Source: Pseudonocardia sp. N23
Lineage (GTDB): Bacteria; Actinomycetota; Actinomycetes; Mycobacteriales; Pseudonocardiaceae
Reading direction: 5' to 3'
NCBI RefSeq assembly: GCF_002583555.1
Contig: NZ_BEGX01000002.1
Location: 1 to 64,000, forward strand
Length of the DNA stretch: 64,000 nt
Below, one piece after another: positions 1-64,000 of this stretch. The number at the start of each line of letters is the position of its first letter. The stretch's first letter is position 1. Position numbers and translations under genes: made by a program. Under the pieces are notes generated by a model. It was not told where the DNA came from. It worked only from the letters and a program-made list of their open reading frames with translations, and did not search any database.

Positions 1-210
1 GGCCCGCGGGTCGGGCGATCGGCGCTCGTGCCATGGTGGTGCCTCCGGTGCGGGTCCGGAGGCGCTCGCGGCGTTCCGGCGGCCGGCTCGCGGCCTCGCG
101 ACAGCCTAGCGGTTGCCGGGTCGGGGTCGGACCCGATCCGGCAACCGTCGGCCATCGATGAGCCATCCATGCGTTGGCCCACATCTGGGGACCCGTCGGG
201 ACGACGAGCA

Positions 211-545
211 GACCCCCTTGACGTTCTTGCGGGTGAGCATCCCGGTGTAGGCCCGGCTGTACCAGCCGATCGCCAGGTCCTTGCCGGCGATGGCCTCGGG
301 CTGCTTGTAGTTCGCCGCCTGCTCGGCCTTGTCGGTGGTCGCCACGGCGTTGTCGAGCAGGGCATCGACCTGCGGGTCGGAGTAGCGGCCATGGGTTGCC
401 GCTGCCGCCGGTGTGCAGCGGCTCACGAGCGACGGGAACGGCGTGGCCACCCCGACACCCACGTCGACAGCTGGAAGTTCCGGCCCTGAACGACCTTCGA
501 GCTGAACGTCCCGAGGTCGTGCAGGTCCAGCGTCACCTCGACAAC
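211..545 (-). pseudogene. Remnant of a family-5 (peptide/nickel-type) ABC substrate-binding protein
   Basis: Two short stretches in different minus-strand frames read like the C-terminal part of an oligopeptide-type solute-binding protein. The first (about 450-545) contains TLDLHDLGTFSSKVVQGRNF. The second (about 211-384) contains YSDPQVDALLDNA and later YKQPEAIAGKDLAIGWYSR. In intact relatives these segments follow one another in one frame, so at least one frameshift and loss of both ends have occurred. There is no lipoprotein signal, N-terminal lobe or permease nearby. The flanking 1-210 shows no recognisable gene. The assignment rests on motif-like resemblance only. Confidence 0.6.
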
Positions 546-564
546 CTCCCCGCCCGGATGGCCG

Positions 565-1389
565 TCAGCGCGGAGCCGCCGGTCCGCCCTCGACGACGCC
601 CACACGAAAGACCGGCCAGCCGATCTCGGTGCGCCACGCAGCGGGATCGTTCGTGTCACGAGGGCCGACGACGTAGACCTCCCGCACCGGCCCGGCCACC
701 GACATCGCGTTCTCCACCACCCAGGTCCCGAGTTCGCCGTACGTGACCTCGATGTCGTCGTGCTCGCCGACGTGGGTGGTGACGGCCAGTTCCGCGGCCG
801 GCAGAGTCGCGGGATGCACGCGTCCGGTGCGAGGTGGCGCGGCAGTCGGCAGGTAGACGACCGCGAGACCGCGCTCCTGCTCGAAAAGGGCGTTGTCGTA
901 GCTGCCGCCCGGCGGTCCGGTCACGGCGGCGCCGACGGCCGCCTCCAGTTCGGCCATCGCGCCTGCGTACCAGGTCGTCACGTCGCGATGCGCGACCACG
1001 GCCTCCACCGCCGCGACCGTCCGGGCGGGCTCCGCACGCAGCTCGACGTCGATCGGTGCGGGGTCGGGCCGGAGCAGGCGGCGCAGCGACACGACCGCGG
1101 TCCGGGTGCGGTCGAGCACGTCCTCGAGGCGTTGCAGGTGGTCCGCGACCAGGGAGGCACGAACACCGGGGTCGGGGGTCCGCAGGATTCGCTGCACATC
1201 GCTCAGGGGGACGTCGAGCTCGCGGAGCCGGTGGATGACCTGCGCGGCCGGGATCTGGTCGACGCCGTAGTAGCGGTAGCCCGTGGTCTCGTCCACCACG
1301 GCGGGTTCCAGCAGGGCCGCCTCGTGATACCGGCGCAGGGTCCGCACGCTCAGGTGGGTCAGCCGCGAGAACTCCCCGATGGTCAACAC
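565..1389 (-). CDS. MerR-family transcriptional regulator with GyrI-like effector domain
   Basis: The 274-residue protein starts with a typical MerR winged-helix (MLTIGEFSRLTHLSVRTLRRY, then GYRYYGVDQ) over about residues 1-70. A linking helix near residues 75-120 follows, and then a GyrI/BltR-like effector-binding domain to the end, with a closing IGWPVFRV strand. Proteins of this type activate or repress a neighbouring promoter in response to small hydrophobic ligands. It is transcribed divergently from the NTF2-fold gene at 1468. The 78-bp gap holds a long-spacer promoter with a dyad, as expected for MerR control. The ligand cannot be read from the sequence. Confidence 0.9.
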   Translation of the reverse strand: MLTIGEFSRLTHLSVRTLRRYHEAALLEPAVVDETTGYRYYGVDQIPAAQVIHRLRELDVPLSDVQRILRTPDPGVRASLVADHLQRLEDVLDRTRTAVVSLRRLLRPDPAPIDVELRAEPARTVAAVEAVVAHRDVTTWYAGAMAELEAAVGAAVTGPPGGSYDNALFEQERGLAVVYLPTAAPPRTGRVHPATLPAAELAVTTHVGEHDDIEVTYGELGTWVVENAMSVAGPVREVYVVGPRDTNDPAAWRTEIGWPVFRVGVVEGGPAAPR

Positions 1390-1430
1390 CCCCTCATTCT
1401 GAACGCTCCCCCTGGGGGAGAGTCCACGGC

Positions 1431-1461
1431 TTGACCCTCCCGCCCCGTCAGGTCACATGGT
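1431..1461 (+). promoter_or_regulatory. Probable MerR-controlled promoter with dyad
   Basis: A TTGACC -35-like hexamer (1431-1436) is followed 19 bp later by CATGGT (1456-1461), a weak -10, just ahead of the start codon at 1468. Inverted arms TGACC (1432-1436) and GGTCA (1451-1455) lie in the spacer. An over-long spacer with a dyad between -35 and -10 is the hallmark of MerR targets. The call is inferred. Confidence 0.4.
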
Positions 1462-1467
1462 GTGCTC

Positions 1468-1830
1468 ATGACACAGCACACCGAACTCCCGTCCGATCTG
1501 CTCCCGACCGCCGTGCGCGACTTCCTCGCCGCCCACATCGCCGGCGACGCCGACACCGCCTCGGCGTTCCTCGTCGAGGACGTGGTGCTCGTCGACCAGG
1601 GCGAGACCGTCCGCGGCCGCGAGAAGGCCCATGCGTTCCTGCGGGACGCCGGGTCCGAGTTCGAGTACACGACCGAGCAGACCGGCGCTCGCCGCGTCGA
1701 CGACGCCCACTGGGTGGTGACCGTACGGCTCGAGGGAACCTTCCCTGGTGGCGTCGCCGAGCTCGACTACCGGTTCGCACTGCGGGACGACCTCGTCGCC
1801 GAACTCGTCATCGCCAACCACACAGCCTGA
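1468..1830 (+). CDS. SnoaL/NTF2-fold protein
   Basis: A small (120 aa) protein of the NTF2-like superfamily. It has an N-terminal helix pair (LPTAVRDFLAAHIAGDADTA), then FLVEDVVLVDQGETVRGREK and a beta-sheet with WVVTVRLEGTF. The fold is used by ketosteroid isomerase-like enzymes, small hydrolases and non-catalytic ligand binders, and no catalytic residues are obvious here. ATG at 1468 is preferred; an in-frame GTG lies two codons upstream (1462). It is divergent from the MerR gene and is probably its target. Confidence 0.75.
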   Translation: MTQHTELPSDLLPTAVRDFLAAHIAGDADTASAFLVEDVVLVDQGETVRGREKAHAFLRDAGSEFEYTTEQTGARRVDDAHWVVTVRLEGTFPGGVAELDYRFALRDDLVAELVIANHTA

Positions 1831-2114
1831 CCGAACCGCACCACCTCGGTCGTCGGTGGAGAGAGAATGTCTGGTTCGGATCGCGATCGTCTCGACGGTC
1901 GCCGGAGGGGCGTCCACGCCGGTCCCGCATACCGTGACGTCACAGGACGCGATCGCCGCCCGGCTGCCGTGGCTGCGTCGTCAGCTCGTCTCGAGCCATC
2001 GGCGCGCACATCCGGCAGGACGACCTGCGCAAGCAAGTCGAATCGGCTGGTCGGGGTGTCGACTGCAGCAATGTGGGTCAGCATTGTCACGCCGGCCGGT
2101 CCTAGCCTCGACGA

Positions 2115-2966
2115 ATGAGATCTCGTTTCGCGGCGGACGGCTTCCACCTCGCCTACGACCGCGCCGGCACGGGCCCCGCCGTCGTCCTGCTCCACGGCTG
2201 GCCCGGCGACCGGTCGGACTACACCGCCGTCGCCGGCCTTCTCGACGCCGACGTCATCGCACCGGATCTGCGCGGGTTCGGAGGGTCGGACAAGCACCGC
2301 GACGGCGACTACTCCGCGCCGGGGCACGCCGCGAGCGTCGTCGCTCTCATGGACGAGCTCGGCATCGCCCGGGCTGTGCTGGGCGGCTACGACATCGGCT
2401 CGCGGATCGCGCAGGTCATCGCCCAGCAGCACCCCGAGCGCGTGGAGGAGCTGGTCGTCGCACCGCCGCTTCCCGGGATCGGCCGACGGGTGCTCGACCC
2501 GGACGCGCAGCAGGAGTTCTGGTACCAGTCGTTCCACCGGCTGCCGCTGGCCGACGACCTCCTCGACGGCCGGCCCGACGCGGTCCGCGCCCATCTGTGT
2601 CACTTCTGGACCCATTGGTCGGGGCCGTCGTTCACCCCCGACGACGCGCGCCTCGACCACCTGGCCGCGAGCTACGGTGCGCCGGGCGCGTTCTCCGCGT
2701 CCGTCGGCTGGTACCGGGCCGGTGCCGCGACTGTCGTCCGTTCGCTCGCGGAGACTGCCCCGGCGACGCGGACGGACACCCCGATCACGGTCCTGTGGCC
2801 GGAGTTCGACCCACTGTTCCCCCGGGCCTGGTCCGATCGCATCGGCGAGTGGTTCAGCTCCGTGACACTGCAGCACGTCGACGGGGTCGGCCACTTCGTG
2901 CCGGTCGAGGCGCCCGGGGTGTTCGCCGGTGCAGTCATGCGAGCGGTCCGGCGGATCCGGCGCTGA
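2115..2966 (+). CDS. Alpha/beta hydrolase, epoxide hydrolase/haloalkane dehalogenase-like
   Basis: The 283-residue alpha/beta hydrolase has the oxyanion motif HGWPGD (about residues 27-32) and a nucleophile elbow GGYDIGS with an aspartate nucleophile. The distal part has LWPEFDPLFP (acid region) and VDGVGHFVPVEAP with the catalytic histidine. An Asp nucleophile and HGWP are typical of epoxide hydrolases and related dehalogenases rather than serine esterases. It stands alone on the plus strand: 285 bp without a recognisable gene precede it and the convergent BKACE gene ends 6 bp after it. No clear Shine-Dalgarno precedes ATG 2115, and a TAGCCT -10-like element 7 bp upstream suggests a leaderless start. 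It resembles the gene at 12466-13266, which has lost the aspartate. Confidence 0.85.
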   Translation: MRSRFAADGFHLAYDRAGTGPAVVLLHGWPGDRSDYTAVAGLLDADVIAPDLRGFGGSDKHRDGDYSAPGHAASVVALMDELGIARAVLGGYDIGSRIAQVIAQQHPERVEELVVAPPLPGIGRRVLDPDAQQEFWYQSFHRLPLADDLLDGRPDAVRAHLCHFWTHWSGPSFTPDDARLDHLAASYGAPGAFSASVGWYRAGAATVVRSLAETAPATRTDTPITVLWPEFDPLFPRAWSDRIGEWFSSVTLQHVDGVGHFVPVEAPGVFAGAVMRAVRRIRR

Positions 2967-2971
2967 CGGAG

Positions 2972-3904
2972 TCAGAACCCGACCGAGGCCGCGCCCTTGA
3001 GCTGCAGGAGGGCGCGCGCCTCGCCGGGGGTGGCGACGTCGAGACTCAGGGCCTCCAGGGCCACGCGGACCTGGCGCACCTGCTCGGCGTTGCTCGTCGC
3101 CCGGCGCCCCGGCCCGATCCACAACGAGTCCTCCAGACCCACCCGCACGTGCGACCCCATCGTCGCGCCCATCGTGACCAGCGGCATCTGCGCCTTGCCT
3201 GCGCCGAGGATCGACCACTCGTAGTCGTCGCCGAGGAGGCGGTCCGCGGTGCGCCGCATGTGCATCACGTCCTCGGGGTGTGCCCCGATGCCACCCAGCA
3301 GCCCGAAGACCGACTGCACGAACATCGGTCCCGGGACGAGGCCGCGGTCGCGGAAGTGGGCGAGGTTGTAGAGGTGCGACGTGTCGTAGCACTCGAACTC
3401 GAACCGGGTGCCGTTCGCCCTGCCGATGGCAAGGATGCGTTCGATGTCGGCGAACGTGTTCTTGAAGACGACGTCGCGCGAGGCCTCCAGGGCCGGCGCC
3501 TCCCACGCGTGCCGGAACGTCGTCGTCCGCTCCAGCATCGGGTAGAGGCCGAAGTTCATCGAGCCCATGTTCAGCGAGGCGAGCTCCGGGGCGAACTCCG
3601 CGGCCGGGCGCAGCCGTTCGTCGACGGTCATCGCCGGGTTGCCGCCCGTCGTCAGGTTGACGACCGCGTCGGTGTGACCGGCGAGCCGGCGCAGGATCGG
3701 CACGAAGTGCTCGGGGTCCTGCGACGGCCGGCCGTCGGCGGGGTCGCGGGCGTGCAGGTGGAGGATCGCCGCGCCGGCCTCCGCGGCCTCCAGCGCCGCC
3801 TCCGCGATCTCCGACGCCGACACCGGCAGGTGCGGCGACATCGACGGCGTGTGGATCGCGCCCGTCACCGCACAGGTGATGACGACCTTCCGCCTGCTCG
3901 CCAC
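2972..3904 (-). CDS. Beta-keto acid cleavage enzyme (BKACE, DUF849)
   Basis: A 310-residue TIM-barrel protein of the BKACE family, whose members condense a beta-keto acid with acetyl-CoA to give a CoA ester plus acetoacetate. Family marks include the zinc-binding HLHARDP segment (about residues 45-51), the NLTTGG strand, ASLNMGSMNFG, and late VRVGLEDSLWIGPG. The GTG start at 3904 is chosen because a GGGAGGAGGG ribosome binding site lies 8 bp upstream; an apparent longer frame is only the shadow of SBP1. It follows SBP1 by 28 bp, so the two are probably one transcript. The acetoacetate product would feed the adjacent CoA-transferase. The substrate is unknown. Confidence 0.88.
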   Translation of the reverse strand: MASRRKVVITCAVTGAIHTPSMSPHLPVSASEIAEAALEAAEAGAAILHLHARDPADGRPSQDPEHFVPILRRLAGHTDAVVNLTTGGNPAMTVDERLRPAAEFAPELASLNMGSMNFGLYPMLERTTTFRHAWEAPALEASRDVVFKNTFADIERILAIGRANGTRFEFECYDTSHLYNLAHFRDRGLVPGPMFVQSVFGLLGGIGAHPEDVMHMRRTADRLLGDDYEWSILGAGKAQMPLVTMGATMGSHVRVGLEDSLWIGPGRRATSNAEQVRQVRVALEALSLDVATPGEARALLQLKGAASVGF

Positions 3905-3932
3905 GGCGACCCTCCTCCCCCGCGGTTCCCGC

Positions 3933-5051
3933 TCAGCCGCCGCTGAGGACGGCCTTGAGCCGGTCGACGGGCAGGCTCGACGAGAGATCCGCGTCCGGGG
4001 AGATCGACGGGTCGCAGGCGGGGACCTTCCCGGCGGCGGTGTCGGCGTAGACGGGGAGCACGTACGGCACCGGCTCCGCGCTCTGCCTGCCCGCCAGCGC
4101 CGCGAGCCCGATCCGCAGCGACGCCGCGGACATCTGCGTGGTCCCGTCCTGGCCGAGCCAGGCGATCTTGTGCTGCGCCACGGCGCACACGAAACCCTGC
4201 GACGAGCCGATGTTGAGGAACGCGGGCATCCTCGCCCCGGCGTCGACGATCGCCTGCACCGCACCGATGTCGGAGGCGCCGTAGTCGCTGACGAACGCCG
4301 CGTACTCACCGTTCTGCGCGATCAGGCCGGCCACGCTGCGCCGCTTCTGGGCGGCGTCCCAGTTCGTCGGCACCCAGGTGTCGGGAACGAGCTGCATCTG
4401 GGGCGCGTACTGCCTCAACGCGGCCGCGAAGGCGGTGAAGGTCTTCTCCGTCGACGGCGCCCCCGGCTGCCCGCCGAGGAACGCCACCTTGCCGGTGCCC
4501 ACGTTCTTCGCGAGCCACTCCGCCTGGTTGCGGGCGATCGCGTCGGTGTCCCACACCAGCGACTCGACGTAGTCGGCGCCCTTCTGGCCCGCGACGTCGT
4601 TGACGGTGCTCACGACCTTGACCCCGGCGTCCATGGCCTTGCGCATCGACGGGAGCTGGGAGGGTCCGAAGTCGGGGCTGATCACCATGACCCTGGCGCC
4701 CTGCGCGACGGCGGCGTTCGTGGCCGCGATGGCGCCCTGCTGGCCGGTCGTGCCGTTGTACCAGCTGGTCTCCAGCGTCGGGCACTTCGCGGCCTCCGCC
4801 TGGAACTCGGCGTTCGAGATCGCCGACCAGACCTGGCCTCCCGCCGACTTGACGTAGACGACCTTGGTCGGCTCCGCGGGACACAGCGCCGTGATGTCGC
4901 CGGGCGCACCGGCAGCCGCAGCCGCCGTGGCGCCACCGGCGGCCGAGGCACCGCCGGTGGGGGCGGGTGAACAGGCCGCCAGGGCGACCGCCGAGGCGAT
5001 CGCCGTGGCAGCGACGAGAACGTGCGAGCGCGAGACCCGAGGGGGATGCAT
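3933..5051 (-). CDS. ABC-type sugar/solute-binding lipoprotein (SBP1)
   Basis: This 372-residue periplasmic-binding-protein-type lipoprotein (RbsB-like fold) has a signal peptide ending in the lipobox LAAC with lipid-modified Cys27. An Ala/Gly-rich linker follows, and the mature part begins near KVVYVKSAGGQVW. Family features include SWYNGTTGQQGAIAATNAAV, FLGGQPGAPSTEKTF and PAFLNIGSSQGFVC. It is strikingly similar by eye to SBP2 (16763-17890) throughout. Unlike SBP2, it has no permease or ATPase next to it; its only co-transcribed partner is the BKACE gene. It may deliver ligand to the SBP2 transporter. A palindromic TGTCC-N7-GGAC element lies 81 bp upstream of the start. Confidence 0.9.
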   Translation of the reverse strand: MHPPRVSRSHVLVAATAIASAVALAACSPAPTGGASAAGGATAAAAAGAPGDITALCPAEPTKVVYVKSAGGQVWSAISNAEFQAEAAKCPTLETSWYNGTTGQQGAIAATNAAVAQGARVMVISPDFGPSQLPSMRKAMDAGVKVVSTVNDVAGQKGADYVESLVWDTDAIARNQAEWLAKNVGTGKVAFLGGQPGAPSTEKTFTAFAAALRQYAPQMQLVPDTWVPTNWDAAQKRRSVAGLIAQNGEYAAFVSDYGASDIGAVQAIVDAGARMPAFLNIGSSQGFVCAVAQHKIAWLGQDGTTQMSAASLRIGLAALAGRQSAEPVPYVLPVYADTAAGKVPACDPSISPDADLSSSLPVDRLKAVLSGG

Positions 5052-5106
5052 GTCGATCTTCCTTGGTGCGAGTGACAGTGATCCGTCCGTCGGATCCCGG
5101 CAGACG

Positions 5107-5790
5107 CTAGGGATCGATGCGGGAGGCGAGTTGTCCCGAGTTGGGACGACCCGCGTCGGTGTCCTCGTGGATTCGCGCGCCGGTGACGGCGCGGAGCTCG
5201 GCCACGGTGGCGCCGGGGGCGAGGTCGACGACCAGCAGCCCGTCGTCGGTGACGTCGAGGACCGCGCGGTCGGTGATGATCCGGTTCACGACGCCCGCGC
5301 CGGTGAGGGGCAGCGTGCAGTACGGGACGACCTTGGGCGTGCCGTCCTTGGCGACGAGGTCGGTGAGGACGACGACGCGGCGGGTGCCCGCGACGAGGTC
5401 CATGGCCCCGCCCATGCCCTTGACGAGGGCGCCTGGAACGGCCCAGTTGGCCAGGTCGCCGGTGTCCGAGACCTGCATCGCGCCGAGGACGGCGACGTCG
5501 ATGTGGCCACCCCGGATCATCGCGAAGGACGCGGCCGAGTCGAAGAAGCTCGCGCCCGGCAGCGCGGTGACCGTCTGTTTCCCGGCGTTGATGAGGTCGG
5601 CGTCCTCGTCTCCCGAGTACGGGAACGGCCCGATCCCGAGCAGCCCGTTCTCGGACTGGAGCGTGACGCGCACACCCCGCGGGATGTGGTTGGCGACCTT
5701 GGTCGGGATGCCGATGCCGAGGTTGGCGTGGTCGCCGTCGCGCAGTTCCCGCGCCGCGATCGCCGCCATCTCGTCCCTGGTCCAGCTCAT
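5107..5790 (-). CDS. 3-oxoacid CoA-transferase subunit B
   Basis: The 227-residue beta subunit of a class I CoA-transferase carries the catalytic glutamate in [10 protein letters not shown] (Glu47), which forms the covalent CoA thioester. NLGIGIP near residue 23 and [14 protein letters not shown] are also typical. With subunit A it moves CoA from succinyl-CoA (or another donor) to acetoacetate or a beta-keto acid such as 3-oxoadipate. The ATG at 5790 overlaps the subunit A stop by 4 bp, so the subunits are translationally coupled. The last codons contain the palindrome 5132-5148, which probably serves the downstream SBP1 promoter. Confidence 0.95.
5132..5148. promoter_or_regulatory. TGTCC-N7-GGAC palindrome (regulon motif)
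   Basis: TGTCCCGAGTTGGGACG lies within the last codons of CoA-transferase subunit B and 81 bp upstream of the SBP1 start (5051). Confidence 0.55.
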
Positions 5791-6551
5791 GCCTGCACCC
5801 CCGCCACGGCCGGCCGCTCCCGGACGGTGCGCTGCTCGATGACCTTCACCCGAGCCCTGGCCGCGACGAACCGGTCGACGTAGACACCCGGCGTCACGAC
5901 GTGGTCCGGGTCGATCGGCGTCTCGGAGAGGTGTTCGGCCTCCGCGACCGTTACCCGGCCGGCGGTCGCGACGACCGGGTTGAAGTTGCGGGCGGTGCAG
6001 CGGTAGGTCAGGTTGCCGTAGGGATCGCAGGTGTGCGCGCGCACCAGGGCCAGGTCCGCGACGATGCCCCGTTCCAGCAAATAGGTGACTCCGTCGAAGT
6101 CGGCGGTCGGCTTGCCCTCGGCGACCTGCGTCCCGACCCCGGTCCGCGTGTAGAACGCGGGGATGCCGGCACCGCCCGCCCGCAGGCGCTCCGCAAGGCT
6201 GCCCTGGGGCGTGAACTCGACCTCGAGCTCTCCGTCGAGGTACTGCCGTGCGAACAGCTGGTTCTCGCCCACGTAGGACGCGACGACCTTCCGCACCTGC
6301 CGATTCTCCAGCAACAGCCCGAGGCCCTTGCCGTCGATGCCCATGTTGTTGGAGACGACGACGAGATCGCGCACCCCCGATTCACGGACCGCGTCGATCA
6401 GGTCCACCGGCACACCGCTGAGGCCGAATCCCCCGACCGCGATCGTCATCCCGTCGTGCAGCAGGCCGGCCAGTGCGGCACCCGCGTCGTCGGCCGGCCG
6501 GACCCCGGTCGTGCCCTCCGAGGGTCGTGCCCCCGGTGTCGTCTTCTCCAT
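5787..6551 (-). CDS. 3-oxoacid CoA-transferase subunit A
   Basis: The alpha subunit (254 aa) has the glycine-rich CoA-binding motif [12 protein letters not shown] near residue 40. [56 protein letters not shown] (in parts) and [19 protein letters not shown] are characteristic of SCOT/3-oxoadipate transferase alpha subunits. ATG at 6551 is preferred over an in-frame ATG at 6587, which would add a 12-residue tail unlike the family. The gene is divergent from the IclR regulator, and the intergenic dyads at 6600-6639 are likely its control region. Acetoacetyl-CoA or a keto-acyl-CoA is the expected product. Confidence 0.93.
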
Positions 6552-6599
6552 GGACGCAGTGCACACGGAAGGTCCTGCGACCTCCATGGGCCGGTCATG

Positions 6600-6639
6600 T
6601 CACAGACAATCGGACTGTGATCTGTCCGTGTGGCGGACA
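6600..6639. promoter_or_regulatory. Overlapping operator dyads between CoA-transferase and IclR genes
   Basis: Three inverted repeats overlap: TCACAG-N9-CTGTGA (6600-6620), CGGAC-N8-GTCCG (6611-6628) and TGTCCG-N5-CGGACA (6623-6639). The last has the TGTCC-N7-GGACA form seen elsewhere in the window. It abuts a TATCAT -10-like element (6640-6645) seven bases before the IclR GTG start, a layout fit for autoregulation and control of the divergent CoA-transferase. Confidence 0.65.
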
Positions 6640-6652
6640 TATCATCGCTCCT

Positions 6653-7456
6653 GTGAACACGTTCGACGCCGCCGATCCCGACCACACTCCGACCGGTCCC
6701 GATCGCGGTCCGACGGTGGTCGGGAAGATCGGGCTCGTGCTCCGGGCGCTGGGCGCCGCCGCCGACCCCGCCGGCTCCACCACATCGGACATCGCGCGGC
6801 GGACCGGCCTCACCCGGCCCACTGCGCACCGGCTGCTCACCGAGCTGGCGGAGCAGGGCTTCACCGACCGCGACACCGGGACGGGTCGATGGCAGCTCGG
6901 ACCGGAGCTGTACCTGCTCGGGGCGGTGGCGGCCACTCGCTACGACGTCACCGACCACGCCCGCGACATCCTCGCCGACCTCGCCGAGCAGACGGGCGAG
7001 AGCGCCTTCCTGTCCGCACTGCGCGGGCGGGAGACGGTCTGCCTCGCCGAGATCGAGGGCAGCTTCCCCCTCCGGTCCCATGTTCTCCACCTGGGGATCC
7101 GGTTCCCGCTCGGGGTCGCCTCCGCCGGGCTCGCGATCCTGTCCCACCTGCCCACCGACGAGGCCGACGACTACGTCGCCACCACCGACCTCACGACCCG
7201 GTGGGGCCGCAGCCACTCGCGGCGGGCGGTACGCGCCCGGGTCGCCGCGACCCGCGAGCACGGTTACGCGGTCAACCCGGGCCTGATCATCGAGGACAGC
7301 TGGGGCATGGCGGCCGCGGTCTTCGACGAGAGTGGCCGACCACGTGCGGCACTGAGCCTGACCGGGGTCCGGTCCCGGTTCACCGACGCGCGGATTCCCA
7401 CACTGGGAAGGCTGCTCCTCGACCGGGCACACGCCCTCGGCCGGCGCGTCCGCTGA
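6653..7456 (+). CDS. IclR-family transcriptional regulator
   Basis: This 267-residue regulator has an N-terminal winged helix (about residues 20-80: VGKIGLVLRALGAA, TSDIARRTGLTRPTAHRLLTEL, GRWQLGPELY). A C-terminal IclR effector domain follows (AAATRYDVTDHARDILADLAEQTGES, LRSHVLHLGIRFPLGVASAGLAIL, GLIIEDSWGMAAAVFDESG). GTG 6653 is chosen because conserved sequence begins just after it and the operators and -10 lie immediately upstream. IclR proteins typically govern aromatic, acetate or beta-ketoadipate catabolism. The likely targets are its own promoter and the divergent CoA-transferase. It is also a candidate reader of the wider TGTCC-N7-GGACA motif. Confidence 0.93.
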   Translation: MNTFDAADPDHTPTGPDRGPTVVGKIGLVLRALGAAADPAGSTTSDIARRTGLTRPTAHRLLTELAEQGFTDRDTGTGRWQLGPELYLLGAVAATRYDVTDHARDILADLAEQTGESAFLSALRGRETVCLAEIEGSFPLRSHVLHLGIRFPLGVASAGLAILSHLPTDEADDYVATTDLTTRWGRSHSRRAVRARVAATREHGYAVNPGLIIEDSWGMAAAVFDESGRPRAALSLTGVRSRFTDARIPTLGRLLLDRAHALGRRVR

Positions 7457-7482
7457 CGACACTCCCCCGCCGACGCGACGAC

Positions 7483-7522
7483 GCCGGGTGGCGACACGTC
7501 GTGCGACGCGCCGCCACCCGGC
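7483..7522. terminator. Bidirectional hairpin terminator
   Basis: GCCGGGTGGCG (7483-7493) pairs exactly with CGCCACCCGGC (7512-7522) around an 18-base loop that can itself pair (GTCG/CGAC). It lies between the convergent IclR and flavin-oxidase genes. Confidence 0.7.
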
Positions 7523-7547
7523 GAAGGGCCGGCAGGGAGGTGACGGG

Positions 7548-8948
7548 TCAGGCGGGAGCCGTCGCGGCAGGCTTGATGTTCTGGTTGTGGTGGAAGACGT
7601 TCTCCGGGTCGTACACGGCCTTGATCCGCGACAGCCGCTCGTACTTCTCGGCGCCGTACGCCGCCCGGACCCGGTTCTCGTCGTACTCGTTCATGTTGTT
7701 GATGTAGCTGCCCGAGCCCATGCCGTGCGGCTGCATGTCCGACCAGAACTCCTTGACCCACTGCCGGTCGTGGACGAGCTCCTCGGCCGTCTCGCAGGTC
7801 CCGGTCATGATGAAGTGATAGCCCGCGTCACGCGGGCCGGCCCAGGCGGCGTCCTCGTCGGCGACCCGGGCGTACTGGCCGCCCAGCGTCATCGCGCCGA
7901 AGTAGGAGAACGCGCCACGGGTTCCCGTGAGGTACTTCTGCATGACGTCGATGGCATCGTCGGAGATGGCGGGCAGATAGACGGCCTTCTCGTAGCCGTG
8001 CACGCCCCAGGGGTTGAACGCGTCGTTCATCGACTGCAGCTCGACGTAGCGCATGGGCGTCACCAGTTCGAACGCCGGGGACGCCTCGCGGACGATCGCG
8101 GCGGCCGCGGCGAGCTCGGCGGCCGGCCCGACCGTCGCGAGCTGGATGAAGTAGCCGTGGGTGTGTCTGAACTCGTCGGGCACGAACGGCGCGTCGGGCG
8201 CCCGCATGCCGAACGCGATGATCGCCATGTCGTCGGGCAGCCTGTCCCGCAGCTCGCGGAACAGCTGCATGGCCTCGACACCGCGTTCGGGCGGGAAGAA
8301 GAACATGCCGACGTTGGCGGTGTCGCCGATCTCGTGCAGCTGGAAGACGAACTCGGTGACGATGCCGAAGTTGCCGCCGCCGCCGCGCAGCGCCCAGAAC
8401 AGGTCGGCGTGGTTCTCACGGTTCGCCCGGACCACGGACCCGTCGGCGAGCACCACCTCGGCCTCGAGCAGGTTGTCGCATGCGAGCCCGAAGCGGCGCA
8501 GCAGGAAGCCGACGCCGCCACCGAGGGTCAGCCCCCCGACGCCGGTGTGGGTGACGATGCCGGCCGTGACGGCGAGACCGTGCTCGGAGCACGCCGCGTC
8601 GAGGTCGCCGAGCGCCGCGCCGCCGCCGATCCAGGCGCGCTTGGACGCGGGGTCGACCCGGACGCTGTTGATCTTCTCGAGGTGGATCATCAGGCCGCCC
8701 TCGGCGACCGCCAGACCGGCGAAGTTGTGCCCGCCGCCCCGGACGGAGATCTCCAGGCCCTGCCGGCGACCGAACGCGATCGCCGCGGCCACCTCGTCGG
8801 TCGAACCGCACGACGCAACCACGGCGGGGTACCGGTTGATGTCGGCGTTCCAGACGTTCCGGGAGTTCTCGTAACCCGCGTCGCCGGAGAGGTACACCGA
8901 CCCGGTGAACGTCTCACGGAATGCTGCGATGGCGCTCTTGTCCACCAT
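7548..8948 (-). CDS. FAD-linked oxidase of the berberine-bridge/6-hydroxynicotine oxidase type
   Basis: This 466-residue VAO-family flavoprotein has an FAD-binding PP-loop ISVRGGGHNFAGLAV (about residues 70-85), whose histidine in GGHN is the expected 8-alpha-histidyl FAD attachment site. GIVTHTGVGGLTLGGGVGFLLRRFGLACDNL follows (read in parts). It closes with the BBE domain (YINNMNEYDENRVRAAYG, YDPENVFHHNQNI). The cysteine that makes a second flavin bond in berberine bridge enzyme is replaced (VTHTGVGG), so mono-covalent FAD is predicted. It oxidises alcohols or amines with O2. ATG 8948 has a GAGGAA ribosome site. It follows the isomerase-like gene by 65 bp, probably as one transcript. Confidence 0.88.
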   Translation of the reverse strand: MVDKSAIAAFRETFTGSVYLSGDAGYENSRNVWNADINRYPAVVASCGSTDEVAAAIAFGRRQGLEISVRGGGHNFAGLAVAEGGLMIHLEKINSVRVDPASKRAWIGGGAALGDLDAACSEHGLAVTAGIVTHTGVGGLTLGGGVGFLLRRFGLACDNLLEAEVVLADGSVVRANRENHADLFWALRGGGGNFGIVTEFVFQLHEIGDTANVGMFFFPPERGVEAMQLFRELRDRLPDDMAIIAFGMRAPDAPFVPDEFRHTHGYFIQLATVGPAAELAAAAAIVREASPAFELVTPMRYVELQSMNDAFNPWGVHGYEKAVYLPAISDDAIDVMQKYLTGTRGAFSYFGAMTLGGQYARVADEDAAWAGPRDAGYHFIMTGTCETAEELVHDRQWVKEFWSDMQPHGMGSGSYINNMNEYDENRVRAAYGAEKYERLSRIKAVYDPENVFHHNQNIKPAATAPA

Positions 8949-9013
8949 TGTTCCTCGCAATTCAGTGTGCCGTGCCGAGCCGGCCGGCGGCCGCTCGGAC
9001 ATGGGAGGTTGTG

Positions 9014-9886
9014 TCAGCTGGTCCGGGGCTCGAGCGCCCGGGCACCGGATACGAACGCCGTGGCGGTCTCGGCCACCGGCCGCGCCTGCCACTGCTCGGA
9101 GAGGATCTCGATCGACACGGGCGCGGTGGCGCCGGACGCCCGCAGCGTCCCGAGGAACCCGGCGACGTCCCACTCGCCGTCGCCGAAGAGCCTGCGGTGC
9201 TTGAGGGTCTCCTCGAAGTAGTCGTCGGTGAGCGGGGCGGCTGGCCCGTCGGAGAGCTGGACGACGACCACCCGCTCCCCCGGCAGCGACCGCAGCGCGC
9301 GCTCGTCGGGGTTGCCGCGCATGAAGTGCCAGTTGTCGACACACAGCCCGCCGTTGTCGCGGTCCGCGGCCTGGACCACCGCGAGCGAGGTGGCGATGTC
9401 GGGCATGTCGGTGCCGGGGAGGAACTCGATCGCCACCTTCGTCCCGACCTCGGCCGCCCGGTCGCACAACCGCGCGAACCGCGAGGCGGACCCGGCTCCA
9501 GCACCGCCCGACGATGCGGCGACGACGATGTGGTGAGCACCGAACGCATCAGCCAGCTCGATGAAGTCCTGCTCGACGCCCGCGTCCATGTACGGCAGGT
9601 CCCACGGGAACCACGACGGTCCCCACCGCCGACCGTCGGCCGGGCCGTCGAAGCCCAGCCCCACCTCCAGCTCGGCGACCCGCATGCCGGACCGCTCGGC
9701 GATCGCGGCGAGGTCCTTCGCGCCGATGCCGTCGCGCTTCGCGTCCTGGAACTCGAACAGGGAGTAACCGATCGCGTCGGCACCTGCCGCGACGGCCGCG
9801 GCGACCCGCTCCTCGAACGAGACACCGGTGAGGTTCCCGTAGCCGAGGATCAGCCCGGGTCCCGTGTCTGCCTTGTTTCCGCTCAT
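9014..9886 (-). CDS. Sugar phosphate isomerase/epimerase-like TIM-barrel protein
   Basis: The 290-residue protein has the xylose-isomerase-like AP-endonuclease-2 fold: ADAIGYSLFEFQDAKRDG, a strand KVAIEFLPGTDMPD with a metal-binding glutamate, GLCVDNWHFMRG with Asp and His, VVVVQLSDG, and SIEILSEQW near the end. These residues normally coordinate a divalent metal. In catabolic clusters such proteins act as epimerases, isomerases or hydratases. The start at ATG 9886 has GGAGG 7 bp upstream. A TGTCCC-N4-TTGGGACG palindrome lies 80 bp upstream of the start. The protein belongs to the same broad family as the gene at 29587. Confidence 0.85.
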   Translation of the reverse strand: MSGNKADTGPGLILGYGNLTGVSFEERVAAAVAAGADAIGYSLFEFQDAKRDGIGAKDLAAIAERSGMRVAELEVGLGFDGPADGRRWGPSWFPWDLPYMDAGVEQDFIELADAFGAHHIVVAASSGGAGAGSASRFARLCDRAAEVGTKVAIEFLPGTDMPDIATSLAVVQAADRDNGGLCVDNWHFMRGNPDERALRSLPGERVVVVQLSDGPAAPLTDDYFEETLKHRRLFGDGEWDVAGFLGTLRASGATAPVSIEILSEQWQARPVAETATAFVSGARALEPRTS

Positions 9887-9965
9887 CACTACGCCTCCTG
9901 CGACAACTGCTCGGCGCCTTCCGTCGAACAACACCCGACGTTAGGGACGAGTCCGCCGGCCGAGT

Positions 9966-9982
9966 TGTCCCGCCTTGGGACG
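9966..9982. promoter_or_regulatory. TGTCC-N7-GGAC palindrome (regulon motif)
   Basis: TGTCCCGCCTTGGGACG, 80 bp upstream of the isomerase-like gene that starts at 9886. It is one copy of the window-wide motif. Confidence 0.6.
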
Positions 9983-10000
9983 GCCGCCGTGCGGCGACGG

Positions 10001-11110
10001 TCAGGGGACGACGGCGGCCCGCAGGACGCCGCCGGTCTCGGTGCGGGCCACCGCGGCGCCGATCTCGTCGAGGGAGTACACGCGATCGGACATCGCTCCG
10101 TAGGGATGGAGGTCGCGGGTGTCGACGAGGAAGTCCAGGGCGCGGCGGAGGTACCACGGGTCGTAGCGCAGGAACCCCCGTACCGTGAGGTTCTTGCGCG
10201 TGAACAGCGCCGGCGCGATCGACAGCGCCGAGCCGGGCCCGACGTTCAGGTTGCCGACAGAGGCGATCGCGCCGCCCGTCCGCACGAAGGCAACAGCCTC
10301 GGCGAACGCGTCCGGACGACCGGTGACCTCGACGACGAGATCGGCCCCGTCGCCGTCGGTGAGCCGGCCGATCCGGTCCTGACGGCCGGCGGGCGTCGGG
10401 TCGGTCGCCATGTCGACCACCTCGGTCGCACCGAAGCGCAGCGCGGCGGCGATCCGGGCCGGGTCGCGTTCGACCGCGATCACCCGCGCCCCCGACCGCG
10501 CCGCCACGGCACAGGCGTAGAGCCCGAGGCCGCCGCATCCCTGGACGACGACGGTCTGCCCGCGGCGCACGCCGATCCGTTCCACGGTGAACAGCATCTG
10601 CGCGAGCCCGCAGTTCGCACCGGCGACCTCGGCGTCGTCCAGGACGTCCGGCACCACGTAGAAGTGCCGACCGGCCGCGAGGTGGTAGTGGCTGGCGAAC
10701 CCGCCGTGGAAGTGCGGCGCCCGGGTCGGCGGCGCCGCCATCGTGTCCGCCCAGTTCACGCACATGTTGAACTCGCCGCGCCCGCAGGGCCTGCAGTGCC
10801 CGCACACCCGGAAGTACACGACGACGACGCGGTCGCCGACCGATACCGGCGTCCCCGCGGAGTCGTGGGTGAGTCCCGCTCCCAGCACCCCGACCCGGGC
10901 GACGAACTCGTGCCCGAGGACCACGTCGCGCAGGACCGGGTTCCGATGGTGGTAGATGCCGACGTCGGAGCCACACACGTTGGCCTGCAACACCTCCAGC
11001 AGGGCTTCACCGGGCCCCGGTTCCGGCAGCGGGTAGCGCTGCACCTCGACCGTCCCCGGTCCGACCAGTGCGGCCACCGAGCCTGCGGCCGCGACGTCGT
11101 CCCCAGCCAT
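10001..11110 (-). CDS. Zinc-dependent alcohol dehydrogenase (MDR family)
   Basis: The 369-residue medium-chain dehydrogenase carries the catalytic zinc ligands in NVCGSDVG (Cys) and LGHEFVARVG (His-Glu). The structural zinc loop is CGHCRPCGRGEFNMC with four cysteines. The NAD-binding Rossmann motif is VVVQGCGGLGLYA, and an acidic residue after the second strand (VIAVERDP) suggests NAD+. It probably oxidises a secondary or primary alcohol intermediate. Start ATG 11110 has GGGAGG upstream. It is the last gene of the leftward operon headed by SBP2. Confidence 0.93.
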   Translation of the reverse strand: MAGDDVAAAGSVAALVGPGTVEVQRYPLPEPGPGEALLEVLQANVCGSDVGIYHHRNPVLRDVVLGHEFVARVGVLGAGLTHDSAGTPVSVGDRVVVVYFRVCGHCRPCGRGEFNMCVNWADTMAAPPTRAPHFHGGFASHYHLAAGRHFYVVPDVLDDAEVAGANCGLAQMLFTVERIGVRRGQTVVVQGCGGLGLYACAVAARSGARVIAVERDPARIAAALRFGATEVVDMATDPTPAGRQDRIGRLTDGDGADLVVEVTGRPDAFAEAVAFVRTGGAIASVGNLNVGPGSALSIAPALFTRKNLTVRGFLRYDPWYLRRALDFLVDTRDLHPYGAMSDRVYSLDEIGAAVARTETGGVLRAAVVP

Positions 11111-11147
11111 CACGATCCTCCCGTCGTCGGACTGTGCGAGAAGAGGA

Positions 11148-11720
11148 TCAGCCGCCGCGTCGCGGCCCGGCTGTCCCATGTTCGTACGGGTCGCCGTGGT
11201 CCGGAACGTCGGCCAGCACCCACTCGTCGGGCTCCGGGCCGGCGCGAAGGACGCTCACGACGCCGTTGCGCTCCAGGACGACGCAGCCGACGTCGGCCAG
11301 CCGGGCCACGCCCGCGACCCGCAGCCGTTGCCGGAGGTCGTCCTCGCTCATCCGGGCCAGTCGCAGTCCCTCGGTCCGCACCCGGCCGGCGCGCACGAGG
11401 AGCACGGGCTCCCGGGTGAGGATGCGGCTCAGGACGCGGCTGCGGCGCAGCAGTGTGAGCGAGCGCTGCACGGCGAACAGCATCACGAGCGCGATCACGC
11501 CCGTCGCGAGCGTGGGCGTCGCGAGCAATGTGGTCCGCCCGACGACCGCACCGAGCGCGATCACGCAGGCGACGTCGGTCGCGGACATCGCCGACAGGCT
11601 CCGCTGGCCGCTCACCCGCACGCACACCAGCAGCGTCAGGTAGATCCCGAGGGTCGCGACCACGACGAGGCCGGCGGTGGGCAGGTCGACGCCGAGCTCG
11701 GACGTGACGGGCGGGCTCAC
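11148..11720 (-). CDS. DUF421 (YetF-like) membrane protein
   Basis: This 190-residue protein has three predicted membrane segments: about residues 15-35 (AGLVVVATLGIYLTLLVCVR), 48-65 (VACVIALGAVVGRTTLL) and 72-88. A cytosolic alpha/beta domain follows, containing EPVLLVRAGRVRTEGLRLARMSEDDLRQRLR (in parts) and the typical VVLERNGVVSVLRAG. This is the DUF421/YetF layout. Its function is unknown; Bacillus relatives affect spore or envelope properties. It lies between the aldolase (18 bp upstream) and the alcohol dehydrogenase (37 bp downstream), which is unusual company for this family. Confidence 0.8.
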   Translation of the reverse strand: MSPPVTSELGVDLPTAGLVVVATLGIYLTLLVCVRVSGQRSLSAMSATDVACVIALGAVVGRTTLLATPTLATGVIALVMLFAVQRSLTLLRRSRVLSRILTREPVLLVRAGRVRTEGLRLARMSEDDLRQRLRVAGVARLADVGCVVLERNGVVSVLRAGPEPDEWVLADVPDHGDPYEHGTAGPRRGG

Positions 11721-11738
11721 GGCAGCGGTGCCGACCGG

Positions 11739-12476
11739 TCAGACGCCGTCGAGCTGCGCACGCGCGTCCGCGGCCGCGCGCCGGGCGGCGGTCAGCAGCA
11801 GCGTCGAGTCGGACTCGACCGCCAGCATCGTGAATCCGGCGCCGTGCCAGCGGGCCACGTTGCCGGTGCCGCAGAACACACCCGCCCCGATGCCGTTGGC
11901 GGCGCACGCCGCGACGACCGGCGCCAGTGCCTCGACGGTTCGCGGGTCCGACGCGAGGTACGGGTCACCCCACAGGTCGAGCGCGAGGTCGGCCGGTCCG
12001 GCGATGATGCCCGTCAGCCCCGGCACGGCCGCGATCGCCGCGACGTTCTCGACGCCGGTGCGGTCCTCGATCATGACGTAGCAGGCGGCGGCCGCCAGCA
12101 CGGCTGGGTCCGGTCGGGCTACCGAGAGCTTGGGGCGCAACGGTCCCCAGCTGCGTGACCCCTCCGGTGAGTACCGGCACGCGGCGACCGCCGCGCGCGC
12201 CTGCCCGGGCGTCGACACCTGGGGCACGATCACCCCGTCGGCCCCGGCGTCGAGGACGGTGCCGATGAGCGGGGTGTCGGCGCCGGGGACCCGGACGTAC
12301 GCCGTTCCCCCGGCGGCCCGCACCGCCTGCAGCAGGCCGACGACGTCGACGTTGCGGATGATGCCGTGCTGCATGTCGAGGCAGCACCAGTCGAACCCGA
12401 CCGACGCCATGAGCTCGACGGCGAAGGGCGACTCGAGGTGGCACCAGCCGCCGAACGACACCTGGTCAGTACGCAC
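11739..12476 (-). CDS. HpcH/HpaI-family class II aldolase
   Basis: The 245-residue metal-dependent aldolase/lyase cleaves 2-keto-4-hydroxy acids to pyruvate plus an aldehyde. Family features: GFDWCCLDMQHG with the catalytic histidine, AYVRVPGADTPLIGTVLDAGADGVIVPQV (in parts), YVMIEDRTGVEN with a metal-binding Glu, and IIAGPADLALDLW with a metal-binding Asp. GTG 12476 is preferred because GAGGAA lies 8 bp upstream; a GTG at 12482 is possible. The start overlaps the end of the upstream alpha/beta hydrolase by 11 bp, indicating coupling. Together with the CoA-transferase and BKACE it suggests C-C bond cleavage of oxidised acids. Confidence 0.88.
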   Translation of the reverse strand: MRTDQVSFGGWCHLESPFAVELMASVGFDWCCLDMQHGIIRNVDVVGLLQAVRAAGGTAYVRVPGADTPLIGTVLDAGADGVIVPQVSTPGQARAAVAACRYSPEGSRSWGPLRPKLSVARPDPAVLAAAACYVMIEDRTGVENVAAIAAVPGLTGIIAGPADLALDLWGDPYLASDPRTVEALAPVVAACAANGIGAGVFCGTGNVARWHGAGFTMLAVESDSTLLLTAARRAAADARAQLDGV

Positions 12477-13266
12477 GTCCACGTTTCCTCTCCACAAGCA
12501 TCTCCTGGACGGCGTCGACGAACGCCGAAGGTGCTTCGACCGGTACGAAGTGCCCGACACCCGGGAGACCGCGGACCGTCACCCGACGGAAGCGGGTGCC
12601 GAGGCCGTCGAACCAGGATTCCGGGACCAGTGGGTCGAGCTCGGGCCACAGCACGGTGGTCGGGACGGTCACGACGTCCGCCCCGCCCGGGCACATGGTG
12701 TCGTCCGGCATCTCGAGGAGGCGCCGGTCGTAGTGCCGGACAAGGTGTTCGAGCCGTGCCGGTGACGGTACGAAACCCGGCGCGGACCAGCTCGTCCAGC
12801 CCCGGTCCAGGACGTCGCGGGCCGTACCCGCGAGCGACCACACCGGCACGACGGGCGGCGGCGTCATGACCAGGCCCGCGACGCGCCGGGGATGGCGTAC
12901 CGCGACCAGCCGGGCCACAGCGGCCCCGATCCCGTACCCGGCCAGCACGACCGGACCGAGCCGCAGCTCCTCGATCAGCCCGGACACGCCGGCGGCCTGA
13001 GCCGCTACGGAGACGTCCCCGCCCGGCCACCGGTCGGACTCGCCGACTCCGCGCAGGTCGGGCGCGACGACGGTGTGGTCGAGGCGGACGGCCACGTCCG
13101 TCCAGTCGGTCCGGTCACCGTGGCCGCCGTGCAGGAGCACTGTCGCGGGCCCGTCGCCCGATCGGTCGTAGGCGATCCGGAACCCGTCGACGGGGCGGCT
13201 CATCGCGGGGTGACCGGCGTCGAGCGGTGGTAGCCCTGCCGCCAGGTGGGATCCCACCGTGGTCAT
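12466..13266 (-). CDS. Alpha/beta hydrolase homologue lacking the nucleophile
   Basis: The 266-residue protein parallels the enzyme at 2115-2966: VDGFRIAYDRSGDGPATVLLHG, VVAPDLRGVGESD, TTVLWPELDPLVPESW and GLPGVGHFVPVEAPSAF all align by eye. The nucleophile elbow, however, reads LAGYGIGAAVA, with glycine where the sister protein has aspartate (GGYDIGS); the codon is GGG. The oxyanion HGW is also changed to HGGHG. Hydrolysis by the usual covalent mechanism is therefore unlikely. The start at 13266 overlaps the permease stop (ATGA), supporting it over an internal ATG at 13203. It sits inside the importer operon. Confidence 0.85.
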   Translation of the reverse strand: MTTVGSHLAAGLPPLDAGHPAMSRPVDGFRIAYDRSGDGPATVLLHGGHGDRTDWTDVAVRLDHTVVAPDLRGVGESDRWPGGDVSVAAQAAGVSGLIEELRLGPVVLAGYGIGAAVARLVAVRHPRRVAGLVMTPPPVVPVWSLAGTARDVLDRGWTSWSAPGFVPSPARLEHLVRHYDRRLLEMPDDTMCPGGADVVTVPTTVLWPELDPLVPESWFDGLGTRFRRVTVRGLPGVGHFVPVEAPSAFVDAVQEMLVERKRGRAY

Positions 13267-14273
13267 GTCGCTCGCGCCCGCCGCCGGTTGAGCATGGCCG
13301 CACCCGCCAGTGCCAGTGCCATGGCGATGGCCTGGACGAGCAGCTGGACCGCGGCGTTGGCGCCGAGGGTGAGCACGACCTGGCCGAGCTGGGTGAGGAA
13401 CAGGGCCGCGACCGCCGTGGCGACGACGCTGCCACGGCCACCGGCGAGGCTCGTGCCGCCGATCACGACGGCCATCACCGTCTGGAACAGGTACGGGTTG
13501 CCCATGGTCGGGGCCGGGTTCTGGGCGTAGCCGGCGAGGAGTACGGCGGCGAGCGCGAACAGCAGTGCCGCGGCGACGTACGCCCCGACGATGTAGGTGT
13601 CGACCCGGATGCCGATGGCCCGTGCCGCGTCGGGGTTCGACCCGACCGCCACGAACCGTCGTCCCACCGCCGTCCGGCGCAGCAGGAAGCCGACGACCAG
13701 CACCGTCGCGACCGCGAGCCACACCAGCGTCGACACACCGAGCACGCTCGACGCGGCGAAGGCCTGCAGGCTCGGCGGGGCCGCCGACCCGACGCCCTTG
13801 GTGTAGCTGAACATCGCCCCGACCAGCAGCGCGTTGAGGGCGAGCGTCGTGATCAACGGGGTCACGTTGATCTTGGTGATGATCAGGCCGTTGACCAGCC
13901 CGATGACCACGGCGACCACGATCACCGCGATGAGCCCCACGAACACCGACGTGTCGTTGCGGTCGACGAACACGACGAAGCCCATCGCGGTCAGGCTGAC
14001 CACTCCGGGGATCGACAGGTCGATACCGCGTTGCTGGATCACCAGCGTCTGACCGACGGACATGATCGCCAGGATCGCCCAGAAGGGCAGCATCGCTCCC
14101 AGCGACTGCGCCGACAGCGACTTCGGCACGAGGATCGCGCTCAGGACGAACAGCGCGCAGGTCGCCAGCACGATGCCGGCGTAGGGCCCGGCGGCCCGGG
14201 GCCGCCGCCGCGGCGGACTCACGTCCAGGTCGACGGTGGCGACCTGCTCCGGGTCGCTCAACGAGTTGCTCAT
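13263..14273 (-). CDS. ABC transporter permease, ribose/autoinducer-2 type
   Basis: The 336-residue RbsC-like inner-membrane permease has about eight to nine hydrophobic segments from residue 30 on. It carries the family signature QTLVIQQRGIDLSIPGVVSL and the loop RRTAVGRRFVAVGSNPDAARAIGI that contacts the ATPase, ending VVIGGTSLAGGRGSVVATAVAAL. It would pair with the permease half of the fused protein encoded 13 bp upstream, forming a heterodimeric channel for the SBP2 ligand. Gene order is SBP2, ATPase-permease fusion, permease. Confidence 0.93.
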   Translation of the reverse strand: MSNSLSDPEQVATVDLDVSPPRRRPRAAGPYAGIVLATCALFVLSAILVPKSLSAQSLGAMLPFWAILAIMSVGQTLVIQQRGIDLSIPGVVSLTAMGFVVFVDRNDTSVFVGLIAVIVVAVVIGLVNGLIITKINVTPLITTLALNALLVGAMFSYTKGVGSAAPPSLQAFAASSVLGVSTLVWLAVATVLVVGFLLRRTAVGRRFVAVGSNPDAARAIGIRVDTYIVGAYVAAALLFALAAVLLAGYAQNPAPTMGNPYLFQTVMAVVIGGTSLAGGRGSVVATAVAALFLTQLGQVVLTLGANAAVQLLVQAIAMALALAGAAMLNRRRARAT

Positions 14274-14286
14274 CGACGTCTCCGAC

Positions 14287-16770
14287 TCAGTGTGTGCGTG
14301 CGAGGTGCCGGGTGCGGGAGTAGACGGCCACCGCGATCAGCGTCATCGCACCGGGCAGGTACGACGACCACGCGGCGTCGAGACCGAGGAAGGTCACCGC
14401 CCCGATCGCCTGGGTGACCAGGAAGGCGGCCGCGACGGTGCCGATGAACGACCCGCGACCACCGAAGATGCTGGCCCCGCCGATGACCGCTGCCGAGATG
14501 CTGGTCAGCGTGTAGTCGATACCCGACGTCGGGTCCCCCGAGCCGACCTGCGCCAACAGGAACAGCGCGGCGAGCCCCGCCATCAGGCTGCACAGCAGGA
14601 ACCCGACGAGCCGGACGCGCGGTGCGCTGAGACCGTTGAGCCGCGCCGCCTCCGGCTGCGAGCCGACCGATCGCAGCGCGATGCCGGTCCGGCTGCGGCG
14701 TAGCCACAGCTGCATGCCGGCGGCCACGACGACCAGCACGACGAAGGCGATCGGGATCGGCCCCAGCGTGTAGGTCAGGGCATCGGTGATGCGGCTGTCG
14801 AACAGGCCGCCCGGCTGGGGCCGCAGCACGAGCGAGAGCGCCTGGAGCGCGATGTAGGTGATCAGCGTCGCGACGATCGCATTCATCTTGACGACGTCGA
14901 CGAGCGCCCAGTTCACCAGGCCCACCGCGAGCGGCACTCCGAACAGCAGGACCCAGCCCAGCACCCGGTCCAGCGGTATCGACTCGGCTGTCAGGAAGAA
15001 CGACTCGACGACGACCACGAAGCCCATCAGCGGACCGACGGAGAGGTCGACAGCGCCGATCGTGAGCGCGACGGTCTGGCCGAGTGCCACGAAGCCGAGA
15101 ACCGCGACGAGCGCGAGGAGCCCGGAGATGCTCGGCGTCGTGAGGTAGAAGGCGCTCGACAAGGAGGTCCACAGCCCGAGGGCCAGTACCGCGAGCGCCA
15201 CCATCGCGATCGGCGCCGTGTCCCCGGCGAACCACCGGACGGCCGGCCCGGCACGCCGGGAGGTCTTGTCCCGGTGCGTCGTCGCCGTGAGCGCGGCACC
15301 GGTGATCCGGGCCTCGGTCACGCCGTCGCCCGCCAGCTCCTCGACGACGTGGCCGCGCGAGAAGATGAGGATGCGGTCGCACAGCCCGGCCAGCTCGATG
15401 CCGTCCGACGACACCACGACGACGCCCATACCCCGCTCACGGGCGTTGTCGCGCAACAGGTCGTAGATCTCGGACTTCGCTCCGACATCGACGCCCTGGG
15501 TGGGTTCGTCGATGAGCAGCACCCGGGGGTCGCGGCGCAGGACGCCCGCGAGGAGGGCCTTCTGCTGGTTGCCGCCCGAGAGCGACTCGATCGGCGTCTC
15601 GATGGTCGGGGTCTTCACCGCCAGCTCGGCGACGGCGGTCCGGGCGAACTCCCGCTCCCGGCGCGGCTCGACCACACCCATGGTGCTGAACCTGTCGAGG
15701 TTGCGCAGACCGATCGTCTCCCGCACGGTCAGCCCGGGGAACACCCCTTCGCGGTGCCGGTCACCGGTCAGGTACGCGACCGTCGACGACCTCCGCCGGA
15801 CCGGCGCACCATCGACCTCGACCGACCCGTTGCGGTGGCCGAGCCCGGCCAGCGCGCGCAGTGCGTCGCGCTGGCCGTTGCCCTCGATGCCCGCGAACCC
15901 GATGATCTCGCCGGGCCGCACCGTGAAGGTCAGGTCCTCGAACCCGCGCCCACTCACCGATGTGACGTCCAGGACGGGTGCACCGCCGTCGGGCGGGGTG
16001 GGCTTGTCCGGGAAGACCGCGTCGAGGCGCCGCCCGACGATGAGGTCGACGATGTCGCGTTCCGACAGGGTCGCGGCGTCGAAGGTGCCGCGGTGGCACC
16101 CGTCACGGAGCACGCTGATCCGGTCGGCGATCTGCTTGACCTCCCGGATCCGGTGCGAGATGTAGACGACCGCGCTGCCTTCGCGCACCCGCTCCCGCAC
16201 CGCCGCGAACAGCCTCTCGACGTCCTCGCCCGCGAGGTGCTCGGTCGGCTCGTCGAGCACGAGCACCGCCGGCCTGCGGGCCAGCGCCCGCACGATGTCG
16301 ACGATGAACCGGTGTTCGGGCTCGAGCTCCTCGATCCGGGCATCGGGGTCGATGCCGACATCGCCGCTCCACTCGCGCAACCGGTCCCGGCTCCACGACC
16401 GCAGCTGCCCGATCGGGGGCCGCGCGGTCGGCGGCTGCCCGAGGTACATGTTCTCGGCGACGGTGAGGTCGGGCAGCAGCGCCGGCTCCTGCAGCACGAT
16501 CGCCACACCGAGCTCCTGCGCGTCGTGCGTCGACCCGGCGCGCAGCAGCCGGCCACCGACCGAGACCGTGCCCGCCTCCGGTACCAGCGCTCCGGACGCC
16601 ACTGCCATCAGCGTCGACTTGCCCGCACCGTTCTCGCCGACGATCCCGTGCACCTCACCGGCCCGGACCGTCAGGTCCACGTCGTCGAGGGCGACGACAC
16701 CCGGGAACGTCTTCGTGACGTGGTCGATGCGCAGCGCCGGCACCGGATCCACCGTGATGTCGTCAGCCAC
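14287..16770 (-). CDS. Fused sugar-type ABC ATPase (two domains) and permease
   Basis: An 827-residue single chain joins an RbsA-like double ATPase (about residues 1-495) to an RbsC-like permease (about 510-827). Domain 1 has Walker A GENGAGKST and Walker B VLVLDEPTEHL but no recognisable LSGGQ signature (ELEPEHRFIVDIV at that place). Domain 2 has a degenerate P-loop (GIEGNGQRD) but a perfect signature LSGGNQQKALLAGVL and LLIDEPTQGVDVG. The permease half has QTVALTIGAVDLSVG and AAVIGGASIFGGRGSF. Normally these are separate polypeptides. The ATG at 16770 overlaps the SBP2 stop by 8 bp. One composite ATP site (domain 1 P-loop with domain 2 signature) remains. Confidence 0.93.
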   Translation of the reverse strand: MADDITVDPVPALRIDHVTKTFPGVVALDDVDLTVRAGEVHGIVGENGAGKSTLMAVASGALVPEAGTVSVGGRLLRAGSTHDAQELGVAIVLQEPALLPDLTVAENMYLGQPPTARPPIGQLRSWSRDRLREWSGDVGIDPDARIEELEPEHRFIVDIVRALARRPAVLVLDEPTEHLAGEDVERLFAAVRERVREGSAVVYISHRIREVKQIADRISVLRDGCHRGTFDAATLSERDIVDLIVGRRLDAVFPDKPTPPDGGAPVLDVTSVSGRGFEDLTFTVRPGEIIGFAGIEGNGQRDALRALAGLGHRNGSVEVDGAPVRRRSSTVAYLTGDRHREGVFPGLTVRETIGLRNLDRFSTMGVVEPRREREFARTAVAELAVKTPTIETPIESLSGGNQQKALLAGVLRRDPRVLLIDEPTQGVDVGAKSEIYDLLRDNARERGMGVVVVSSDGIELAGLCDRILIFSRGHVVEELAGDGVTEARITGAALTATTHRDKTSRRAGPAVRWFAGDTAPIAMVALAVLALGLWTSLSSAFYLTTPSISGLLALVAVLGFVALGQTVALTIGAVDLSVGPLMGFVVVVESFFLTAESIPLDRVLGWVLLFGVPLAVGLVNWALVDVVKMNAIVATLITYIALQALSLVLRPQPGGLFDSRITDALTYTLGPIPIAFVVLVVVAAGMQLWLRRSRTGIALRSVGSQPEAARLNGLSAPRVRLVGFLLCSLMAGLAALFLLAQVGSGDPTSGIDYTLTSISAAVIGGASIFGGRGSFIGTVAAAFLVTQAIGAVTFLGLDAAWSSYLPGAMTLIAVAVYSRTRHLARTH

Positions 16771-17890
16771 CGAGGACCTTCTTCAGATCGGCCACCGACA
16801 GACTGGACGACAGGTCGGCGTCGGGTGAGACCGACGGGTCGCAGTCGGGCATCTTCCCGGCCGCGGTGTCGGCGTAGGTGTAGAGGACGTACGGGTTCGG
16901 CTCGGCGCTGGGCTTGTCCTGCATGTCCGCCAACGCGATCCGCAGCGCGGACGCGGTCATGCGGGTCGAGCCGTCCTGGCCCAGCCACTGGATGTTGTTC
17001 TGCTTGACGGTGCAGACGAAGCCCTGTGAGGAGCCGATGTTGAGGAACGCGGGCATCTTTGCCTTCGCATCGAGGATCGCCTGTGCCGCACCGATGTCCG
17101 AGGCGCCGTAGTCACTGACGAAGGCCGCGTACTCGCCGTTCTGCGCGAGCAGGCCCGCCACGGCACGCCGCTTCTGGGCGGAGTCCCAGTTGGTCGGGAC
17201 CCAGGTGTCGGGGACGAGCTGGATGCCGGGGGCGTACTTGGTCAGCGCCGTCTTGAACGCGGTGAAGGTCGTCTCGGTCGAGGGCGCACCCGGCTGGCCT
17301 CCGAGGAAGGCGACCTTGCCGGTCTTGACGTGCTCGTTCAGCCACTTGGCCTGGTTCTCACCGATCGCGTTGACGTCCCACAGGAGCGAGTCGCTGACGT
17401 CGGTGCCCTTCTGCGCGCCACCGTCGCTGACAGTCGTCACGACCGTCACGCCGGACTGGACCGCCTTGCGCAGGGACGGGAGCTGGGCGGCGCCGAAGTC
17501 GGCGATGACGACCAGCGCCTTGGCGCCCTGCGCAACGGCGGAGTTCGTGGCGGCGATCGCGCCCTGGACGCCGGACGTGCCGTTGTACCAGCTGGCCTGG
17601 ATGTTGGGACACTTCGCGGCTTCGGCCTGGAACTCCGCGTTGGCGATGGCCGCCCACACCTGGCCGCCGGCCGACTTGACGAACACGACCTTCGTCGGTT
17701 CCGACGGGCAGTAGGGCGTGATGTCGCCGGGCGCGGAGTCCGCGACGGCATTGGTACCCGAGGCACCACCCGCGGCGGCTCCGGAACCGGGACCCGGCGC
17801 CGGCGAACAGGCGGCGAGCACCACGGCCGCTGCCGCCACCAACGACGCGGTGACGATCCGCGCGCGCGACGACGAGGCGAGAATTCGCAT
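16763..17890 (-). CDS. ABC-type solute-binding lipoprotein (SBP2)
   Basis: A 375-residue binding protein with a signal peptide and the lipobox LAAC (Cys28), followed by a Pro/Gly/Ala linker. The mature part contains KVVFVKSAGGQVW, ASWYNGTSGVQGAIAATNSA, FLGGQPGAPSTETTF and PAFLNIGSSQGFVC. It is very close to SBP1, with the same motifs in the same order. It heads an operon with the fused ATPase-permease, permease, hydrolase, aldolase, DUF421 and alcohol dehydrogenase, so its ligand probably enters that pathway. A perfect-armed TGTCCC/GGGACA palindrome lies 122 bp upstream. Confidence 0.93.
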   Translation of the reverse strand: MRILASSSRARIVTASLVAAAAVVLAACSPAPGPGSGAAAGGASGTNAVADSAPGDITPYCPSEPTKVVFVKSAGGQVWAAIANAEFQAEAAKCPNIQASWYNGTSGVQGAIAATNSAVAQGAKALVVIADFGAAQLPSLRKAVQSGVTVVTTVSDGGAQKGTDVSDSLLWDVNAIGENQAKWLNEHVKTGKVAFLGGQPGAPSTETTFTAFKTALTKYAPGIQLVPDTWVPTNWDSAQKRRAVAGLLAQNGEYAAFVSDYGASDIGAAQAILDAKAKMPAFLNIGSSQGFVCTVKQNNIQWLGQDGSTRMTASALRIALADMQDKPSAEPNPYVLYTYADTAAGKMPDCDPSVSPDADLSSSLSVADLKKVLGG

Positions 17891-18011
17891 TACCGACCTC
17901 CTTCTCGAGAATTGCGATCTCAGGTTGCCGGGAGCCGGCGAGAACGGTCTGCCGAGCCAGGAGAACTGCCAGGCAGAAACACGATGCTCGTTGAGAGCTG
18001 TGCCACAAAGG

Positions 18012-18028
18012 TGTCCCGTCGTGGGACA
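18012..18028. promoter_or_regulatory. TGTCC-N7-GGACA palindrome (regulon motif)
   Basis: TGTCCCGTCGTGGGACA, with eight-base arms GTGTCCCG/TGGGACAC nearly perfect, 122 bp upstream of SBP2. It also lies just beyond the stop of the SDR at 18036. Confidence 0.65.
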
Positions 18029-18035
18029 CGGATCA

Positions 18036-18878
18036 CTATTTGATCAATGCGCCGGCGTCGACGGACATCCGCAGTCCGGTGACGTATCGCGACTCGTCCG
18101 ACGCCAGGAACAGCACGGCATTGCTCACGTCCCGCGCCTCGATCCACGGAATGGGCAGCAGGTTCATCGGCGCGCAGGCCTCGGCGAACTCCTCGCGCGT
18201 CGGGACCCGTCCACCGAGGTCGGCCCGGAACAGCTTCTGCATCGGTTCGTTGCGCTGGAGGATGTCGGTGTCGACGGCCGTCGGGTGCACGGTGTTGACC
18301 CGGATCCCGTACGGGGCCACCTCGGCGGCCAGCGACTGGGCCAGGCCGACGTCACCGGCCTTCGCCGCTGAGTACGCACCCGTGTGCGGTGTCCCCTTCA
18401 GCCCCACCAGGGAGCTGGTGATGATGATCGAACCTCCGCGACCAGCGGCGATCATCGCGGGCACCGCGGCGCGCACGGTGTTCCACACGCCCTTGAGCAT
18501 CGTGTCGATCTGGACGTCCCACATCTCCTCGGTGATCTCCCACACCTTGGGGACGGAGTCGATGAGCCCGGCGTTCGCGCACACGATGTCGATGCCACCG
18601 AACTCCGCGACCGCCTCGTCCACGACCGCCTGCAGCGCCGCGCCGTCCCGGACGTCGGCACGGCGGGCGATGATCCGACGGTCCTCGTTCTCGACGAGCC
18701 GGACGGTCTCTGCGAGTTCCTCGGAGCTGCCGAGGGGATATCCGAGATTTTCGATGTCCGCGCAGATGTCGACGGCGACGATATCGGCGCCCTCTTCCGC
18801 GAGCCGTTTCGCGTGTGCCCGCCCCTGCCCGCGTGCGGCGCCGGTGATGAGTGCGACCTTACCCTTTACCCGGTCCAC
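18036..18878 (-). CDS. Mycofactocin-coupled SDR oxidoreductase (1 of 4)
   Basis: The 280-residue short-chain dehydrogenase has the glycine motif TGAARGQGRAHA and the EGADIVAVDIC strand typical of the carveol-dehydrogenase/mycofactocin-coupled subfamily. These enzymes hold NAD non-exchangeably and pass electrons to mycofactocin. The catalytic motifs are intact: NAG (CANAGLID), Ser in IIITSSLVG, and YSAAK (Tyr-x3-Lys), followed by IRVNTVHPTAVDTD. The GTG at 18878 is chosen for the AGGAAG site upstream; the next in-frame valine codon is GTA. It is monocistronic, with a regulon-type palindrome 101 bp upstream. The substrate is probably a secondary alcohol. Confidence 0.9.
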   Translation of the reverse strand: MDRVKGKVALITGAARGQGRAHAKRLAEEGADIVAVDICADIENLGYPLGSSEELAETVRLVENEDRRIIARRADVRDGAALQAVVDEAVAEFGGIDIVCANAGLIDSVPKVWEITEEMWDVQIDTMLKGVWNTVRAAVPAMIAAGRGGSIIITSSLVGLKGTPHTGAYSAAKAGDVGLAQSLAAEVAPYGIRVNTVHPTAVDTDILQRNEPMQKLFRADLGGRVPTREEFAEACAPMNLLPIPWIEARDVSNAVLFLASDESRYVTGLRMSVDAGALIK

Positions 18879-18978
18879 GATTCCCCGCTTCCTGTCCTGA
18901 TGGCGAATGAGCGGTGACACCACGACATTGCGATCCACCGACCATCGCCGACGGTATGCGGCGGCGTGTCACCCGAGT

Positions 18979-18995
18979 TGTCCCGGAATGTGACA
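18979..18995. promoter_or_regulatory. TGTCC-N7-TGACA palindrome (regulon motif)
   Basis: TGTCCCGGAATGTGACA, 101 bp upstream of the SDR that starts at 18878. It has one mismatch in the right arm. Confidence 0.5.
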
Positions 18996-18999
18996 CGAA

Positions 19000-19800
19000 T
19001 CAATCGGCGAGAAGCCTGTTGAGCGCGGGCGCCACATCGCGGTGGGTCGCGATGTGGGCCAGCCGTCCGCGGCCCTTCCTCGCGAGCTCGGCCGCGAGCG
19101 GCGCGTCGTGCTCGCCGTCGGTCTCGAGCATGACGTGCAGCTCGCCACACCGGGCCGCAACGATCCGGGGGTCGGGGCCGGCGTTGTGCACGACGTCGGA
19201 GAGCAGCACGATCGACCGTCTCCGCAGCGGTGAGCGTGCGAGCTCGGCCCGCGCCACCTCCAGCCCGAACGAGACGTTGGTCAGTCCTCGCGCCGGGATC
19301 CTGAGCAGCCGGTCGACGATGTGCCCGACCGGGAGGCGCGCGTCGAAGGACTTCAGGAGTGCGGCGTCGGACCAGAAGGCGACGAGGGCGATCTGGTCGT
19401 CGACCCCGGCCCCGCTCAGGTCGGCCGAGAGGGCGGCGATCGTCGCGGCGGCGATCCGCGCCTTCTCACCCCGCATCGAGCCGGACACGTCCGCCACGAG
19501 CACCACCGCCCGGCGGGCCCGGACCCGTTCGCGCACGATGATCTCGGTGTCGTCGGGACGTGGTCGCTCCGCGAGGACCTCGACGGTCCGGTCGATGTCG
19601 ATGTCGTCGGACCGGTAGCGGTACGCCATCGGCATCATCCGGCCGGACCCGCGGTCACCGCGGCGCACCCGTGGCCGCCGCCGCACCGTGAGGCTGCGCG
19701 CGATACGGCGCGCCATCGCGGCGACCTCGTCGTCGGCGGGCGCCTCCTCCAGGAGGTCGTCGAGGGCGCGACGACGTGCCTGCTGCCCCGTGACGAGCAC
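19000..19800 (-). CDS. VWA-domain protein (CoxE/NorD-like), MoxR partner
   Basis: A von Willebrand A domain with an intact MIDAS: VVLVADVSGSMRGEK (DxSxS), a threonine around GLTNVSFGLEV, and IVLLSDVVHNAGPD. A basic linker (RRRPRVRRGDRGSGRMMPMAYRYRSDD, in parts) precedes it. The protein would be the substrate adaptor of the MoxR ATPase encoded upstream, as in CoxDE, NorQD and CbbQO pairs, which remodel or metallate enzymes. The start is uncertain. Coding-like sequence runs in this frame back to the moxR stop (19986) without ATG, GTG or TTG before the GTG at 19800, so a CTG start or ribosomal frameshift from moxR is possible. Confidence 0.75.
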   Translation of the reverse strand: MLVTGQQARRRALDDLLEEAPADDEVAAMARRIARSLTVRRRPRVRRGDRGSGRMMPMAYRYRSDDIDIDRTVEVLAERPRPDDTEIIVRERVRARRAVVLVADVSGSMRGEKARIAAATIAALSADLSGAGVDDQIALVAFWSDAALLKSFDARLPVGHIVDRLLRIPARGLTNVSFGLEVARAELARSPLRRRSIVLLSDVVHNAGPDPRIVAARCGELHVMLETDGEHDAPLAAELARKGRGRLAHIATHRDVAPALNRLLAD

Positions 19801-19985
19801 TCCCTGGCCGCCGGTCGCGGCGTCGCCGTCCCCGTCGCCCCGACCGTCGCCGAGGTCGACGACGAGCGGGGTGCCGCCGCTGTCCTGGAACAGCGCGGGC
19901 GCGTCGGTCAGCCGCTTCGCGGAGCGGCGGCGGGCCGGCCGGTCACCGTCCGGCGCGGCCGGCAGCTGGACGGGGTTGTCGAGGT

Positions 19986-20900
19986 CTAGGCGGTGCGGTC
20001 CCGGCGCCGCACGCCGGGGTGCGAGAAAAAATGGTTCTCCCAGATCTCGGTGATCACCTGCTCCGCGGTCGCCTCGGACGTCTCGTCGACCGCGATCCGG
20101 GCCGACAGGGCGAGCATCGAGGCGTCGAGCACCAGCTGCGTCCGCTCGGACCGGACGTCCATCGCCTCCAGTTCGACCGCGATCGCGACCAGGTCGATCG
20201 CGCCACGCACGCTCGATCCGCGCCGCAGCTCGGGGTGCACGCGCGTCGCCCGGGTGATCGCCACCGCGTCGGCGACGAGCAGGTCGTCGGAGCAGCCGGT
20301 GCGGGCCGCGACGATCGCGCGTTCCTCGCGGTCGTCCTGGTAGTCGACCACCAGGCGGCACCAGCGGTCGTAGACGCTGTCGGAGATGCGCGAGGTCCCG
20401 ATGTTGTCGAAGGGGTTCATCGAGGCGAGCAGCCGGAAGGTGGGCAGCGCCCGGACCGTGCCGGCCCGCGGCACGACGACCTCGCGCTCGGCCATCGCCG
20501 CCAGCAGGACGTTGAGCGTGTCCTCGGGTGCGCGGTTGAGCTCCTCGATGTAGAGGAAGCCGCCCGACTGCATCGCCTGCACCAGCGGGCCGGGCACGAA
20601 GTTGTCGTCGGAGTAGTCCTCCTGCAGCACGCGCGCCGGGTTGTGGTGCCCGACCAGCCGCGCCGGGGTCAGCTCGCCGTTGCCCTCCACCAGGTGGAAC
20701 GGGACGCCCCAGTTCGTGCTGATCGCACGGAGCATCGTCGACTTCGACGTTCCCGGCGGGCCCTCCAGCAGGACGTCGCGCCCCGCCGCGACGGCCGCGA
20801 GCACGAGGTCGAGCTCGCGTTCGCGGCCGACGACGCGGCCGGCGATGGCATCGCGGCGCGATCGCGCGGCACCGCGCACCGTGGCGTCCACGGCGCTCAC
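19986..20900 (-). CDS. MoxR-family AAA+ ATPase
   Basis: The 304-residue AAA+ ATPase has Walker A LEGPPGTSKSTML, where the usual alanine is serine, and Walker B GFLYIEELNRAPED. Sensor 1 is FRLLASMNPFDNIGTS. MoxR proteins act as chaperones with a VWA partner in assembling metalloenzymes or cell-surface complexes. GTG 20900 overlaps the epoxide hydrolase stop by 4 bp (GTGA). The gene is part of the SDR-like, epoxide hydrolase, MoxR, VWA operon, so its client may be an oxygenase or hydrolase of the same pathway. Confidence 0.9.
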   Translation of the reverse strand: MSAVDATVRGAARSRRDAIAGRVVGRERELDLVLAAVAAGRDVLLEGPPGTSKSTMLRAISTNWGVPFHLVEGNGELTPARLVGHHNPARVLQEDYSDDNFVPGPLVQAMQSGGFLYIEELNRAPEDTLNVLLAAMAEREVVVPRAGTVRALPTFRLLASMNPFDNIGTSRISDSVYDRWCRLVVDYQDDREERAIVAARTGCSDDLLVADAVAITRATRVHPELRRGSSVRGAIDLVAIAVELEAMDVRSERTQLVLDASMLALSARIAVDETSEATAEQVITEIWENHFFSHPGVRRRDRTA

Positions 20901-22075
20901 CGGCCCGGCCGCAGCGGGCGGAAGAGCTCCCGCACGTCCTCGACGATCGCGGCGGGTTCCTCCGCGGGGCCGAAGTGGCCACCGGACTTCATGTAGGTCA
21001 GCTGCCGCAGGTCGTAGTAGCGCTCCATCCACGCCTTCGGCATGACGACGAGCTCCTGCGGGAACACCGCGATCCCGGTCGGGGCCTTGACGACGGGCGT
21101 CTCCGCCGTCGCGGCACGCCACAGGTCGTTGCGCGCCTCCCAGTAGAAGCGGGCGCTGGTCACGAAGCTCTCCCCGACCCAGTACAGCATCGCGAGGGTG
21201 ATCAGGTCGTCCTTGGAGAACCGCGACTCGACGTCGCCACCGCAGTCGCTCCACCAGCGTCGTCGGTCGACGAGCCAGGCCAGGAGGCCCGCTGGCGAGT
21301 CGTGCATGGCGTAGGCGAGGTTCTGCGGGTCGGTGCTCTGCACCGCGATGTGGCTGGTCGCGTGTGCCATCCGCGCCTGCGTGTGGTGGTACCAGTGCCG
21401 CTCGTCGGGCGCGTAGTCGTCCTCGGCGGGCAGCGCCGCCTCGAAGAAGTCCAGCGGGAGCGACAGGTTGAGGTGGATGCCGATGAGGTGCTCGGACCAG
21501 CGGTGACCCATCTCCGAGGTCACCAGCTGACCCCAGTCGCCGCCCTGTGCGGCGAACTTGTCGTAGCCGAGCCGGTCACGCATCAGCTCGACCCACAGCG
21601 CAGCGGTGCGGTGGAAGTTGATCCCGGTGCGCCGCAGCGGCACCGAGAACCCGAAGCCGGGCAGCGACGGGATGACCACGTCGAAGGCGTCGGCCGGGTC
21701 GCCGCCGAACGAGGCGGGGTCGGTCAGCGGCCTGATCACGTGCTCGAAGTCCCAGAAGGACCAGGGCCAGCCGTGGGTGAGGACCAACGGGATCGGATCG
21801 GGCCCGACCCCGCGCTCGTGGACGAAGTGGATCGGGACGTCGTCGATCGTGGTCCGGAAGTGCGCGTACTCGTTCATCCGGCGTTCCTGCGCCCGCCAGT
21901 CGTACTCGTCGAGCCAGTAGGCGACGAGCTCCTCGAGGTACTCACGGTTGGCCCCGTACCGCCAGTCCTCGTTGCCGACGTCGGCGGGCCAGCGGGTGCG
22001 GACGAGACGTTCCCGCAGGTCCGTGAGGACCTCGTCCGGAACCGCGACGGCGAACGGCTCGACGGCCGCGCTCAT
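20897..22075 (-). CDS. Epoxide hydrolase (microsomal/EHN type)
   Basis: The 392-residue protein has the N-terminal EHN domain (about residues 5-110: FAVAVPDEVLTDLRERLVRTRWP, WRAQERRMNEYAHFRTTID). The alpha/beta core follows: oxyanion HGWPWSFWDFEHVI, nucleophile Asp in AAQGGDWGQLV, and catalytic His in KSGGHFGPAEEP near the end. It hydrates epoxides to diols; terpene or juvenile-hormone-like epoxides are usual substrates of the family. ATG 22075 overlaps the upstream SDR-like stop by 4 bp, and its own stop overlaps moxR by 4 bp, so translation is coupled. Confidence 0.92.
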   Translation of the reverse strand: MSAAVEPFAVAVPDEVLTDLRERLVRTRWPADVGNEDWRYGANREYLEELVAYWLDEYDWRAQERRMNEYAHFRTTIDDVPIHFVHERGVGPDPIPLVLTHGWPWSFWDFEHVIRPLTDPASFGGDPADAFDVVIPSLPGFGFSVPLRRTGINFHRTAALWVELMRDRLGYDKFAAQGGDWGQLVTSEMGHRWSEHLIGIHLNLSLPLDFFEAALPAEDDYAPDERHWYHHTQARMAHATSHIAVQSTDPQNLAYAMHDSPAGLLAWLVDRRRWWSDCGGDVESRFSKDDLITLAMLYWVGESFVTSARFYWEARNDLWRAATAETPVVKAPTGIAVFPQELVVMPKAWMERYYDLRQLTYMKSGGHFGPAEEPAAIVEDVRELFRPLRPGR

Positions 22076-22827
22076 CGGGACACCAGCTCGGCACCGACGG
22101 GAACGGTGAGCCCCGAGAGCATGCGGGCGTCGTCGGAGGCGAGATAGAGAACCGTCTCGGACACGTCGCGCGCCGCGGCGAACGGCACCGGTACGTCGGC
22201 CTCGGGATCGAAGACGAGACGTCCGGACGGCTCGGGCAACGATGCGCGCCCGTCGTCGGTCGGGTGCACGCTGTTGACCCGGATCGACCGCGGGGCCAGC
22301 TCGTGGGCGAGCGAACGCACCAACCCGACGACACCGTGCTCGGCAGCCGCGTGAGGTGCCAGATGGGCGAAGCCTCGCAGCCCGGCGGCACTTGCGACGA
22401 CGGTGATCGAACCGCCGTCGACGAGGTGCGCGAGCGCCACCCGGCACGTGGTCCATGCGGTGGTGAGGACACGGTCGAGGGTGTCGTGCCACGCGTCGTC
22501 GGGCGTTCCGGTGATCGACCCCGGTGCCGTGACCACCGGTCCGACGACGACCGCGTCCAACCTGCCGAAGCGGCGGGTGCCGGCGGCGACGGCGGCGGCG
22601 AGCGCCTTCGGATCGCGGGCGTCGGCGCTGCTGGCGCAGATCCGTCCGCCCGCGGTCTCGACGGCGGCGACAGTGGCGGCCAGGTCGGCCGGACCGGACG
22701 GCTCGGGCGCGTCGTGGTCCACGGCGATCACCGCGGCACCGTCGCGGGTGAACCGCGTGGCGAACCCGCGGCCGGGCGGCCGACCTGCGCCGGTCACCAG
22801 AACAACCTTCCCCTGCAGCCGCCCCAT
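22072..22827 (-). CDS. Degenerate SDR-fold protein lacking the catalytic Tyr and Lys
   Basis: A 251-residue Rossmann protein of SDR architecture: LQGKVVLVTGAGRPPGRGFA, VIAVDHDAP, ITVVASAAGLRGFAHLAP and IRVNSVHPTDDG. Aligned with the intact SDRs in this window, the YxxxK motif reads HAAAE (Tyr to His, Lys to Glu), and NAG is replaced by GPV. Classical dehydrogenase chemistry is therefore unlikely; a structural, dehydratase-like or ligand-binding role is possible. ATG 22827 heads the operon with epoxide hydrolase, MoxR and VWA genes. A degenerate regulon motif lies 101 bp upstream. Confidence 0.85.
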   Translation of the reverse strand: MGRLQGKVVLVTGAGRPPGRGFATRFTRDGAAVIAVDHDAPEPSGPADLAATVAAVETAGGRICASSADARDPKALAAAVAAGTRRFGRLDAVVVGPVVTAPGSITGTPDDAWHDTLDRVLTTAWTTCRVALAHLVDGGSITVVASAAGLRGFAHLAPHAAAEHGVVGLVRSLAHELAPRSIRVNSVHPTDDGRASLPEPSGRLVFDPEADVPVPFAAARDVSETVLYLASDDARMLSGLTVPVGAELVSR

Positions 22828-22927
22828 CGTCAGGCCTCCCACTCGTCGGTCCGGCCGACGACGCCCACCGGGGCGGACCATCGCGGCGTCTCGGCCAGAA
22901 CGCTCGCAGTCGACATCTCGGCCGGGT

Positions 22928-22944
22928 TGTCCCAACTTGACACG
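22928..22944. promoter_or_regulatory. Degenerate TGTCCCA palindrome (regulon motif)
   Basis: The left arm TGTCCCAAC is perfect; the right arm is TTGACAC instead of TGGGACA. It lies between divergent genes, 101 bp from the SDR-like start (22827) and 105 bp from the MDR start (23049). Confidence 0.4.
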
Positions 22945-23048
22945 TGCCGGCCACGCCGATTGACAGCCCGAACAGGGCGCTCCTACGGTCCGGTCGACAG
23001 CCGACCGTCGCCCGCTCGATGGTCCTCTCCGACAGGACGGACGTACAC

Positions 23049-24002
23049 GTGACCACGACGATGAAGGCGATCAGCCAGGACCGGCCCGGGGGGCCGGAGG
23101 TCCTCAGGGTGATCGAGAAGGAGCGTCCGACCGCGGGCCCGGCCGAGATCCTGGTGCGGGTCCAGGCCGCCGGCGTCAACCCGACGGACTGGAAGACACG
23201 GACCCGCGGCTTCTTCTACCACGACGAGACACCCCCGTTCACCGTCGGTTTCGACGTCGCCGGGGTCGTCGAGGAGGTCGGTCCGGGCGTGACGGTCCTC
23301 GCGCCCGGCGACGAGGTCTTCGGCATGCCGAGGTTCCCCCGCCCCGCCGGCGCCTACGCCGAGTACGTGACCGGTCCGGCCCGCCACTTCGCCCGCCGTC
23401 CCGGGGGTCTGGACGCGGTGCACGCCGCAGCGCTGCCGCTCGCCGGGCTCACCGCGTGGCAGGCGCTCGTCGACACCGCCGGGGTCGGTCCCGGACAGCG
23501 CGTCCTCGTCCACGCCGCGGCCGGCGGGGTCGGTCACCTCGCGGTGCAGATCGCGAAGGCCCGGGGCGCCCACGTGATCGGGACGGCGAGCGCGGCCAAG
23601 CACGAGTTCCTGCGCGGCCTGGGAGCGGACGAGCTCGTCGACTACCGGACCCAGGACTTCGCCGAGGTCGTCGGCGACGTCGACGTCGTCCTCGACACCC
23701 TCGGGGGCGAGGTGACCGAGCGGTCCCTGCGCACGCTCCGTGCGGGCGGGACCCTCGTCAGCATCATCCCGCCGGCCGGTTTCGACTCGTCACTGATGCC
23801 GCGCCGCGACGGGGTGCGCGTCACGTGGATGCTCGTGGAACCCGACCGGGCCGGACTGACGGAGCTCGCCGCCCTCGTCGACGACAAGCAGCTGGAGGTC
23901 GTCGTCGACTCCACGTTCGCCCTCGCCGCCGCCGCGGACGCACATCGTCTCGGGGAGGCCGGCCGCACCACCGGGAAGATCGTCCTCGAGGTGTCCGGCT
24001 GA
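23049..24002 (+). CDS. Zinc-free MDR oxidoreductase (quinone oxidoreductase-like)
   Basis: The 317-residue NADP-dependent medium-chain reductase has no zinc-ligand cysteines. It has VRVQAAGVNPTDWKTR, TVGFDVAGVVEEVGPGV, GDEVFGMPRFP, the cofactor motif VLVHAAAGGVGHLAVQIAKARGAHVIGTA (in parts) and DVVLDTLGGEV. Members reduce alpha,beta-unsaturated ketones or quinones. GTG 23049 follows an AGGACGG site; ATG 23061 is an alternative. It is divergent from the SDR-like operon and shares its upstream control region. Confidence 0.88.
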   Translation: MTTTMKAISQDRPGGPEVLRVIEKERPTAGPAEILVRVQAAGVNPTDWKTRTRGFFYHDETPPFTVGFDVAGVVEEVGPGVTVLAPGDEVFGMPRFPRPAGAYAEYVTGPARHFARRPGGLDAVHAAALPLAGLTAWQALVDTAGVGPGQRVLVHAAAGGVGHLAVQIAKARGAHVIGTASAAKHEFLRGLGADELVDYRTQDFAEVVGDVDVVLDTLGGEVTERSLRTLRAGGTLVSIIPPAGFDSSLMPRRDGVRVTWMLVEPDRAGLTELAALVDDKQLEVVVDSTFALAAAADAHRLGEAGRTTGKIVLEVSG

Positions 24003-24005
24003 TCC

Positions 24006-24022
24006 TGTCCCAGCCCGGGACA
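24006..24022. promoter_or_regulatory. TGTCC-N7-GGACA palindrome (regulon motif)
   Basis: TGTCCCAGCCCGGGACA, 92 bp upstream of the DUF1330 gene that starts at 24114. The arms are exact. Confidence 0.65.
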
Positions 24023-24113
24023 ACAGTCCCGAGACCATCCTTCCTACCGTCGTCGTGATGCCGGAACCGACCGGCGGAACGTCGGACCTGCGATGTCACG
24101 AGAGGACACGATC

Positions 24114-24479
24114 ATGGCGATCGACCCGGAACAGGACGCGATCGACGCGCTGCTCGAACTGCCCGAGGACCAGCCGATCATCCTCATGAACCTCCTGCGG
24201 TTCAACGAGGGCGGCGAGAAGACCTACGAGGAGTACGTCCGGCACTGCAAGGTGCACGGGCCGCGCTTCGGTGTCGAGTTCGTCTACCTCGGCAAGGGCG
24301 GGCACGTCATGGTCGCCGAGGACGGGCAGTCGTGGGACGCGGTGTGGATCGTCCGGTACCCGAACTCGAAGCAGTTCTTCGCGCTGCTCCACGACGCGGA
24401 CTTCAAGTCCGGCTTCCATCTGCGCGGGGACTCACTGCAGGAGGCCGTCCTGCAGGTCACCACCCCGTGGGACATCTGA
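24114..24479 (+). CDS. DUF1330-type small dimeric alpha/beta-barrel protein
   Basis: The 121-residue protein resembles the DUF1330/Dabb ferredoxin-like fold: PIILMNLLRFNEGGEKTYEEYVRH, FVYLGKGGHVMVAEDG, WDAVWIVRYPNSKQFFALLHD. The role of such proteins is unknown; some degrade or bind aromatic or polyketide intermediates. ATG 24114 has GAGAGGA eight bases upstream; an in-frame ATG at 24093 lacks one. It is followed after one base by the mycofactocin-type SDR gene, so the two form an operon. Confidence 0.82.
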   Translation: MAIDPEQDAIDALLELPEDQPIILMNLLRFNEGGEKTYEEYVRHCKVHGPRFGVEFVYLGKGGHVMVAEDGQSWDAVWIVRYPNSKQFFALLHDADFKSGFHLRGDSLQEAVLQVTTPWDI

Positions 24480-24480
24480 C

Positions 24481-25347
24481 GTGGGCAGGCTGGACGGCAA
24501 GGTCGCACTGATCACGGGCGCGGCCCGGGGGCAGGGACGTTCGCACGCGCGGATGCTCGCCCGCGAGGGCGCCGACATCGTCGCCGTCGACCTCTGCGAC
24601 GACATCGACGGCCTCGGCTACCCGCTGGGTACGGCGACCGAGCTCGAGGAGACGGTCGCACTGGTCGAGGACCAGGACCGACGGATCCTCGCGCGCACCG
24701 CGGACGTGAGCGACGTCGCCGCGATGCAGCGGGTCGCCGACGAGGCCTACGAGGAGTTCGGCCGGATCGACATCGTCTGCGCGAACGCCGGCATCTGCCA
24801 GGTCGGACCGCGGACCTGGGAGATCACCGAGGAGATGTGGGACGCCCACGTCGACGTGATGACCAAGGGGGTCTGGGCCACCGTCCGCCCGGTCGTCCCG
24901 CGGATGATCGAGGCCGGCAACGGCGGCTCGATCATCATCACGAGCTCACTGCTGGGTCTGAAGGGGATGCCGAACCTGGCGGCGTACTGCGCCGCGAAGT
25001 TCGCCGTGGTCGGGTTGTCGCAGTCGCTGGCGGCGGAGGTCGCGGAGCACGGGATCCGGGTCAACACGATCCACCCGACGACCGTCGACACGGACATCAA
25101 CTTCAAGAACGAACCGCTCAAGCGCATGTTCCGGCCCGACCTCGACCACTCCCCCAGCCGCGAGGAGTTCGGGGAGGCGTCGTCGACCATGAACCTGCTG
25201 TGGGACCCCTCGCAGCCGTGGAAGCACGCGGTGCCGTGGCTCGACGTCACCGACATCAGCAATGCGGTGCTGTTCCTGGCGTCCGACGAGTCCCGGTACA
25301 TCACCGGGCTGCGGATGTCGGTCGACCTCGGCGCACTGATCAAGTAA
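24481..25347 (+). CDS. Mycofactocin-coupled SDR oxidoreductase (2 of 4)
   Basis: The 288-residue SDR of the carveol-dehydrogenase/mycofactocin group has TGAARGQGRSHARML, EGADIVAVDLCDD, CANAGICQVG and YCAAK as catalytic Tyr-x3-Lys, then IRVNTIHPTTVDTDI. An insertion near residues 215-245 (EFGEASSTMNLLWDPSQPW) precedes the C-terminal ITGLRMSVDLGALIK. GTG 24481 is the only start that fits, one base after the DUF1330 stop. Its C-terminus is close to that of the SDR at 18036, suggesting paralogy. It is predicted to oxidise an alcohol to a ketone or aldehyde with bound NAD and mycofactocin. Confidence 0.92.
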   Translation: MGRLDGKVALITGAARGQGRSHARMLAREGADIVAVDLCDDIDGLGYPLGTATELEETVALVEDQDRRILARTADVSDVAAMQRVADEAYEEFGRIDIVCANAGICQVGPRTWEITEEMWDAHVDVMTKGVWATVRPVVPRMIEAGNGGSIIITSSLLGLKGMPNLAAYCAAKFAVVGLSQSLAAEVAEHGIRVNTIHPTTVDTDINFKNEPLKRMFRPDLDHSPSREEFGEASSTMNLLWDPSQPWKHAVPWLDVTDISNAVLFLASDESRYITGLRMSVDLGALIK

Positions 25348-25360
25348 CGGCGGACGCGAG

Positions 25361-25391
25361 AGCCCCGGGACGGCGTCGCCGTCCCGGGGCT
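25361..25391. terminator. Perfect bidirectional terminator hairpin
   Basis: Arms 25361-25375 and 25377-25391 (AGCCCCGGGACGGCG and its complement) are perfectly complementary, between the convergent SDR and GntR genes. Confidence 0.85.
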
Positions 25392-25419
25392 CCTGCGTGT
25401 CGCGCCCGGGGACCGGGCC

Positions 25420-26121
25420 TCAGCCCACCTTCGCCTCGAAGGTGGCCACCAGCCGCTCGGTCACACCCCGGATGTGGACATCGACGGTGTGCCTGAGCTC
25501 GGCGGTGCTGCCGGACTCCATCGCGGCCATGATCGCCAGGTGTTCCTCGCACGAGGCCATCGTGTGCTCGGTGAACCGGCCCGCGTAGTTGATGATGCGA
25601 CGCAGGCTTCCGCGCAGCCGGTCCAGATGGGTGATCAGCAGACGGTTGCCGCAGTGGGCGACGAAGAGGTCGTGGAAGGCGAAGTCGTTCTCGTTGAACG
25701 GTGCCAGGTCGCCCTTGCGGGCCTGGACGACCTGGTCGTCGAGGCGCTCGCGCATGTCCGCGATGGCGTCGCGCGGGATCGCCACGGCCGTCTCGGCCGC
25801 GGCCGTCTCCAACGCTCTCCGCACGCCGTAGACGTCGCGCACCAGTTCGACGCTCAGGGGCGGGACGCTGAACCCCCGGGGACCCGACGGCTCCAGCAGA
25901 CCCTCGTCCTGCAACCGGCGGACCGCCTCACGCAGCGGGGAGCGGCTGATGGAGAACCGCCGCGCGAGGTCGTTCTCGCTCAGCGCCACGCCCGCGGCGA
26001 GATCGCCCCCGACGATCCACTGCTTGAGGGTCGCGTACGCCTGGTCGGCCAACGAAGGAGCCTTCTTGGGTGCCCTCCCCCCGAGGTCGAGCGACTCCCA
26101 GGGCGGGACGGACACGGACAT
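25420..26121 (-). CDS. GntR-family regulator, FCD (FadR-type) subfamily
   Basis: The 233-residue regulator has a winged helix at about residues 22-90 (SLADQAYATLKQWIVGGDLAAG, LSENDLARRFSISRSPLREAVRRLQDEG) and a helical FCD effector domain. The FCD domain contains NENDFAFHDLFVAHCGNRLL and HTMASCEEHLAIMAAM, with the Asp/His residues that bind a metal and carboxylate ligand in this group. Such regulators usually sense organic acids from a catabolic pathway and repress it. It lies between the SDR operon and the GAF-Fis regulator gene, with no enzyme co-transcribed, so its targets are not obvious. Confidence 0.92.
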   Translation of the reverse strand: MSVSVPPWESLDLGGRAPKKAPSLADQAYATLKQWIVGGDLAAGVALSENDLARRFSISRSPLREAVRRLQDEGLLEPSGPRGFSVPPLSVELVRDVYGVRRALETAAAETAVAIPRDAIADMRERLDDQVVQARKGDLAPFNENDFAFHDLFVAHCGNRLLITHLDRLRGSLRRIINYAGRFTEHTMASCEEHLAIMAAMESGSTAELRHTVDVHIRGVTERLVATFEAKVG

Positions 26122-26148
26122 CCTGCTGCCTCCTACGGGCGTGACGGT

Positions 26149-26158
26149 CGGTACCGAA
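26149..26158. promoter_or_regulatory. Short palindrome upstream of the GntR gene
   Basis: TCGGTACCGA is a perfect 10-bp palindrome 28 bp upstream of the GntR start. It has the GT-N-AC core often bound by FadR-type regulators, so it could be an autoregulatory site. The evidence is weak. Confidence 0.25.
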
Positions 26159-26193
26159 CCTAACAGCCCCGGTCGACAGGCGACCGGGCGACG

Positions 26194-27948
26194 TCAGCTC
26201 CGGAGACGCATCTCGACCTGGCCCGCGTCCGCGAGTCCGTAGCGGTCGATCTTGCGATAGAGGCTCGAGCGCGAGATCCCGAGCTCCTCGGCGGCGATGA
26301 CCTTGTTGCCGCGCGAGTTCTCCAGCGCGGTCATGATCGCATCCCGCTCGGCCCGCTCCATCTTGGTGAAGCTCCGGCGGCCGGCCTCCTGCCGCACGTC
26401 GAGGGGCAGGTCGGCCACGCGGATCAGGCCGCCACTGTTGCTCAGTGTGCGTTGGACGACGTTCTCCAGCTCCCGGACGTTCCCGGGCCAACCGCGCCTG
26501 CCCAGGACCTCGAGCGCCTCGGCGCTCCACCGGGCGCGCCGGTCCAGCCCGGACGTCAGCGCGGACACCAGGGCAGGCAGGTCGGCAGCACGGTCCCGCA
26601 GCGGTGGCACCTCGACCGTGACGATCGCGAACCGGTCGAACACGACGTCGAGGACGTCCTGCCGGTGAGCGCGCTCGGTCACCGTCGCGATCACGCGTGG
26701 CGGTGACGGCCGGCCCGCGAGCCCCTCCAGGACCTGCGCGAGAAGCCGCCCGGTCCGGACGTCGATCCGGTCCAGGTGACGCAGGACGAACACACGGGCG
26801 GCCTCGCCGATCGTGCGAACGTGGTCGGCCCACCGTTCGGAGGGCTCCGTGACCGTCTTGCAGTCGACGACCACGATGGGGTCGAGGTCCGGGTCCCCGC
26901 TGGTGAGCTTTCGCGCCAGCGTCAGCTTGCCGCTCCCCGGCTCACCGACGATCAGCAGCGGCAGCCCGCCCGCGATCGCGTCGGCACCCGCCTCCTCGGC
27001 GGCCGCGTACGCCGCGGTGGGGCTGGGACGCACGGCCGACCGCCGTCGCGGGGGCCGGCCCTGCCGCCGGACCTCGATGAGCAGTCCCTCGTCGACCTGA
27101 GTGACGTTGACGGGAACGACGACGCCGTCGGCGAGCTCCAGCTCGGTCGCACCGCCGGGCTGCCTCGACCGGTTCACCCGGTCCCACAGCTCGGCCGCGT
27201 CGAGATCGGGCAGCAGGGCCGCGGCGGCCGGATCGGCGATGCACAGCCGAGGGCTGAGCAGCAACGACGGCCGGTCGCTGCGCCGGCGTGCCATGAACTG
27301 CTCGAACAGGAGCCGCTCGGCCCGACCGGTCTGCTCCAGGAGCCCCTGCCGGATCTCCTCGACACCCCAGCGCACGAGCGCGGTCAGGGCAGGATGGATG
27401 CGCTGGTCCATCAGCGTCACGTTCAGCACACCCGCGGGGCGCCGGGTCACCGGGTGCAGGATGGGCGCCGCCACGCAGGTCATGTCCTGGTGCAGCTCAC
27501 CCCAGTGCTCGGGACCACCGATGATCTTCGTCTGGCCGTCGGCGAGCGCGGTGCCGATGCCGTTGGTCCCGACGTGGGCCTCGTTGCAGCTCGCACCGGG
27601 TTCGGCGAGGATGCGCCGCAGCGACGTCCGGACCATCTCGTCGGGGATCCAGCTGCGCACCAGCTGAGCCTGGGCGTTGGCGAGGAACACCGCTCCACCG
27701 AGATCGTCGATCTCGGCAGCCAGCCGGTCCAGGACCCGGCCTGCGACGACGGCGAGCTCGCTCTGCTGGTCGATCTCCGGCAACGCCGGGAGGTGCACCT
27801 CCTCCGGCGATGCGCCACTGCTGCGCGAACGCGCCCACGATGCAGCGATCTCGGGGCGCACTGCGGCCCGGTACCGCTCCGGAACCTGCCCGGTGACGAC
27901 GAACTCGTCACGAGCGGACCGGAGCTGGCGGGCGTAGGTCGTGGACAT
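26194..27948 (-). CDS. GAF-AAA-Fis transcriptional activator (AcoR/MimR-like), non-sigma54 form
   Basis: The 584-residue regulator has an N-terminal GAF sensor region (about residues 60-200: GAVFLANAQAQLVRSW, CNEAHVGTNGIGTALADG, CVAAPILHPVTRRPAGVLNVT). A reduced AAA+ domain follows (about 290-480) with P-loop VGEPGSGKLTLA but no GAFTGA loop and a poor Walker B (FVLRHLDRID). WPGNVRELENVV comes next, then a C-terminal Fis helix-turn-helix (NKVIAAEELGISRSSLYRKI). Actinobacteria lack sigma54, and this altered AAA domain fits relatives that activate alcohol, ketone or alkane catabolism. ATG 27948 has GGGAGG upstream. It is one candidate reader of the palindromic motif. Confidence 0.9.
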   Translation of the reverse strand: MSTTYARQLRSARDEFVVTGQVPERYRAAVRPEIAASWARSRSSGASPEEVHLPALPEIDQQSELAVVAGRVLDRLAAEIDDLGGAVFLANAQAQLVRSWIPDEMVRTSLRRILAEPGASCNEAHVGTNGIGTALADGQTKIIGGPEHWGELHQDMTCVAAPILHPVTRRPAGVLNVTLMDQRIHPALTALVRWGVEEIRQGLLEQTGRAERLLFEQFMARRRSDRPSLLLSPRLCIADPAAAALLPDLDAAELWDRVNRSRQPGGATELELADGVVVPVNVTQVDEGLLIEVRRQGRPPRRRSAVRPSPTAAYAAAEEAGADAIAGGLPLLIVGEPGSGKLTLARKLTSGDPDLDPIVVVDCKTVTEPSERWADHVRTIGEAARVFVLRHLDRIDVRTGRLLAQVLEGLAGRPSPPRVIATVTERAHRQDVLDVVFDRFAIVTVEVPPLRDRAADLPALVSALTSGLDRRARWSAEALEVLGRRGWPGNVRELENVVQRTLSNSGGLIRVADLPLDVRQEAGRRSFTKMERAERDAIMTALENSRGNKVIAAEELGISRSSLYRKIDRYGLADAGQVEMRLRS

Positions 27949-28147
27949 CGTCGGCCTCCCGTCGGTGGAGCTGCGCACCGGCGACCGAGAGCGGCGCACA
28001 GTGCGGACTGGCTACGTCCTGTACTTCGGATTTCCGATGCACGTCACCCGAGCCGGGCGACGGCGCGACCCTGTCGCACCACACGTCGTGACGTCGTCTC
28101 CGCAATGAGACCGTCGGACGTGGCCGAGCACAAGGTGCTCGAGCCGA

Positions 28148-29335
28148 TCAGCCGCCCGCGACGGTCCATCCGCGGGCGCCGTCCCCGAACGCCCGGTACC
28201 CGTCGGCGGACACGACGACGGTGTCCTCGAGCTTGATGAACCCTCGAGTGGGGTGCAGCAGCGTCGTCTCCACAGACAGCACCATGCCCTCCTCGAGGGG
28301 CAGGCCGCCGTGGTCGTTGGGATACGGGACCGGACCGGTCGCGGTCAGCCGGGGCGCCTCGTGGCTGATCAGGCCCATCCCGTGCGCGACGAAGTGGGTC
28401 GTGTCGACGAACGCGCCGCGGCGGATCACCTCGTGTGCGGCGGCGAAGATCTCCTCGCCGCGCGCGCCCGGCCGGATCGGTGTCCGAGCGGCCTGCTGCG
28501 CCTGCTCGATGTACCCGAGCAGCTCCTGCAGCTCACCGTCGGGCGGGCCGAGGACGGCCATCCTGGCCAGGTCGCCGATGTAGCCGCCGAGGTTGCCGCC
28601 CGAGTCGAGGCAGAGGACGTCGCCGGGGCGCCACGCCTGCTCGGACGTGCCGCGGTTGTGGCTCGGGCCCATGCTGGCGAGGCAGTACTCGAAGGTCAGG
28701 CCGCGCGCCGTCTGTTCCCGGCGGAGGGCCTCGACGAGCTCGTGCTTCGTCGCGCCCTCCCCGTGGCCGGCGAACACGGCGGTCATCGACTCGACGATCG
28801 CGTCGGACGCCTGCTCGACGAGCGCCAGCTCGGCCGGGGTCTTGCAGGCGCGGAGCCGCTCGAGGGTGAGGTGGGCCTCGCCGATCGTCACCCCCGGCTC
28901 GGCCGCCAGCCGCAGGTAGGCGTCGGCCGGCAGGAACGACGACTCGACGCCGACGGTCAGCGCGCCCGGCCTGACCCTGCGCAGGCGTGCGAGTGCCCGA
29001 TCGACCGCGTCGACCGCGCCCCAGCTCGACAGCTCGACCTCGGACACCCAGAGCGGCCGGTTCTCCAGCTGCCAGTCCTCGGTGGCGTTGCCGATGTAGG
29101 TGGTGGCCTCGGGGACACCGCGCACGTAGACCACGACCGGCAGGTAGCGACTGACGCCGATCGCGTCCATGTAGTCGAAGAAGAAGTAGCGGTGGCCACC
29201 CAGCAGGTACTGGACGTTGTGCTTCGAGGTCGCCAGCAGCGCGTCGAGGCCTGCCCGCTCCATGAGCTCGTCGAGCTGCGCGTGGTCGAACGCGGGCGCA
29301 ACCGCCGGCACGGGCGGCGCGGGTGCTGCGGACAT
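28148..29335 (-). CDS. M24-family aminopeptidase/creatinase-like hydrolase
   Basis: A 395-residue pita-bread-fold enzyme with an N-terminal creatinase-like domain (about residues 20-150) and a C-terminal M24 domain. The dinuclear metal ligands are visible: Asp in LCLDSGGN, Asp in YIGDLARM, His in FVAHGMGLISHEAP, Glu in LSVETTLLHP and Glu in IKLEDTVVV. Proteins of this kind are Xaa-Pro dipeptidases or creatinase-type C-N hydrolases, and some act on small amides. ATG 29335 has GGAGGAG upstream. It is divergent from the isomerase-like gene at 29587 around the best palindrome copy (29438-29454). Confidence 0.9.
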   Translation of the reverse strand: MSAAPAPPVPAVAPAFDHAQLDELMERAGLDALLATSKHNVQYLLGGHRYFFFDYMDAIGVSRYLPVVVYVRGVPEATTYIGNATEDWQLENRPLWVSEVELSSWGAVDAVDRALARLRRVRPGALTVGVESSFLPADAYLRLAAEPGVTIGEAHLTLERLRACKTPAELALVEQASDAIVESMTAVFAGHGEGATKHELVEALRREQTARGLTFEYCLASMGPSHNRGTSEQAWRPGDVLCLDSGGNLGGYIGDLARMAVLGPPDGELQELLGYIEQAQQAARTPIRPGARGEEIFAAAHEVIRRGAFVDTTHFVAHGMGLISHEAPRLTATGPVPYPNDHGGLPLEEGMVLSVETTLLHPTRGFIKLEDTVVVSADGYRAFGDGARGWTVAGG

Positions 29336-29437
29336 TCTGGCTCCTCCGAAAACGTCGGGCGACTGTCGCCTGTCGACCGACACCGTATGAGCGGCGCCAC
29401 AGCGCTGTCAACGTGCCCGTCACACGGAGTTCACGGG

Positions 29438-29454
29438 TGTCCCAACCTGGGACA
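29438..29454. promoter_or_regulatory. TGTCC-N7-GGACA palindrome, consensus copy
   Basis: TGTCCCAACCTGGGACA is the best copy of the motif. It lies between divergent genes: 103 bp from the M24 start (29335) and 133 bp from the isomerase-like start (29587). Confidence 0.7.
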
Positions 29455-29586
29455 ACTCCGGACGCAGGGCCGCCCGCGACCATCCGCGACATCGCGGCGT
29501 CGCCGCGCATCTCCCACCGCCGACACTCTCGTGTCCTCGGCGCATCCGGCACCCGCGCTCGCCGACGGACCCGGTAGAGGAGACCC

Positions 29587-30444
29587 ATGACCACCACCCC
29601 ACCGAAGCTCGTCGCGACCTCGTGGACGGTTCTCGGCGACGTCACGCCCCGGGACCCGCGCTGGGTCAGCCCGATCCCCCTCACCGAGCGGCTCGACATC
29701 CTCGCTGCACAGGGCTGGTACGGCGTCGGGTTCACCCAGGACGAGCTGGAGACGGTCCGCGGGAACGGCAGGCTCACCGAGATGCGGCGTCACCTCGACG
29801 CCGCCGGGATCGAGCACGTCGAGGTCGAGTTCCTCAGCGACTGGTGGTGCGACGGGGACGAGGGTGCCGCGTCACGCCGCACCGAGGAGATCCTGCTCGA
29901 CGCCGCCGCCGAGCTGGGAGCCGCCTTCGTGAAGGTCGGCACGGCGTTCCGGGAGCCGATCGATGACCTCGCACCCCTCGTCGAACCGCTGGCCCGCCTC
30001 GGTGACCGCGCCGCCGCCCGCGGCCAGCGCATCGTGCTGGAACCGGCCGCCGTCGCCATGGTCGAGTCGGTCCCGCGCGGGTCCGAGCTCGTCAGCCTCG
30101 CCGGTCGCGCGAACATCGGCCTGCTGGTCGACCTCTGGCACGTCCTGCGGGCCGGGACGACACCCGACGAGCTGGTCGCCAGGATCCCGCACGGTCAGGT
30201 GTGGGCGGTCGAGCTCACCGACGCCGACGCCGAGCCGGCAGGCGACCTGTTCACCGACACCGTGGACAACCGCCGCTACTGCGGCGAGGGCGACATCGAC
30301 ATCCCGGCCGTCGTCGATGCGTTGCGCACCGTGGGTTTCGACGGCCCGTGGGGCGTCGAGATCCTCTCGACCGAGCACCGGGCACTGCCACTGGCCGAGG
30401 GCCTGCGCCGCGCCCGCGACACCGCGACCCGGTTCGTGTCGTGA
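29587..30444 (+). CDS. Sugar phosphate isomerase/epimerase-like TIM-barrel protein
   Basis: The 285-residue AP-endonuclease-2-fold protein has WYGVGFTQDELE, HVEVEFLSDWW, VLEPAAVAMVES with a likely metal Glu, NIGLLVDLWHVLRAG with Asp and His, VWAVELTDAD, and WGVEILSTEHR with the final Glu. It belongs to the same family as the protein at 9014, but by eye only the fold signatures are shared. It probably acts as an isomerase, hydratase or epimerase on a catabolic intermediate. The start has GGTAGAGGAG upstream. Its stop overlaps the GTG of the half-VOC gene (GTGA). Confidence 0.85.
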   Translation: MTTTPPKLVATSWTVLGDVTPRDPRWVSPIPLTERLDILAAQGWYGVGFTQDELETVRGNGRLTEMRRHLDAAGIEHVEVEFLSDWWCDGDEGAASRRTEEILLDAAAELGAAFVKVGTAFREPIDDLAPLVEPLARLGDRAAARGQRIVLEPAAVAMVESVPRGSELVSLAGRANIGLLVDLWHVLRAGTTPDELVARIPHGQVWAVELTDADAEPAGDLFTDTVDNRRYCGEGDIDIPAVVDALRTVGFDGPWGVEILSTEHRALPLAEGLRRARDTATRFVS

Positions 30445-30626
30445 CCGGGTCACGGGTCGATGACCTCGGCCTCACCGTGCCCGACATCGAGGTCGCCGCA
30501 TCGCGGGTGACCGCGGCCGGTGCCACCCTGCTCACCACTCCCGCGCCGATGCCCGGCCCGGGCCGGATGTGGATGTACTGCCGACTCCCGTGGGACGGGC
30601 TGCCGGAGCTCGGGTCGCGGCCGTGA
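30441..30626 (+). CDS. Short VOC (glyoxalase) half-domain protein, possibly a remnant
   Basis: A 61-residue protein reading VDDLGLTVPDIEVAASRVTAAGATLLTTP, then MWMYCRLPWDGLPELGS. This matches one beta-alpha-beta-beta-beta half of a vicinal-oxygen-chelate domain, ending where DPDGNLIEL normally stands (here LPWDGLPEL, with the metal Glu kept). Normal VOC proteins have two such halves (about 120 aa or more). GTG 30441 overlaps the preceding stop, so it may still be translated by coupling. It could be a truncated gene or a small dimerising VOC. Confidence 0.6.
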   Translation: MTGSRVDDLGLTVPDIEVAASRVTAAGATLLTTPAPMPGPGRMWMYCRLPWDGLPELGSRP

Positions 30627-30631
30627 GGGGA

Positions 30632-30648
30632 TGCCCGAAGTTGGGACA
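30632..30648. promoter_or_regulatory. Palindrome with strong right arm (regulon motif)
   Basis: TGCCCGAAGTTGGGACA: the right arm TGGGACA is exact and the left arm has two mismatches. It is 84 bp upstream of the gene at 30732. Confidence 0.45.
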
Positions 30649-30731
30649 CCTACGACTGCCCCGCCCGGTTCGACGATGGGGGCATCGGTCCGGAGCACCG
30701 ATCCGGACGACGAGGTCCACGAGGAGACAAG

Positions 30732-31325
30732 ATGGCTCGGATCGCGCCTGCACCGCCGGAGGTCTACGCCCCACTCATCGGTGAGGACGTGCCGCTCGTG
30801 ATGAAGATCCACGCCCGGGCCACCCGCCCGGAACGGGTCCAGACACTGGTGCAGTTCTTCGGTGCCTGGATGACCAACACGTCGCTGACGCCGCGGCTGG
30901 TCGAGCTGGTCCGGTTGCGGATCGCCTTCCACAACCAGTGCCGCAGCTGCATGGCGATGCGGTACGGACACGCGACCCTCGACGGGGTCGACGAGAACCT
31001 GGTGTGCTCACTGGAGAAGCCGGAGGAGGCACCGGACCTGTCCGACGCGGACCGCTCCGCCCTGCACTACGCCGACAAGCTCGCGACCGATCATCTCTCG
31101 ATCGACGATGCCGTCTACGACGACCTCCGCATGCACTACAGCGAGGGGGAGATCGTCGAGCTCGGTCAGATCGCGGCGATCTGCGTGGGTCTCGGTCGGC
31201 TCGACGCCACCTGGGACCTGCGCGACGACCTGCCCGAGTTCTTCAAGAACCAGGGCCCGGCCAGCAGCGGCACGATCGTCACCCCCTGGGGCGGCGACTC
31301 GTGGGTGGAGGTCGCGATGGGCTGA
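30732..31325 (+). CDS. Carboxymuconolactone decarboxylase/AhpD-like protein
   Basis: The 197-residue all-helical protein has the AhpD-type CxxC in FHNQCRSCMAMRYGHATLDG (about residues 64-83), preceded by TPRLVELVRLRIAF and followed by SALHYADKLATDH and LGQIAAICVGLGRLDATWDL. Members are decarboxylases, alkylhydroperoxidase reductants or dehydrogenase-like proteins of unknown reaction, and are frequent in catabolic clusters. A GAGGAGACAAG ribosome site precedes ATG 30732. It is monocistronic, with a motif copy upstream and a terminator hairpin downstream. Confidence 0.88.
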   Translation: MARIAPAPPEVYAPLIGEDVPLVMKIHARATRPERVQTLVQFFGAWMTNTSLTPRLVELVRLRIAFHNQCRSCMAMRYGHATLDGVDENLVCSLEKPEEAPDLSDADRSALHYADKLATDHLSIDDAVYDDLRMHYSEGEIVELGQIAAICVGLGRLDATWDLRDDLPEFFKNQGPASSGTIVTPWGGDSWVEVAMG

Positions 31326-31340
31326 GTGCCCGTCGTCACC

Positions 31341-31375
31341 GGACGGCCGCTCCGTACGTCGGGGGGCGGCCGTCC
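31341..31375 (+). terminator. Hairpin terminator
   Basis: GGACGGCCGC (31341-31350) pairs with GCGGCCGTCC (31366-31375) 16 bp after the stop of the AhpD-like gene. Confidence 0.65.
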
Positions 31376-31545
31376 GTGCGCTCGTCCGCGCACGATCCCC
31401 GCCACGGCGCGAGCGATGACCGCCGCGTACGAACCGGACCGCCCCGCACGCCGAGTTCGACCACAGACTGCTTCGATCACGAGAATGTGCAGTCTCACGT
31501 CGAACTCGGCGTTCGGTTGCCCTCAGCCGTGAGGGGCCGGGAGGC

Positions 31546-32334
31546 TCACTCGTAGCAGTGGGGGGCGTGGCCGAGAGCGGCCCAGTCGTCGGGGTCGTGG
31601 GTGATCCACACCGTGGCGTCGGCGGCGTCGCGCAACAGTTTGAGCCGGCGCAGGCTGCGGACCGCCTGCTCGGTGTTCGAGTCGATCGGGAAATGGACCT
31701 CCTGCTCGAACGCCGCCCTCAGATGGGCCGTGTCCCCGGTCAGGATGAACGTGCGCGACGGCAGCCGGACCAGCAGGCTCAGCTCGCCGGGGGTGTGACC
31801 CGGCGTGAACAGCACCGTCAGGCTGCCGTCGCCGAACAGGTCGACATCGACACCCGGGATGTAGTTCCAGTCGAAGTGGCGGGTCGCCTCGATGTCGGCG
31901 GTCCGGAAGAAGCCGGCGCCGACGCTGGTGGGCCAGAACGAGAACGGCAGCTCACCCTCTCCGGCATAGAACTTGGCCTGCGGGAACAGCGACAGGCCGC
32001 CGGTGTGGTCGAGATGGCTGTGCGAGGCGATGACGTGGGTGACGTCGGAGGTCTTGTACCCGAGTGCCGCGAGCTGGCGGTCGAGCCGCTGCTCCGGCTT
32101 CACGGCGAGCCTGGTCAGCGTCGCGAGCTCACCGTAGACCGCTTCGGGGTCGTCGTGGGCCTCCGGCACGAGCCCTGTGTCGAACAGGACGAGCCCACGC
32201 GGGTGCTCGATCAGGTACGCGGGCAGCGGGACGGTCAGCTCCCCGCTGAGTCCGTACATCAGAGTCGACGCGTCGAGGGTGAAGCTGGGCGAGTCGAGTG
32301 CCCACAACCGCGTGCACGTGGCGAAGGACGGCAT
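31546..32334 (-). CDS. Metallo-beta-lactamase-fold lactonase (AHL lactonase-like)
   Basis: The 262-residue MBL-fold hydrolase has the di-zinc motif VIASHSHLDHTGG (HxHxDH), then TPGHTPGELSLLV, ILTGDTAHL and a terminal WITHDPDDW supplying the remaining ligands. The layout matches the AHL-lactonase subgroup, which opens lactone rings. In this setting a lactone produced by the Baeyer-Villiger enzymes is a plausible substrate (inferred). ATG 32334 has GAGAGGAAG upstream. It is convergent with the AhpD-like gene. A degenerate motif copy lies 104 bp upstream. Confidence 0.88.
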   Translation of the reverse strand: MPSFATCTRLWALDSPSFTLDASTLMYGLSGELTVPLPAYLIEHPRGLVLFDTGLVPEAHDDPEAVYGELATLTRLAVKPEQRLDRQLAALGYKTSDVTHVIASHSHLDHTGGLSLFPQAKFYAGEGELPFSFWPTSVGAGFFRTADIEATRHFDWNYIPGVDVDLFGDGSLTVLFTPGHTPGELSLLVRLPSRTFILTGDTAHLRAAFEQEVHFPIDSNTEQAVRSLRRLKLLRDAADATVWITHDPDDWAALGHAPHCYE

Positions 32335-32437
32335 TGGCTCTTCCTCTCGTTGACGGGTTTTCGGTGTCGTCACGAACGCCCGGATCCGGAAATCGGTCTC
32401 GAGAGCAGGACCGTAGGGCGCGCCTTCCCGAGAATGG

Positions 32438-32454
32438 TGTGCGATTTCAGGACA
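32438..32454. promoter_or_regulatory. Weak palindrome resembling the regulon motif
   Basis: TGTGCGATTTCAGGACA keeps only the outer bases. It lies 104 bp upstream of the lactonase-like gene and 64 bp upstream of the zinc-ribbon gene at 32518. Confidence 0.3.
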
Positions 32455-32517
32455 CCGCGTGCCGGATGTGCCGGATCGACACATCATCGCCGCGCTCGAC
32501 CCTGATTTCCTGCAGGG

Positions 32518-32913
32518 ATGGCAATTCTTGTCGACTACGTGTGTCCCACGTGCACGGGCCGCTTCGAGGCCTGGGCCGCCACTCCCCCGCCGACGACCCA
32601 CCGGTGCCCCGCGTGCGGCGGCCCGGCCCGGCGCGCATGGTCGCCGATCGGGCTGGGCCGCGGCCCCGCGGCCGGGTCCGAGCGGCACCCCTTGCCTGCC
32701 GCGGAACCGTCGCTCTGCACCCGGAACCCCGACGTCCTGGGCCTGTGCCACATGACCCCGGAGGCGGGCCGCGCATGGGTCGCGCGGGTCCGCGGCGACA
32801 ACCGGACGCTCGACCGCGAGCTCGCGAAGCAGGAGGCCGCCGCGGCCGTGCGGACTCCGAGGCTCGAGGACGTCCTGAGCCACAGCCACTCCCGCCCCGC
32901 ACCCGCGGGATGA
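32518..32913 (+). CDS. FmdB-like zinc-ribbon protein
   Basis: The 131-residue protein starts with a rubredoxin-like zinc ribbon: YVCPTCTGRFEAW and, about 20 residues on, HRCPACGGPARR (two CxxC pairs). This is the FmdB-type regulatory-protein family. The rest is low-complexity and Arg/Ala-rich, with LCTRNPDVLGLCH in the middle, and ends in a charged helix. No ribosome site beyond GCAGGG is seen. The function is unknown. It lies alone, divergent from the lactonase-like gene. Confidence 0.7.
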   Translation: MAILVDYVCPTCTGRFEAWAATPPPTTHRCPACGGPARRAWSPIGLGRGPAAGSERHPLPAAEPSLCTRNPDVLGLCHMTPEAGRAWVARVRGDNRTLDRELAKQEAAAAVRTPRLEDVLSHSHSRPAPAG

Positions 32914-32923
32914 CGGCCGGACT

Positions 32924-32940
32924 TGTCCCAAGGTGGAACA
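32924..32940. promoter_or_regulatory. TGTCCCA-N3-TGGAACA palindrome (regulon motif)
   Basis: TGTCCCAAGGTGGAACA (outer TT/AA extend it), 87 bp upstream of the NTF2-fold gene at 33027. Confidence 0.6.
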
Positions 32941-33026
32941 ACACGCCCCGGATCAGCACTCCTAACGTCGTTCGTCGGACAGCCGACGACGGCCGGACAT
33001 CGTGACGAACGAAAGGTGGGCATCTC

Positions 33027-33422
33027 GTGAGTGACGCCGACAAGCAGGTCGTGAAGGAATTCGTCGACGCCTTCATCCGTGGCGATCTCGACGACGCGCT
33101 GAGCCGGCTCGCCGACGACGCGATCGTCGACGAGGCCGACGGCATGGACTTCTCGGGCAGGTTCACCGGCCCGGCCGGGTTCGCGAAGCTGATCGAGAAG
33201 ATGTCCGCCGGCGTCGAGGCGCGCATCGACAGCAACGAGCTGATCGACGGCGGCCACGTGATCGTCTCGCGGCTGGAGATGACCTTCACCTCCACGGGTA
33301 GCGGCCGCTCGCTGCCGACCCGGGTCACCGAGATCTACACCGTCCGCGACGGCCGGATCGTCGGCCTGGACTCGTTCTACAAGGACCCGTTGGCCGTCAA
33401 CGCCCTCTACAACGAGAAGTGA
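33027..33422 (+). CDS. NTF2/SnoaL-fold protein
   Basis: The 131-residue NTF2-like protein has an N-terminal helix with VKEFVDAFIRGDLDDALSRL, then DEADGMDFSGRFTGPAGFAKLIEKM, a central sheet VIVSRLEMTFTST, and LPTRVTEIYTVRDGRIVGLDSF. Fold members include ketosteroid isomerases and limonene-1,2-epoxide hydrolase. The position of acidic residues near the end is compatible with the latter but not diagnostic. GTG 33027 has GAAAGGTGG upstream. It precedes an SDR by 8 bp and an LLM oxidoreductase further on, forming an operon. Confidence 0.8.
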   Translation: MSDADKQVVKEFVDAFIRGDLDDALSRLADDAIVDEADGMDFSGRFTGPAGFAKLIEKMSAGVEARIDSNELIDGGHVIVSRLEMTFTSTGSGRSLPTRVTEIYTVRDGRIVGLDSFYKDPLAVNALYNEK

Positions 33423-33430
33423 GTCCAGCC

Positions 33431-34264
33431 ATGGCAGGCAAGCTCGAGGGCAAGGTCGCCTTCGTCACCGGTGCCGCGCGCAGCCAGGGCCGCTCGCACG
33501 CGATCCGGCTCGCCCAGGAGGGCGCCGACATCATCGCCGTCGACCTCTGCGGCCAGGTCGACACCGTCGAGTACCCGATGTCCACCCCGGAGGACCTGAA
33601 GGAGACGGTGCGCCTGATCGAGGACCTCGACCGCCGCATCGTCGCCACCGAGGCCGACGTGCGCGACTACGCCGCGCTGTCCACGGCCGTCGACGCGGGC
33701 GTGTCCGCGCTGGGGCGCCTGGACATCGTGTGCGGCAACGCGGGCATCGTCAACCTCGGCATGGTGCACGAGCTCTCGCTCGAGCAGTGGAACACCATGA
33801 TCGACGTCAACCTCACCGGTGTCTTCCACACCTGCAAGGCCGCGGTCCCGCACATCATCGCGGGTGGTCGCGGCGGCTCGATCACGCTGACCAGCACCGC
33901 GGTGGCGCTGCGCCCGGTCCAGGGCGCTGGGCACTACATCGCCGCCAAGCACGGCGTCGTCGGGCTCATGCAGACCCTGGCGCTCGAGCTCGCGCCGCAC
34001 TTCATCCGGGTCAACACGATCCACCCGACCAACTGCGACACCGACATGATCCAGAACCCTGCGATGCGCAAGGCGTTCGTCCCGGACTCGGAGCACCCGA
34101 CCCGCGAGGAGAGCGAGCCCGCGTACACGGCGCTCAACGCACTGCCGATCCCATGGATCGAGCCGCGCGACATCTCCAACGCCATCGCCTTCCTCGCCTC
34201 CGACGAAGGCCGGTACATCACGGGCATCTCGCTGCCGGTCGACGCCGGGTTCCAGCGCATCTGA
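33431..34264 (+). CDS. Mycofactocin-coupled SDR oxidoreductase (3 of 4)
   Basis: The 277-residue SDR has the subfamily motifs TGAARSQGRSHAIRL and EGADIIAVDLCG, then CGNAGIVNLG, Ser in LTSTAVAL, and the catalytic YIAAK. VNTIHPTNCDTDM and ITGISLPVDAGFQRI close it. It fits the carveol-dehydrogenase-like group that uses bound NAD with mycofactocin. ATG 33431 is preferred to an upstream GTG at 33419, which would overlap the NTF2 gene. It is followed after 49 bp by the LLM oxidoreductase gene. Confidence 0.92.
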   Translation: MAGKLEGKVAFVTGAARSQGRSHAIRLAQEGADIIAVDLCGQVDTVEYPMSTPEDLKETVRLIEDLDRRIVATEADVRDYAALSTAVDAGVSALGRLDIVCGNAGIVNLGMVHELSLEQWNTMIDVNLTGVFHTCKAAVPHIIAGGRGGSITLTSTAVALRPVQGAGHYIAAKHGVVGLMQTLALELAPHFIRVNTIHPTNCDTDMIQNPAMRKAFVPDSEHPTREESEPAYTALNALPIPWIEPRDISNAIAFLASDEGRYITGISLPVDAGFQRI

Positions 34265-34313
34265 CCGGCCGACAGCGCCGGGCCTCCGCGAACGGCAGAA
34301 CCAAGGAGACGAC

Positions 34314-35141
34314 ATGAAGATCGGCATCGGGGCGTTCGTCGCCGACGGGACGATCCGTCCCGACGTCCTCGGGCGGGCGGTCGAGGATCGGGGGTTCGAG
34401 TCCCTGTTCGTCACCGAGCACTCCCACATCCCGGTGAGCAGGGAGTCGCCGTTCCCCCTCGGCGGACCCATGCCGGACTACTACGCCCGGCTGCTCAACC
34501 CGTTCGTCGCGCTGACCGCGGCGGCCGTCGCGACGTCACGGATCACCCTCGGCACCGGCATCGCGCTGATGACCCAGCGCGACGTCATCTACACCGCCAA
34601 GGAGGTCGCCAGCCTCGACGTCGTCTCGGACGGCCGTGTGCTGTTCGGGGTGGCGCCCGGCTGGAACAAGGAACAGATGCGCAACCACGGGACCGACCCG
34701 CGCACCCGTGGCGCGCTGCTCGACGAGCAGCTCCAGGCGCTGCGCGCGATCTGGACCCAGGACGAGGCCGAGTTCCACGGCCGGTTCGTGGACTTCGACC
34801 CGATCTGGTCGTGGCCCAAACCGGTGCAGCCGCGCCTCCCGCTCTACGTGGGCGGGTGGGGTCCGGCCGCGGCCAGGCGCGTCACGGCCCACGGCGACGG
34901 CTGGCTGCACGGCGGCGCCCCCGACCCCGACGCGGTCAAGGCGCAGTTCGAGATGCGCGCGGAGTACGCACCCGATGCTCCGATGAGCGTCTTCGGCGCC
35001 GACGGCGACGATCTCGCCGTCCTGGACGCCTACCGTGACGGCGGCGCCGAACGTGTCGCCGTCGTCCTGGAGCCGGCCTCGCAGAGCGACACCCTCGCCC
35101 GGCTCGACGTGCTGGCCGCGCTGGTCGAGCGATACCGCTGA
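34314..35141 (+). CDS. F420-dependent LLM-class oxidoreductase (TIGR03619-like)
   Basis: The 275-residue luciferase-like TIM barrel has MKIGIGAFVADGTI, LFVTEHSHIPVSR, ATSRITLGTGIALM, AKEVASLDVVSDGRVLFGVAPGW (in parts) and LPLYVGGWGPAAARRV. The SDGRV/FGVAPGWN pair is characteristic of F420-type LLM proteins. Such enzymes oxidise alcohols or reduce enones with F420, or oxygenate with FMN; limonene monooxygenase belongs to the same superfamily. AAGGAGACGAC precedes ATG 34314. It ends the NTF2-SDR-LLM operon before a strong terminator. Confidence 0.9.
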   Translation: MKIGIGAFVADGTIRPDVLGRAVEDRGFESLFVTEHSHIPVSRESPFPLGGPMPDYYARLLNPFVALTAAAVATSRITLGTGIALMTQRDVIYTAKEVASLDVVSDGRVLFGVAPGWNKEQMRNHGTDPRTRGALLDEQLQALRAIWTQDEAEFHGRFVDFDPIWSWPKPVQPRLPLYVGGWGPAAARRVTAHGDGWLHGGAPDPDAVKAQFEMRAEYAPDAPMSVFGADGDDLAVLDAYRDGGAERVAVVLEPASQSDTLARLDVLAALVERYR

Positions 35142-35156
35142 GCCACGGTTTCCCCA

Positions 35157-35197
35157 CACGACGGCCGTCGTCCCCGACCGGGACGGCGGCCGTCGTG
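35157..35197. terminator. Bidirectional hairpin terminator
   Basis: CACGACGGCCG (35157-35167) is complementary to CGGCCGTCGTG (35187-35197), with a further GTCCC/GGGAC pairing inside. It lies between the convergent LLM and cyclase genes. Confidence 0.8.
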
Positions 35198-35221
35198 CGT
35201 TCCGCCGTCCGCCCGTCCCGC

Positions 35222-36223
35222 TCAGCGGATCGCCACCGCGTTGCTCGGGGAGCCGACGCCGCCGGTGAGGTTCAGCGGCGTCGACACCACCATGGCGTCC
35301 CACCGGCCGTCGGCGGCACACGCGGCCGCCAGCTCGTCGAGCGCCCACAGCTCCCCGAGGACGAATCCCAGCAGCGGGATCAGCTCCCGGTGCATGAGCC
35401 CGCTGTGCGGAATCCGGTCGGCCCCGGCGCGCTCGGCCGCGGTGAGGAACGGCGAGTCCCGCGGTGCGGGCCAGGCCTCCACGGCGAAGGTGTCGCTCGC
35501 AACTACCGCGAACCGGCTGTCCCACAACCATTCGAGAGTCTCACGCGACGCCAGCAGGCCGGAGGCCCGCAGCGGGGTGAGCGCGCGGCGTTCCTGCGGC
35601 CCGAGCTCGTGCAGGTAATGGTGTCCCCAGCCGGTACGCACCATCAGGATGTCGCCGGGCGCCAGCGCCACACCCTGCGCGGCGGCGGCCTCGACCACCG
35701 TCGAGACCTCGATCGGCTCGCCGGCGTCGTGGTCGATGACGTGCCCGCGGGTGCGCAGGTGGGCGTCGACGTCGACCAGTACCCCGCGCCCGACGATCCC
35801 GTGCTCGGCGAAGCGGTTCACACCGAGCGTCGGCGCTCCCGGCCGGAGCAGCCCGGGGTCGGTGCCGTTGTAGAACCCGTGCTCAGGATGGGCGAAATGC
35901 CGCAGCCCGTCGAGCTGGCTGCTGCCCTGGGTGTGGAAGCTGTCCAGGTATTCGTCGCGGTGGTGCTCGTTGGCACCGAACATCATGTGCTGCAACGGCT
36001 TGCGCGTCGGCGCGGGCGGTGGGTCGAACGCCTCGAGCGGGTGGTCGAGCCGGACCCGCTGCCCCGTGCGCACGAGTGCGGCGGCAGCCCGGACCCGGTC
36101 CGGGGTGAGGTGGTTGAGCGTCCCGATCTCGTCGTCGGCACCCCACACCCCCCACGAGGAGCCGGGCGGGCCGTCGGTCCGCGCGAGGAGCTGGGCGTAG
36201 GTCGGGACGCTCGGTTCGGTCAC
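35222..36223 (-). CDS. Cyclase-family (kynurenine-formamidase-like) metal hydrolase
   Basis: The 333-residue protein belongs to the putative cyclase/KynB family, recognised by YAQLLARTDGPPGSSWG, WGADDEIGTLNHLTPDRV, the metal-site region FHTQGSSQLDGLRHF (Gln/Ser-Ser replacing part of HxGTHxDxPxH) and DILMVRTGWGHHY. Relatives hydrolyse amide or lactone-type bonds or isatin rings. GTG 36223 has GAGGA upstream; the in-frame extension above it is a shadow of the ligase gene. It is the last gene of the thiolase-DUF35-ligase operon, 19 bp after the ligase, and may hydrolyse a lactone or cyclic intermediate (inferred). Confidence 0.85.
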   Translation of the reverse strand: MTEPSVPTYAQLLARTDGPPGSSWGVWGADDEIGTLNHLTPDRVRAAAALVRTGQRVRLDHPLEAFDPPPAPTRKPLQHMMFGANEHHRDEYLDSFHTQGSSQLDGLRHFAHPEHGFYNGTDPGLLRPGAPTLGVNRFAEHGIVGRGVLVDVDAHLRTRGHVIDHDAGEPIEVSTVVEAAAAQGVALAPGDILMVRTGWGHHYLHELGPQERRALTPLRASGLLASRETLEWLWDSRFAVVASDTFAVEAWPAPRDSPFLTAAERAGADRIPHSGLMHRELIPLLGFVLGELWALDELAAACAADGRWDAMVVSTPLNLTGGVGSPSNAVAIR

Positions 36224-36242
36224 GAGCCGATCCTCGCCCGGA

Positions 36243-38357
36243 TCACACCCCGCCGCCGTCGTCGACGAGGACGACCGCGTCGACCGCCACCGCACCCCCG
36301 CCTGCTCCGCGCCGCAGCAGCACCGGGTTGACGTCGACGCCCGCGATCCGTGACCCCGGCCGGACCATCTCGTCGCCCAGCCGGACGGCGATGTCGACCC
36401 AGGCGTCGACGTCGGCGGCCTCGTCGCCGCGCACGGCGCCCAGCAGCGGCGCCATCCGCAGCGAGTCGACCGCCGCCCGAGCCTCCGCCCGGGTGAACGG
36501 CGGGAGCAGGACCCGGACGTCGGGTGAGACCTCGACGAGCGTGCCGCCGGCGCCGAGCACCACGACGGGCCCGAACACCGGGTCGAGGTGCGCGCCGACC
36601 ATGACCTCGACGGGCGCGGTGACCATGGGGGCGACGATCACGTCGCTGTCCACGATGCCGTTGCGCGCCAGGATGTCCAGGATGTCCTCGGTGGCGGCGG
36701 CGACCTGTTCGGCGTCACCGAGGCCGAGCCGGACCAGCCCCAGGTCGGACTTGTGGGTGACGGCCGCCGTGCAGCCCTTCACGACGACCGGCACCCCGCC
36801 CAGCGCGTCGAAGGCCGCCACCGCGGCGCCGACGTCCGGGCACCGCGTCACGGCGACGGTCGGGATGCCCAGCCCGGCCAGTGTCGCGAGGCTGTCGGCC
36901 TCGTCGGCGGTGCGCAGCGGGCCCGCGGGCCGGCGTGGGGAGAGCCGGGCCCGTCCGGCGGCAGCCGCCGCGATCGCGCCGTGCCGCGTCACCTGGGCGA
37001 GTGCCGCGACGGCCGCGGCCTCGTCGTCGAACACCGCGAGGTCCTCGCCGCGGAAGACCTCGCCCACGTCGGGCTGGGCGATCGCGACGGCAACGGGCAC
37101 ACCGCTGTCCCGGGCGAACGCGCCGACGTCGGCGGCGATGGCCGCGACGTCGTACCCACGCCCGGCCACCGGGATCCCGATGACGCACGCGTCGACCCCG
37201 GGGTCCGAGCCGATGACGGGCAGCACCTTCCCGAACAGGCTGCTGTCGGTCATCAGGGCGGCGGTCACGTCGACGGGGTTCGCGGTCGCGGCGAACGCCG
37301 GCAACGCCGCGACCAGGCGCTCGTGGGTGGCTCCGGTGAACGTCGCGAGGTCCAGGCCGTGGTCGGCGGCGGCGTCGGCGGCCAGCACGCAGATCGCCCC
37401 GGAGTTGCTGACGATCGCCAGGCCTCCCGCTCGCGGACGGTCCACCGGCGGGGACGCGGCTCCGCGAAGGTAGAGGTCCACCGCGGCGGTGAGCTCGGAG
37501 GAGCTGCCGGCGCGCCAGATCCCGAGCCGTTCGAAGAACGCGTCGACGACGCGGGTCTCGTTCGCCAGCGCCCCCGTGTGCGACGCGGCGGCCCGTTGCC
37601 CACCGGCACTGCGCCCACCCGAGAGCGCGACGACGGGCACACCCCGTCGCCGCGCGACCTCGGCCAGCTCCTCCACCGATGCGGGGTCGCGGATGTCCTC
37701 CAGGTAGAGCAGCAGCAGCCGGATGCCGGGGTCAGCGACCACGGTCGCGGCCAGTTCAGCGGCAGTGACGTCGGCGTCGTTGCCGGTGGCGTGGGCGTAG
37801 CGCACCCCGACCCCGCGGCGGCGCAGCATCCCGTAGGGCACCGAGCACAGCGCGCCGCTCTGGCTGACGACGGCGACGGGGCCGTCGGCGGGCGGGGCCT
37901 CGGTGAACATCGTCGAGAACCCGAGGACCGCACCCGAGCCGAAGCTCGCGAGCCCTTGGGTGTTGGGGCCGACGATGCGCATCCCCGTCTCCCGCGCCGC
38001 CCGCAGCATCTCCCCCTGCCTGCGCCGCCCGTCCGTGTCGGGCGTCTCGCCGAAACCGGACGACATCACGACGCAACCGCGCACCCCCAGCCGCGCGCAC
38101 ATCGCGACCGCGTCGACGGCCGCCTGCCCCGGCACACCGATGACGGCGACGTCCGGCACCTCCGGCAGCGCCTCGACCGACGCGAACGCCGGCAGCCCCT
38201 GGATCGTCGGTCGCGCCGGGTTCACCGGGTAGAGCGCGCCGGCGTACCCGAGCGTCGTCATGTACCTGATCGGCCGGCCACCGATCTTGTCCGGGTTGTC
38301 GGAGGCCCCGATCACGGTCACCGACCGTGGCGTGTGGAAGAACGACAGGTCGCTCAC
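36243..38357 (-). CDS. NDP-forming acyl-CoA synthetase (fused alpha-beta subunits)
   Basis: The 704-residue acetate-CoA ligase-type enzyme has a CoA-binding Rossmann domain (VTVIGASDNPDKIGGRPI), succinyl-CoA-ligase-like domains (VAVVSQSGALCSVPYGML) and the phospho-histidine motif AASHTGALANE (about residue 255). A C-terminal ATP-grasp part contains PVVVKGCTAAVTHKSDLGLV and VFGPVVVLGAGGTLVEV. It makes an acyl-CoA from an acid and CoA with ATP giving ADP and phosphate. GTG 38357 overlaps the DUF35 stop by 4 bp. In this operon it probably activates a ring-opened carboxylic acid before the thiolase-like step. Confidence 0.92.
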   Translation of the reverse strand: MSDLSFFHTPRSVTVIGASDNPDKIGGRPIRYMTTLGYAGALYPVNPARPTIQGLPAFASVEALPEVPDVAVIGVPGQAAVDAVAMCARLGVRGCVVMSSGFGETPDTDGRRRQGEMLRAARETGMRIVGPNTQGLASFGSGAVLGFSTMFTEAPPADGPVAVVSQSGALCSVPYGMLRRRGVGVRYAHATGNDADVTAAELAATVVADPGIRLLLLYLEDIRDPASVEELAEVARRRGVPVVALSGGRSAGGQRAAASHTGALANETRVVDAFFERLGIWRAGSSSELTAAVDLYLRGAASPPVDRPRAGGLAIVSNSGAICVLAADAAADHGLDLATFTGATHERLVAALPAFAATANPVDVTAALMTDSSLFGKVLPVIGSDPGVDACVIGIPVAGRGYDVAAIAADVGAFARDSGVPVAVAIAQPDVGEVFRGEDLAVFDDEAAAVAALAQVTRHGAIAAAAAGRARLSPRRPAGPLRTADEADSLATLAGLGIPTVAVTRCPDVGAAVAAFDALGGVPVVVKGCTAAVTHKSDLGLVRLGLGDAEQVAAATEDILDILARNGIVDSDVIVAPMVTAPVEVMVGAHLDPVFGPVVVLGAGGTLVEVSPDVRVLLPPFTRAEARAAVDSLRMAPLLGAVRGDEAADVDAWVDIAVRLGDEMVRPGSRIAGVDVNPVLLRRGAGGGAVAVDAVVLVDDGGGV

Positions 38358-38677
38358 GAGTGCTCCGCCTCGAAGTAGGGGACCGCGACGGGGTCGTCCG
38401 TCCCGGCCCGGAACGTCAGCACAGCCGGGACGCCGGGCCTCAGTGCCGGGTCGCACCGCCCGAGCACCCGCACGCCCTCGGCGAGGTCGACGAGCGCGAT
38501 CGCCCCCTGTGCCCCCGCGGTCGTGGCGACGACCGCGCCGCGGCCTGCGCTGATCGTCGTCGTCACCGCACCGGCGCACCGCGGGCACCGGTCGCGCCGC
38601 AGGTACCAGCGATGGCCGCAGTCCACGCAGGCACTGACGACGATCCGCGGCTCGCCATCGGTCCAGTCGGTGGTCAT
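38354..38677 (-). CDS. DUF35 OB-fold/zinc-ribbon partner of the thiolase-like protein
   Basis: The 107-residue protein has a rubredoxin-like zinc ribbon (ACVDCGHRWYLRRDRCPRC, two CxxC pairs at about residues 17-34) and an OB-fold (IALVDLAEGVRVLGRCDP, AVLTFRAG). DUF35 proteins bind acyl-CoA and form complexes with SCP2-type thiolase-like proteins, as in steroid side-chain retro-aldolases Ltp2-ChsH2. ATG 38677 overlaps the thiolase-like stop and its stop overlaps the ligase start, both by 4 bp. The tight coupling supports a complex. Confidence 0.88.
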   Translation of the reverse strand: MTTDWTDGEPRIVVSACVDCGHRWYLRRDRCPRCAGAVTTTISAGRGAVVATTAGAQGAIALVDLAEGVRVLGRCDPALRPGVPAVLTFRAGTDDPVAVPYFEAEHS

Positions 38678-39816
38678 CGAGTTCCTCCCCGGCCGCGCAG
38701 CACGGCGGTCACGTGCGCCGACATCACGCCGCCGTCGGCGTGCACGAGTCCCTGCCGGGCGCCGGTGACCTGACGCCCACCTGCCTCACCACGCAGCTGG
38801 GACACCACCTCGGCCAGATGCGCCATCCCGCCGCCGACACCGCAGTGCCCGTAGGACAGCAGCCCGCCGTGCGGGTTGACCGGTGTCGGGCCGTCGAGGT
38901 CGAAACGGCCGTCGGCCGCGGCCGCGCCCGCCCGCCCCGGCTCGGCCAGACCGAGCTCCTCCAGCAGCAGCGCGAGGGTGATCGTGAAGCTGTCGTAGAT
39001 GCCGAAGACGTCGACCTCCGCGATCTCCGAGCCCGCCTCCGCCAGCGCCCGTCCGGCCGACACCCGCGCCCCGAACCCGTGCAGGTCGGCCTCGCTGATG
39101 TGCTGGTGCAGGTGCGCCTGCCCGGTGCCGGCGATCTCCACGTCCCGCGGGTCGCCACCGGCGCCGACGACGAACGCCGCCCCGCCGTCGGAGATCGGGC
39201 AGCAGTCCAGCAGGTGCAGCGGTTCGGCGACCGGGCGCGAGGACAACACCTCGCCGACGGTCACCGGGGTGCGGAACTGGGCGCCGTCGTGGCGGGCGGC
39301 ATGGGCGCGCATCGCGACCGCCAGCGGCGCCAGCCCTGCGCGCGGGTCGAGCCCGTGCTCGTGCAGGTATGCCGACGCGAGCAGCGCGTAGTACTGCGGC
39401 ACCGTGGCTCCGACCGGCACCTCGTAGCGGTGGTGCCCGACCTGGGCCAGCGTGTTCGTCGAGGTCTGTGTGCTCTGACCGCTGGCCCGGTCCTCCCCCG
39501 CGACGACGAGCACCGTCGACGCCGCGCCCGCGTCCACGAGCGCCGCGGCCTGCGCGACCATCGCCAGGCCGGTCGCCCCGCCGACCGCCGCACCCAGCGC
39601 CACCTGCGGGGTGATGCCCAGGTACTCCCCGAGGAGGTTCGCCGGCATCAGGTGGTTCAGCGTCGTCGCGTACCCGACGACCAGGCCGTCGACGTCCCGT
39701 GGCGTCACCCCGGCGTCGGCCATCGCGAGGGTCGCCGCGCTCGCCTGCCAGCCCAGCGCGTCCCTGCCGGGAAGCCGGCCGAACGCGGTCAGCCCGGCAC
39801 CGCGGATCCACGCCAT
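38674..39816 (-). CDS. Thiolase-like protein (lipid-transfer/SCP2-thiolase type)
   Basis: The 380-residue thiolase-fold protein has MAWIRGAGLTAFGR, DVDGLVVGYATT, the central VALGAAVGGATGLAMVAQ, a middle CCPISDGGAAFVVG, GIYDSFTITLALLLEELG and NPHGGLLSYGHCGVGGG. The nucleophilic cysteine of true thiolases is absent (GGATG where CASG is usual), while the His near the C-terminus is kept. This is the pattern of Ltp2-like enzymes that perform retro-aldol cleavage with a DUF35 partner, which is encoded next. ATG 39816 has GGAGGGAG upstream. It heads the operon down to the cyclase and is divergent from the BVMO. Confidence 0.88.
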   Translation of the reverse strand: MAWIRGAGLTAFGRLPGRDALGWQASAATLAMADAGVTPRDVDGLVVGYATTLNHLMPANLLGEYLGITPQVALGAAVGGATGLAMVAQAAALVDAGAASTVLVVAGEDRASGQSTQTSTNTLAQVGHHRYEVPVGATVPQYYALLASAYLHEHGLDPRAGLAPLAVAMRAHAARHDGAQFRTPVTVGEVLSSRPVAEPLHLLDCCPISDGGAAFVVGAGGDPRDVEIAGTGQAHLHQHISEADLHGFGARVSAGRALAEAGSEIAEVDVFGIYDSFTITLALLLEELGLAEPGRAGAAAADGRFDLDGPTPVNPHGGLLSYGHCGVGGGMAHLAEVVSQLRGEAGGRQVTGARQGLVHADGGVMSAHVTAVLRGRGGTR

Positions 39817-39866
39817 GCGATCTCCCTCCGTCGGGTCGACCGTAGGCCGCGCCCGCGGCCGGCACC

Positions 39867-39907
39867 TGTCCGAATCTGGAACAGGCGCCGCGTACCGAAA
39901 TGGGACA
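39867..39907. promoter_or_regulatory. Two adjacent palindrome copies (regulon motif)
   Basis: TGTCCGAATCTGGAACA (39867-39883, inside CCTGT/ACAGG) and a second copy with exact right arm TGGGACA (39891-39907). They lie between the divergent thiolase-like gene (start 39816) and BVMO gene (start 39943), the only place where two copies occur together. Confidence 0.55.
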
Positions 39908-39942
39908 GCACCGCGGCCCGGCCGACCCCGACCATCGGGGAC

Positions 39943-41586
39943 ATGAGCGGACCGATCGACACCACGAACGGCGTCGAACCGGTCGAGCTGGATGCCGTCG
40001 TCATCGGCACCGGGTTCGCCGGTCTCTGCGCCCTCCACGTCCTGCGCAACGACCTCGGACTCGAGGTCCGGGCGTTCGACGACGCCCCCGGCGTCGGCGG
40101 GACCTGGTACTGGAACTGCTATCCCGGCGCACGCGCGGACACCGAGGTGACCGCGTACTGCTACTCGTTCGACCGGGACCTCTTCGACACGTGGCGCTGG
40201 AGCGAGCGCTACCCACGCCAACCCGAGATCCTCGCCTACCTCAACCACGTCGCCGACCGCTTCGACCTCCGGCGCAGCATCACCCTCGAGACCCGGGTCC
40301 TCAGCGCGACGTTCGACGAGCACGTGAACCGCTGGATCGTCGTCACCGACGGGGGCGAGCGGCTGGCCGCGCGCTTCCTGATCGAGGGCGTCGGCCTGCT
40401 CTCGTCGACGAACACGCCGGCCTTCCCCGGTCAGGAGACCTTCACCGGCGAGATCTTCCACACCGCGCGCTGGCCGCAGTCCGGAACGGGTTTCGCGGGC
40501 AAACGTGTCGGCGTCATCGGTACCGGGTCCAGCGGCGTCCAGGTGATCACCGAGATCGCGCCGGAGGCCGACCACCTCACGGTGTTCCAGCGCTCCGCGC
40601 AGTACAGCGTCCCCGCGCGGCACGGGCAGATCGACCCGGCTTTCCTGGCCGACATCGACGCCGACTACGAGGGCTACTGGCAACGCGTACGCGGTTCCAT
40701 CACCGGGTTCGGCTTCGAGGAGAGCACGACGCCGGCGAGCGCGGTGAGCGACGAGGAGCGCGAGGCGGTGTTCGAGCGCTGGTGGCGGCACGGCGGCGGC
40801 TTCCAGTTCATGTTCGCCACCTTCAGCGACATCGGCGTCGACCTGTTCGCCAACAACGCGGCGACCGACTTCATCAAGCGCAAGATCGCCGCGACCGTCA
40901 CGGATCCGGTGACCGCACGCATGCTCACCCCGACCGATCTCTACGCCAAACGGCCGCTGTGCTGCGACGGCTACTTCGAGACCTACAACCGCGACAACGT
41001 CACCCTCGTCGACGTCAAGGCCGACCCGATCCTCGAGGTCACCCCTCGGGGCATCCGGACCGCGGGCGGCGAGATCGAGCTCGATGTGATCGTCTTCGCC
41101 ACCGGCTTCGACGCCGTCACCGGCAACACTCTCAAGATCGCGCACACCGGCCGCGACGGTGTCGATCTCGCCGACCACTGGGCGCACCGGCCGAGGACGC
41201 ACCTGGGCCTGATGACCAGCGGCTTCCCGAACATGTTCACGATGTTCGGGCCGATGGGGCCCTTCACCAACCAGCCGCCGGCCGACGAGGTCCAGATCGA
41301 GTGGATCGCCGACGCCATCCGCCATCTGCAGCGGACCGGGCAGGAGACCATCGAGCCGACTGCCGAGACCGAGGCGCAGTGGGTCGCCACGTGCGACGAG
41401 ATCGGCAACTCGACCCTGTTCCCGAAGGTCGACTCCTGGATCAACGGTGCGAACGTGCCGGGCAAGCCCGTCACGATCATGTTCTACATGGCCGGCCTCG
41501 GCGCCTACGCCGAGCAGCTGCGCGAGGCCCAGGAGAAGGAGTACCCGGGCTTCCGGTTCACCACCACCGACCGCACCCCCGCCTGA
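39943..41586 (+). CDS. Type I Baeyer-Villiger monooxygenase
   Basis: The 547-residue flavin- and NADPH-dependent monooxygenase has an FAD Rossmann motif VVIGTGFAGLCALHVL (about residue 20), GGTWYWNCYPGARAD, the BVMO fingerprint FTGEIFHTARWP (fits FxGxxxHxxxWP), a second Rossmann motif VGVIGTGSSGVQVI and VIVFATGFDAVTG. It resembles cyclohexanone/steroid-type BVMOs and would convert a cyclic or acyclic ketone to a lactone or ester. The start is ATG 39943, close behind two motif copies. It is followed by an SDR gene 35 bp later. The SDR would supply the ketone and neighbouring hydrolases would open the lactone. Confidence 0.93.
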   Translation: MSGPIDTTNGVEPVELDAVVIGTGFAGLCALHVLRNDLGLEVRAFDDAPGVGGTWYWNCYPGARADTEVTAYCYSFDRDLFDTWRWSERYPRQPEILAYLNHVADRFDLRRSITLETRVLSATFDEHVNRWIVVTDGGERLAARFLIEGVGLLSSTNTPAFPGQETFTGEIFHTARWPQSGTGFAGKRVGVIGTGSSGVQVITEIAPEADHLTVFQRSAQYSVPARHGQIDPAFLADIDADYEGYWQRVRGSITGFGFEESTTPASAVSDEEREAVFERWWRHGGGFQFMFATFSDIGVDLFANNAATDFIKRKIAATVTDPVTARMLTPTDLYAKRPLCCDGYFETYNRDNVTLVDVKADPILEVTPRGIRTAGGEIELDVIVFATGFDAVTGNTLKIAHTGRDGVDLADHWAHRPRTHLGLMTSGFPNMFTMFGPMGPFTNQPPADEVQIEWIADAIRHLQRTGQETIEPTAETEAQWVATCDEIGNSTLFPKVDSWINGANVPGKPVTIMFYMAGLGAYAEQLREAQEKEYPGFRFTTTDRTPA

Positions 41587-41621
41587 CCCATCCGAACATC
41601 CCCAACGAAGAGGACCGTCAC

Positions 41622-42470
41622 ATGGGAAAGCTCGACGGCAAGGTCGCACTGATCACCGGCGCCGGTCGGGGGCAGGGCCGCTCACACGCCCTCACCCTGG
41701 CGCGCGAAGGCGCCGACATCATCGCGGTCGACGTGCCGGGCGACGTCGACAGCATCGAGTACGCGCTCTCGAGCAGCGACGACCTGGCCGAGACCGTCAA
41801 GGGCGTCGAGGAGCTCGACCGCCGCATCGTCGCGATCGAGGGCGACGCACGCTCGCAGGAGGCCCTGGACGGAGCTGTGGCCGCCGGCCTCTCCGAGTTC
41901 GGCCAGATCGACATCCTGGTCGCCAACCACGGCGTGCTCAGCATCGAACCCTTCTGGGAGATGAGCGAGGAACGCTGGAACCAGATGCTCGACATCAACC
42001 TGTCGGGCATGTGGCGCGCCGCAAAGGCCGTCACCCCCCACATGATCGAACGTGGCCGGGGCGCCATCTGCATGACGGCCTCCATCAACGCGATCGAGAC
42101 CGGCCCCGGCTACACCCACTACAACGTGTCCAAGGCCGGCGTCGTCATGCTGATGAAGAACATCGCACTGGAGCTGGGTGGCTACGGCATCCGCTGCAAC
42201 GCGATCTGCCCGGGCGCGGCGAACACCAAGATCGTGGACTGGCAGGGGCTCTACGACAACCTGATCTTCCCGGGCGCCGGGCACTCGGACCTCTGGGATG
42301 CCACGAAGAACTGGACGGCGCTCAAGGGCCGGCGGCTGCTCGACCCGCAGACACTGTCGAACGGCGTCCTGTTCCTCGTGTCCGACGACGCCGCCGACAT
42401 CACCGGCGTCGCGATGCCGATCGACGCGGGGCACCTCATCCTGCCCGGCTTCAACCACACCCCCGGCTGA
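41622..42470 (+). CDS. Mycofactocin-coupled SDR oxidoreductase (4 of 4)
   Basis: The 282-residue SDR has TGAGRGQGRSHALTL and EGADIIAVDVPGD, then VANHGVLS (NHG instead of NAG), a Ser in MTASINAIE, the catalytic YNVSK and IRCNAICPGAANTKI. It is the most divergent of the four but keeps the subfamily glycine motif and length. AAGAGGACCGTCAC precedes ATG 41622. It is co-transcribed with the BVMO. It probably oxidises the alcohol whose ketone the BVMO attacks (inferred). Confidence 0.9.
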   Translation: MGKLDGKVALITGAGRGQGRSHALTLAREGADIIAVDVPGDVDSIEYALSSSDDLAETVKGVEELDRRIVAIEGDARSQEALDGAVAAGLSEFGQIDILVANHGVLSIEPFWEMSEERWNQMLDINLSGMWRAAKAVTPHMIERGRGAICMTASINAIETGPGYTHYNVSKAGVVMLMKNIALELGGYGIRCNAICPGAANTKIVDWQGLYDNLIFPGAGHSDLWDATKNWTALKGRRLLDPQTLSNGVLFLVSDDAADITGVAMPIDAGHLILPGFNHTPG

Positions 42471-42477
42471 CCCGGGG

Positions 42478-42506
42478 CCGGGCCACCCGGCTCCCGGGTG
42501 GCCCGG
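42478..42506. terminator. Perfect bidirectional terminator hairpin
   Basis: CCGGGCCACCCGG (42478-42490) and its exact complement (42494-42506) with a three-base loop, between the convergent SDR and thioesterase genes. Confidence 0.85.
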
Positions 42507-42565
42507 CGATCCCCGGCGTGCCCGATCCCAGCGGACCCGGCGGCGGGCCGCCGAGATCGCGGCAG

Positions 42566-42976
42566 CTACGTCGGAACCCCGAGCTGGAGCGTGCGTCGCA
42601 CGTCGGCGGGCCACGGTGTCGCCGCGGGCGAGTCGGGCGTCGCGTGGACGACCGTCGTCGAACCGGTCGCGGCGACCACCGCGGCGGACCGGACCTCGAA
42701 GTCGTAGCGCAGCGACGTCCTGCCGAGATGCCCGACCGCCAGTTCGATCTGCACCTGCTGGCCGAACCAGAGCCGGTCGCGGAAGTCGACCTCGTAACGC
42801 ACCCGCGGAATCCGGCCGAAGAGTCCGGCGAGCCCGAGGCCGCCCAGCAGCTCGGCCTCGGCCGCCTCGACCCACCTCAGCACGACGCCGTTGTGGTAGT
42901 GCCCGGACGCGTCGGTGTCGGCCCACTCGACGGCCCGGACGATGGTGGCCGACGGCCGGGTGGCGGCCGCGGTCAC
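42566..42976 (-). CDS. Hot-dog-fold acyl-CoA thioesterase (4-HBT type)
   Basis: A 136-residue thioesterase with the 4-hydroxybenzoyl-CoA thioesterase signature WADTDASGHYHNGVVLRWVEAAEAEL, whose Asp is catalytic, followed by RYEVDFRDRLWFGQQVQIELAV and SLRYDFEVRS. It is translationally coupled to the maleate-isomerase gene (GTGA overlap at 42973-42976). In this gentisate cluster it would most simply release gentisate from gentisyl-CoA made by the 5-hydroxylase, feeding the dioxygenase. Confidence 0.88.
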   Translation of the reverse strand: MTAAATRPSATIVRAVEWADTDASGHYHNGVVLRWVEAAEAELLGGLGLAGLFGRIPRVRYEVDFRDRLWFGQQVQIELAVGHLGRTSLRYDFEVRSAAVVAATGSTTVVHATPDSPAATPWPADVRRTLQLGVPT

Positions 42977-43773
42977 GGCGCCACCACCGCGGGTGGGTCC
43001 GCGAGCGCGTGGTCGCCACCGAGCAGCGCGCCACCCAGCGGCGCGAACGCAGGCAGGTCCAGCGCGCGCAGCATCCGGTGCGTCGTGGCGGCGGCGGCCG
43101 ACAGGACGGGCTTGCCGAGCAGCTCCTGGACCTCGTCGAGGACGGCGAGCGAGGGCATCTGCACACACGCCGACAGCACGACCGCGTCGGCGTCGGACCG
43201 GTCGAGCTCCCTCGCGTGCGCAATGAGGCCGCGCGGGTCGAGTGCCGCGACGTCGAGGTTGTCGGGAACGCCGAGCGCGAGGTGGTCGAGGACGGTGACT
43301 CCCTCGGCCTCGATGTAGTCGACGACGGTGCGCGTCAGCGCAGGCAGGTACGGCGCGATCAGCACGATGCGCCGCGCGTCGAGCACCCGCAGGCCGTCGA
43401 CCAGCGCACCGGCACTGGTCACCACGGGTGCGGGGCCGCCGTTGTCGACGGTGCGCTGATGCAGCCGTCGCTGCGACTCGCGGTGGTAGCCGGGCCCCAT
43501 GCTCATGATCGCGACGAGGCAGGCGTAGCCGAGGACGTCGACGCGGGCGTCGGAGAGCTCGACGGCGCACCGGTCGGACTGGGCGTCCATCGCGGCGAGC
43601 TCGTCCGCGGTCACCTGCGTCATGCGCATCCGGCTGGAGTGGAAGGTGAACCGCTCCGGCGCCACGGTCTCCCGCGCCCGCAACAGTGCCGGGATCTCCG
43701 TCTCCATCGTGACGTTGGAGCTGGGGACGATCTGGCCGATCCGGTAGGGGCGGGTCGTCGCGCTCCAGCTCAT
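42973..43773 (-). CDS. Maleate isomerase-like Asp/Glu racemase-family protein
   Basis: The 266-residue protein begins with IGQIVPSSNVTMETEIPALL, the hallmark of maleate cis-trans isomerases. It has the two expected active-site cysteines in LGYACLVAIMS and LSACVQMPSL. GPAPVVTSAGALVDGL and HRMLRALDLPAF also fit. The reaction is maleate to fumarate. ATG 43773 overlaps the FAH-family stop by 4 bp, so it is made together with the hydrolase that would release maleate from maleylpyruvate. Arylmalonate decarboxylase is a related alternative but lacks the PSSN-TxxE start. Confidence 0.85.
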   Translation of the reverse strand: MSWSATTRPYRIGQIVPSSNVTMETEIPALLRARETVAPERFTFHSSRMRMTQVTADELAAMDAQSDRCAVELSDARVDVLGYACLVAIMSMGPGYHRESQRRLHQRTVDNGGPAPVVTSAGALVDGLRVLDARRIVLIAPYLPALTRTVVDYIEAEGVTVLDHLALGVPDNLDVAALDPRGLIAHARELDRSDADAVVLSACVQMPSLAVLDEVQELLGKPVLSAAAATTHRMLRALDLPAFAPLGGALLGGDHALADPPAVVAP

Positions 43774-44609
43774 CGGGCGTCGACCACCGGGTTGCGCAAC
43801 GTCCCGATTCCCTCGACGGTGGCCTCGACGACGTCGCCGGGCCGGAGGAACTGCGGCGGGTTCTGCGCGGCGCCCACCCCCTGCGGGGAGCCGGTCGCGA
43901 TGACGTCGCCGGGTTCGAGCGTCATTCCCGAGGAGATGTCGGCGATCAGCTCGGCGACCGTGAAGAGCATGTGGGCCGTGTTGCCCTTCTGCTTCACCTC
44001 GTCGTTGACCTTCAGGCCCAGCGCGAGTGTCTGCGGGTCGGGCACCTCGTCGGCGGTGCGTACCGCCGGGCCGAACGGCGCGTAGGAGTCCTGGCCCTTG
44101 GAGAAGAACCACTGCCCGGAGCGGCGCTGGTCACGCGCGGAGATGTCGTTGACGATCGAGTAGCCGAACACGTGGACGAGCGCGTCCTCGCGGGAGACCT
44201 TGCGCGCGGTCCGCCCGATGACGACGGCGAGCTCGCACTCCCAGTCGAGCTGCTCGGTGAGGTCGCCGTCGTGCAGGATCGGCTCCCCCGGCCCGACGAC
44301 CGCGGTACCGGGCTTGGAGAACAGCACCGGCCGGGTCGGCAGCTCCTTCGCCGTGTCGAGGGTGCGTGCGGACTCGTCGACGTGCTCGACGTAGTTCAGG
44401 CCGACCCCGACGATCTTGCCGGGCCGGAACGGGGCGTGCAGCCGCACGTCCTCACGCGGGAGGCGCGGGCCGTCGAGCGCGGGCAGGGCGGCCGCGCCGA
44501 AGAGGGCGGACATGTCGTCGACGTGCGCGGACAGGTCGACGACCTCGTCGCCGTCCAGGGCGCCGGGCCGGAACGGGCCGGCGGCGACGGAGAAGGTGAC
44601 CAGGAGCAT
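43770..44609 (-). CDS. FAH-family hydrolase (acylpyruvate/maleylpyruvate hydrolase)
   Basis: The 279-residue FAH-domain enzyme has KIVGVGLNYVEHVDES (about residue 68), the metal ligands in LDWECELAVVIG (Glu-x-Glu) and an aspartate in VNDISARDQRRSGQWFFSKG (in parts), ending GDVIATGSPQGVGAAQNPP. Members hydrolyse maleyl- or fumarylpyruvate and similar acylpyruvates. With gentisate dioxygenase immediately upstream (11 bp) and a maleate isomerase downstream, direct hydrolysis of maleylpyruvate to maleate and pyruvate is the best reading. No maleylpyruvate isomerase is present in the window. Confidence 0.9.
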   Translation of the reverse strand: MLLVTFSVAAGPFRPGALDGDEVVDLSAHVDDMSALFGAAALPALDGPRLPREDVRLHAPFRPGKIVGVGLNYVEHVDESARTLDTAKELPTRPVLFSKPGTAVVGPGEPILHDGDLTEQLDWECELAVVIGRTARKVSREDALVHVFGYSIVNDISARDQRRSGQWFFSKGQDSYAPFGPAVRTADEVPDPQTLALGLKVNDEVKQKGNTAHMLFTVAELIADISSGMTLEPGDVIATGSPQGVGAAQNPPQFLRPGDVVEATVEGIGTLRNPVVDAR

Positions 44610-44620
44610 CGGGATCCCTT

Positions 44621-45733
44621 TCAGACGGCCTGGTGGCCGTTGTTGTCGGCGTATGCCTCTTCGCGGTAGAAGCCGAGCGAGCGCATCACCGGGAAGTCGG
44701 TGAACGAGAACAGGCACGCGTCGTCGGACGCGCTGGCGTTGGCGTGCTCGTGCCAGGCCCACGACGGGATGACGAAGATGTCGCCCTCGGTCCAGTCGAA
44801 ACGGACCCCGTTGATCACGGTGTGACCGGAGCCCTTGGCCGCGGTGTAGACCTGCGACCCGACCTGGCGGTGCGCCAGCGTGTGCTCGCCCGGGCGCAGC
44901 ATCTGCATGTGCGCGCTCATCGTGGGCATGACGGAACCGCCGGTCAGCGGGTTGGAGTACTCCATGATGATGCCGTCGTACGGCGAGCCGTCCGAGGCGG
45001 TCGCCGCGTTCTGCAGCGCCTCGTAGGTGGGTTCCCACGGGTAGGCGGTGAGTGGTGAGTACCGCTTGTCCCAGGGGTCGCCGACGGGCCGCAGCTGCCC
45101 CGCGCCGTAGGTGAGCACGGACGAGTTCGTGACCCCGTCCTGCTTCTGGTGGAGGTCGGGGTGCACCTCGTAGAACGGCGCGTCGAGGGCGTTGACGAGC
45201 GGGATGTCGAGCCCGTCCTGCCAGATCACGGCACCGTCGGACTCCACGCCCTCGTTGCCGTGCTCGTGCCAGGTCCCGCCCGGCGTGATCGCGAAGTCGC
45301 GCGGGCCGACCGCGAGCTTCTGCCCGTCGACGATCGTCCAGGCGCCCTCGCCCTCCAGTACGAACCGCAGCGCGGACGCCTGGTGGCGGTGGGCGGTCAT
45401 CGACTCGCCGGGCGCCATCACCTGCAGTCCGGTGTAGAGCAGCCCGCAGGTGGCGGCGATGTCGCGCAGGTCGGGGTTGTAGAGCGCGACGACCCGGCGG
45501 CCGGCGTCGTCGCCGCTGACGAGGCCCAACGCCTCCAGCACGAGCGGGCGCAGGTCGGCGTAGCGCCACAGCATCGGGCGCGAGCGGGGCTGCGGGTACC
45601 AGGGCTCGATCTTGTTGGCGATCGTCCACAGTGCGCCCGCGTCGAGCTCTTCGAGCCGCCGGTAGTAGGCCGCCAGCTCCGCGGTGTCACGCACCCGGGC
45701 GCGGCCGAGGACGTCGTCACTCAGGTCGGTCAT
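44621..45733 (-). CDS. Gentisate 1,2-dioxygenase
   Basis: The 370-residue bicupin iron dioxygenase has an N-terminal cupin with the Fe(II) ligands in MTAHRHQASALRFVLEGEGAWT and TPGGTWHEHGNEG, and a second cupin with LRPGEHTLAHRQVGSQVYT and IPSWAWHEH. WYPQPRSRPMLWRYADLRPL is a family mark. It cleaves gentisate to maleylpyruvate with O2. ATG 45733 has GAGGAGGC upstream; an adjacent GTG (45736) is less likely. It heads the four-gene leftward operon and is divergent from the salicylyl-CoA hydroxylase, with an operator-like dyad between. Confidence 0.95.
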   Translation of the reverse strand: MTDLSDDVLGRARVRDTAELAAYYRRLEELDAGALWTIANKIEPWYPQPRSRPMLWRYADLRPLVLEALGLVSGDDAGRRVVALYNPDLRDIAATCGLLYTGLQVMAPGESMTAHRHQASALRFVLEGEGAWTIVDGQKLAVGPRDFAITPGGTWHEHGNEGVESDGAVIWQDGLDIPLVNALDAPFYEVHPDLHQKQDGVTNSSVLTYGAGQLRPVGDPWDKRYSPLTAYPWEPTYEALQNAATASDGSPYDGIIMEYSNPLTGGSVMPTMSAHMQMLRPGEHTLAHRQVGSQVYTAAKGSGHTVINGVRFDWTEGDIFVIPSWAWHEHANASASDDACLFSFTDFPVMRSLGFYREEAYADNNGHQAV

Positions 45734-45787
45734 CACGCCTCCTCATCTGTCGTCGCCAATCCAACATAGCGTCTTTTCAACGACAGC

Positions 45788-45808
45788 AACAGAAGCTAAT
45801 GTTCTGTT
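45788..45808. promoter_or_regulatory. Operator-like dyad between gentisate and salicylyl-CoA operons
   Basis: AACAGAA-N7-TTCTGTT is a perfect inverted repeat in the 103-bp intergenic region. It is AT-richer than its surroundings and of MarR/TetR-type size. It could coordinate both divergent operons. The regulator is not identified. Confidence 0.5.
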
Positions 45809-45836
45809 CAGTCGACCAGCGTCAGGAGTGAGGAAT

Positions 45837-48083
45837 ATGAGGATCGCCGTCGTGGGTGGAGGTCCGGGCGGCCTCTATCTCGCCGCGCTGGCGAAGCAGC
45901 TGGACCCGGCCTCTCAGGTGGTGGTGTTCGAGCGCAACGCCTTCGACGACACCTTCGGCTTCGGGGTCGTCTTCTCCGACGAGACGCTGGAGGGGTTCGA
46001 GCAGGCCGACCCGGTGCTGTTCGCCGCCGTCTCCGCGCAGTTCGCGCGCTGGTCGGACATCGACGTCGTCCATCGCGGCGAGACGGTCACCTCGGGTGGG
46101 CACGGCTTCTCGGCGATCAACCGCCGGGTACTGCTCGAGCTGCTCGCCCGGCGGTGCACCGACGTCGGCGTCGACGTCCGGTTCCGCACCGTCGCTCCCC
46201 CCGTCGAGACGCTCCGCGCCGAGTACGACCTCGTCGTCGCCGCCGACGGCGCACGCTCGTCCATCCGCACGTCGCACGCCTCGGTGTTCGGCCCGGACCT
46301 CGACGTCCGTGGTGCCCGATACATGTGGCTCGGCCTGGACCGGGCGCTCGACGCGTTCACCTTCGTCGCGAGGCAGACCGCCCAAGGCGCGCTGATGGTG
46401 CACGCCTACCCGTTCTCCGAGACCCGGTCGACGTTCATCGTCGAGGCCGGCGAGAGCACCTGGCGCGCACTGGGTTTCGACGCGGTCGACGCCGAGTCGC
46501 TGCCTCCCGGGGTCAGCGACGAGGCGAGCATCGCCGCGCTCGCGGACCTCTTCCGCGACGAGCTGGGCGGCGCCGAGCTCGTCGCGAACAACTCGAAGTG
46601 GCTGCGCTTCACCACGGTCCGCAACCGCCGCTGGCACGACGGCAACCTCGTCCTGCTCGGCGACGCCGCCCACACCGCGCACTTCTCCATCGGTTCGGGA
46701 ACCAAGCTCGCGATGGAGGACGCGCTCGCGCTGGCCGCGTCCCTGCGCCGGCACACCGAGGTACCGACGGCACTGGCGGCGTACGAGTCCGAACGCCGGC
46801 CGGTCGTCGAGTCGACCCAGCGCGCCGCGCAGGCGAGCCTGGAGTGGTTCTCCGACGTCGACCACGTGACCGGTCTCGACCCGCAGCAGTTCGCGTTCAA
46901 CCTGCTCACCCGCAGCCGCCGCGTCACCTTCGACAACCTCGCGGTCCGCGACCCCGGTTACGCCGCGGAGGTCCGGACACACTTCGCTCCCGGCGCGCCG
47001 CCGCTGTTCCAGCCCTTCACGCTGGGAAACCTGTTGTTGCACAACAGGATCATCGCCGCTCCGGTGACCGTTGACGCCGCATGCGACGGCGTCCCGGGCG
47101 ACGCGGAGATGCTCATGTTGTCCGCGGCAGCCGTCGGCGGGGCGGCGCTCGTGCTCACGGGCGGTACCGCGGTCTCGCCCGACGCGAGGGCGTGCGAGTC
47201 CTCGAGCGGGCTCTGGGACGACGCCCACGTCGCGGCCTGGCGGGTGATCACCGACCGCATCCACGCCACGTCCGGCGCCCGGGTCGGCGTCCAGCTCACC
47301 CACGCCGGCCGCCGCGGGGTCGCCCCCGTCGCACCGACGCCGGTCCCCTACCGCGAGGGCGACCCCGCACCGGGACCGGTCGACGAGGACGCCGTCGTGG
47401 CCGCGTTCGCCGACGCCGCCCGCCGGGCCGCCGACGCGGGGTTCGACGCGCTCGAGCTGCACGCCGGTCACGGGCACCTGCTCTCGACGTACCTGTCGCC
47501 GCTGACCCACCCGGGCGACCTCGCCGATCGGCTGCGGTTCCCCCTGCGCGTCCTCGACGCCGTCAGGGCCGTCTGGTCCGGGCCGCTGCTCGTCCGCATC
47601 TCCGCCGTCGACCACGCACCCGGCGGCCAGACGATCGAGGACGCCGTCGAGGTCGCCAGGGCACTGGCCGCGCACGGCGCCGGCGCCGTCGACGTCTCCT
47701 CGGGCGAGGTCGTCGCGCACCAGCGGCCGAACTACGGCCGCAGCTACCAGACGCCGCTCGCCGAGCGGATCCGCCACGACGCCGGTGTGCCGGTCGTCGC
47801 CGTCGGCGGCATCTCCACCGCCGACGACGCCAACTCGATCGTCCTCGCCGGGCGGGCCGACCTCGTCGCGGTGGGCCGGGCGGTCCTGCACGACCCGGCC
47901 TGGGCGCTGCACGCGGCCGTCGCGCTGGGCTGGGACGACGTCGAGTGGCCCGTCCACCTGCGTGCCGGGGCCGCACCGCCGCCGACCGCCCGGCGCGTCC
48001 CCCCGCGTCTGACCCTCACCGATCCCGAGCCGCTGCCGGTCCACCGCCGCTGGCGCCCACTGCTGACCTCCGCGAAGGGTTGA
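45837..48083 (+). CDS. Bifunctional salicylyl-CoA 5-hydroxylase/oxidoreductase
   Basis: The 748-residue fusion has an N-terminal FAD monooxygenase (about residues 1-390: MRIAVVGGGPGGLYLAALAK, FGVVFSDETLEGF, GDAAHTAHFSIGSGTKLAMEDALA) joined to a C-terminal FMN old-yellow-enzyme-like barrel (about 400-720: PLFQPFTLGNLLLHNRIIAAPV, VQLTHAGRRG, DALELHAGHGHLLSTYLSP). The same architecture occurs in salicylyl-CoA 5-hydroxylases and 2-aminobenzoyl-CoA monooxygenase/reductase. With gentisate dioxygenase alongside, conversion of salicylyl-CoA to gentisyl-CoA is most likely. AGGAGTGAGG precedes ATG 45837. It heads an operon with nitrilase and CoA ligase. Confidence 0.92.
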   Translation: MRIAVVGGGPGGLYLAALAKQLDPASQVVVFERNAFDDTFGFGVVFSDETLEGFEQADPVLFAAVSAQFARWSDIDVVHRGETVTSGGHGFSAINRRVLLELLARRCTDVGVDVRFRTVAPPVETLRAEYDLVVAADGARSSIRTSHASVFGPDLDVRGARYMWLGLDRALDAFTFVARQTAQGALMVHAYPFSETRSTFIVEAGESTWRALGFDAVDAESLPPGVSDEASIAALADLFRDELGGAELVANNSKWLRFTTVRNRRWHDGNLVLLGDAAHTAHFSIGSGTKLAMEDALALAASLRRHTEVPTALAAYESERRPVVESTQRAAQASLEWFSDVDHVTGLDPQQFAFNLLTRSRRVTFDNLAVRDPGYAAEVRTHFAPGAPPLFQPFTLGNLLLHNRIIAAPVTVDAACDGVPGDAEMLMLSAAAVGGAALVLTGGTAVSPDARACESSSGLWDDAHVAAWRVITDRIHATSGARVGVQLTHAGRRGVAPVAPTPVPYREGDPAPGPVDEDAVVAAFADAARRAADAGFDALELHAGHGHLLSTYLSPLTHPGDLADRLRFPLRVLDAVRAVWSGPLLVRISAVDHAPGGQTIEDAVEVARALAAHGAGAVDVSSGEVVAHQRPNYGRSYQTPLAERIRHDAGVPVVAVGGISTADDANSIVLAGRADLVAVGRAVLHDPAWALHAAVALGWDDVEWPVHLRAGAAPPPTARRVPPRLTLTDPEPLPVHRRWRPLLTSAKG

Positions 48084-48088
48084 TCGCC

Positions 48089-49126
48089 ATGCTGGAGCTG
48101 CCCCGCTTCACCGCCGCGGCTGTGCAGGCCGCGCCCGTCTACCTCGACGCCGAGGCCACCGTCGCCAAGGCCGCGGACCTCGTCGCCGAGGCGGCCGGCA
48201 ACGGCGCCACCCTGGTGGCGTTCCCGGAGGCGTTCGTGCCGGGCTACCCGTACTGGAACTGGACGATGAACCCGGTGCAGGGCTCGCCATGGTTCGAACG
48301 GCTGTACCGCAACGCCGTCGACGTCCCGGGGCCCGAGGTCGACACGCTGCGGGCGGCCGCCCGGCGCCACGGCGTCACCGTCGTCATCGGGGTGAACGAA
48401 CGCGGCGCGCACAGCATGGGCGTCATCCACAACACGCTGCTCACCATCTCCCACACCGGTGAGCTGATCGGCGTGCACCGCAAGCTCGTCCCGACGTGGG
48501 CGGAGAAGCTGACCTGGACCGGGGGCGACGGCAGCTCGCTGCTCGTGCACGACACCCCGGTCGGCCGGCTCGGCGTGCTGGCCTGCGGGGAGAACACCAA
48601 CACCCTCGCCCGGTTCGCACTGCTGGCCCAGGGCGAGCAGGTGCACGTCGCGTCCTACATCGCGCTCCCGGTCGCGCCCGAGGACTACGACATGGCCGAC
48701 GCCATCGCGATCCGCACCGCCGCACACGCCTTCGAGGGCAAGGTCTTCTCGGTCGTGTCGACATCGGTCGTCTCACCGGAGATCATCGACATGGTCGCGG
48801 GCGACGACGAGACCGTCCGCAAACTGCTGTCGCGGCCGCGCAACGCCCTGTCGGGAGTCTTCGGGCCCGACGGCCGGCCGGTCGTCGAACCGCTCGTGGA
48901 CGACGAGGGCATCGTCTACGCCGAGATCGACCTGGCGCGCTGCATCCAGCCCAAGCAGATGCACGACATCGTCGGTCACTACAACCGCTTCGACGTGTTC
49001 TCCCTGCACCTCGACGCGACGCCGCGCGTCCCGCTGGTCGTGACCGGCCGCGAGGCACCGGGCCCTGCCACGCCCCCCGCGGCGGGCGCACCGCAGCCCC
49101 CGGACGGCGACTCCGGGAGCCGATGA
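48089..49126 (+). CDS. Nitrilase
   Basis: The 345-residue carbon-nitrogen hydrolase has the Glu-Lys-Cys triad: Glu in VAFPEAFVPGYPYW, Lys in GVHRKLVPTWAEKLTW, and Cys in LGVLACGENTNTLARFAL. The CGEN-NxLAR sequence and YPYWNW segment mark true nitrilases rather than amidases. It converts a nitrile to the acid and ammonia. It starts 5 bp after the hydroxylase stop and overlaps the ligase start (ATGA), so it is an integral pathway member. A hydroxybenzonitrile or similar aromatic nitrile is the inferred substrate. Confidence 0.92.
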   Translation: MLELPRFTAAAVQAAPVYLDAEATVAKAADLVAEAAGNGATLVAFPEAFVPGYPYWNWTMNPVQGSPWFERLYRNAVDVPGPEVDTLRAAARRHGVTVVIGVNERGAHSMGVIHNTLLTISHTGELIGVHRKLVPTWAEKLTWTGGDGSSLLVHDTPVGRLGVLACGENTNTLARFALLAQGEQVHVASYIALPVAPEDYDMADAIAIRTAAHAFEGKVFSVVSTSVVSPEIIDMVAGDDETVRKLLSRPRNALSGVFGPDGRPVVEPLVDDEGIVYAEIDLARCIQPKQMHDIVGHYNRFDVFSLHLDATPRVPLVVTGREAPGPATPPAAGAPQPPDGDSGSR

Positions 49127-50856
49127 TGGACCTCTCACCGAGCGCACACGTCGACACCTTCTGCCGGGACCGGCTCCCCCCGCCCGACCAGTGGCCCGAG
49201 CTGGTGTTCGACCTGCCCGAGCTGCGGTACCCACAGCGGCTCAACGCCGCGGCCGTCCTGCTCGACGGTGCCGTCGACCGGTTGGGTCCGGACCGCCCGT
49301 GCCTGCTCTCGCCGGACGAGACGTGGTCCTACGGCGAGGTGCTGGCGCGCGCCAACCGCATCGCACACGTCCTCACGGCCGACCTCGGCGTCGTCCCCGG
49401 CAACCGCGTCCTGCTCCGCGGCCCGAACACACCGTGGCTCGCGGCGTGCTGGCTGGCCGTCCTCAAGGCGGGCGCCGTCGCCGTCGCCACGATGCCGCTG
49501 CTGCGCCGCCGTGAGCTCGACAAGATCGTCGCGACGGCGCGGCCCAGCGTCGCGCTGTGCGACGAGCGGTACCTCGACGAGCTCCCTCCGGACGTCCCGG
49601 CGGTGTCGTTCGGACGGGATCTGCAGGTCCGCTGCGCCGCACACGCCGCCACCTTCCCCGACGTCGCCACCGCCGCCGACGACGTCGCCCTGCTCGCGTT
49701 CACCTCGGGTACGACCGGCCGGCCCAAGGCGACGATGCACTTCCACCGCGACGTCCTCGCGATCGCGGACACGTTCTCCGCGCACGTACTGCGGCCCCGG
49801 GCCGACGACCTGTTCACCGGCACCCCGCCGCTCGCGTTCACCTTCGGGCTCGGCGGGCTGCTCGTCTTCCCCCTGCACGTGGGCGCGTCCGTGCTGCTCG
49901 CCGAGCGCGCGACGCCCGCGGAACTGGCACGGGTCGTCGCCGACCGCGGGGTGAGCGTCCTGTTCACCGCGCCCACCGCGTACCGCGCGATCCTCGACGC
50001 GGGCGACGGGCACCTGCTCACCGGCGTCCGGAGGGCCGTGTCGGCCGGCGAGACGCTGCCCGCCGACGTCGCCGTCCGCTACCGCGAGGTCGTCGGGCAG
50101 TCGCTGATCGACGGCATCGGCGGCACCGAGATGCTGCACGTCTTCATCTCCGCGGCCGACGACGACGCGCGCCCCGGCGCGACCGGCCGTGTCGTCCCCG
50201 GCTTCCGCGCGACGGTGGTGGACGACGACGGCCGGCCGGTCCCCGACGGGACACCCGGCCTGCTCGCGGTGCGCGGCCCCACCGGATGCCGCTACCTCGA
50301 CGACCCGCGCCAGACCGACTACGTCCGCGACGGCTGGAACCGCACCGGCGACGTCTACCTGCGCGACGAGGACGGGTACTTCCACTACGTCGCCCGGTCC
50401 GACGACATGATCGTCTCCTCGGGCTACAACATCGCCGGGCCCGAGGTGGAGGAGCTGCTGCTCACCCATCCCGACGTCGTCGAGTCGGGGGTGGTCGGCG
50501 CCCCCGACCCGGCACGCGGCGCCGTGGTCACCGCGTTCGTCGTGCTCCGCGACGGGGTGGCGCCCACCGCGGCGACCGCCCGGGCGCTGCAGGACCACGT
50601 CAAGGCCGTCGGCGCGCCCTACAAGTACCCGCGCCGGGTCGAGTTCGTCGACGCCCTGCCGCGCAACGCGTCGGGGAAGCTGCTGCGCATCGCGCTGCGG
50701 GAACGCGCGGCGGCCGGGCCGGCTGCCACCAGCGTGCGGAGCACGCCGTGCACGCAGCAGGCGACCGCGATCCTCCGGGCCCCCGCCGGGGCGGGGCGTG
50801 CCGCCGACGAGCCGACGGCCTCGACCATCGCCCCGGTCGCGGAGGTCGACGCATGA
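49123..50856 (+). CDS. Aryl-CoA ligase (benzoate/2-aminobenzoate-CoA ligase family)
   Basis: The 577-residue ANL-superfamily adenylate-forming ligase has the N-terminal HVDTFCRDRLPPPDQWPEL typical of the anthranilate/benzoate-CoA ligase group, the ATP motif FTSGTTGRPKATMHFHRD, GIGGTEMLH, a hinge near RTGDVYLRDEDGYFHYVAR and the catalytic-Lys motif RNASGKLLRI. It would make salicylyl-CoA, or an ortho-substituted benzoyl-CoA, for the fused hydroxylase. A C-terminal tail of about 45 Ala/Thr-rich residues beyond the motif is unusual. ATG 49123 overlaps the nitrilase stop; ATG 49126 is an alternative. Confidence 0.92.
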   Translation: MMDLSPSAHVDTFCRDRLPPPDQWPELVFDLPELRYPQRLNAAAVLLDGAVDRLGPDRPCLLSPDETWSYGEVLARANRIAHVLTADLGVVPGNRVLLRGPNTPWLAACWLAVLKAGAVAVATMPLLRRRELDKIVATARPSVALCDERYLDELPPDVPAVSFGRDLQVRCAAHAATFPDVATAADDVALLAFTSGTTGRPKATMHFHRDVLAIADTFSAHVLRPRADDLFTGTPPLAFTFGLGGLLVFPLHVGASVLLAERATPAELARVVADRGVSVLFTAPTAYRAILDAGDGHLLTGVRRAVSAGETLPADVAVRYREVVGQSLIDGIGGTEMLHVFISAADDDARPGATGRVVPGFRATVVDDDGRPVPDGTPGLLAVRGPTGCRYLDDPRQTDYVRDGWNRTGDVYLRDEDGYFHYVARSDDMIVSSGYNIAGPEVEELLLTHPDVVESGVVGAPDPARGAVVTAFVVLRDGVAPTAATARALQDHVKAVGAPYKYPRRVEFVDALPRNASGKLLRIALRERAAAGPAATSVRSTPCTQQATAILRAPAGAGRAADEPTASTIAPVAEVDA

Positions 50857-50966
50857 CAGGATCAGGGCCACGTGCCTCACGGGCACGGACCGGCATCCGG
50901 TAGGCCGCCGAACGGCCGTCCGCGTCGCGGTCCGGGCGCCGGCGGCCCGGCGTCGGAGGAGGTCTC

Positions 50967-51705
50967 GTGAAGGGGTGGGAGACCCGGCTCGACACCCGCG
51001 ACGTCGACCTCGCACGCGCCCAGGTCGCCCGGTCCTACTGCCCGCACAGCCTGTCCCCGACGGGCGGGGCGTTCCGCGCCAGGCACGCCGAGGCCGGGGT
51101 GGGCGACCTCGGCGTCTTCTCACTGTCCTACGGCGAGGCGCAGGTCCGGGTGCACCCGGACCCGTTCGGCGACTTCGTCCTGTTCTCGCGACCGCTGGCC
51201 GGTGGGCTCACGGTCCGGGGCACGGCCGGGGAGACCTACGTCGAACCGGGCCGGACGGTCGCGCTCGACTCCCGGACCGCCCACGACCTCGCCTTCGGCG
51301 CGGGGTGCAGGCTGCTGACGATCAAGCTGCCCACGACGCTCGTCGGCCGGGCCGGTGCGGCCGGTGGCCGGGCCGGTGACATCCGCAGCGGCCTGGCGCT
51401 CGACCCGCGGCCGTGGGACGCCGTGATGCGGCTCCTGCTCGCCGACGTCGTCCCCAACGGCCTGCTCGGCACCCCGTTCGGGGCATCCGTGACGCAGCTG
51501 GCGGCCGCCGCGGCGCTCGACTCCTTCGGGGTCGAGCCCGAGCCGGCCCGCCGCAGCTCCCCCGCCGCGGCCGACGTGGTCCGCCGGGCGTGCGAGTTCG
51601 TCGACGGCAACGCCGACGGCGCCATCGGCCTGCTCGACATCGCGGCGGCCGCGGGGGTCGCACCACGGACGGTGCAGGACCACTTCCGCGAACGGCTGGG
51701 CACCC
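50967..51705 (+). pseudogene. Truncated AraC-family regulator
   Basis: An AraC-type regulator with an N-terminal cupin-like AraC-binding domain (RSYCPHSLSPTGGAFRARH, DFVLFSRPLAGGLTVRG, VALDSRTAHDLAFG). Only the first helix-turn-helix of the DNA-binding domain is present (GLLDIAAAAGVAPRTVQDHFRERLGT). The second helix-turn-helix is missing: after LGT the frame runs into unrelated sequence. DNA binding is probably lost. It follows the ligase gene by 110 bp and may once have controlled the salicylate operon. Confidence 0.75.
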
Positions 51706-52017
51706 GGCAACAGCCTGCTCGACGAGGTGCCGCCGCACTACCGCGACCTGTTCGAGCAGCTGGCCGCGGCCAGCGACGACGACACCGTCGCGATGCCGTT
51801 CCCGATCTGGCGTGAGGCGTTCATCCAGGACGCCGACGCCGAGCTCGCCGCCTCGACCCACGCCCAGCTCTCGACCGAACCGCTCCAGCCGTTCCGCGAC
51901 AAGCTCGACCTGACCCGCTTCTACGCTCTCGACCTGCCCAAGAGCTACATCAACGCCACCGAGGACACCGCGCCGGAGCGACTTGCCGACGCCATCGACG
52001 CCGCCGGCCGGGACTGA
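51706..52017 (+). pseudogene. C-terminal fragment of an alpha/beta hydrolase
   Basis: From 51706, in the frame one base ahead of the AraC gene, the sequence reads NSLLDEVPPHYRDLFEQLA, TVAMPFPIWREAFIQDAD and YALDLPKSYINATEDTAPERL. This resembles the distal third of an alpha/beta-fold esterase; the nucleophile region is missing. The abrupt switch at about 51705 inside a conserved AraC motif marks a deletion or recombination junction joining two once-separate genes. Confidence 0.6.
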
Positions 52018-52048
52018 CCCCGGCACGGAACGAGGCGCAGACGGGCCG

Positions 52049-52930
52049 TCAGCCCGCGCGTGAGGCGGGTGACGGCTCGTCCGCCTGCTGGGCGGGCCCG
52101 AGGAGTGCCTCGACGTGGCTCGCGGCGGGCTCACGCAGTCGCGCCGACAACGCGCTGAACAGCTCCTGGGCGCGCTGCCCGTTCCAGCCGGGCGGCAGCA
52201 GGTCGAGCGGCAGCCCCGGGTCGGCGTAGGGCAGCCGCCGCCACGTCGTGAGCATGTCGACGAGGTCGACGAACGCCCGCGCGTCGTCGCCGGTCCCGCC
52301 GAGCCAGCGTGTGCCGGCCGGCTCGAACCGGTCGAGGAAGTCGGCGTAGAGCTCCTGCAGCCCGTCCAGGTCCCACCAGGCCGACACGAGGTCCGCCATG
52401 TCCCCGCCCGCGACGTGGGGGCCGGCGAACACCTGCGTGAAGCCGGTCAGCCCCGCTCGTTCGAGCGCCTCGATCGTCGCGTCCTGGAGGTGCCGCGGCG
52501 CGATCCAGGTGCCGGGCGAGACCGTGCCGAAGCCGAGCCGGGTCAGCGTCGACCGCAGCTGATGGCGCTTCGCCCGCTCGGTGTCGGGCACCGAGAACAC
52601 GACCAGCACCCAGCCGTCGTCGAGGGCGCCACGGGCGTGGCCGAAGATCCGGACGTCGCCCTCGGCGAGCAGGCCGTACGCGCCCGGGGTCAGTGCGTAC
52701 CCGGCCGTGCCGGCGCGGCGCTGCGCGTCGACGAGCCCCCGTCGCTTCAGGCGGTGGATCGCCGACCGGACGGCCTGCACGTTGACGCCGCACTCCGCCA
52801 GGAGCCGGACCAGGCCGGCGATGGGCAACCAGCCGCCGCGCTCTCGCGCGTAGAGGCCGTAGACGGTCAGGATCAGCCGACCTGGCTGACCCGCGCCGCC
52901 GCCGCCGCCGTCCTCGTCGTCGATCGCCAC
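52049..52930 (-). CDS. PaaX-family transcriptional repressor
   Basis: The 293-residue regulator has a PaaX-type N-terminal winged helix (about residues 18-80: LILTVYGLYARERGGWLPIAGLVRLL, VNVQAVRSAIHRLKRRGLV) and the PaaX core with DGWVLVVFSVPDTERAKRHQLRSTL (in parts), SPGTWIAPRHL and ADFLDRF. PaaX proteins repress phenylacetate or styrene catabolism and sense aryl-CoA thioesters. It lies 87 bp downstream of the reductase-dioxygenase fusion on the same strand. Aryl-CoA from the nearby salicylate route is a possible ligand (inferred). Confidence 0.92.
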   Translation of the reverse strand: MAIDDEDGGGGGAGQPGRLILTVYGLYARERGGWLPIAGLVRLLAECGVNVQAVRSAIHRLKRRGLVDAQRRAGTAGYALTPGAYGLLAEGDVRIFGHARGALDDGWVLVVFSVPDTERAKRHQLRSTLTRLGFGTVSPGTWIAPRHLQDATIEALERAGLTGFTQVFAGPHVAGGDMADLVSAWWDLDGLQELYADFLDRFEPAGTRWLGGTGDDARAFVDLVDMLTTWRRLPYADPGLPLDLLPPGWNGQRAQELFSALSARLREPAASHVEALLGPAQQADEPSPASRAG

Positions 52931-53017
52931 GTCGCAGACCCTACTGGCCGGGATCGCGGGGCTCGACGAACGGTGACAGCCGGGCCGTGCGTGTGCCGCC
53001 GGGTCCGCGGCGCACCG

Positions 53018-54961
53018 TCAGGGACGGTGCTCGAGCGCGTCCGGGGCCAGGCGGAACGTGAAGCCGAGCCGGCGCCACTCCCCCTCGATCACGCGGCCGT
53101 CGGGCGTCGGCCCCGTCCGGGTCTCGAAGTCGACGACAAGGTCGTCCTTGACGCCGAAGACGGCGTCGGAGTCGAGATAGAGCCCGCCGCGTACGAACAG
53201 CTGGGTGATCAGCCGGCGCCGCCCCGGAGCGGCGATCATGAAGTGCAGGTGCGGGGCCCGGTAGGGGTGCCGCCCGACCGCCCCGAGCATGGCGCCGACC
53301 GGTCCGTCGGTGGGGATGGGGTACTCCGACGGCAGGATCGACCAGAACCGCAGACGTCCCTCGCCGTCCGTTCGCAACCGCCCCCGCAGGACCGGTCCGT
53401 CCAGGTCGGGGAGCTGCACGTCGTAGAAGCCGTCCTCGTTCGACTGCCAGACGTCGACGATCGCGTCGGCAACCGGCACGTCGGCGGTGTCGGTCACCAG
53501 GACGTCGACGTGGAGCGGGGTGCCCGCGAGCCCGCGGGCCATGTCGCTGCCCTGTTCCAGTTCCGGCGGTCCCTCCACGTAGAAGGGACCGAGCACCGCC
53601 GACGGTGTGCTGTCGGGGGTCCGGGAGTTGGTCAGCACGTCGACCACACTGGACAGACCCAGGGTGTCCGAGAGCAGCACGAACTCCTGCCGGGTGTCGC
53701 TGCAGGTCTGCCCGGTGCGGGTCAGGAAGTCGATGCCCTGCTGCCACTCGTCCTGGGTGAGGTCGTTGTCGACGGCGAAGGCGTGCAGCCGCACCACCAG
53801 GTCGCTGATCAGCCGGCGCAGTCGCGGATCGGCGGCACCGGCGAAGGTCTTCACGACCTGCTCGGTGATCCGTGCCGGGCGTACTGTGCCGGTGCCACCG
53901 GGTCGCTCACCCGCCCACGCCGCGCGCAGCAGGGCGGCGATGCCGTCGCGGGTGACCGGTGCCGGGTTCGGGTAGGGGGCCTGCGTCGCGAGCTCGGCGG
54001 CCCGGTCGACGGCCGCCTCCGGGAAACCGAGCTCCCCCAGGGAGACCGGGCCGCCCGCCGCACGGACGAGGTCCTGCAGCGCGCCCGCGACGTCGTCGGC
54101 ATCCCCGACTCCGAGCGCCTCCGCGATCCGCCGCATCGCCTCGGGAGCCGCCGCTCCGTTGTAGGCCATCGCGTACGGCAGCACGACGGTGTGGGTCTGG
54201 GCGTGCGGGAGGTCGAAGCCACCGCCCAGGGTGTGGCACAGCTTGTGGTGCAGACCCATGCCCACCGCGCCGAGACAGGTCCCCGCGAGCCAGGCGCCAC
54301 GCAGCAGGTCCGCGCGGACCTCCGGGTCGTGCGGATCGGCGGGCAGCCGGCGCAACCCGGCCGCGAGGCGGGTGATCGCGTCGAGCGCCATGCCGTCGAC
54401 GACCGGGTTCGCGTCCGGCGAGTACAGGGCCTCGACGGCGTGGGCCAGCGCGTTGACCGCGCTCGTGACCGCGAGCGCCACCGGCAGCCCCGCAGACAGC
54501 TCGACGTCGTAGATGACGGTCTCGGGGAGGATGTCCGGCGACGAACGCGTGGTCTTCGTCCCGTTCTCGGTCTCCCCGAGCACGGGAGTGACCTCCGAGC
54601 CCGCGTACGTGGAGGGGAGGACGACCTGGTCCACCCCGGTGCGCACGGCGAGCGCCTTCGCCAGCCCGGTCGTCGACCCGCCGCCGATCGCCACCACGCA
54701 GTCCGCCTCGTGCTCGCGCAGCACCCCCAGCGCGACCTCGGTGACCTCGACGGGCGTGTGCATGGCGGCCCCGTCGAACCGGGCCACCGCCAGCGGTCCG
54801 AGCACCTTCTCCACGCGGTCCCCCGCCGCCGCCAGGCCCGGCGAGGCGAGGACGAGGACGCGGGTGCGGCCCAGCCGTTGCACCTCGTCCCGGACGTTCT
54901 CGAGGGTGCCGGTCCCGAACACGATCCGGGCCGGGTGGACGGTGTAGGCGAAGCTCGTCAC
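53018..54961 (-). CDS. Fused maleylacetate reductase - hydroxyquinol 1,2-dioxygenase
   Basis: One 647-residue reading frame carries an iron-alcohol-dehydrogenase-type maleylacetate reductase (about residues 1-350: GTGTLENVRDEVQRLG, IGGGSTTGLAKALA, PSTYAGSEVTPVLGETENG, MGLHHKLCHTLGG). Joined to it is an intradiol hydroxyquinol dioxygenase (about 365-647: LSSVVDVLTNS, VLGPFYVEGPPELEQG with a Tyr ligand, DVWQSNEDGFYDVQLP, RAPHLHFMIAAPG with His ligands). It opens hydroxyquinol to maleylacetate and reduces that to 3-oxoadipate within one chain. GTG 54961 has GGAAGAA upstream. It is co-transcribed with the phenol hydroxylase 23 bp upstream. Confidence 0.93.
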   Translation of the reverse strand: MTSFAYTVHPARIVFGTGTLENVRDEVQRLGRTRVLVLASPGLAAAGDRVEKVLGPLAVARFDGAAMHTPVEVTEVALGVLREHEADCVVAIGGGSTTGLAKALAVRTGVDQVVLPSTYAGSEVTPVLGETENGTKTTRSSPDILPETVIYDVELSAGLPVALAVTSAVNALAHAVEALYSPDANPVVDGMALDAITRLAAGLRRLPADPHDPEVRADLLRGAWLAGTCLGAVGMGLHHKLCHTLGGGFDLPHAQTHTVVLPYAMAYNGAAAPEAMRRIAEALGVGDADDVAGALQDLVRAAGGPVSLGELGFPEAAVDRAAELATQAPYPNPAPVTRDGIAALLRAAWAGERPGGTGTVRPARITEQVVKTFAGAADPRLRRLISDLVVRLHAFAVDNDLTQDEWQQGIDFLTRTGQTCSDTRQEFVLLSDTLGLSSVVDVLTNSRTPDSTPSAVLGPFYVEGPPELEQGSDMARGLAGTPLHVDVLVTDTADVPVADAIVDVWQSNEDGFYDVQLPDLDGPVLRGRLRTDGEGRLRFWSILPSEYPIPTDGPVGAMLGAVGRHPYRAPHLHFMIAAPGRRRLITQLFVRGGLYLDSDAVFGVKDDLVVDFETRTGPTPDGRVIEGEWRRLGFTFRLAPDALEHRP

Positions 54962-54984
54962 CGTGGTTCTTCCTTCTTCTCGGG

Positions 54985-56745
54985 TCAGGCTCGGGAGAGC
55001 AGCCGGGTCAGGGCCTCGGTGAGCTCCTTCTCCGGGTCCGCCGGCAGCTCCGCGGCCCGCCAACCGACGTGGGCGTCGGGACGGACGAGGACGCAGCCGG
55101 ACTCGCCCACCTCGCGCAGCCGGGCCCAGTCGTCGTAGACGTCGGTGTACTCGCGGCCCGGGCCGATCACATGGGCGTCGACCTCGACCCCGAGGGCGGC
55201 CGAGGCGCCCGCTGCCGCCTCCGCCCAGTCCTGCCCGGAGATTCCCGTCAGCAGGACGAAACGGCCCTTGCCGGTGACGTCGTGGGTGCTCACCCGGCGA
55301 CCGCCGTGCCCGAGCCAGCAGTGCGGCAGCCGCGCCCCCGGCCACGTCGTCGGGTGGTAGAACAGCTCGGGGTCGCGATCGTACCCGGGCTCCGGGGAGC
55401 CGTCCCCGACCACCGCGCCGGAGCGGTAGCGCTGGCCGAGCTCGACGCCGTGCGCGTTGAACTCGTAGTCCTTCAGCTCGAGCGCCTCGCGCAGCGCGAT
55501 CCGCTGCGCCGCAGCCGTGGGTGTGTCATCGGCCCGCGCTGCCATCGACGCGATCTGCTCGGCCGGGTCGTCGGACTTCGAGAAGCCGAGCGCGTCGAAG
55601 ATCGGCCCGAACTCTTCGATGGACTTGTTGGCGCGCAACACGATCTGCTTGCCGACCGGTGCCCGTTCGGCGTCGTAGCTGTCCAGCAGCCCGGACCCGG
55701 CCCGGCCGGCGAGGACCGCGGCGAGCTTCCACGCCAGGTTGTACGAGTCCTGGATCGAGGTGTTGGAGCCAAGTCCGTTGGACGGCGGGTGCCGGTGGAC
55801 GGCGTCGCCCGCACAGAACACCCGCTTCGAGCGGTACCGCGTCGCGTACATCTTGTTGTTGCCCCACAGCGACGTCGACCGGATGGTGACCGGGATCGTG
55901 TCGTCCCCGACCAGGTCGTGGACGATCTTCGTGGCGGCATCGTCGTCGATCTCCGGCGGCGCCTGGTCGATGTCGTAGCCCCACACCACCAGCCACTCGT
56001 CCCACGGCCTGACCATGCGGACCAGGCCCATGCCGATCCCGCCGATGTTCGAGCCCGGCTGGAGCACCCAGTACAGGACGCTCGGCCGGTGCTCGACGAA
56101 GGCCGACAGGTCGGCGTGGAAGACGATGTTCATGCTGCCCGCGATGTCCATCCGCCCCTCGAAGGGCAGTCCGACGTCGCGGGCGACCTGGCTGCGCCCG
56201 CCGTCCGCCCCGATCACGTACTTCGCACGGATCGGGTACGTGTGCCCGGACAACCGGTCCCGCACCGTCACGGTGACCCCGTCGTCGTCCTGCTCGAGGC
56301 CGATGTACTCGGTGTCGAACCGGATCCTGCTGCCCCGCTCGGCGGCGTGTCCGATGAGGATCGGCTCGAGGAGCGTCTGCGGGAGATCGCAGTTGTCCGA
56401 CGGGCTGGCGAGTGTGTAGTCGGCCCGCCGGGCCGGGTGCGTGCCCCACGTCCGGACGCGGCCGACCTCGTCGCCCGCGAGGCTGGTGCAGAAGACCGTG
56501 TCGCCCATCATTGACGAGGGTGTCCCCTGCGCGGTGACGTCGTCCTCGATCCCCATGTCGCGGAGGATCTCGACCGTCCGCTGGTTGGTGATGTGGGCCC
56601 GCGGGGTGTTCGCGGTCCAGCGGTACTTCGTGATGACGATGTGGTCCACGCCGTAGGTCGCCAGGAACAGCGCCGCGGAGGCGCCCGCGGGACCACTCCC
56701 GATGACCAGGACATCGGTGTTCAGTGTGCCGGGGTTGTCGCTCAC
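54985..56745 (-). CDS. FAD-dependent phenol/resorcinol hydroxylase (TfdB-like)
   Basis: The 586-residue class A flavin hydroxylase has an N-terminal FAD motif VLVIGSGPAGASAALFLA, RAHITNQRTVEILRDMG, the DG motif VIGADGGRSQVARDVG, the GD motif VFCAGDAVHRHPPSNGLGSNTSIQDSYNLAWKLA (in parts) and a C-terminal thioredoxin-like domain. It resembles 2,4-dichlorophenol/phenol monooxygenases. With the hydroxyquinol enzymes next to it, it probably makes hydroxyquinol from resorcinol or a similar phenol. GTG 56745 (GAGG upstream) is preferred; ATG 56772 is possible. It is divergent from a LysR gene. Confidence 0.9.
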   Translation of the reverse strand: MSDNPGTLNTDVLVIGSGPAGASAALFLATYGVDHIVITKYRWTANTPRAHITNQRTVEILRDMGIEDDVTAQGTPSSMMGDTVFCTSLAGDEVGRVRTWGTHPARRADYTLASPSDNCDLPQTLLEPILIGHAAERGSRIRFDTEYIGLEQDDDGVTVTVRDRLSGHTYPIRAKYVIGADGGRSQVARDVGLPFEGRMDIAGSMNIVFHADLSAFVEHRPSVLYWVLQPGSNIGGIGMGLVRMVRPWDEWLVVWGYDIDQAPPEIDDDAATKIVHDLVGDDTIPVTIRSTSLWGNNKMYATRYRSKRVFCAGDAVHRHPPSNGLGSNTSIQDSYNLAWKLAAVLAGRAGSGLLDSYDAERAPVGKQIVLRANKSIEEFGPIFDALGFSKSDDPAEQIASMAARADDTPTAAAQRIALREALELKDYEFNAHGVELGQRYRSGAVVGDGSPEPGYDRDPELFYHPTTWPGARLPHCWLGHGGRRVSTHDVTGKGRFVLLTGISGQDWAEAAAGASAALGVEVDAHVIGPGREYTDVYDDWARLREVGESGCVLVRPDAHVGWRAAELPADPEKELTEALTRLLSRA

Positions 56746-56805
56746 GCCGCCTCGTCTCTGGGGTGCGGACATCACGGGAAGTATGCGGAAGCGGCCAGGT
56801 ATCCG

Positions 56806-56823
56806 TCCAATACCGAAATTGGA
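56806..56823. promoter_or_regulatory. LysR-box-like inverted repeat
   Basis: TCCAAT-N6-ATTGGA, a perfect dyad of T-N11-A form between the divergent hydroxylase and LysR genes. A TATAGC -10-like element (56831-56836) follows, eight bases before the LysR start. Confidence 0.6.
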
Positions 56824-56844
56824 AGCGTGTTATAGCCTGGTCAT

Positions 56845-57822
56845 ATGGATCTGCGCGCGCTCGAGTGCTTCCTCGCCGTCGCGGACGAGGGATCGATCAG
56901 CCGCGCCGCGACGTCCCTGCACATGACACAGCCTCCGCTGACCGTGCGGCTCCAGAACCTCGAACGCGAGCTCGGCGTCGCCCTGCTGGTGCGCCACGGC
57001 CGCGGGGTCGACCTCACCGCCGCGGGCCGCCTGCTGGCCGAGCGCACCCGCCGGCTGCTCGGTGAGCTGGCCCTCACGACGGACATGGTCCGTGCCGTCG
57101 GCTCCGGAACGCACGGCTCGCTCGGGGTCGCGGCCGGCCGGACGGTCTCACCGCAGCTGCTGCCCCGGCTGGTCGACGGCGCGACCCTCGGGCCGGATGT
57201 CGACCTGGTCATGGACGAGGTCGCCGACAGCGAGGTCGTCGAGCGGGTCCACCGTCGCGACGCGCACGTCGGCCTGCTCCACCTGCCGCCGGTCGAGCCC
57301 GGGCGGCCACGCCACGTCCACGGGCGCGCGCGCGGTCTCGAGGTCGCCGTCGTCGCCCGGGAGCCGCTCGTCGCCGTGCTGCCGGAGGGCCACCCCGCCG
57401 CCGGTTCCGAGCGGGTGGACCTGGCCGACCTGCAGGGCCCCCGGATCATGATCTCCGACCGGGCCGGCGAGGGTTTCGCCGCACACGCGAGAGCGGCGTG
57501 GGCGGACGCCACCCGGGGTGACGACGCACGCCGCGAGGTCAGCTCCGTCATGCACGCACTGGCCCTGGTCGAGGCGGGCGCCGGCATCACCCTGCTTCCC
57601 GCGCAGTACCTGGCGTCGTCGTGGCCGGGCGTCCGCACCCGCCCACTGCGCCGCTACACGGCAGTCGTCGAGACCGCTGCGCTCTGGCGCGCGGACGAGG
57701 ACACCCCGGTCCTGAAACGCTTCCTCCGGGCCGCACTCTCCACGCCCGAGCCGGATGTACTCGGCCCCCCGTACTGGCGCGACCGACGGGCGACCGAGGC
57801 AGGTTCCGCCGCGCCGGCGTGA
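56845..57822 (+). CDS. LysR-family transcriptional regulator
   Basis: The 325-residue LysR regulator has an N-terminal winged helix (MDLRALECFLAVADEGSISRAATSLHMTQPPLTVRLQNLE, in parts) and a periplasmic-binding-type effector domain (about residues 90-300: GSLGVAAGRTVSPQLLP, VAVVAREPLVAVLPEGHP, VSSVMHALALVEAGAGITLLP). It is divergent from the phenol hydroxylase, with a LysR box between them, so it most likely activates the hydroxyquinol operon in response to a phenolic or ring-cleavage product. Confidence 0.94.
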   Translation: MDLRALECFLAVADEGSISRAATSLHMTQPPLTVRLQNLERELGVALLVRHGRGVDLTAAGRLLAERTRRLLGELALTTDMVRAVGSGTHGSLGVAAGRTVSPQLLPRLVDGATLGPDVDLVMDEVADSEVVERVHRRDAHVGLLHLPPVEPGRPRHVHGRARGLEVAVVAREPLVAVLPEGHPAAGSERVDLADLQGPRIMISDRAGEGFAAHARAAWADATRGDDARREVSSVMHALALVEAGAGITLLPAQYLASSWPGVRTRPLRRYTAVVETAALWRADEDTPVLKRFLRAALSTPEPDVLGPPYWRDRRATEAGSAAPA

Positions 57823-57871
57823 CCACAGGTGCCGCCGTGACCACAGGGATCAGAGCCGCGGTCGGAACCCT

Positions 57872-58021
57872 GACGACGTCGTCCCCGCCACGGGCATCTC
57901 AGCGCTCGCCCAGGAGTCGGGAGTCCGCGCCGCATCGATCCACCACGCGTTCGACAGCAATGAGGGCTTGCTCGCCGCGGTCGTCGAGCAGACGGCCGAC
58001 GCGTTCTTCTCGACGTTGCCC
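57872..58021 (+). pseudogene. TetR N-terminal fragment
   Basis: About 50 codons read as the helix-turn-helix of a TetR regulator: ISALAQESGVRAASIHHAFD, then SNEGLLAAVVEQTADAFF. The first helix before it and the whole ligand-binding domain are missing. After about 58021 the similarity stops, and the next 117 bases (58022-58138) could not be assigned. Confidence 0.65.
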
Positions 58022-58138
58022 ACCGCCTGCGGAGATCTTTCCCGGGCTGCTGGCCGCAGCCCCGGAGCTCGCTCCGTGGCCCGCGGAGCGTTCGGCCGAC
58101 ATCGAGGCGGCCAGGCGGCTGCATCGTCCACGAGAACG

Positions 58139-58698
58139 GCACCTCCCGTCGTCGTCGGTGCCGGGCAGGCCGGGATCCAGGCCGCCGACTCGCTGGGTGC
58201 TGCCGGGCACACGGGACCGGTCGTCGTCCTGGGCGACGAAGCCGGCCTCCCCCACCAACGGCCGCCGTTGTCCAAGGACGTCGTGACCGACGAGGGCGAT
58301 CCCGCGCCGCTCCCCCTTGTTGGCGAGAGGTTCTTCACCGAGAAGCGGATCGGCTTCCGCCCGGGCACCACCGTTCGGCGCATCGATCGTGCGCGCCACT
58401 CGGTGGTGCTCGCGGACGGGGAGGAGCTCCGCTACTCGGCACTGGTCCTGGCCACGGGTGCGGCCCCGCGGCCGCTGACGGTTCCGGGCGCGGGCTCGGC
58501 CGACGTCCTGGAGCTGCGGACGCTTGCCGACGCGCGAGCGTTGCGGGCGTCGCTCCTGCGCGCCCGCTCGGCCGTCGTCGTCGGCGCCGGGTTCACCGGA
58601 CTGGAGCTCGCGGCCGCCGCCCGCAGGCCCGGCGTCGAGGTGACCGTGCCCGAGTTCGCCGACCGGGTGCTCGGCCGGGCCGTGTCCCCCGAGACCGG
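58139..58698 (+). pseudogene. Truncated ferredoxin reductase (rhodocoxin/putidaredoxin reductase type)
   Basis: In frame from 58139 the sequence shows the N-terminal FAD motif PVVVGAGQAGIQAADSLG, then PHQRPPLSKDVV, the [16 protein letters not shown] segment, [20 protein letters not shown] (the NAD-binding motif) and [11 protein letters not shown]. There it ends abruptly after about 185 residues, where intact members run to about 400. No start codon context is evident. It lost its C-terminal half at a junction with a UppP fragment on the other strand. It may once have served the ferredoxin-P450 pair. Confidence 0.8.
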
Positions 58699-58893
58699 CC
58701 CGAGCAGGATGCCGAAGACCACCAGCGTCGTCGCGACGATCCACAGGTTGCGCGCGACCGTCTCGACGGAGTCCTTGAACAGGAAGCCCAGGACACTGAT
58801 CGGGATCGTGCCGATGATCACGAGCCAGGCCAGCCGGTAGTCGTTGGTGGCGCGCACCTCGGCGTCGGTGAAGCCGCGGAACCACGTCTTCAC
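58699..58893 (-). pseudogene. uppP: Internal fragment of undecaprenyl-diphosphatase UppP
   Basis: About 65 minus-strand codons read [39 protein letters not shown] and [21 protein letters not shown]. This is the middle of UppP/BacA with its GTIPIxVLGF signature. Both the N-terminal active-site region and the C-terminal half are gone. The fragment butts directly against the truncated ferredoxin reductase, showing a rearrangement joint at about 58694-58699. Confidence 0.85.
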
Positions 58894-58938
58894 GAGTGAC
58901 CGCCGGACCCGGCGGGTCCGGCGGTCAGCGCGGGGAGG

Positions 58939-59259
58939 TCAGGCCTGTTCGTCGGCGACGCGCACGGTGAGGCCGTCGAGCGCGTCGGTGACCGGGATCT
59001 GGCACGACAGGCGGCTGTTCTGCTCCCGTGGGGCCGCGGTGCAGTCGAGCATCTCGTCCTCCGCGAAGCCGACCTCCGGGAGTGAGTCCACCGGACCGTC
59101 CTCGACATAGACGTGGCAGGTGGCGCACATCGCGTTGCCGCCGCACTCGGCGATGATGCCGCCGATGTCGTTGCGCACCGCATCGTGCATCATGCTGCTG
59201 CCCACTGTCGCATCGACGGTGGTCGTCTCGTCCCCGACCCGATAGGTGATCTTCGGCAT
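58939..59259 (-). CDS. [2Fe-2S] ferredoxin (adrenodoxin/rhodocoxin type)
   Basis: The 106-residue ferredoxin has the cluster ligands in ECGGNAMCATCHVYV (C-x5-C-x2-C) and a fourth cysteine in RLSCQIPVTD, the spacing of putidaredoxin-type proteins that feed electrons to P450s. ATG 59259 has GAGGAGAC upstream. It lies 23 bp downstream of the P450 gene on the same strand and is its evident partner. The matching ferredoxin reductase in this window is a broken fragment, so electrons must come from a reductase encoded elsewhere. Confidence 0.95.
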   Translation of the reverse strand: MPKITYRVGDETTTVDATVGSSMMHDAVRNDIGGIIAECGGNAMCATCHVYVEDGPVDSLPEVGFAEDEMLDCTAAPREQNSRLSCQIPVTDALDGLTVRVADEQA

Positions 59260-59282
59260 CGTCGTCTCCTCGCGGGCCGTGG

Positions 59283-60476
59283 TCAGACGTGGACGGTGAC
59301 GTCGAGGCGGGCGAACCCGCGCAGGATGTTGTGCAGAGCGCGCTGCTCGGACCGGATCTCGAACCGGGTCACCCGCTCGACCAGCACCTCGAACAGAGCC
59401 CGCATCTCCAGGCGTGCGAGATTCATCCCGACGCACGTGTGCGGGCCCGCGCCGAAGGCGAGGTGGTCGGTCGGGTTGCGACGCACGTCGAAGCGGTCCG
59501 GGTCCGGGTAGCGCCGCTCGTCGCGGTTCGCTGCCCCGTAGAACGCGATCACCCGCGAGCCGGCGGGCAGGACGACGCCGTCGATCTCGTGGTCGACGGC
59601 GACGCTGCGGGAGAAGTCCTGGATCGGCGCTTCCATCCGCAGCACCTCGTTGATCGCCGAGGGGATCAACGAAGGGTCCTCCCGAACCAGGTCCCACTGG
59701 TCGGGGTGACGGGCGAACAGCCACACCGCGCTGCTGATCGCGAAGATCGTGGTGTCGAGACTGGGGCCCATGTAGTCGATCATCATGACCGGGCACTTGT
59801 CCGCGGGGACCTCGCCGCGCGCCGCCGCGCCGTGGATCGCCTCGGCCCAGCTCCCGGGCCTGAGCTTGCCCGGAACCGCCTGGGTCGTGGCGTACTCCAT
59901 CATCTCGCCGAGCACGACGAACGAGTCCCGGGTGCGGTCGTTCGGGGGACCGAAGCAGTTGAACATCTCCGAGGCCCACACGAGCATCCGCTCGCGTCCC
60001 TCCTCCGGCAGCCCGACCAGGTTCGACACGATCGTCACCGGCAGGTACTGGGCGAGGTCGGTGACCGCGTCGAACTCCCGGCGCCCGGTCAGCTCCTCGA
60101 CCAGCTTGCGGGCCTGGGCTCTGATGTCGTCCTGCAGGAGACGTACGGCCTTGGGCGTCAGCGGCCTGACGATGACCCGCCGCGAGGCGCTGTGCGCCTC
60201 GCCGTCGCTGCACAACGTGTTGCCGCGCAGCACCTGGTTCATCTCGTCGTTCATCATGACGCCCTCGCTCGAGGGGAAGACCTCCGGCGAGCGCAGGACG
60301 TGGGAGACGGCGTCGTAACGGGTGGCGGCATACATGCCGTAGCGCTCGAGGAACACGACCGGTCCGGCGTCGCGGAGTTCGCGGTACCCGGGCCACGGAT
60401 TCAGCAACGCCTCGTCGGAGTACACGTCGAGGTCGGACGTGGGGCGGCGGACGGTCGACTGCGGGGTGGGAGTCAT
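59283..60476 (-). CDS. Cytochrome P450
   Basis: The 397-residue bacterial class I P450 has the heme-binding loop HLAFGAGPHTCVGMNLARLE with the axial Cys, the ExxR of helix K in INEVLRMEAP, and RVIAFYGAANRDERRYPDPDRF (in parts). The I-helix reads YMGPSLDTTIFA, so the usual AGxxT groove is SLDTT, which may signal special substrate chemistry. AGGAAGG precedes ATG 60476. It is probably coupled to the ferredoxin gene that follows and to the BVMO-esterase gene upstream (106 bp). The substrate is unknown. Confidence 0.93.
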   Translation of the reverse strand: MTPTPQSTVRRPTSDLDVYSDEALLNPWPGYRELRDAGPVVFLERYGMYAATRYDAVSHVLRSPEVFPSSEGVMMNDEMNQVLRGNTLCSDGEAHSASRRVIVRPLTPKAVRLLQDDIRAQARKLVEELTGRREFDAVTDLAQYLPVTIVSNLVGLPEEGRERMLVWASEMFNCFGPPNDRTRDSFVVLGEMMEYATTQAVPGKLRPGSWAEAIHGAAARGEVPADKCPVMMIDYMGPSLDTTIFAISSAVWLFARHPDQWDLVREDPSLIPSAINEVLRMEAPIQDFSRSVAVDHEIDGVVLPAGSRVIAFYGAANRDERRYPDPDRFDVRRNPTDHLAFGAGPHTCVGMNLARLEMRALFEVLVERVTRFEIRSEQRALHNILRGFARLDVTVHV

Positions 60477-60582
60477 GGGGCCTTCCTGGAAGGAACGATC
60501 GTGGTGACGATGAGGGCGGCAGTGGCCGTGGCCACGGGACGGGTGCGCCGCACCGTCCCGCGGCCACGTGATCGGAGCGGCC

Positions 60583-63174
60583 TCAGTCGTTGACGAGGAC
60601 CTGTGCGTCCGGCTGCGCGACACGCCGGCGCAGGTACCCGACGATCGCGTCGGTGATCTCGTGGGTGCGCCCGATGAGCCCTGACATGTTGAGCGAGCCG
60701 TGGATCAGCCGGTCGATCCGGGCGGTCTCGACCGGCACCCCTGCGGCCGCCAGCCTGTCCGCGAACTCCTCGCCCTCGTCACGCAGCGGGTCGAGCTCGA
60801 CAGTGACCAGCATCGTCGGCGGCAGTCCCACCACCGACTCGATGGCCCCCGGCACCGACGACGCGGGGCGGTCCGCCGCCGCCTCGGCGAGATACGCCTG
60901 CCACATCGCATCCATGGCCGCCACGGTGATCGGCGGACCGGCGGCGTACAGGCGCCGCGACGGGGTGTCGGCGGCCGGATCGATCGCCGGGTACACGAGG
61001 ACCTGCGCGGAGATCTCGGGACCGCCCTCGTCACGGACCCTGGCCCCCAGGCACGCCGCAAGGGTGCCGCCGGCGCTCTCGCCGACGACGAACAGCTGTG
61101 CGGGGTCCCCGCCGTACTCGGGGGCGACCTCGACCGCCCAGCGCAGTGCCGCATACACGTCGTCACCCGCGGCGGGAGCCGGGTGCTCCGGGGCGAGCCG
61201 GTAGCTCGGGGTGACGACGACCGCGCCCAGCTCCTCCGCGATCACCGAGCACGGTTCAGCCGACACCCCGACGCTTCCGCCGACCCAGCCGCCCGGGTGG
61301 TAGAAGACCACGACCGGCAGCGGGCCCGCCTTGGCCGGGACGTGGACCAGCGCCTTCATCGGGCCACCGGCACCGGGATAGGTGGTCTCGACGGTCCGCA
61401 CGCTCTCGCGCGGCGGCCGCTGGAGGTGGACGAAGCTCTCGAACGCCGCACGTTGCTCGTCGAGGCCGAGGTCCTCGAACGGCCGCTGCTCCTGACCGAT
61501 CATGATGCCGGTGACCATCGCCGCGGCGGGGTCGAGCAGCACCATCGGTGGGATCGGGGCGGGCTCGTCGTCGATCGCGAAGCCACCGTAGCCGGTCGCT
61601 TCGACCTGGTCGCACATGGCGCGGTACAGCGGCGCACCACCGGCGAAGAACAGCATCCCTCGCGGCTTGCCCGGCACGTTCGACCCTGTGTAGAAGGAGC
61701 TCGGGGCGAGCGGGAGCAGCGTGAGGTCTCCGACTCCGACGACCATCCGCCCCCACTCCTCGGCCGCGTCGGCCGTCGCCTCGAACGTGGTGGCGTGCCG
61801 CGCGCGGGTGGCCTCGATCGCCCGCGCCGCGAACTCGACGTGGTCCTCGATGGCCAGCGGGTTGTTGTACAGCGCGACCGGGCTCTGCGGACCGGTGATG
61901 GTGAACAGGTTCGGGAAGCCGGGTGCAGCGATGCCCAGATAGGTCTTCGGGCCGTGTTTCCACGCGTCGCCGAGGGTCTGACCGTGGCGGCCGACGTAGC
62001 CCAGCTTGAGCAGCGCGCCGGTGAAGGCGTCGAAGCCGGTCGCCAGGATGATGACGTCGAGGTCGTACTCGGCGGCCGCGGTCCTCACCCCCTGCGGGGT
62101 GATCGCCTCGATCGGCGCGGACCGGACGTCGACCAACCGCACGTTGTCCCGGTTGAACGACTCGTAGTACCCGGTCTCGAACGGCGCCCGCTTGGTGCCG
62201 TACGGATGGTCGGTCGGGCACAGCAGCTCGGCGGTCCGCGGGTCGGTCACCCGCGCACGGATCCGCTCCCGGATGTAGTCCGACGCCGTGTCGTTGGCGC
62301 GCTTGTCCAGGATGACGTCGGCGAAGACCGACAACAGCATCCGGAAGCCACCGCCGTCGTAGTACTTCGCGTAGGCCGCGTTGCGCTCGTCCTCGCTCAC
62401 CGCGAGTGCCGACGGCAGCGGGTCCGGGTAGGGCGCCCCTCCGTAGTTGGCCCGCGACGCCCTCCGCAGCTCCGGGTAGTTGGACGTGATCTCCTCGAAC
62501 TCCGCGTCCTCGACGGGACGGTTCCCGAGCGGGCAGGCGAAGTTGGGTGTGCGCTGGAAGACGGTCACGTGGTCCGCGATCTCCGCGACCCGTGGGATCA
62601 GCTGAATGCCGGTCGCGCCCGTGCCGATGACCCCGACCCGCTTCCCTCTCAGATCCACGCCCTCGTGCGGCCAGGCGCTCGTGCGGTACACCTCGCCACG
62701 GAACGTCTCCTGGCCCGGGAACTCGTTCTCCTTGGCCACGTTCAGGTTGCCTGCGCCGGAGACGATGAACCGAGCGGTGGTCGTCGCGCCGTCGTCGGTG
62801 CCGACGGTCCAGTGGTGGAGGTCGTCGTCCCAGACAGCGGAGGTGACGCGCGTGTCGAAGCGGTAGCTGCGGCGCAGGTCGAAGCGGTCGGCGACGTGCT
62901 CGAGGTAGCGGAGGATCTCGGCCTGTCCGGCGAACCGCTCGCTCCAGCGCCACTCCCGCTGCAGGTCTTCGTCGAACGAGTAGGAGTACCAGGCGCTCTC
63001 GATGTCGCAGCGCGCGCCGGGGTAGCGGTTCCAGTACCAGGTCCCGCCCGGCCCCGAGCCGGCGTCGAAGGCCTGGACCGTGAGGCCGAGAATGTTGCGG
63101 AGGCGGTGCGTGGAGTAGAGACCGGCGAAGCCTGCACCGACGACCACGACGTCCACATCGGGTGTGTGAGCCAT
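60583..63174 (-). CDS. Baeyer-Villiger-type monooxygenase fused to an alpha/beta hydrolase (esterase)
   Basis: One 863-residue chain combines a flavin monooxygenase (about residues 1-545: VVVVGAGFAGLYSTHRL, GGTWYWNRYPGARCDIES, VGVIGTGATGIQLI, VIILATGFDAFTG) with an HSL-family esterase (about 585-863: VVVFYHPGGWVGGSVG as oxyanion loop, YRLAPEHPAPA, nucleophile Ser in VVGESAGGTLAACLG, LDPLRDEGEEFADRL and the late HGSLNM His). The BVMO fingerprint reads FRGEVYRTSAWP, with Arg in place of the conserved His. Ketone to ester and ester hydrolysis in one protein is inferred. ATG 63174 begins the chain. It is upstream of the P450 and ferredoxin. Confidence 0.92.
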   Translation of the reverse strand: MAHTPDVDVVVVGAGFAGLYSTHRLRNILGLTVQAFDAGSGPGGTWYWNRYPGARCDIESAWYSYSFDEDLQREWRWSERFAGQAEILRYLEHVADRFDLRRSYRFDTRVTSAVWDDDLHHWTVGTDDGATTTARFIVSGAGNLNVAKENEFPGQETFRGEVYRTSAWPHEGVDLRGKRVGVIGTGATGIQLIPRVAEIADHVTVFQRTPNFACPLGNRPVEDAEFEEITSNYPELRRASRANYGGAPYPDPLPSALAVSEDERNAAYAKYYDGGGFRMLLSVFADVILDKRANDTASDYIRERIRARVTDPRTAELLCPTDHPYGTKRAPFETGYYESFNRDNVRLVDVRSAPIEAITPQGVRTAAAEYDLDVIILATGFDAFTGALLKLGYVGRHGQTLGDAWKHGPKTYLGIAAPGFPNLFTITGPQSPVALYNNPLAIEDHVEFAARAIEATRARHATTFEATADAAEEWGRMVVGVGDLTLLPLAPSSFYTGSNVPGKPRGMLFFAGGAPLYRAMCDQVEATGYGGFAIDDEPAPIPPMVLLDPAAAMVTGIMIGQEQRPFEDLGLDEQRAAFESFVHLQRPPRESVRTVETTYPGAGGPMKALVHVPAKAGPLPVVVFYHPGGWVGGSVGVSAEPCSVIAEELGAVVVTPSYRLAPEHPAPAAGDDVYAALRWAVEVAPEYGGDPAQLFVVGESAGGTLAACLGARVRDEGGPEISAQVLVYPAIDPAADTPSRRLYAAGPPITVAAMDAMWQAYLAEAAADRPASSVPGAIESVVGLPPTMLVTVELDPLRDEGEEFADRLAAAGVPVETARIDRLIHGSLNMSGLIGRTHEITDAIVGYLRRRVAQPDAQVLVND

Positions 63175-63462
63175 GCCTCGGATGCTGTGTCCTGAACCAC
63201 TCCGCGGGCACGGGGTGTTCTACCCCATCCGTGTACCTGTTCGGGATACCTGCTCCCGAGCGCGGGGGGGGGCGCCGGGACCGTCCGGCACGAACCGGCG
63301 CCGGGCCATACCGGTGCCGTATGGGCCGCGTTCCGGACGATATTGGACCTGCCGGACGCCGTCGGCGAGAATGACGGGGTTCGGGTGCATGCCGGACGGC
63401 GGCGGCGGTCGGGAGGCCGGACGGCCGCCCCGGGCGGACCGCCACGACGAGGAGACGGTCGC

Positions 63463-64000
63463 GTGCCCAGGACCCCGAAACCGGTCGACGCCTGTATCGG
63501 GCGCATCGGGGAGATCACGGCGGCGAAGGACGCCTTGGCGGGGTCCCGGCTCGTCACGCTGACCGGGCCGGGGGGCGTCGGCAAGACGCGGATCGCCGTC
63601 GAGGTCGCCTGGTCGCTCGTGGAGCGCTACCGGGACGGCGTCTGGTTCGTACCGCTCGGTGACCTCGACCTGAGTGCGGACCGAGCGACCGTGGCCGCGG
63701 CGATCCTGGCCGGTCTCGGCGTCGCGGACCAGTCCGCCCGGCCTCCCGAGGACAAGCTCGCGGAGCATCTCGCCGACCGCGCGGTCCTGCTGGTCCTCGA
63801 CAACTGCGAGCACGTCCTGCACCTCGTCGTCCCCGTCGTACGAAACCTGCTGGCGGGTTCCGCCGCGCTGCACCTGCTCACCACGAGCAGGGAGTCGCTG
63901 GGCCTCGTCGGGGAGCAGTCCCTCTCGGTCCCGCCGTTGTCGACCCCGGCGCCCGGGGCCCGTGCGGGCCTCGCCGAGCTGAGGGAGTTCGACGCCGTTC
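63463..64000 (+). CDS. AAA/NB-ARC-type regulator, 5' part (runs off the window)
   Basis: An open frame of 179 codons from GTG 63463 reaches the window edge. It contains Walker A VTLTGPGGVGKTRIAVEVAW (about residue 30) and Walker B AVLLVLDNCEHVL, followed by LHLLTTSRESLGLVGEQ. This is the N-terminal ATPase found in LuxR-family (or SARP/AfsR-like) large regulators; the DNA-binding domain would be beyond the edge. GACGAGGAGACG lies upstream of the GTG. It is divergent from the BVMO-esterase gene. The 288-bp gap before it holds nothing recognisable except a run of G at about 63256. Confidence 0.85.
   Translation, partial: MPRTPKPVDACIGRIGEITAAKDALAGSRLVTLTGPGGVGKTRIAVEVAWSLVERYRDGVWFVPLGDLDLSADRATVAAAILAGLGVADQSARPPEDKLAEHLADRAVLLVLDNCEHVLHLVVPVVRNLLAGSAALHLLTTSRESLGLVGEQSLSVPPLSTPAPGARAGLAELREFDAV

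Follow-up and report, generated by a model that had tools for sequence, protein, structure and literature searches.

Organisation of the gene cluster

The window, a stretch of 64,000 nucleotides from contig NZ_BEGX01000002.1 of Pseudonocardia sp. N23, contains a cluster of about 35 kb in which a 17-bp palindrome of the form TGTCCCA-N3-TGGGACA (the dyad) lies before some twelve operons for transport and breakdown (Table 1). An initial annotation had taken this element as the mark of a regulon shared across the cluster, and this reading was supported. All 13 positions that it listed hold what was written, with the exact form TGTCC-N7-GGACA confirmed at 6623, 18012, 24006 and 29438. The copy at 6623 is probably a different element, and a further copy at 11172 had been missed. 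The copy at 32438, described as weak, is supported by a TACGGT at +22 that is conserved in Pseudonocardia dioxanivorans CB1190. A cluster-wide regulon would take in two genes for transporter binding proteins as well as four dehydrogenases that are mycofactocin-coupled.

Table 1. Dyads, predicted promoter elements and regulators of the cluster, with the state of each site in CB1190 (fractions give identical positions).
Feature	Position (strand)	Genes served or role	Predicted promoter elements	CB1190
Dyad	5132..5148 (-)	PBP4a transporter-protein gene, 3933-5051	-10 TAGCGT 5104-5109	16/17
Dyad	9966..9982 (-)	AP-endonuclease-2/sugar-isomerase-like gene, 9014-9889	-10 TAACGT 9938-9943	17/17
Weak dyad, 3 mismatches	11172..11188 (-)	Zn-alcohol dehydrogenase, 10001 to about 10993	no clear -10	CGTCCCGACGTGGGACA, stronger copy
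Dyad	18012..18028 (-)	PBP4b and sugar-type ABC transporter genes, 13263-17890	no clear -10	16/17
Dyad	18979..18995 (-)	mycofactocin-coupled SDR, 18036-18938	-10 TACCGT 18951-18956	17/17
Dyad, class I-like	22928..22944 (+)	MDR gene, 23019-24002	-35 TTGACA 22960-22965; -10 TACGGT 22984-22989	both boxes and distances identical; also before MDR
Dyad	24006..24022 (+)	small protein, mycofactocin-coupled SDR, 24114-25347	-10 TACCGT 24045-24050	15/17
Perfect dyad, class I-like	29438..29454 (minus side)	M24 peptidase, GAF-Fis, GntR genes; proposed autoregulation	-35 TTGACA 29406-29411; -10 TACGGT 29382-29387	17/17
Same dyad	29438..29454 (plus side)	possibly 29587-30444	no clear box	
Dyad	30632..30648 (+)	30789-31325	no clear -10	17/17
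Weak dyad	32438..32454 (-)	metallo-beta-lactamase-fold gene, 31546-32334	-10 TACGGT 32410-32415	15/17; -10 6/6
Dyad	32924..32940 (+)	SnoaL-like, SDR, LLM genes, 33027-35141	-10 TAACGT 32963-32968	17/17
Dyad	39867..39883 (-)	thiolase, 38354, CoA-ligase, cyclase genes, 35222-39816	-10 TACGGT 39839-39844	16/17; -10 6/6
Dyad, 24 bp from 39867	39891..39907 (+)	FMO-like monooxygenase, SDR genes, 39943-42470	no clear -10	16/17
GAF-Fis regulator (HTH_8, AAA_lid_14)	26194..27999 (-)	proposed reader		
GntR/FCD regulator	25420..26121 (-)	follows GAF-Fis gene; proposed second-tier repressor		
Candidate GntR operator GTCGACAGGCGAC	26172..26184	ahead of GntR gene		
Dyad TGTCCGTGTGGCGGACA	6623..6639 (+)	outside regulon; probably IclR's own operator		

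The dyad is confined to the cluster

All four places in the genome with at most one mismatch to TGTCCCA-N3-TGGGACA lie inside 5132-39883, as do nine of the 15 with at most two. Exact TGTCC-N7-GGACA occurs at 11 places genome-wide, which gives about 0.1 expected per 64 kb. The enrichment sits in the 14-base form and not in the loose form, for which 41 matches with up to two mismatches were found in the window against 41.08 expected. At three mismatches to the 14-base form the genome total (100) falls below that of the reversed control (138), so that weak copies alone mean nothing. No copy with three or fewer mismatches was found in the window after 39907, in agreement with the earlier remark that the motif was not seen at the salicylate, hydroxyquinol or P450 operons.

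The dyad is thus real and local to the cluster. A genome-wide scan had been named beforehand as a possible refutation; it placed the strong form inside the cluster, and a genome-wide regulon was rejected. Chance as the source of the dyads was rejected on the same confinement and on comparison of their spacing with random position sets (see below). Among the six sites outside the cluster with at most two mismatches, TANNNT at 16-27 bp was present only at the C114 site, a near-match in the same genome lying directly behind another GAF-Fis gene (helix ARSSLYRK); away from the cluster, a spacing of 22 bp is not the general rule.

Position of the dyads relative to predicted promoters

Of the 13 listed copies, seven are followed by a TANNGT hexamer exactly 22 bp downstream of the dyad. 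In 3000 random position sets at most two copies agreed at any one offset from 10 to 40, and at most three did so in locally shifted sets. The combination dyad-N22-TANNGT (at most two mismatches) occurs seven times in the N23 genome and six times in CB1190, always within the cluster. The seven +22 sites lack a -35 box, with a mean of 4.9 mismatches to TTGACA versus 3.8 at random positions. A class II activator binds near -43 at promoters that lack a -35 box, a class I activator further upstream of a good promoter. The characteristics of class II sites, namely a centre near -41 to -43, fixed phasing to the -10 box and no -35 box, were found at 7 of the 13 listed sites relative to predicted promoters, and the +22 sites are accordingly predicted to have a class II layout with the dyad centre near -43.

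Exact TTGACA-N18-TANNGT occurs only twice in the window, downstream of dyads 22928 and 29438 (chance 0.00). Both promoters read TTGACA-N18-TACGGT and are further down than +22, as at class I sites, with the same distances to the dyad in CB1190. Weak xAnnnT boxes at +22 on the minus sides of these two dyads were rejected: the one at 29438 overlaps the start of the exact TTGACA, and in CB1190 the conserved neighbour of 22928 is the MDR gene, the SDR gene being 4 kb away. At 11172, 18012, 30632, 39891 and the plus side of 29438, where a clear -10 was not found, weak boxes picked by eye were left out of the counts.

Every dyad is upstream of its predicted promoter and none lies over a start; the first start codon with an RBS-like sequence follows at 35-132 bp from the dyad's end. 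The fixed distance that had been read as a sign of an upstream activator does reflect an activator-type position, but the telling distance is that to the promoter boxes and not to the start codon. Conservation in orthologous upstream regions, also raised by the initial annotation, was found in CB1190, which keeps 13 dyads with their promoter layouts; dyads are identical at 13-17 of 17 positions versus 9-16 of 22 in the spacers, which have drifted.

The GAF-Fis regulator as candidate reader

The GAF-Fis protein, whose true start is perhaps the ATG at about 27948, matches PF02954 and PF25601, indicating that a Fis-type HTH and an AAA+ remnant are present; its recognition helix is LGISRSSLYRK. 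The family profile matches ZraR and NtrC-type proteins, AAA domains of bacterial enhancer-binding proteins (EBPs) and the N-terminal region of DhaR (PDB 4lrx).

Across the class, 14 exact dyads were found outside the N23 genome. Seven of them lie beside a GAF-Fis gene (within about 1.2 kb), against 0 of 8 reversed-control palindromes; at the other seven no GAF-Fis gene was found in the 11-20 kb read. Conversely, an upstream dyad was present at 43 of 107 GAF-Fis loci and not found at 64, with controls giving 0 and 1/107 inside the gene and 0/65 far upstream; the C128 paralogue has no dyad in 20 kb. Genomes with exact dyads were counted against genomes with reversed palindromes for TGTCCCA (6 versus 8, among 394), TGTCTCA (5 versus 0, among 296) and TGTCGCA (4 versus 5, among 296). 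Since exact dyads are, by number, no commoner across the class than reversed palindromes, linkage to GAF-Fis genes, not number, carries the argument.

The composite of dyad and box was found outside the genus at 8 places in 7 genomes, compared with 6 places in 4 genomes for the control. In four of the seven genomes (G130, G067, G077 and G044, the last two representing the same locus in one genus) the site is beside a GAF-Fis gene whose product is 32-34% identical to that of N23; no such gene was found in the 11-20 kb read in G126, G037 and G031. The linked composite has TANNGT only in G130, and CACCGT or CACAGT in the other three. None of the seven GAF-Fis-linked class-wide dyads has TANNNT at 18-25 bp, and TANNNT at 20-23 bp accompanies 1 of 8 dyads in the last set of loci versus 24 of 43 in the first. 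GAF-Fis genes adjoin catabolic genes at C9, C114, G067 and G077.

The initial annotation had counted GAF-Fis among its candidate readers, and the linkage in other genera supports this. From these sequence comparisons, the 17-bp dyad is likely bound by the GAF-Fis protein encoded in the cluster itself, which is predicted to activate about 13 of its catabolic and transport operons. A search of the available literature for the dyad or for an operator of the GAF-Fis family found no description.

Recognition helix and dyad sequence

The helix RSSLYRK goes with a TGTCCC-type dyad in five of six dyad-bearing loci (N23, C114, L208, L210 and L211; not L214). In the first set, regulators with Ala after the conserved helix Arg had T at position 5 of both halves in 33 of 33 dyad loci, those with Ser in 0 of 10 (Fisher 5e-10, ignoring kinship; L075 and L087, for which no helix was read, and one duplicate upstream region were left out). 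A tree of 48 showed five helix changes and five site changes, but only three independent pairs were well supported; in each of them helix and site agreed (sign test p 0.25). In later sets Ala went with T in all 4 new upstream dyads and in 2 of 3 linked dyads, the exception being L220, with TGTCGCA behind an SRAT regulator; Ser went with C in L208, L210 and L211 and with T in L214 and L232. In the last upstream set, 8 of 26 loci gave no helix. The pairing of Ala with T is strong, and that of Ser with C or G is a tendency. A strict recognition code is weakened by the exceptions L220, L214 and L232 and by there being only three independent tree pairs.

Relation to sigma54-dependent activators

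A search for rpoN (PF04552) was negative in both the N23 genome (G000) and CB1190, the control search being positive in 4 of 14 genomes. A passage of PMC12316311 calls the GAFTGA motif invariant in sigma54-specific EBPs. The N23 GAF-Fis protein lacks it, and a GAFTGA regular expression matched 0 of 84 actinobacterial GAF-Fis proteins versus 11 of 24 from other phyla, a rate at which a miss alone is no proof. With both rpoN and GAFTGA missing, activation would not take the sigma54 route, and the promoter boxes in the window are of sigma70 type.

Relatives outside the actinobacteria carry dyads of the same 17-bp design. There, 10 of 12 dyads lie 60-250 bp from sigma54-type (-24/-12) boxes (null mean 1.8), compared with 3 of 29 actinobacterial dyads (null mean 2.5); the 12 dyads come from 24 loci, some in related Pseudomonas species, and null positions were drawn anywhere in the locus. 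This suggests that the actinobacterial GAF-Fis proteins are EBPs rewired to sigma70-type promoters. A broader proposal, which we consider evenly balanced, is that they would be former sigma54 EBPs throughout the phylum, which kept an ancestral 17-bp dyad, lost GAFTGA together with rpoN and turned from remote enhancers into class II or class I activators at sigma70-type promoters, with the residue after the conserved helix Arg setting the dyad read (Ala, TGTCTCA; mostly Ser, TGTCCCA or TGTCGCA; Asn, TGTTCC). If true, this residue-dyad rule would make GAF-Fis regulons readable from genomes.

Alternative readers and modes of action

GAF-Fis could read the dyads mainly as a repressor. TyrR, a GAFTGA-less relative acting on sigma70 promoters, is described as usually a repressor in a passage of PMC1173090, and the 22928 and 29438 promoters, with their consensus-like boxes, might need no activator. 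This is nevertheless unlikely, given the activator-dependent layout of the seven promoters with a dyad centre near -43 and no -35-like hexamer, and the position of all dyads upstream of their promoters rather than over a start.

We find it very improbable that the TGTCCCA dyads are operators at which the GntR/FCD protein, also named earlier for binding tests, acts as a repressor. Its gene shares a string with that of GAF-Fis, and the same sites accompany it in CB1190, where the protein is 87% conserved. However, a different conserved element, GTCGACAGSCGAC, suits GntR better: one copy (26172-26184) precedes the GntR gene, and the other two, at 22993-23005 and 29365-29377, immediately follow the -10 boxes of the promoters for MDR and for the GAF-Fis operon, over the starts; all three are present at matching places in CB1190. 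Moreover, tblastn found no relative of this GntR in G130, G067, G077 and G044, where similar dyads adjoin GAF-Fis genes, nor did a search at 1e-20 in G044, G077, G037 and G126, all with similar dyads; GntR was therefore rejected as the reader. Least probable of all is the IclR protein (6653-7456), proposed as a reader on account of the related palindrome at 6623 in its promoter. It has no match in CB1190 at 1e-25, while 13 dyads are conserved there. Upstream of its orthologues in G004 and G067 stands a distinct 17-bp dyad with GTYCR/YGRAC halves (degenerate in G130). The 6623 element itself has four mismatches to the 14-base form and no box at +22, and is probably the operator of IclR.

Proposed mechanism

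With GAF-Fis as activator, a dimer would bind the dyad through its Fis-type HTH, its GAF region may sense a metabolite, and RNA polymerase would be recruited at sites just upstream of the predicted sigma70-type promoters, switching the operons on together. At the seven +22 promoters, where the dyad is centred near -43, GAF-Fis would work by class II activation; at the MDR promoter and at its own operon, with centres near -60 and -71, activation would be of class I, in the latter case with positive feedback. GntR may form a second tier: bound to an operator of its own that covers the starts at the MDR and GAF-Fis operons, it would repress these two promoters. The placing of dyad and sigma70 boxes, together with the contrast to the sigma54-type promoters of other phyla, offers a testable account of how GAF-Fis would act without its sigma factor, and the predicted dyad operator and candidate GntR operator could be useful for inducer search and biosensors.

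Comparison with known systems

GAF-Fis resembles the sigma54-dependent GAF-AAA-Fis activators of the AcoR/DhaR type in its profile, its Fis-type HTH and the 17-bp dyads of its non-actinobacterial relatives. It differs from them in lacking GAFTGA in a genome without rpoN, and in that its dyad is near a sigma70-type promoter and not 60-250 bp from a -24/-12 promoter. Mycobacteria have a GAF-Fis-like activator, MimR. AcoR-like/Fis regulators beside monooxygenase clusters of M. chubuense NBB4 and Rhodococcus belong to the same family by annotation, and the part of PMC8784404 consulted presents them as sequence analysis or hypothesis, without an operator. In position the sites resemble those of class I and class II activators such as CRP: the class II-like ones are centred near -43 and lack a -35 box, whereas those near -60 and -71 are class I-like and precede a good promoter. 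CRP is of an unrelated protein family, and the transcription starts used here are predicted ones. The TyrR site is likewise a TGT...ACA dyad. TyrR of the gamma-Proteobacteria is, according to a passage of PMC1173090, also an EBP relative without GAFTGA that works on sigma70 promoters. TyrR mainly represses biosynthesis, whereas GAF-Fis is a predicted, cluster-specific activator of catabolism with fixed phasing.

Dyad copies and predicted promoters

All copies of the 17-bp dyad TGTCCCA-N3-TGGGACA (sites are named by their first window coordinate) that the initial annotation had listed were found in the sequence at their coordinates, but the list was incomplete and had missed a dyad at 11172, before the Zn-alcohol dehydrogenase gene. 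Matches to the loose form of the motif are no more frequent in the window than expected (41 observed, 41.08 expected). In the 6.54-Mb genome, the 14-base form with at most one mismatch occurs at only four places (18012, 24006, 29438 and 32924), and with at most two mismatches nine of the 15 places fall within 5132-39883. At three mismatches the genome holds 100 matches, fewer than the 138 of a reversed control (the palindrome with reversed letters in the same searches), and weak matches therefore need other support.

Read toward the downstream gene, TANNGT lies exactly 22 bp past the last base of the dyad at seven of the 13 listed sites. At the other offsets between 0 and 54, TANNGT occurs at no more than one site each; random sets of 13 positions (3000 draws) reached a maximum of two at any one offset, and locally shifted positions a maximum of three. 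The seven promoters are without a -35-like hexamer (mean 4.9 mismatches to TTGACA, against 3.8 at random positions). If TANNGT is the -10 element, the dyad at these predicted promoters would span about -51 to -35 with its centre at -43, an arrangement like that of class II activator sites. Exact TTGACA-N18-TANNGT is present only twice in the window, after dyads 22928 and 29438 (chance 0.00), and the dyad centres would lie near -60 and -71, respectively, of these predicted promoters, as at class I sites. No clear -10 box was found beside 11172, 18012, 29438 (plus), 30632 or 39891.

The cluster encodes parts of a sugar-type ABC transporter, an epoxide hydrolase, an FMO-like monooxygenase, a thiolase and a CoA ligase, and four of its SDRs are above the curated cut-off of the mycofactocin-coupled family TIGR03971.

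Coordinates of features in the window and at related loci (L numbers, loci taken from genomes; G000, the host genome; C numbers, its contigs)
Feature	Position	Remark
Dyads with TANNGT at 22 bp	5132, 9966, 18979, 24006, 32438, 32924, 39867	read toward the gene each precedes
Dyad with TTGACA promoter	22928	plus, toward MDR; TTGACA-N18-TACGGT downstream, -10 at +39
Dyad with TTGACA promoter	29438	minus, toward M24 peptidase, GAF-Fis and GntR genes; TTGACA-N18-TACGGT downstream, -10 at +50
Candidate IclR operator	6623-6639	
GTCGACAGSCGAC copy	26172-26184	ahead of GntR gene
GTCGACAGSCGAC copies	22993-23005, 29365-29377	just past -10 boxes of MDR and GAF-Fis operon promoters (over predicted starts)
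GAF-Fis gene	26194-27999	minus
SDRs of TIGR03971	18036, 24553, 33431, 41622	
MoxR-like AAA ATPase and VWA protein	19000-20900	within catabolic string, alongside epoxide hydrolase
Block absent from the CB1190 read	2972-3904, 5107-8948	BKACE, CoA-transferase A/B, IclR, berberine-type FAD oxidase
Extra CB1190 dyad	L044 16226-16242	TGTGCCACTCTGGCACA
Fourth GAF-Fis gene of G000 (C114)	L190 8150-10116	
C9 dyads	L188 8893-8934 (G000:C9:126893-126934)	TGTTCC-type, between GAF-Fis gene and divergent hydrolase and monooxygenase genes

Conservation in P. dioxanivorans CB1190

In Pseudonocardia dioxanivorans CB1190, of the same genus, the cluster is largely present and collinear, and its proteins are 66-94% identical. 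CB1190 retains 13 dyads, each matching its counterpart at 13-17 of 17 bases, and its copy of 11172 is the stronger one; none was seen for 6623. The 22-bp distance holds at all seven predicted class II promoters, with spacers sharing just 9-16 of 22 bases, and the -10 boxes have 5-6 of 6 bases in common, the box after 5132 reading TAGCCT in CB1190. Boxes and distances of both TTGACA promoters are likewise kept (TACGGT, TAGTGT).

BKACE, the two CoA-transferase genes, IclR, the FAD oxidase and the YetF gene do not occur in the 60 kb of CB1190 sequence that was read, nor does a true counterpart of 29587-30444. The block at 2972-3904 and 5107-8948 looks like an insertion, its end overlapping the PBP4a promoter. 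The extra CB1190 dyad, not among the copies listed for the window, lies 32 bp from the weak but conserved site that precedes the metallo-beta-lactamase-fold gene.

Candidate regulators of the dyad

IclR had been put forward as a candidate reader. This proposal is very unlikely to hold, as IclR has no match in CB1190 at 1e-25 and its orthologues have different dyads: those in the genomes G004 (78%) and G067 (63%) carry CGTCCGTTCAGCGGACG and CGTTCACTCAGTGAACG upstream, that in G130 (60%) carries CGTTCACTGAGTGGACA (spotted by eye), and the dyads drift from GTCCG..CGGAC to GTTCACT-N-AGTGAAC. Because these upstream dyads are of another make, the copy at 6623 is probably IclR's own operator. GntR is 87% conserved in CB1190, and relatives at 1e-20 were not found in the genomes G044, G077, G037 and G126. 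The element GTCGACAGSCGAC has three exact copies in the window, each with a counterpart at the corresponding place in CB1190; with one mismatch it is at chance level (10 observed, 10.5 expected), and its 22-base form at the MDR and GAF-Fis operon promoters is seen twice against 0.07 expected. It is a candidate GntR operator that would suit GntR better than the dyad does. The reversed control, the TTGACA promoters and this separate element favour GAF-Fis, which probably reads the dyads as activator of the cluster promoters. Our literature search, which reached few subscription papers, found no description of the dyad operator.

The composite pattern of dyad, 22 bp and TANNGT (at most two mismatches) matched nine of 200 family genomes, namely the host genome (seven places), CB1190 (six) and seven genomes of other genera (eight places); the reversed control matched four genomes at six places. 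In four of the seven other-genus genomes the site adjoins a GAF-Fis gene 32-34% identical to that of the window, and in the other three none was seen in the 12-20 kb read; the matches in G044 and G077 are one locus in one genus. Class-wide searches for exact dyads (TGTCCCA, 394 genomes; TGTCTCA and TGTCGCA, 296 each) gave 14 places outside the host genome, numbers not above the reversed controls in two of the three dyad types. Seven of the 14 stand beside a GAF-Fis gene, compared with 0/8 reversed TGTCCCA palindromes.

Among 107 distinct GAF-Fis loci (30 and 80 collected, less one duplicate and two whose helix could not be read), 43 carry a dyad in the 450 bp preceding the GAF-Fis gene; two control windows inside the gene gave 0/107 and 1/107, and far upstream 0/65. 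The window's gene is among the 64 without one, and its gene string is headed by the M24 peptidase gene, which dyad 29438 precedes. TANNNT at 20-23 bp occurs on the regulator side of 24/43 dyads and on the other side of 0/43. It was found at 18-25 bp from none of the seven class-wide dyads linked to GAF-Fis and at 20-23 bp in one of eight in the last dyad set; by these counts the 22-bp spacing is not universal among GAF-Fis-linked dyads.

Two paralogues in the host genome fit the proposed reading of dyads by GAF-Fis. That on C114 (helix ARSSLYRK) has GGTCCCAGATCGGGACA-N21-TAGCGT directly behind the gene, ahead of a Zn-alcohol dehydrogenase, and in the divergent promoter region of that on C9 (helix GRNTLYRK) stand TGTTCCGTTCCGGAACA and TGTTCCAGAACGGAACA, at a distance of 25 bp. 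No dyad was found in 20 kb around the C128 paralogue.

The residue following the conserved Arg of the recognition helix tracks base 5 of the half-site. Among loci of the first set that have a dyad, T was present in both halves in 33/33 with an Ala regulator and in 0/10 with Ser; later loci added T in 4/4 upstream dyads of Ala regulators, one Ala exception (L220) and two Ser exceptions (L214, L232). TGTCCC dyads accompany the GAF-Fis of the window (SRSSLYRK) and 4/5 other RSS proteins with a dyad. The tree offers just three well-supported independent helix/site pairs, all of them concordant. We regard this relation between protein and site sequences as a lead, short of a proven code.

Proposed activation without sigma54

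By Pfam, the GAF-Fis protein contains a Fis-type HTH and an AAA lid, and its family profile matches the N-terminal region of DhaR (4lrx) and bEBP AAA domains such as that of ZraR. Walker A is kept and GAFTGA is lacking; GAFTGA was matched in 0/84 actinobacterial regulators against 11/24 from other phyla. No rpoN was found in the host genome or CB1190, in agreement with a report that Actinomycetota are effectively without it (PMC12316311).

In other phyla, a correctly oriented -24/-12-like box lies 60-250 bp from the dyad in 10/12 (null mean 1.8; 0/2000 draws reach 10), and TANNNT at 20-23 bp is seen in 1/12; in Actinomycetota the corresponding numbers are 3/29 (null 2.5) and 12/29. From this contrast, one kind of dyad seems to serve as a remote enhancer in other phyla and as a promoter-proximal activator site in Actinomycetota. 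In the two-tier circuit we propose, GAF-Fis would switch on its own operon along with the catabolic promoters, and GntR would repress MDR, the GAF-Fis operon and the gene for GntR itself. The known precedent, according to PMC1173090, is TyrR, which has lost GAFTGA and uses sigma70 promoters; the GAF-Fis of the window is likewise without GAFTGA.
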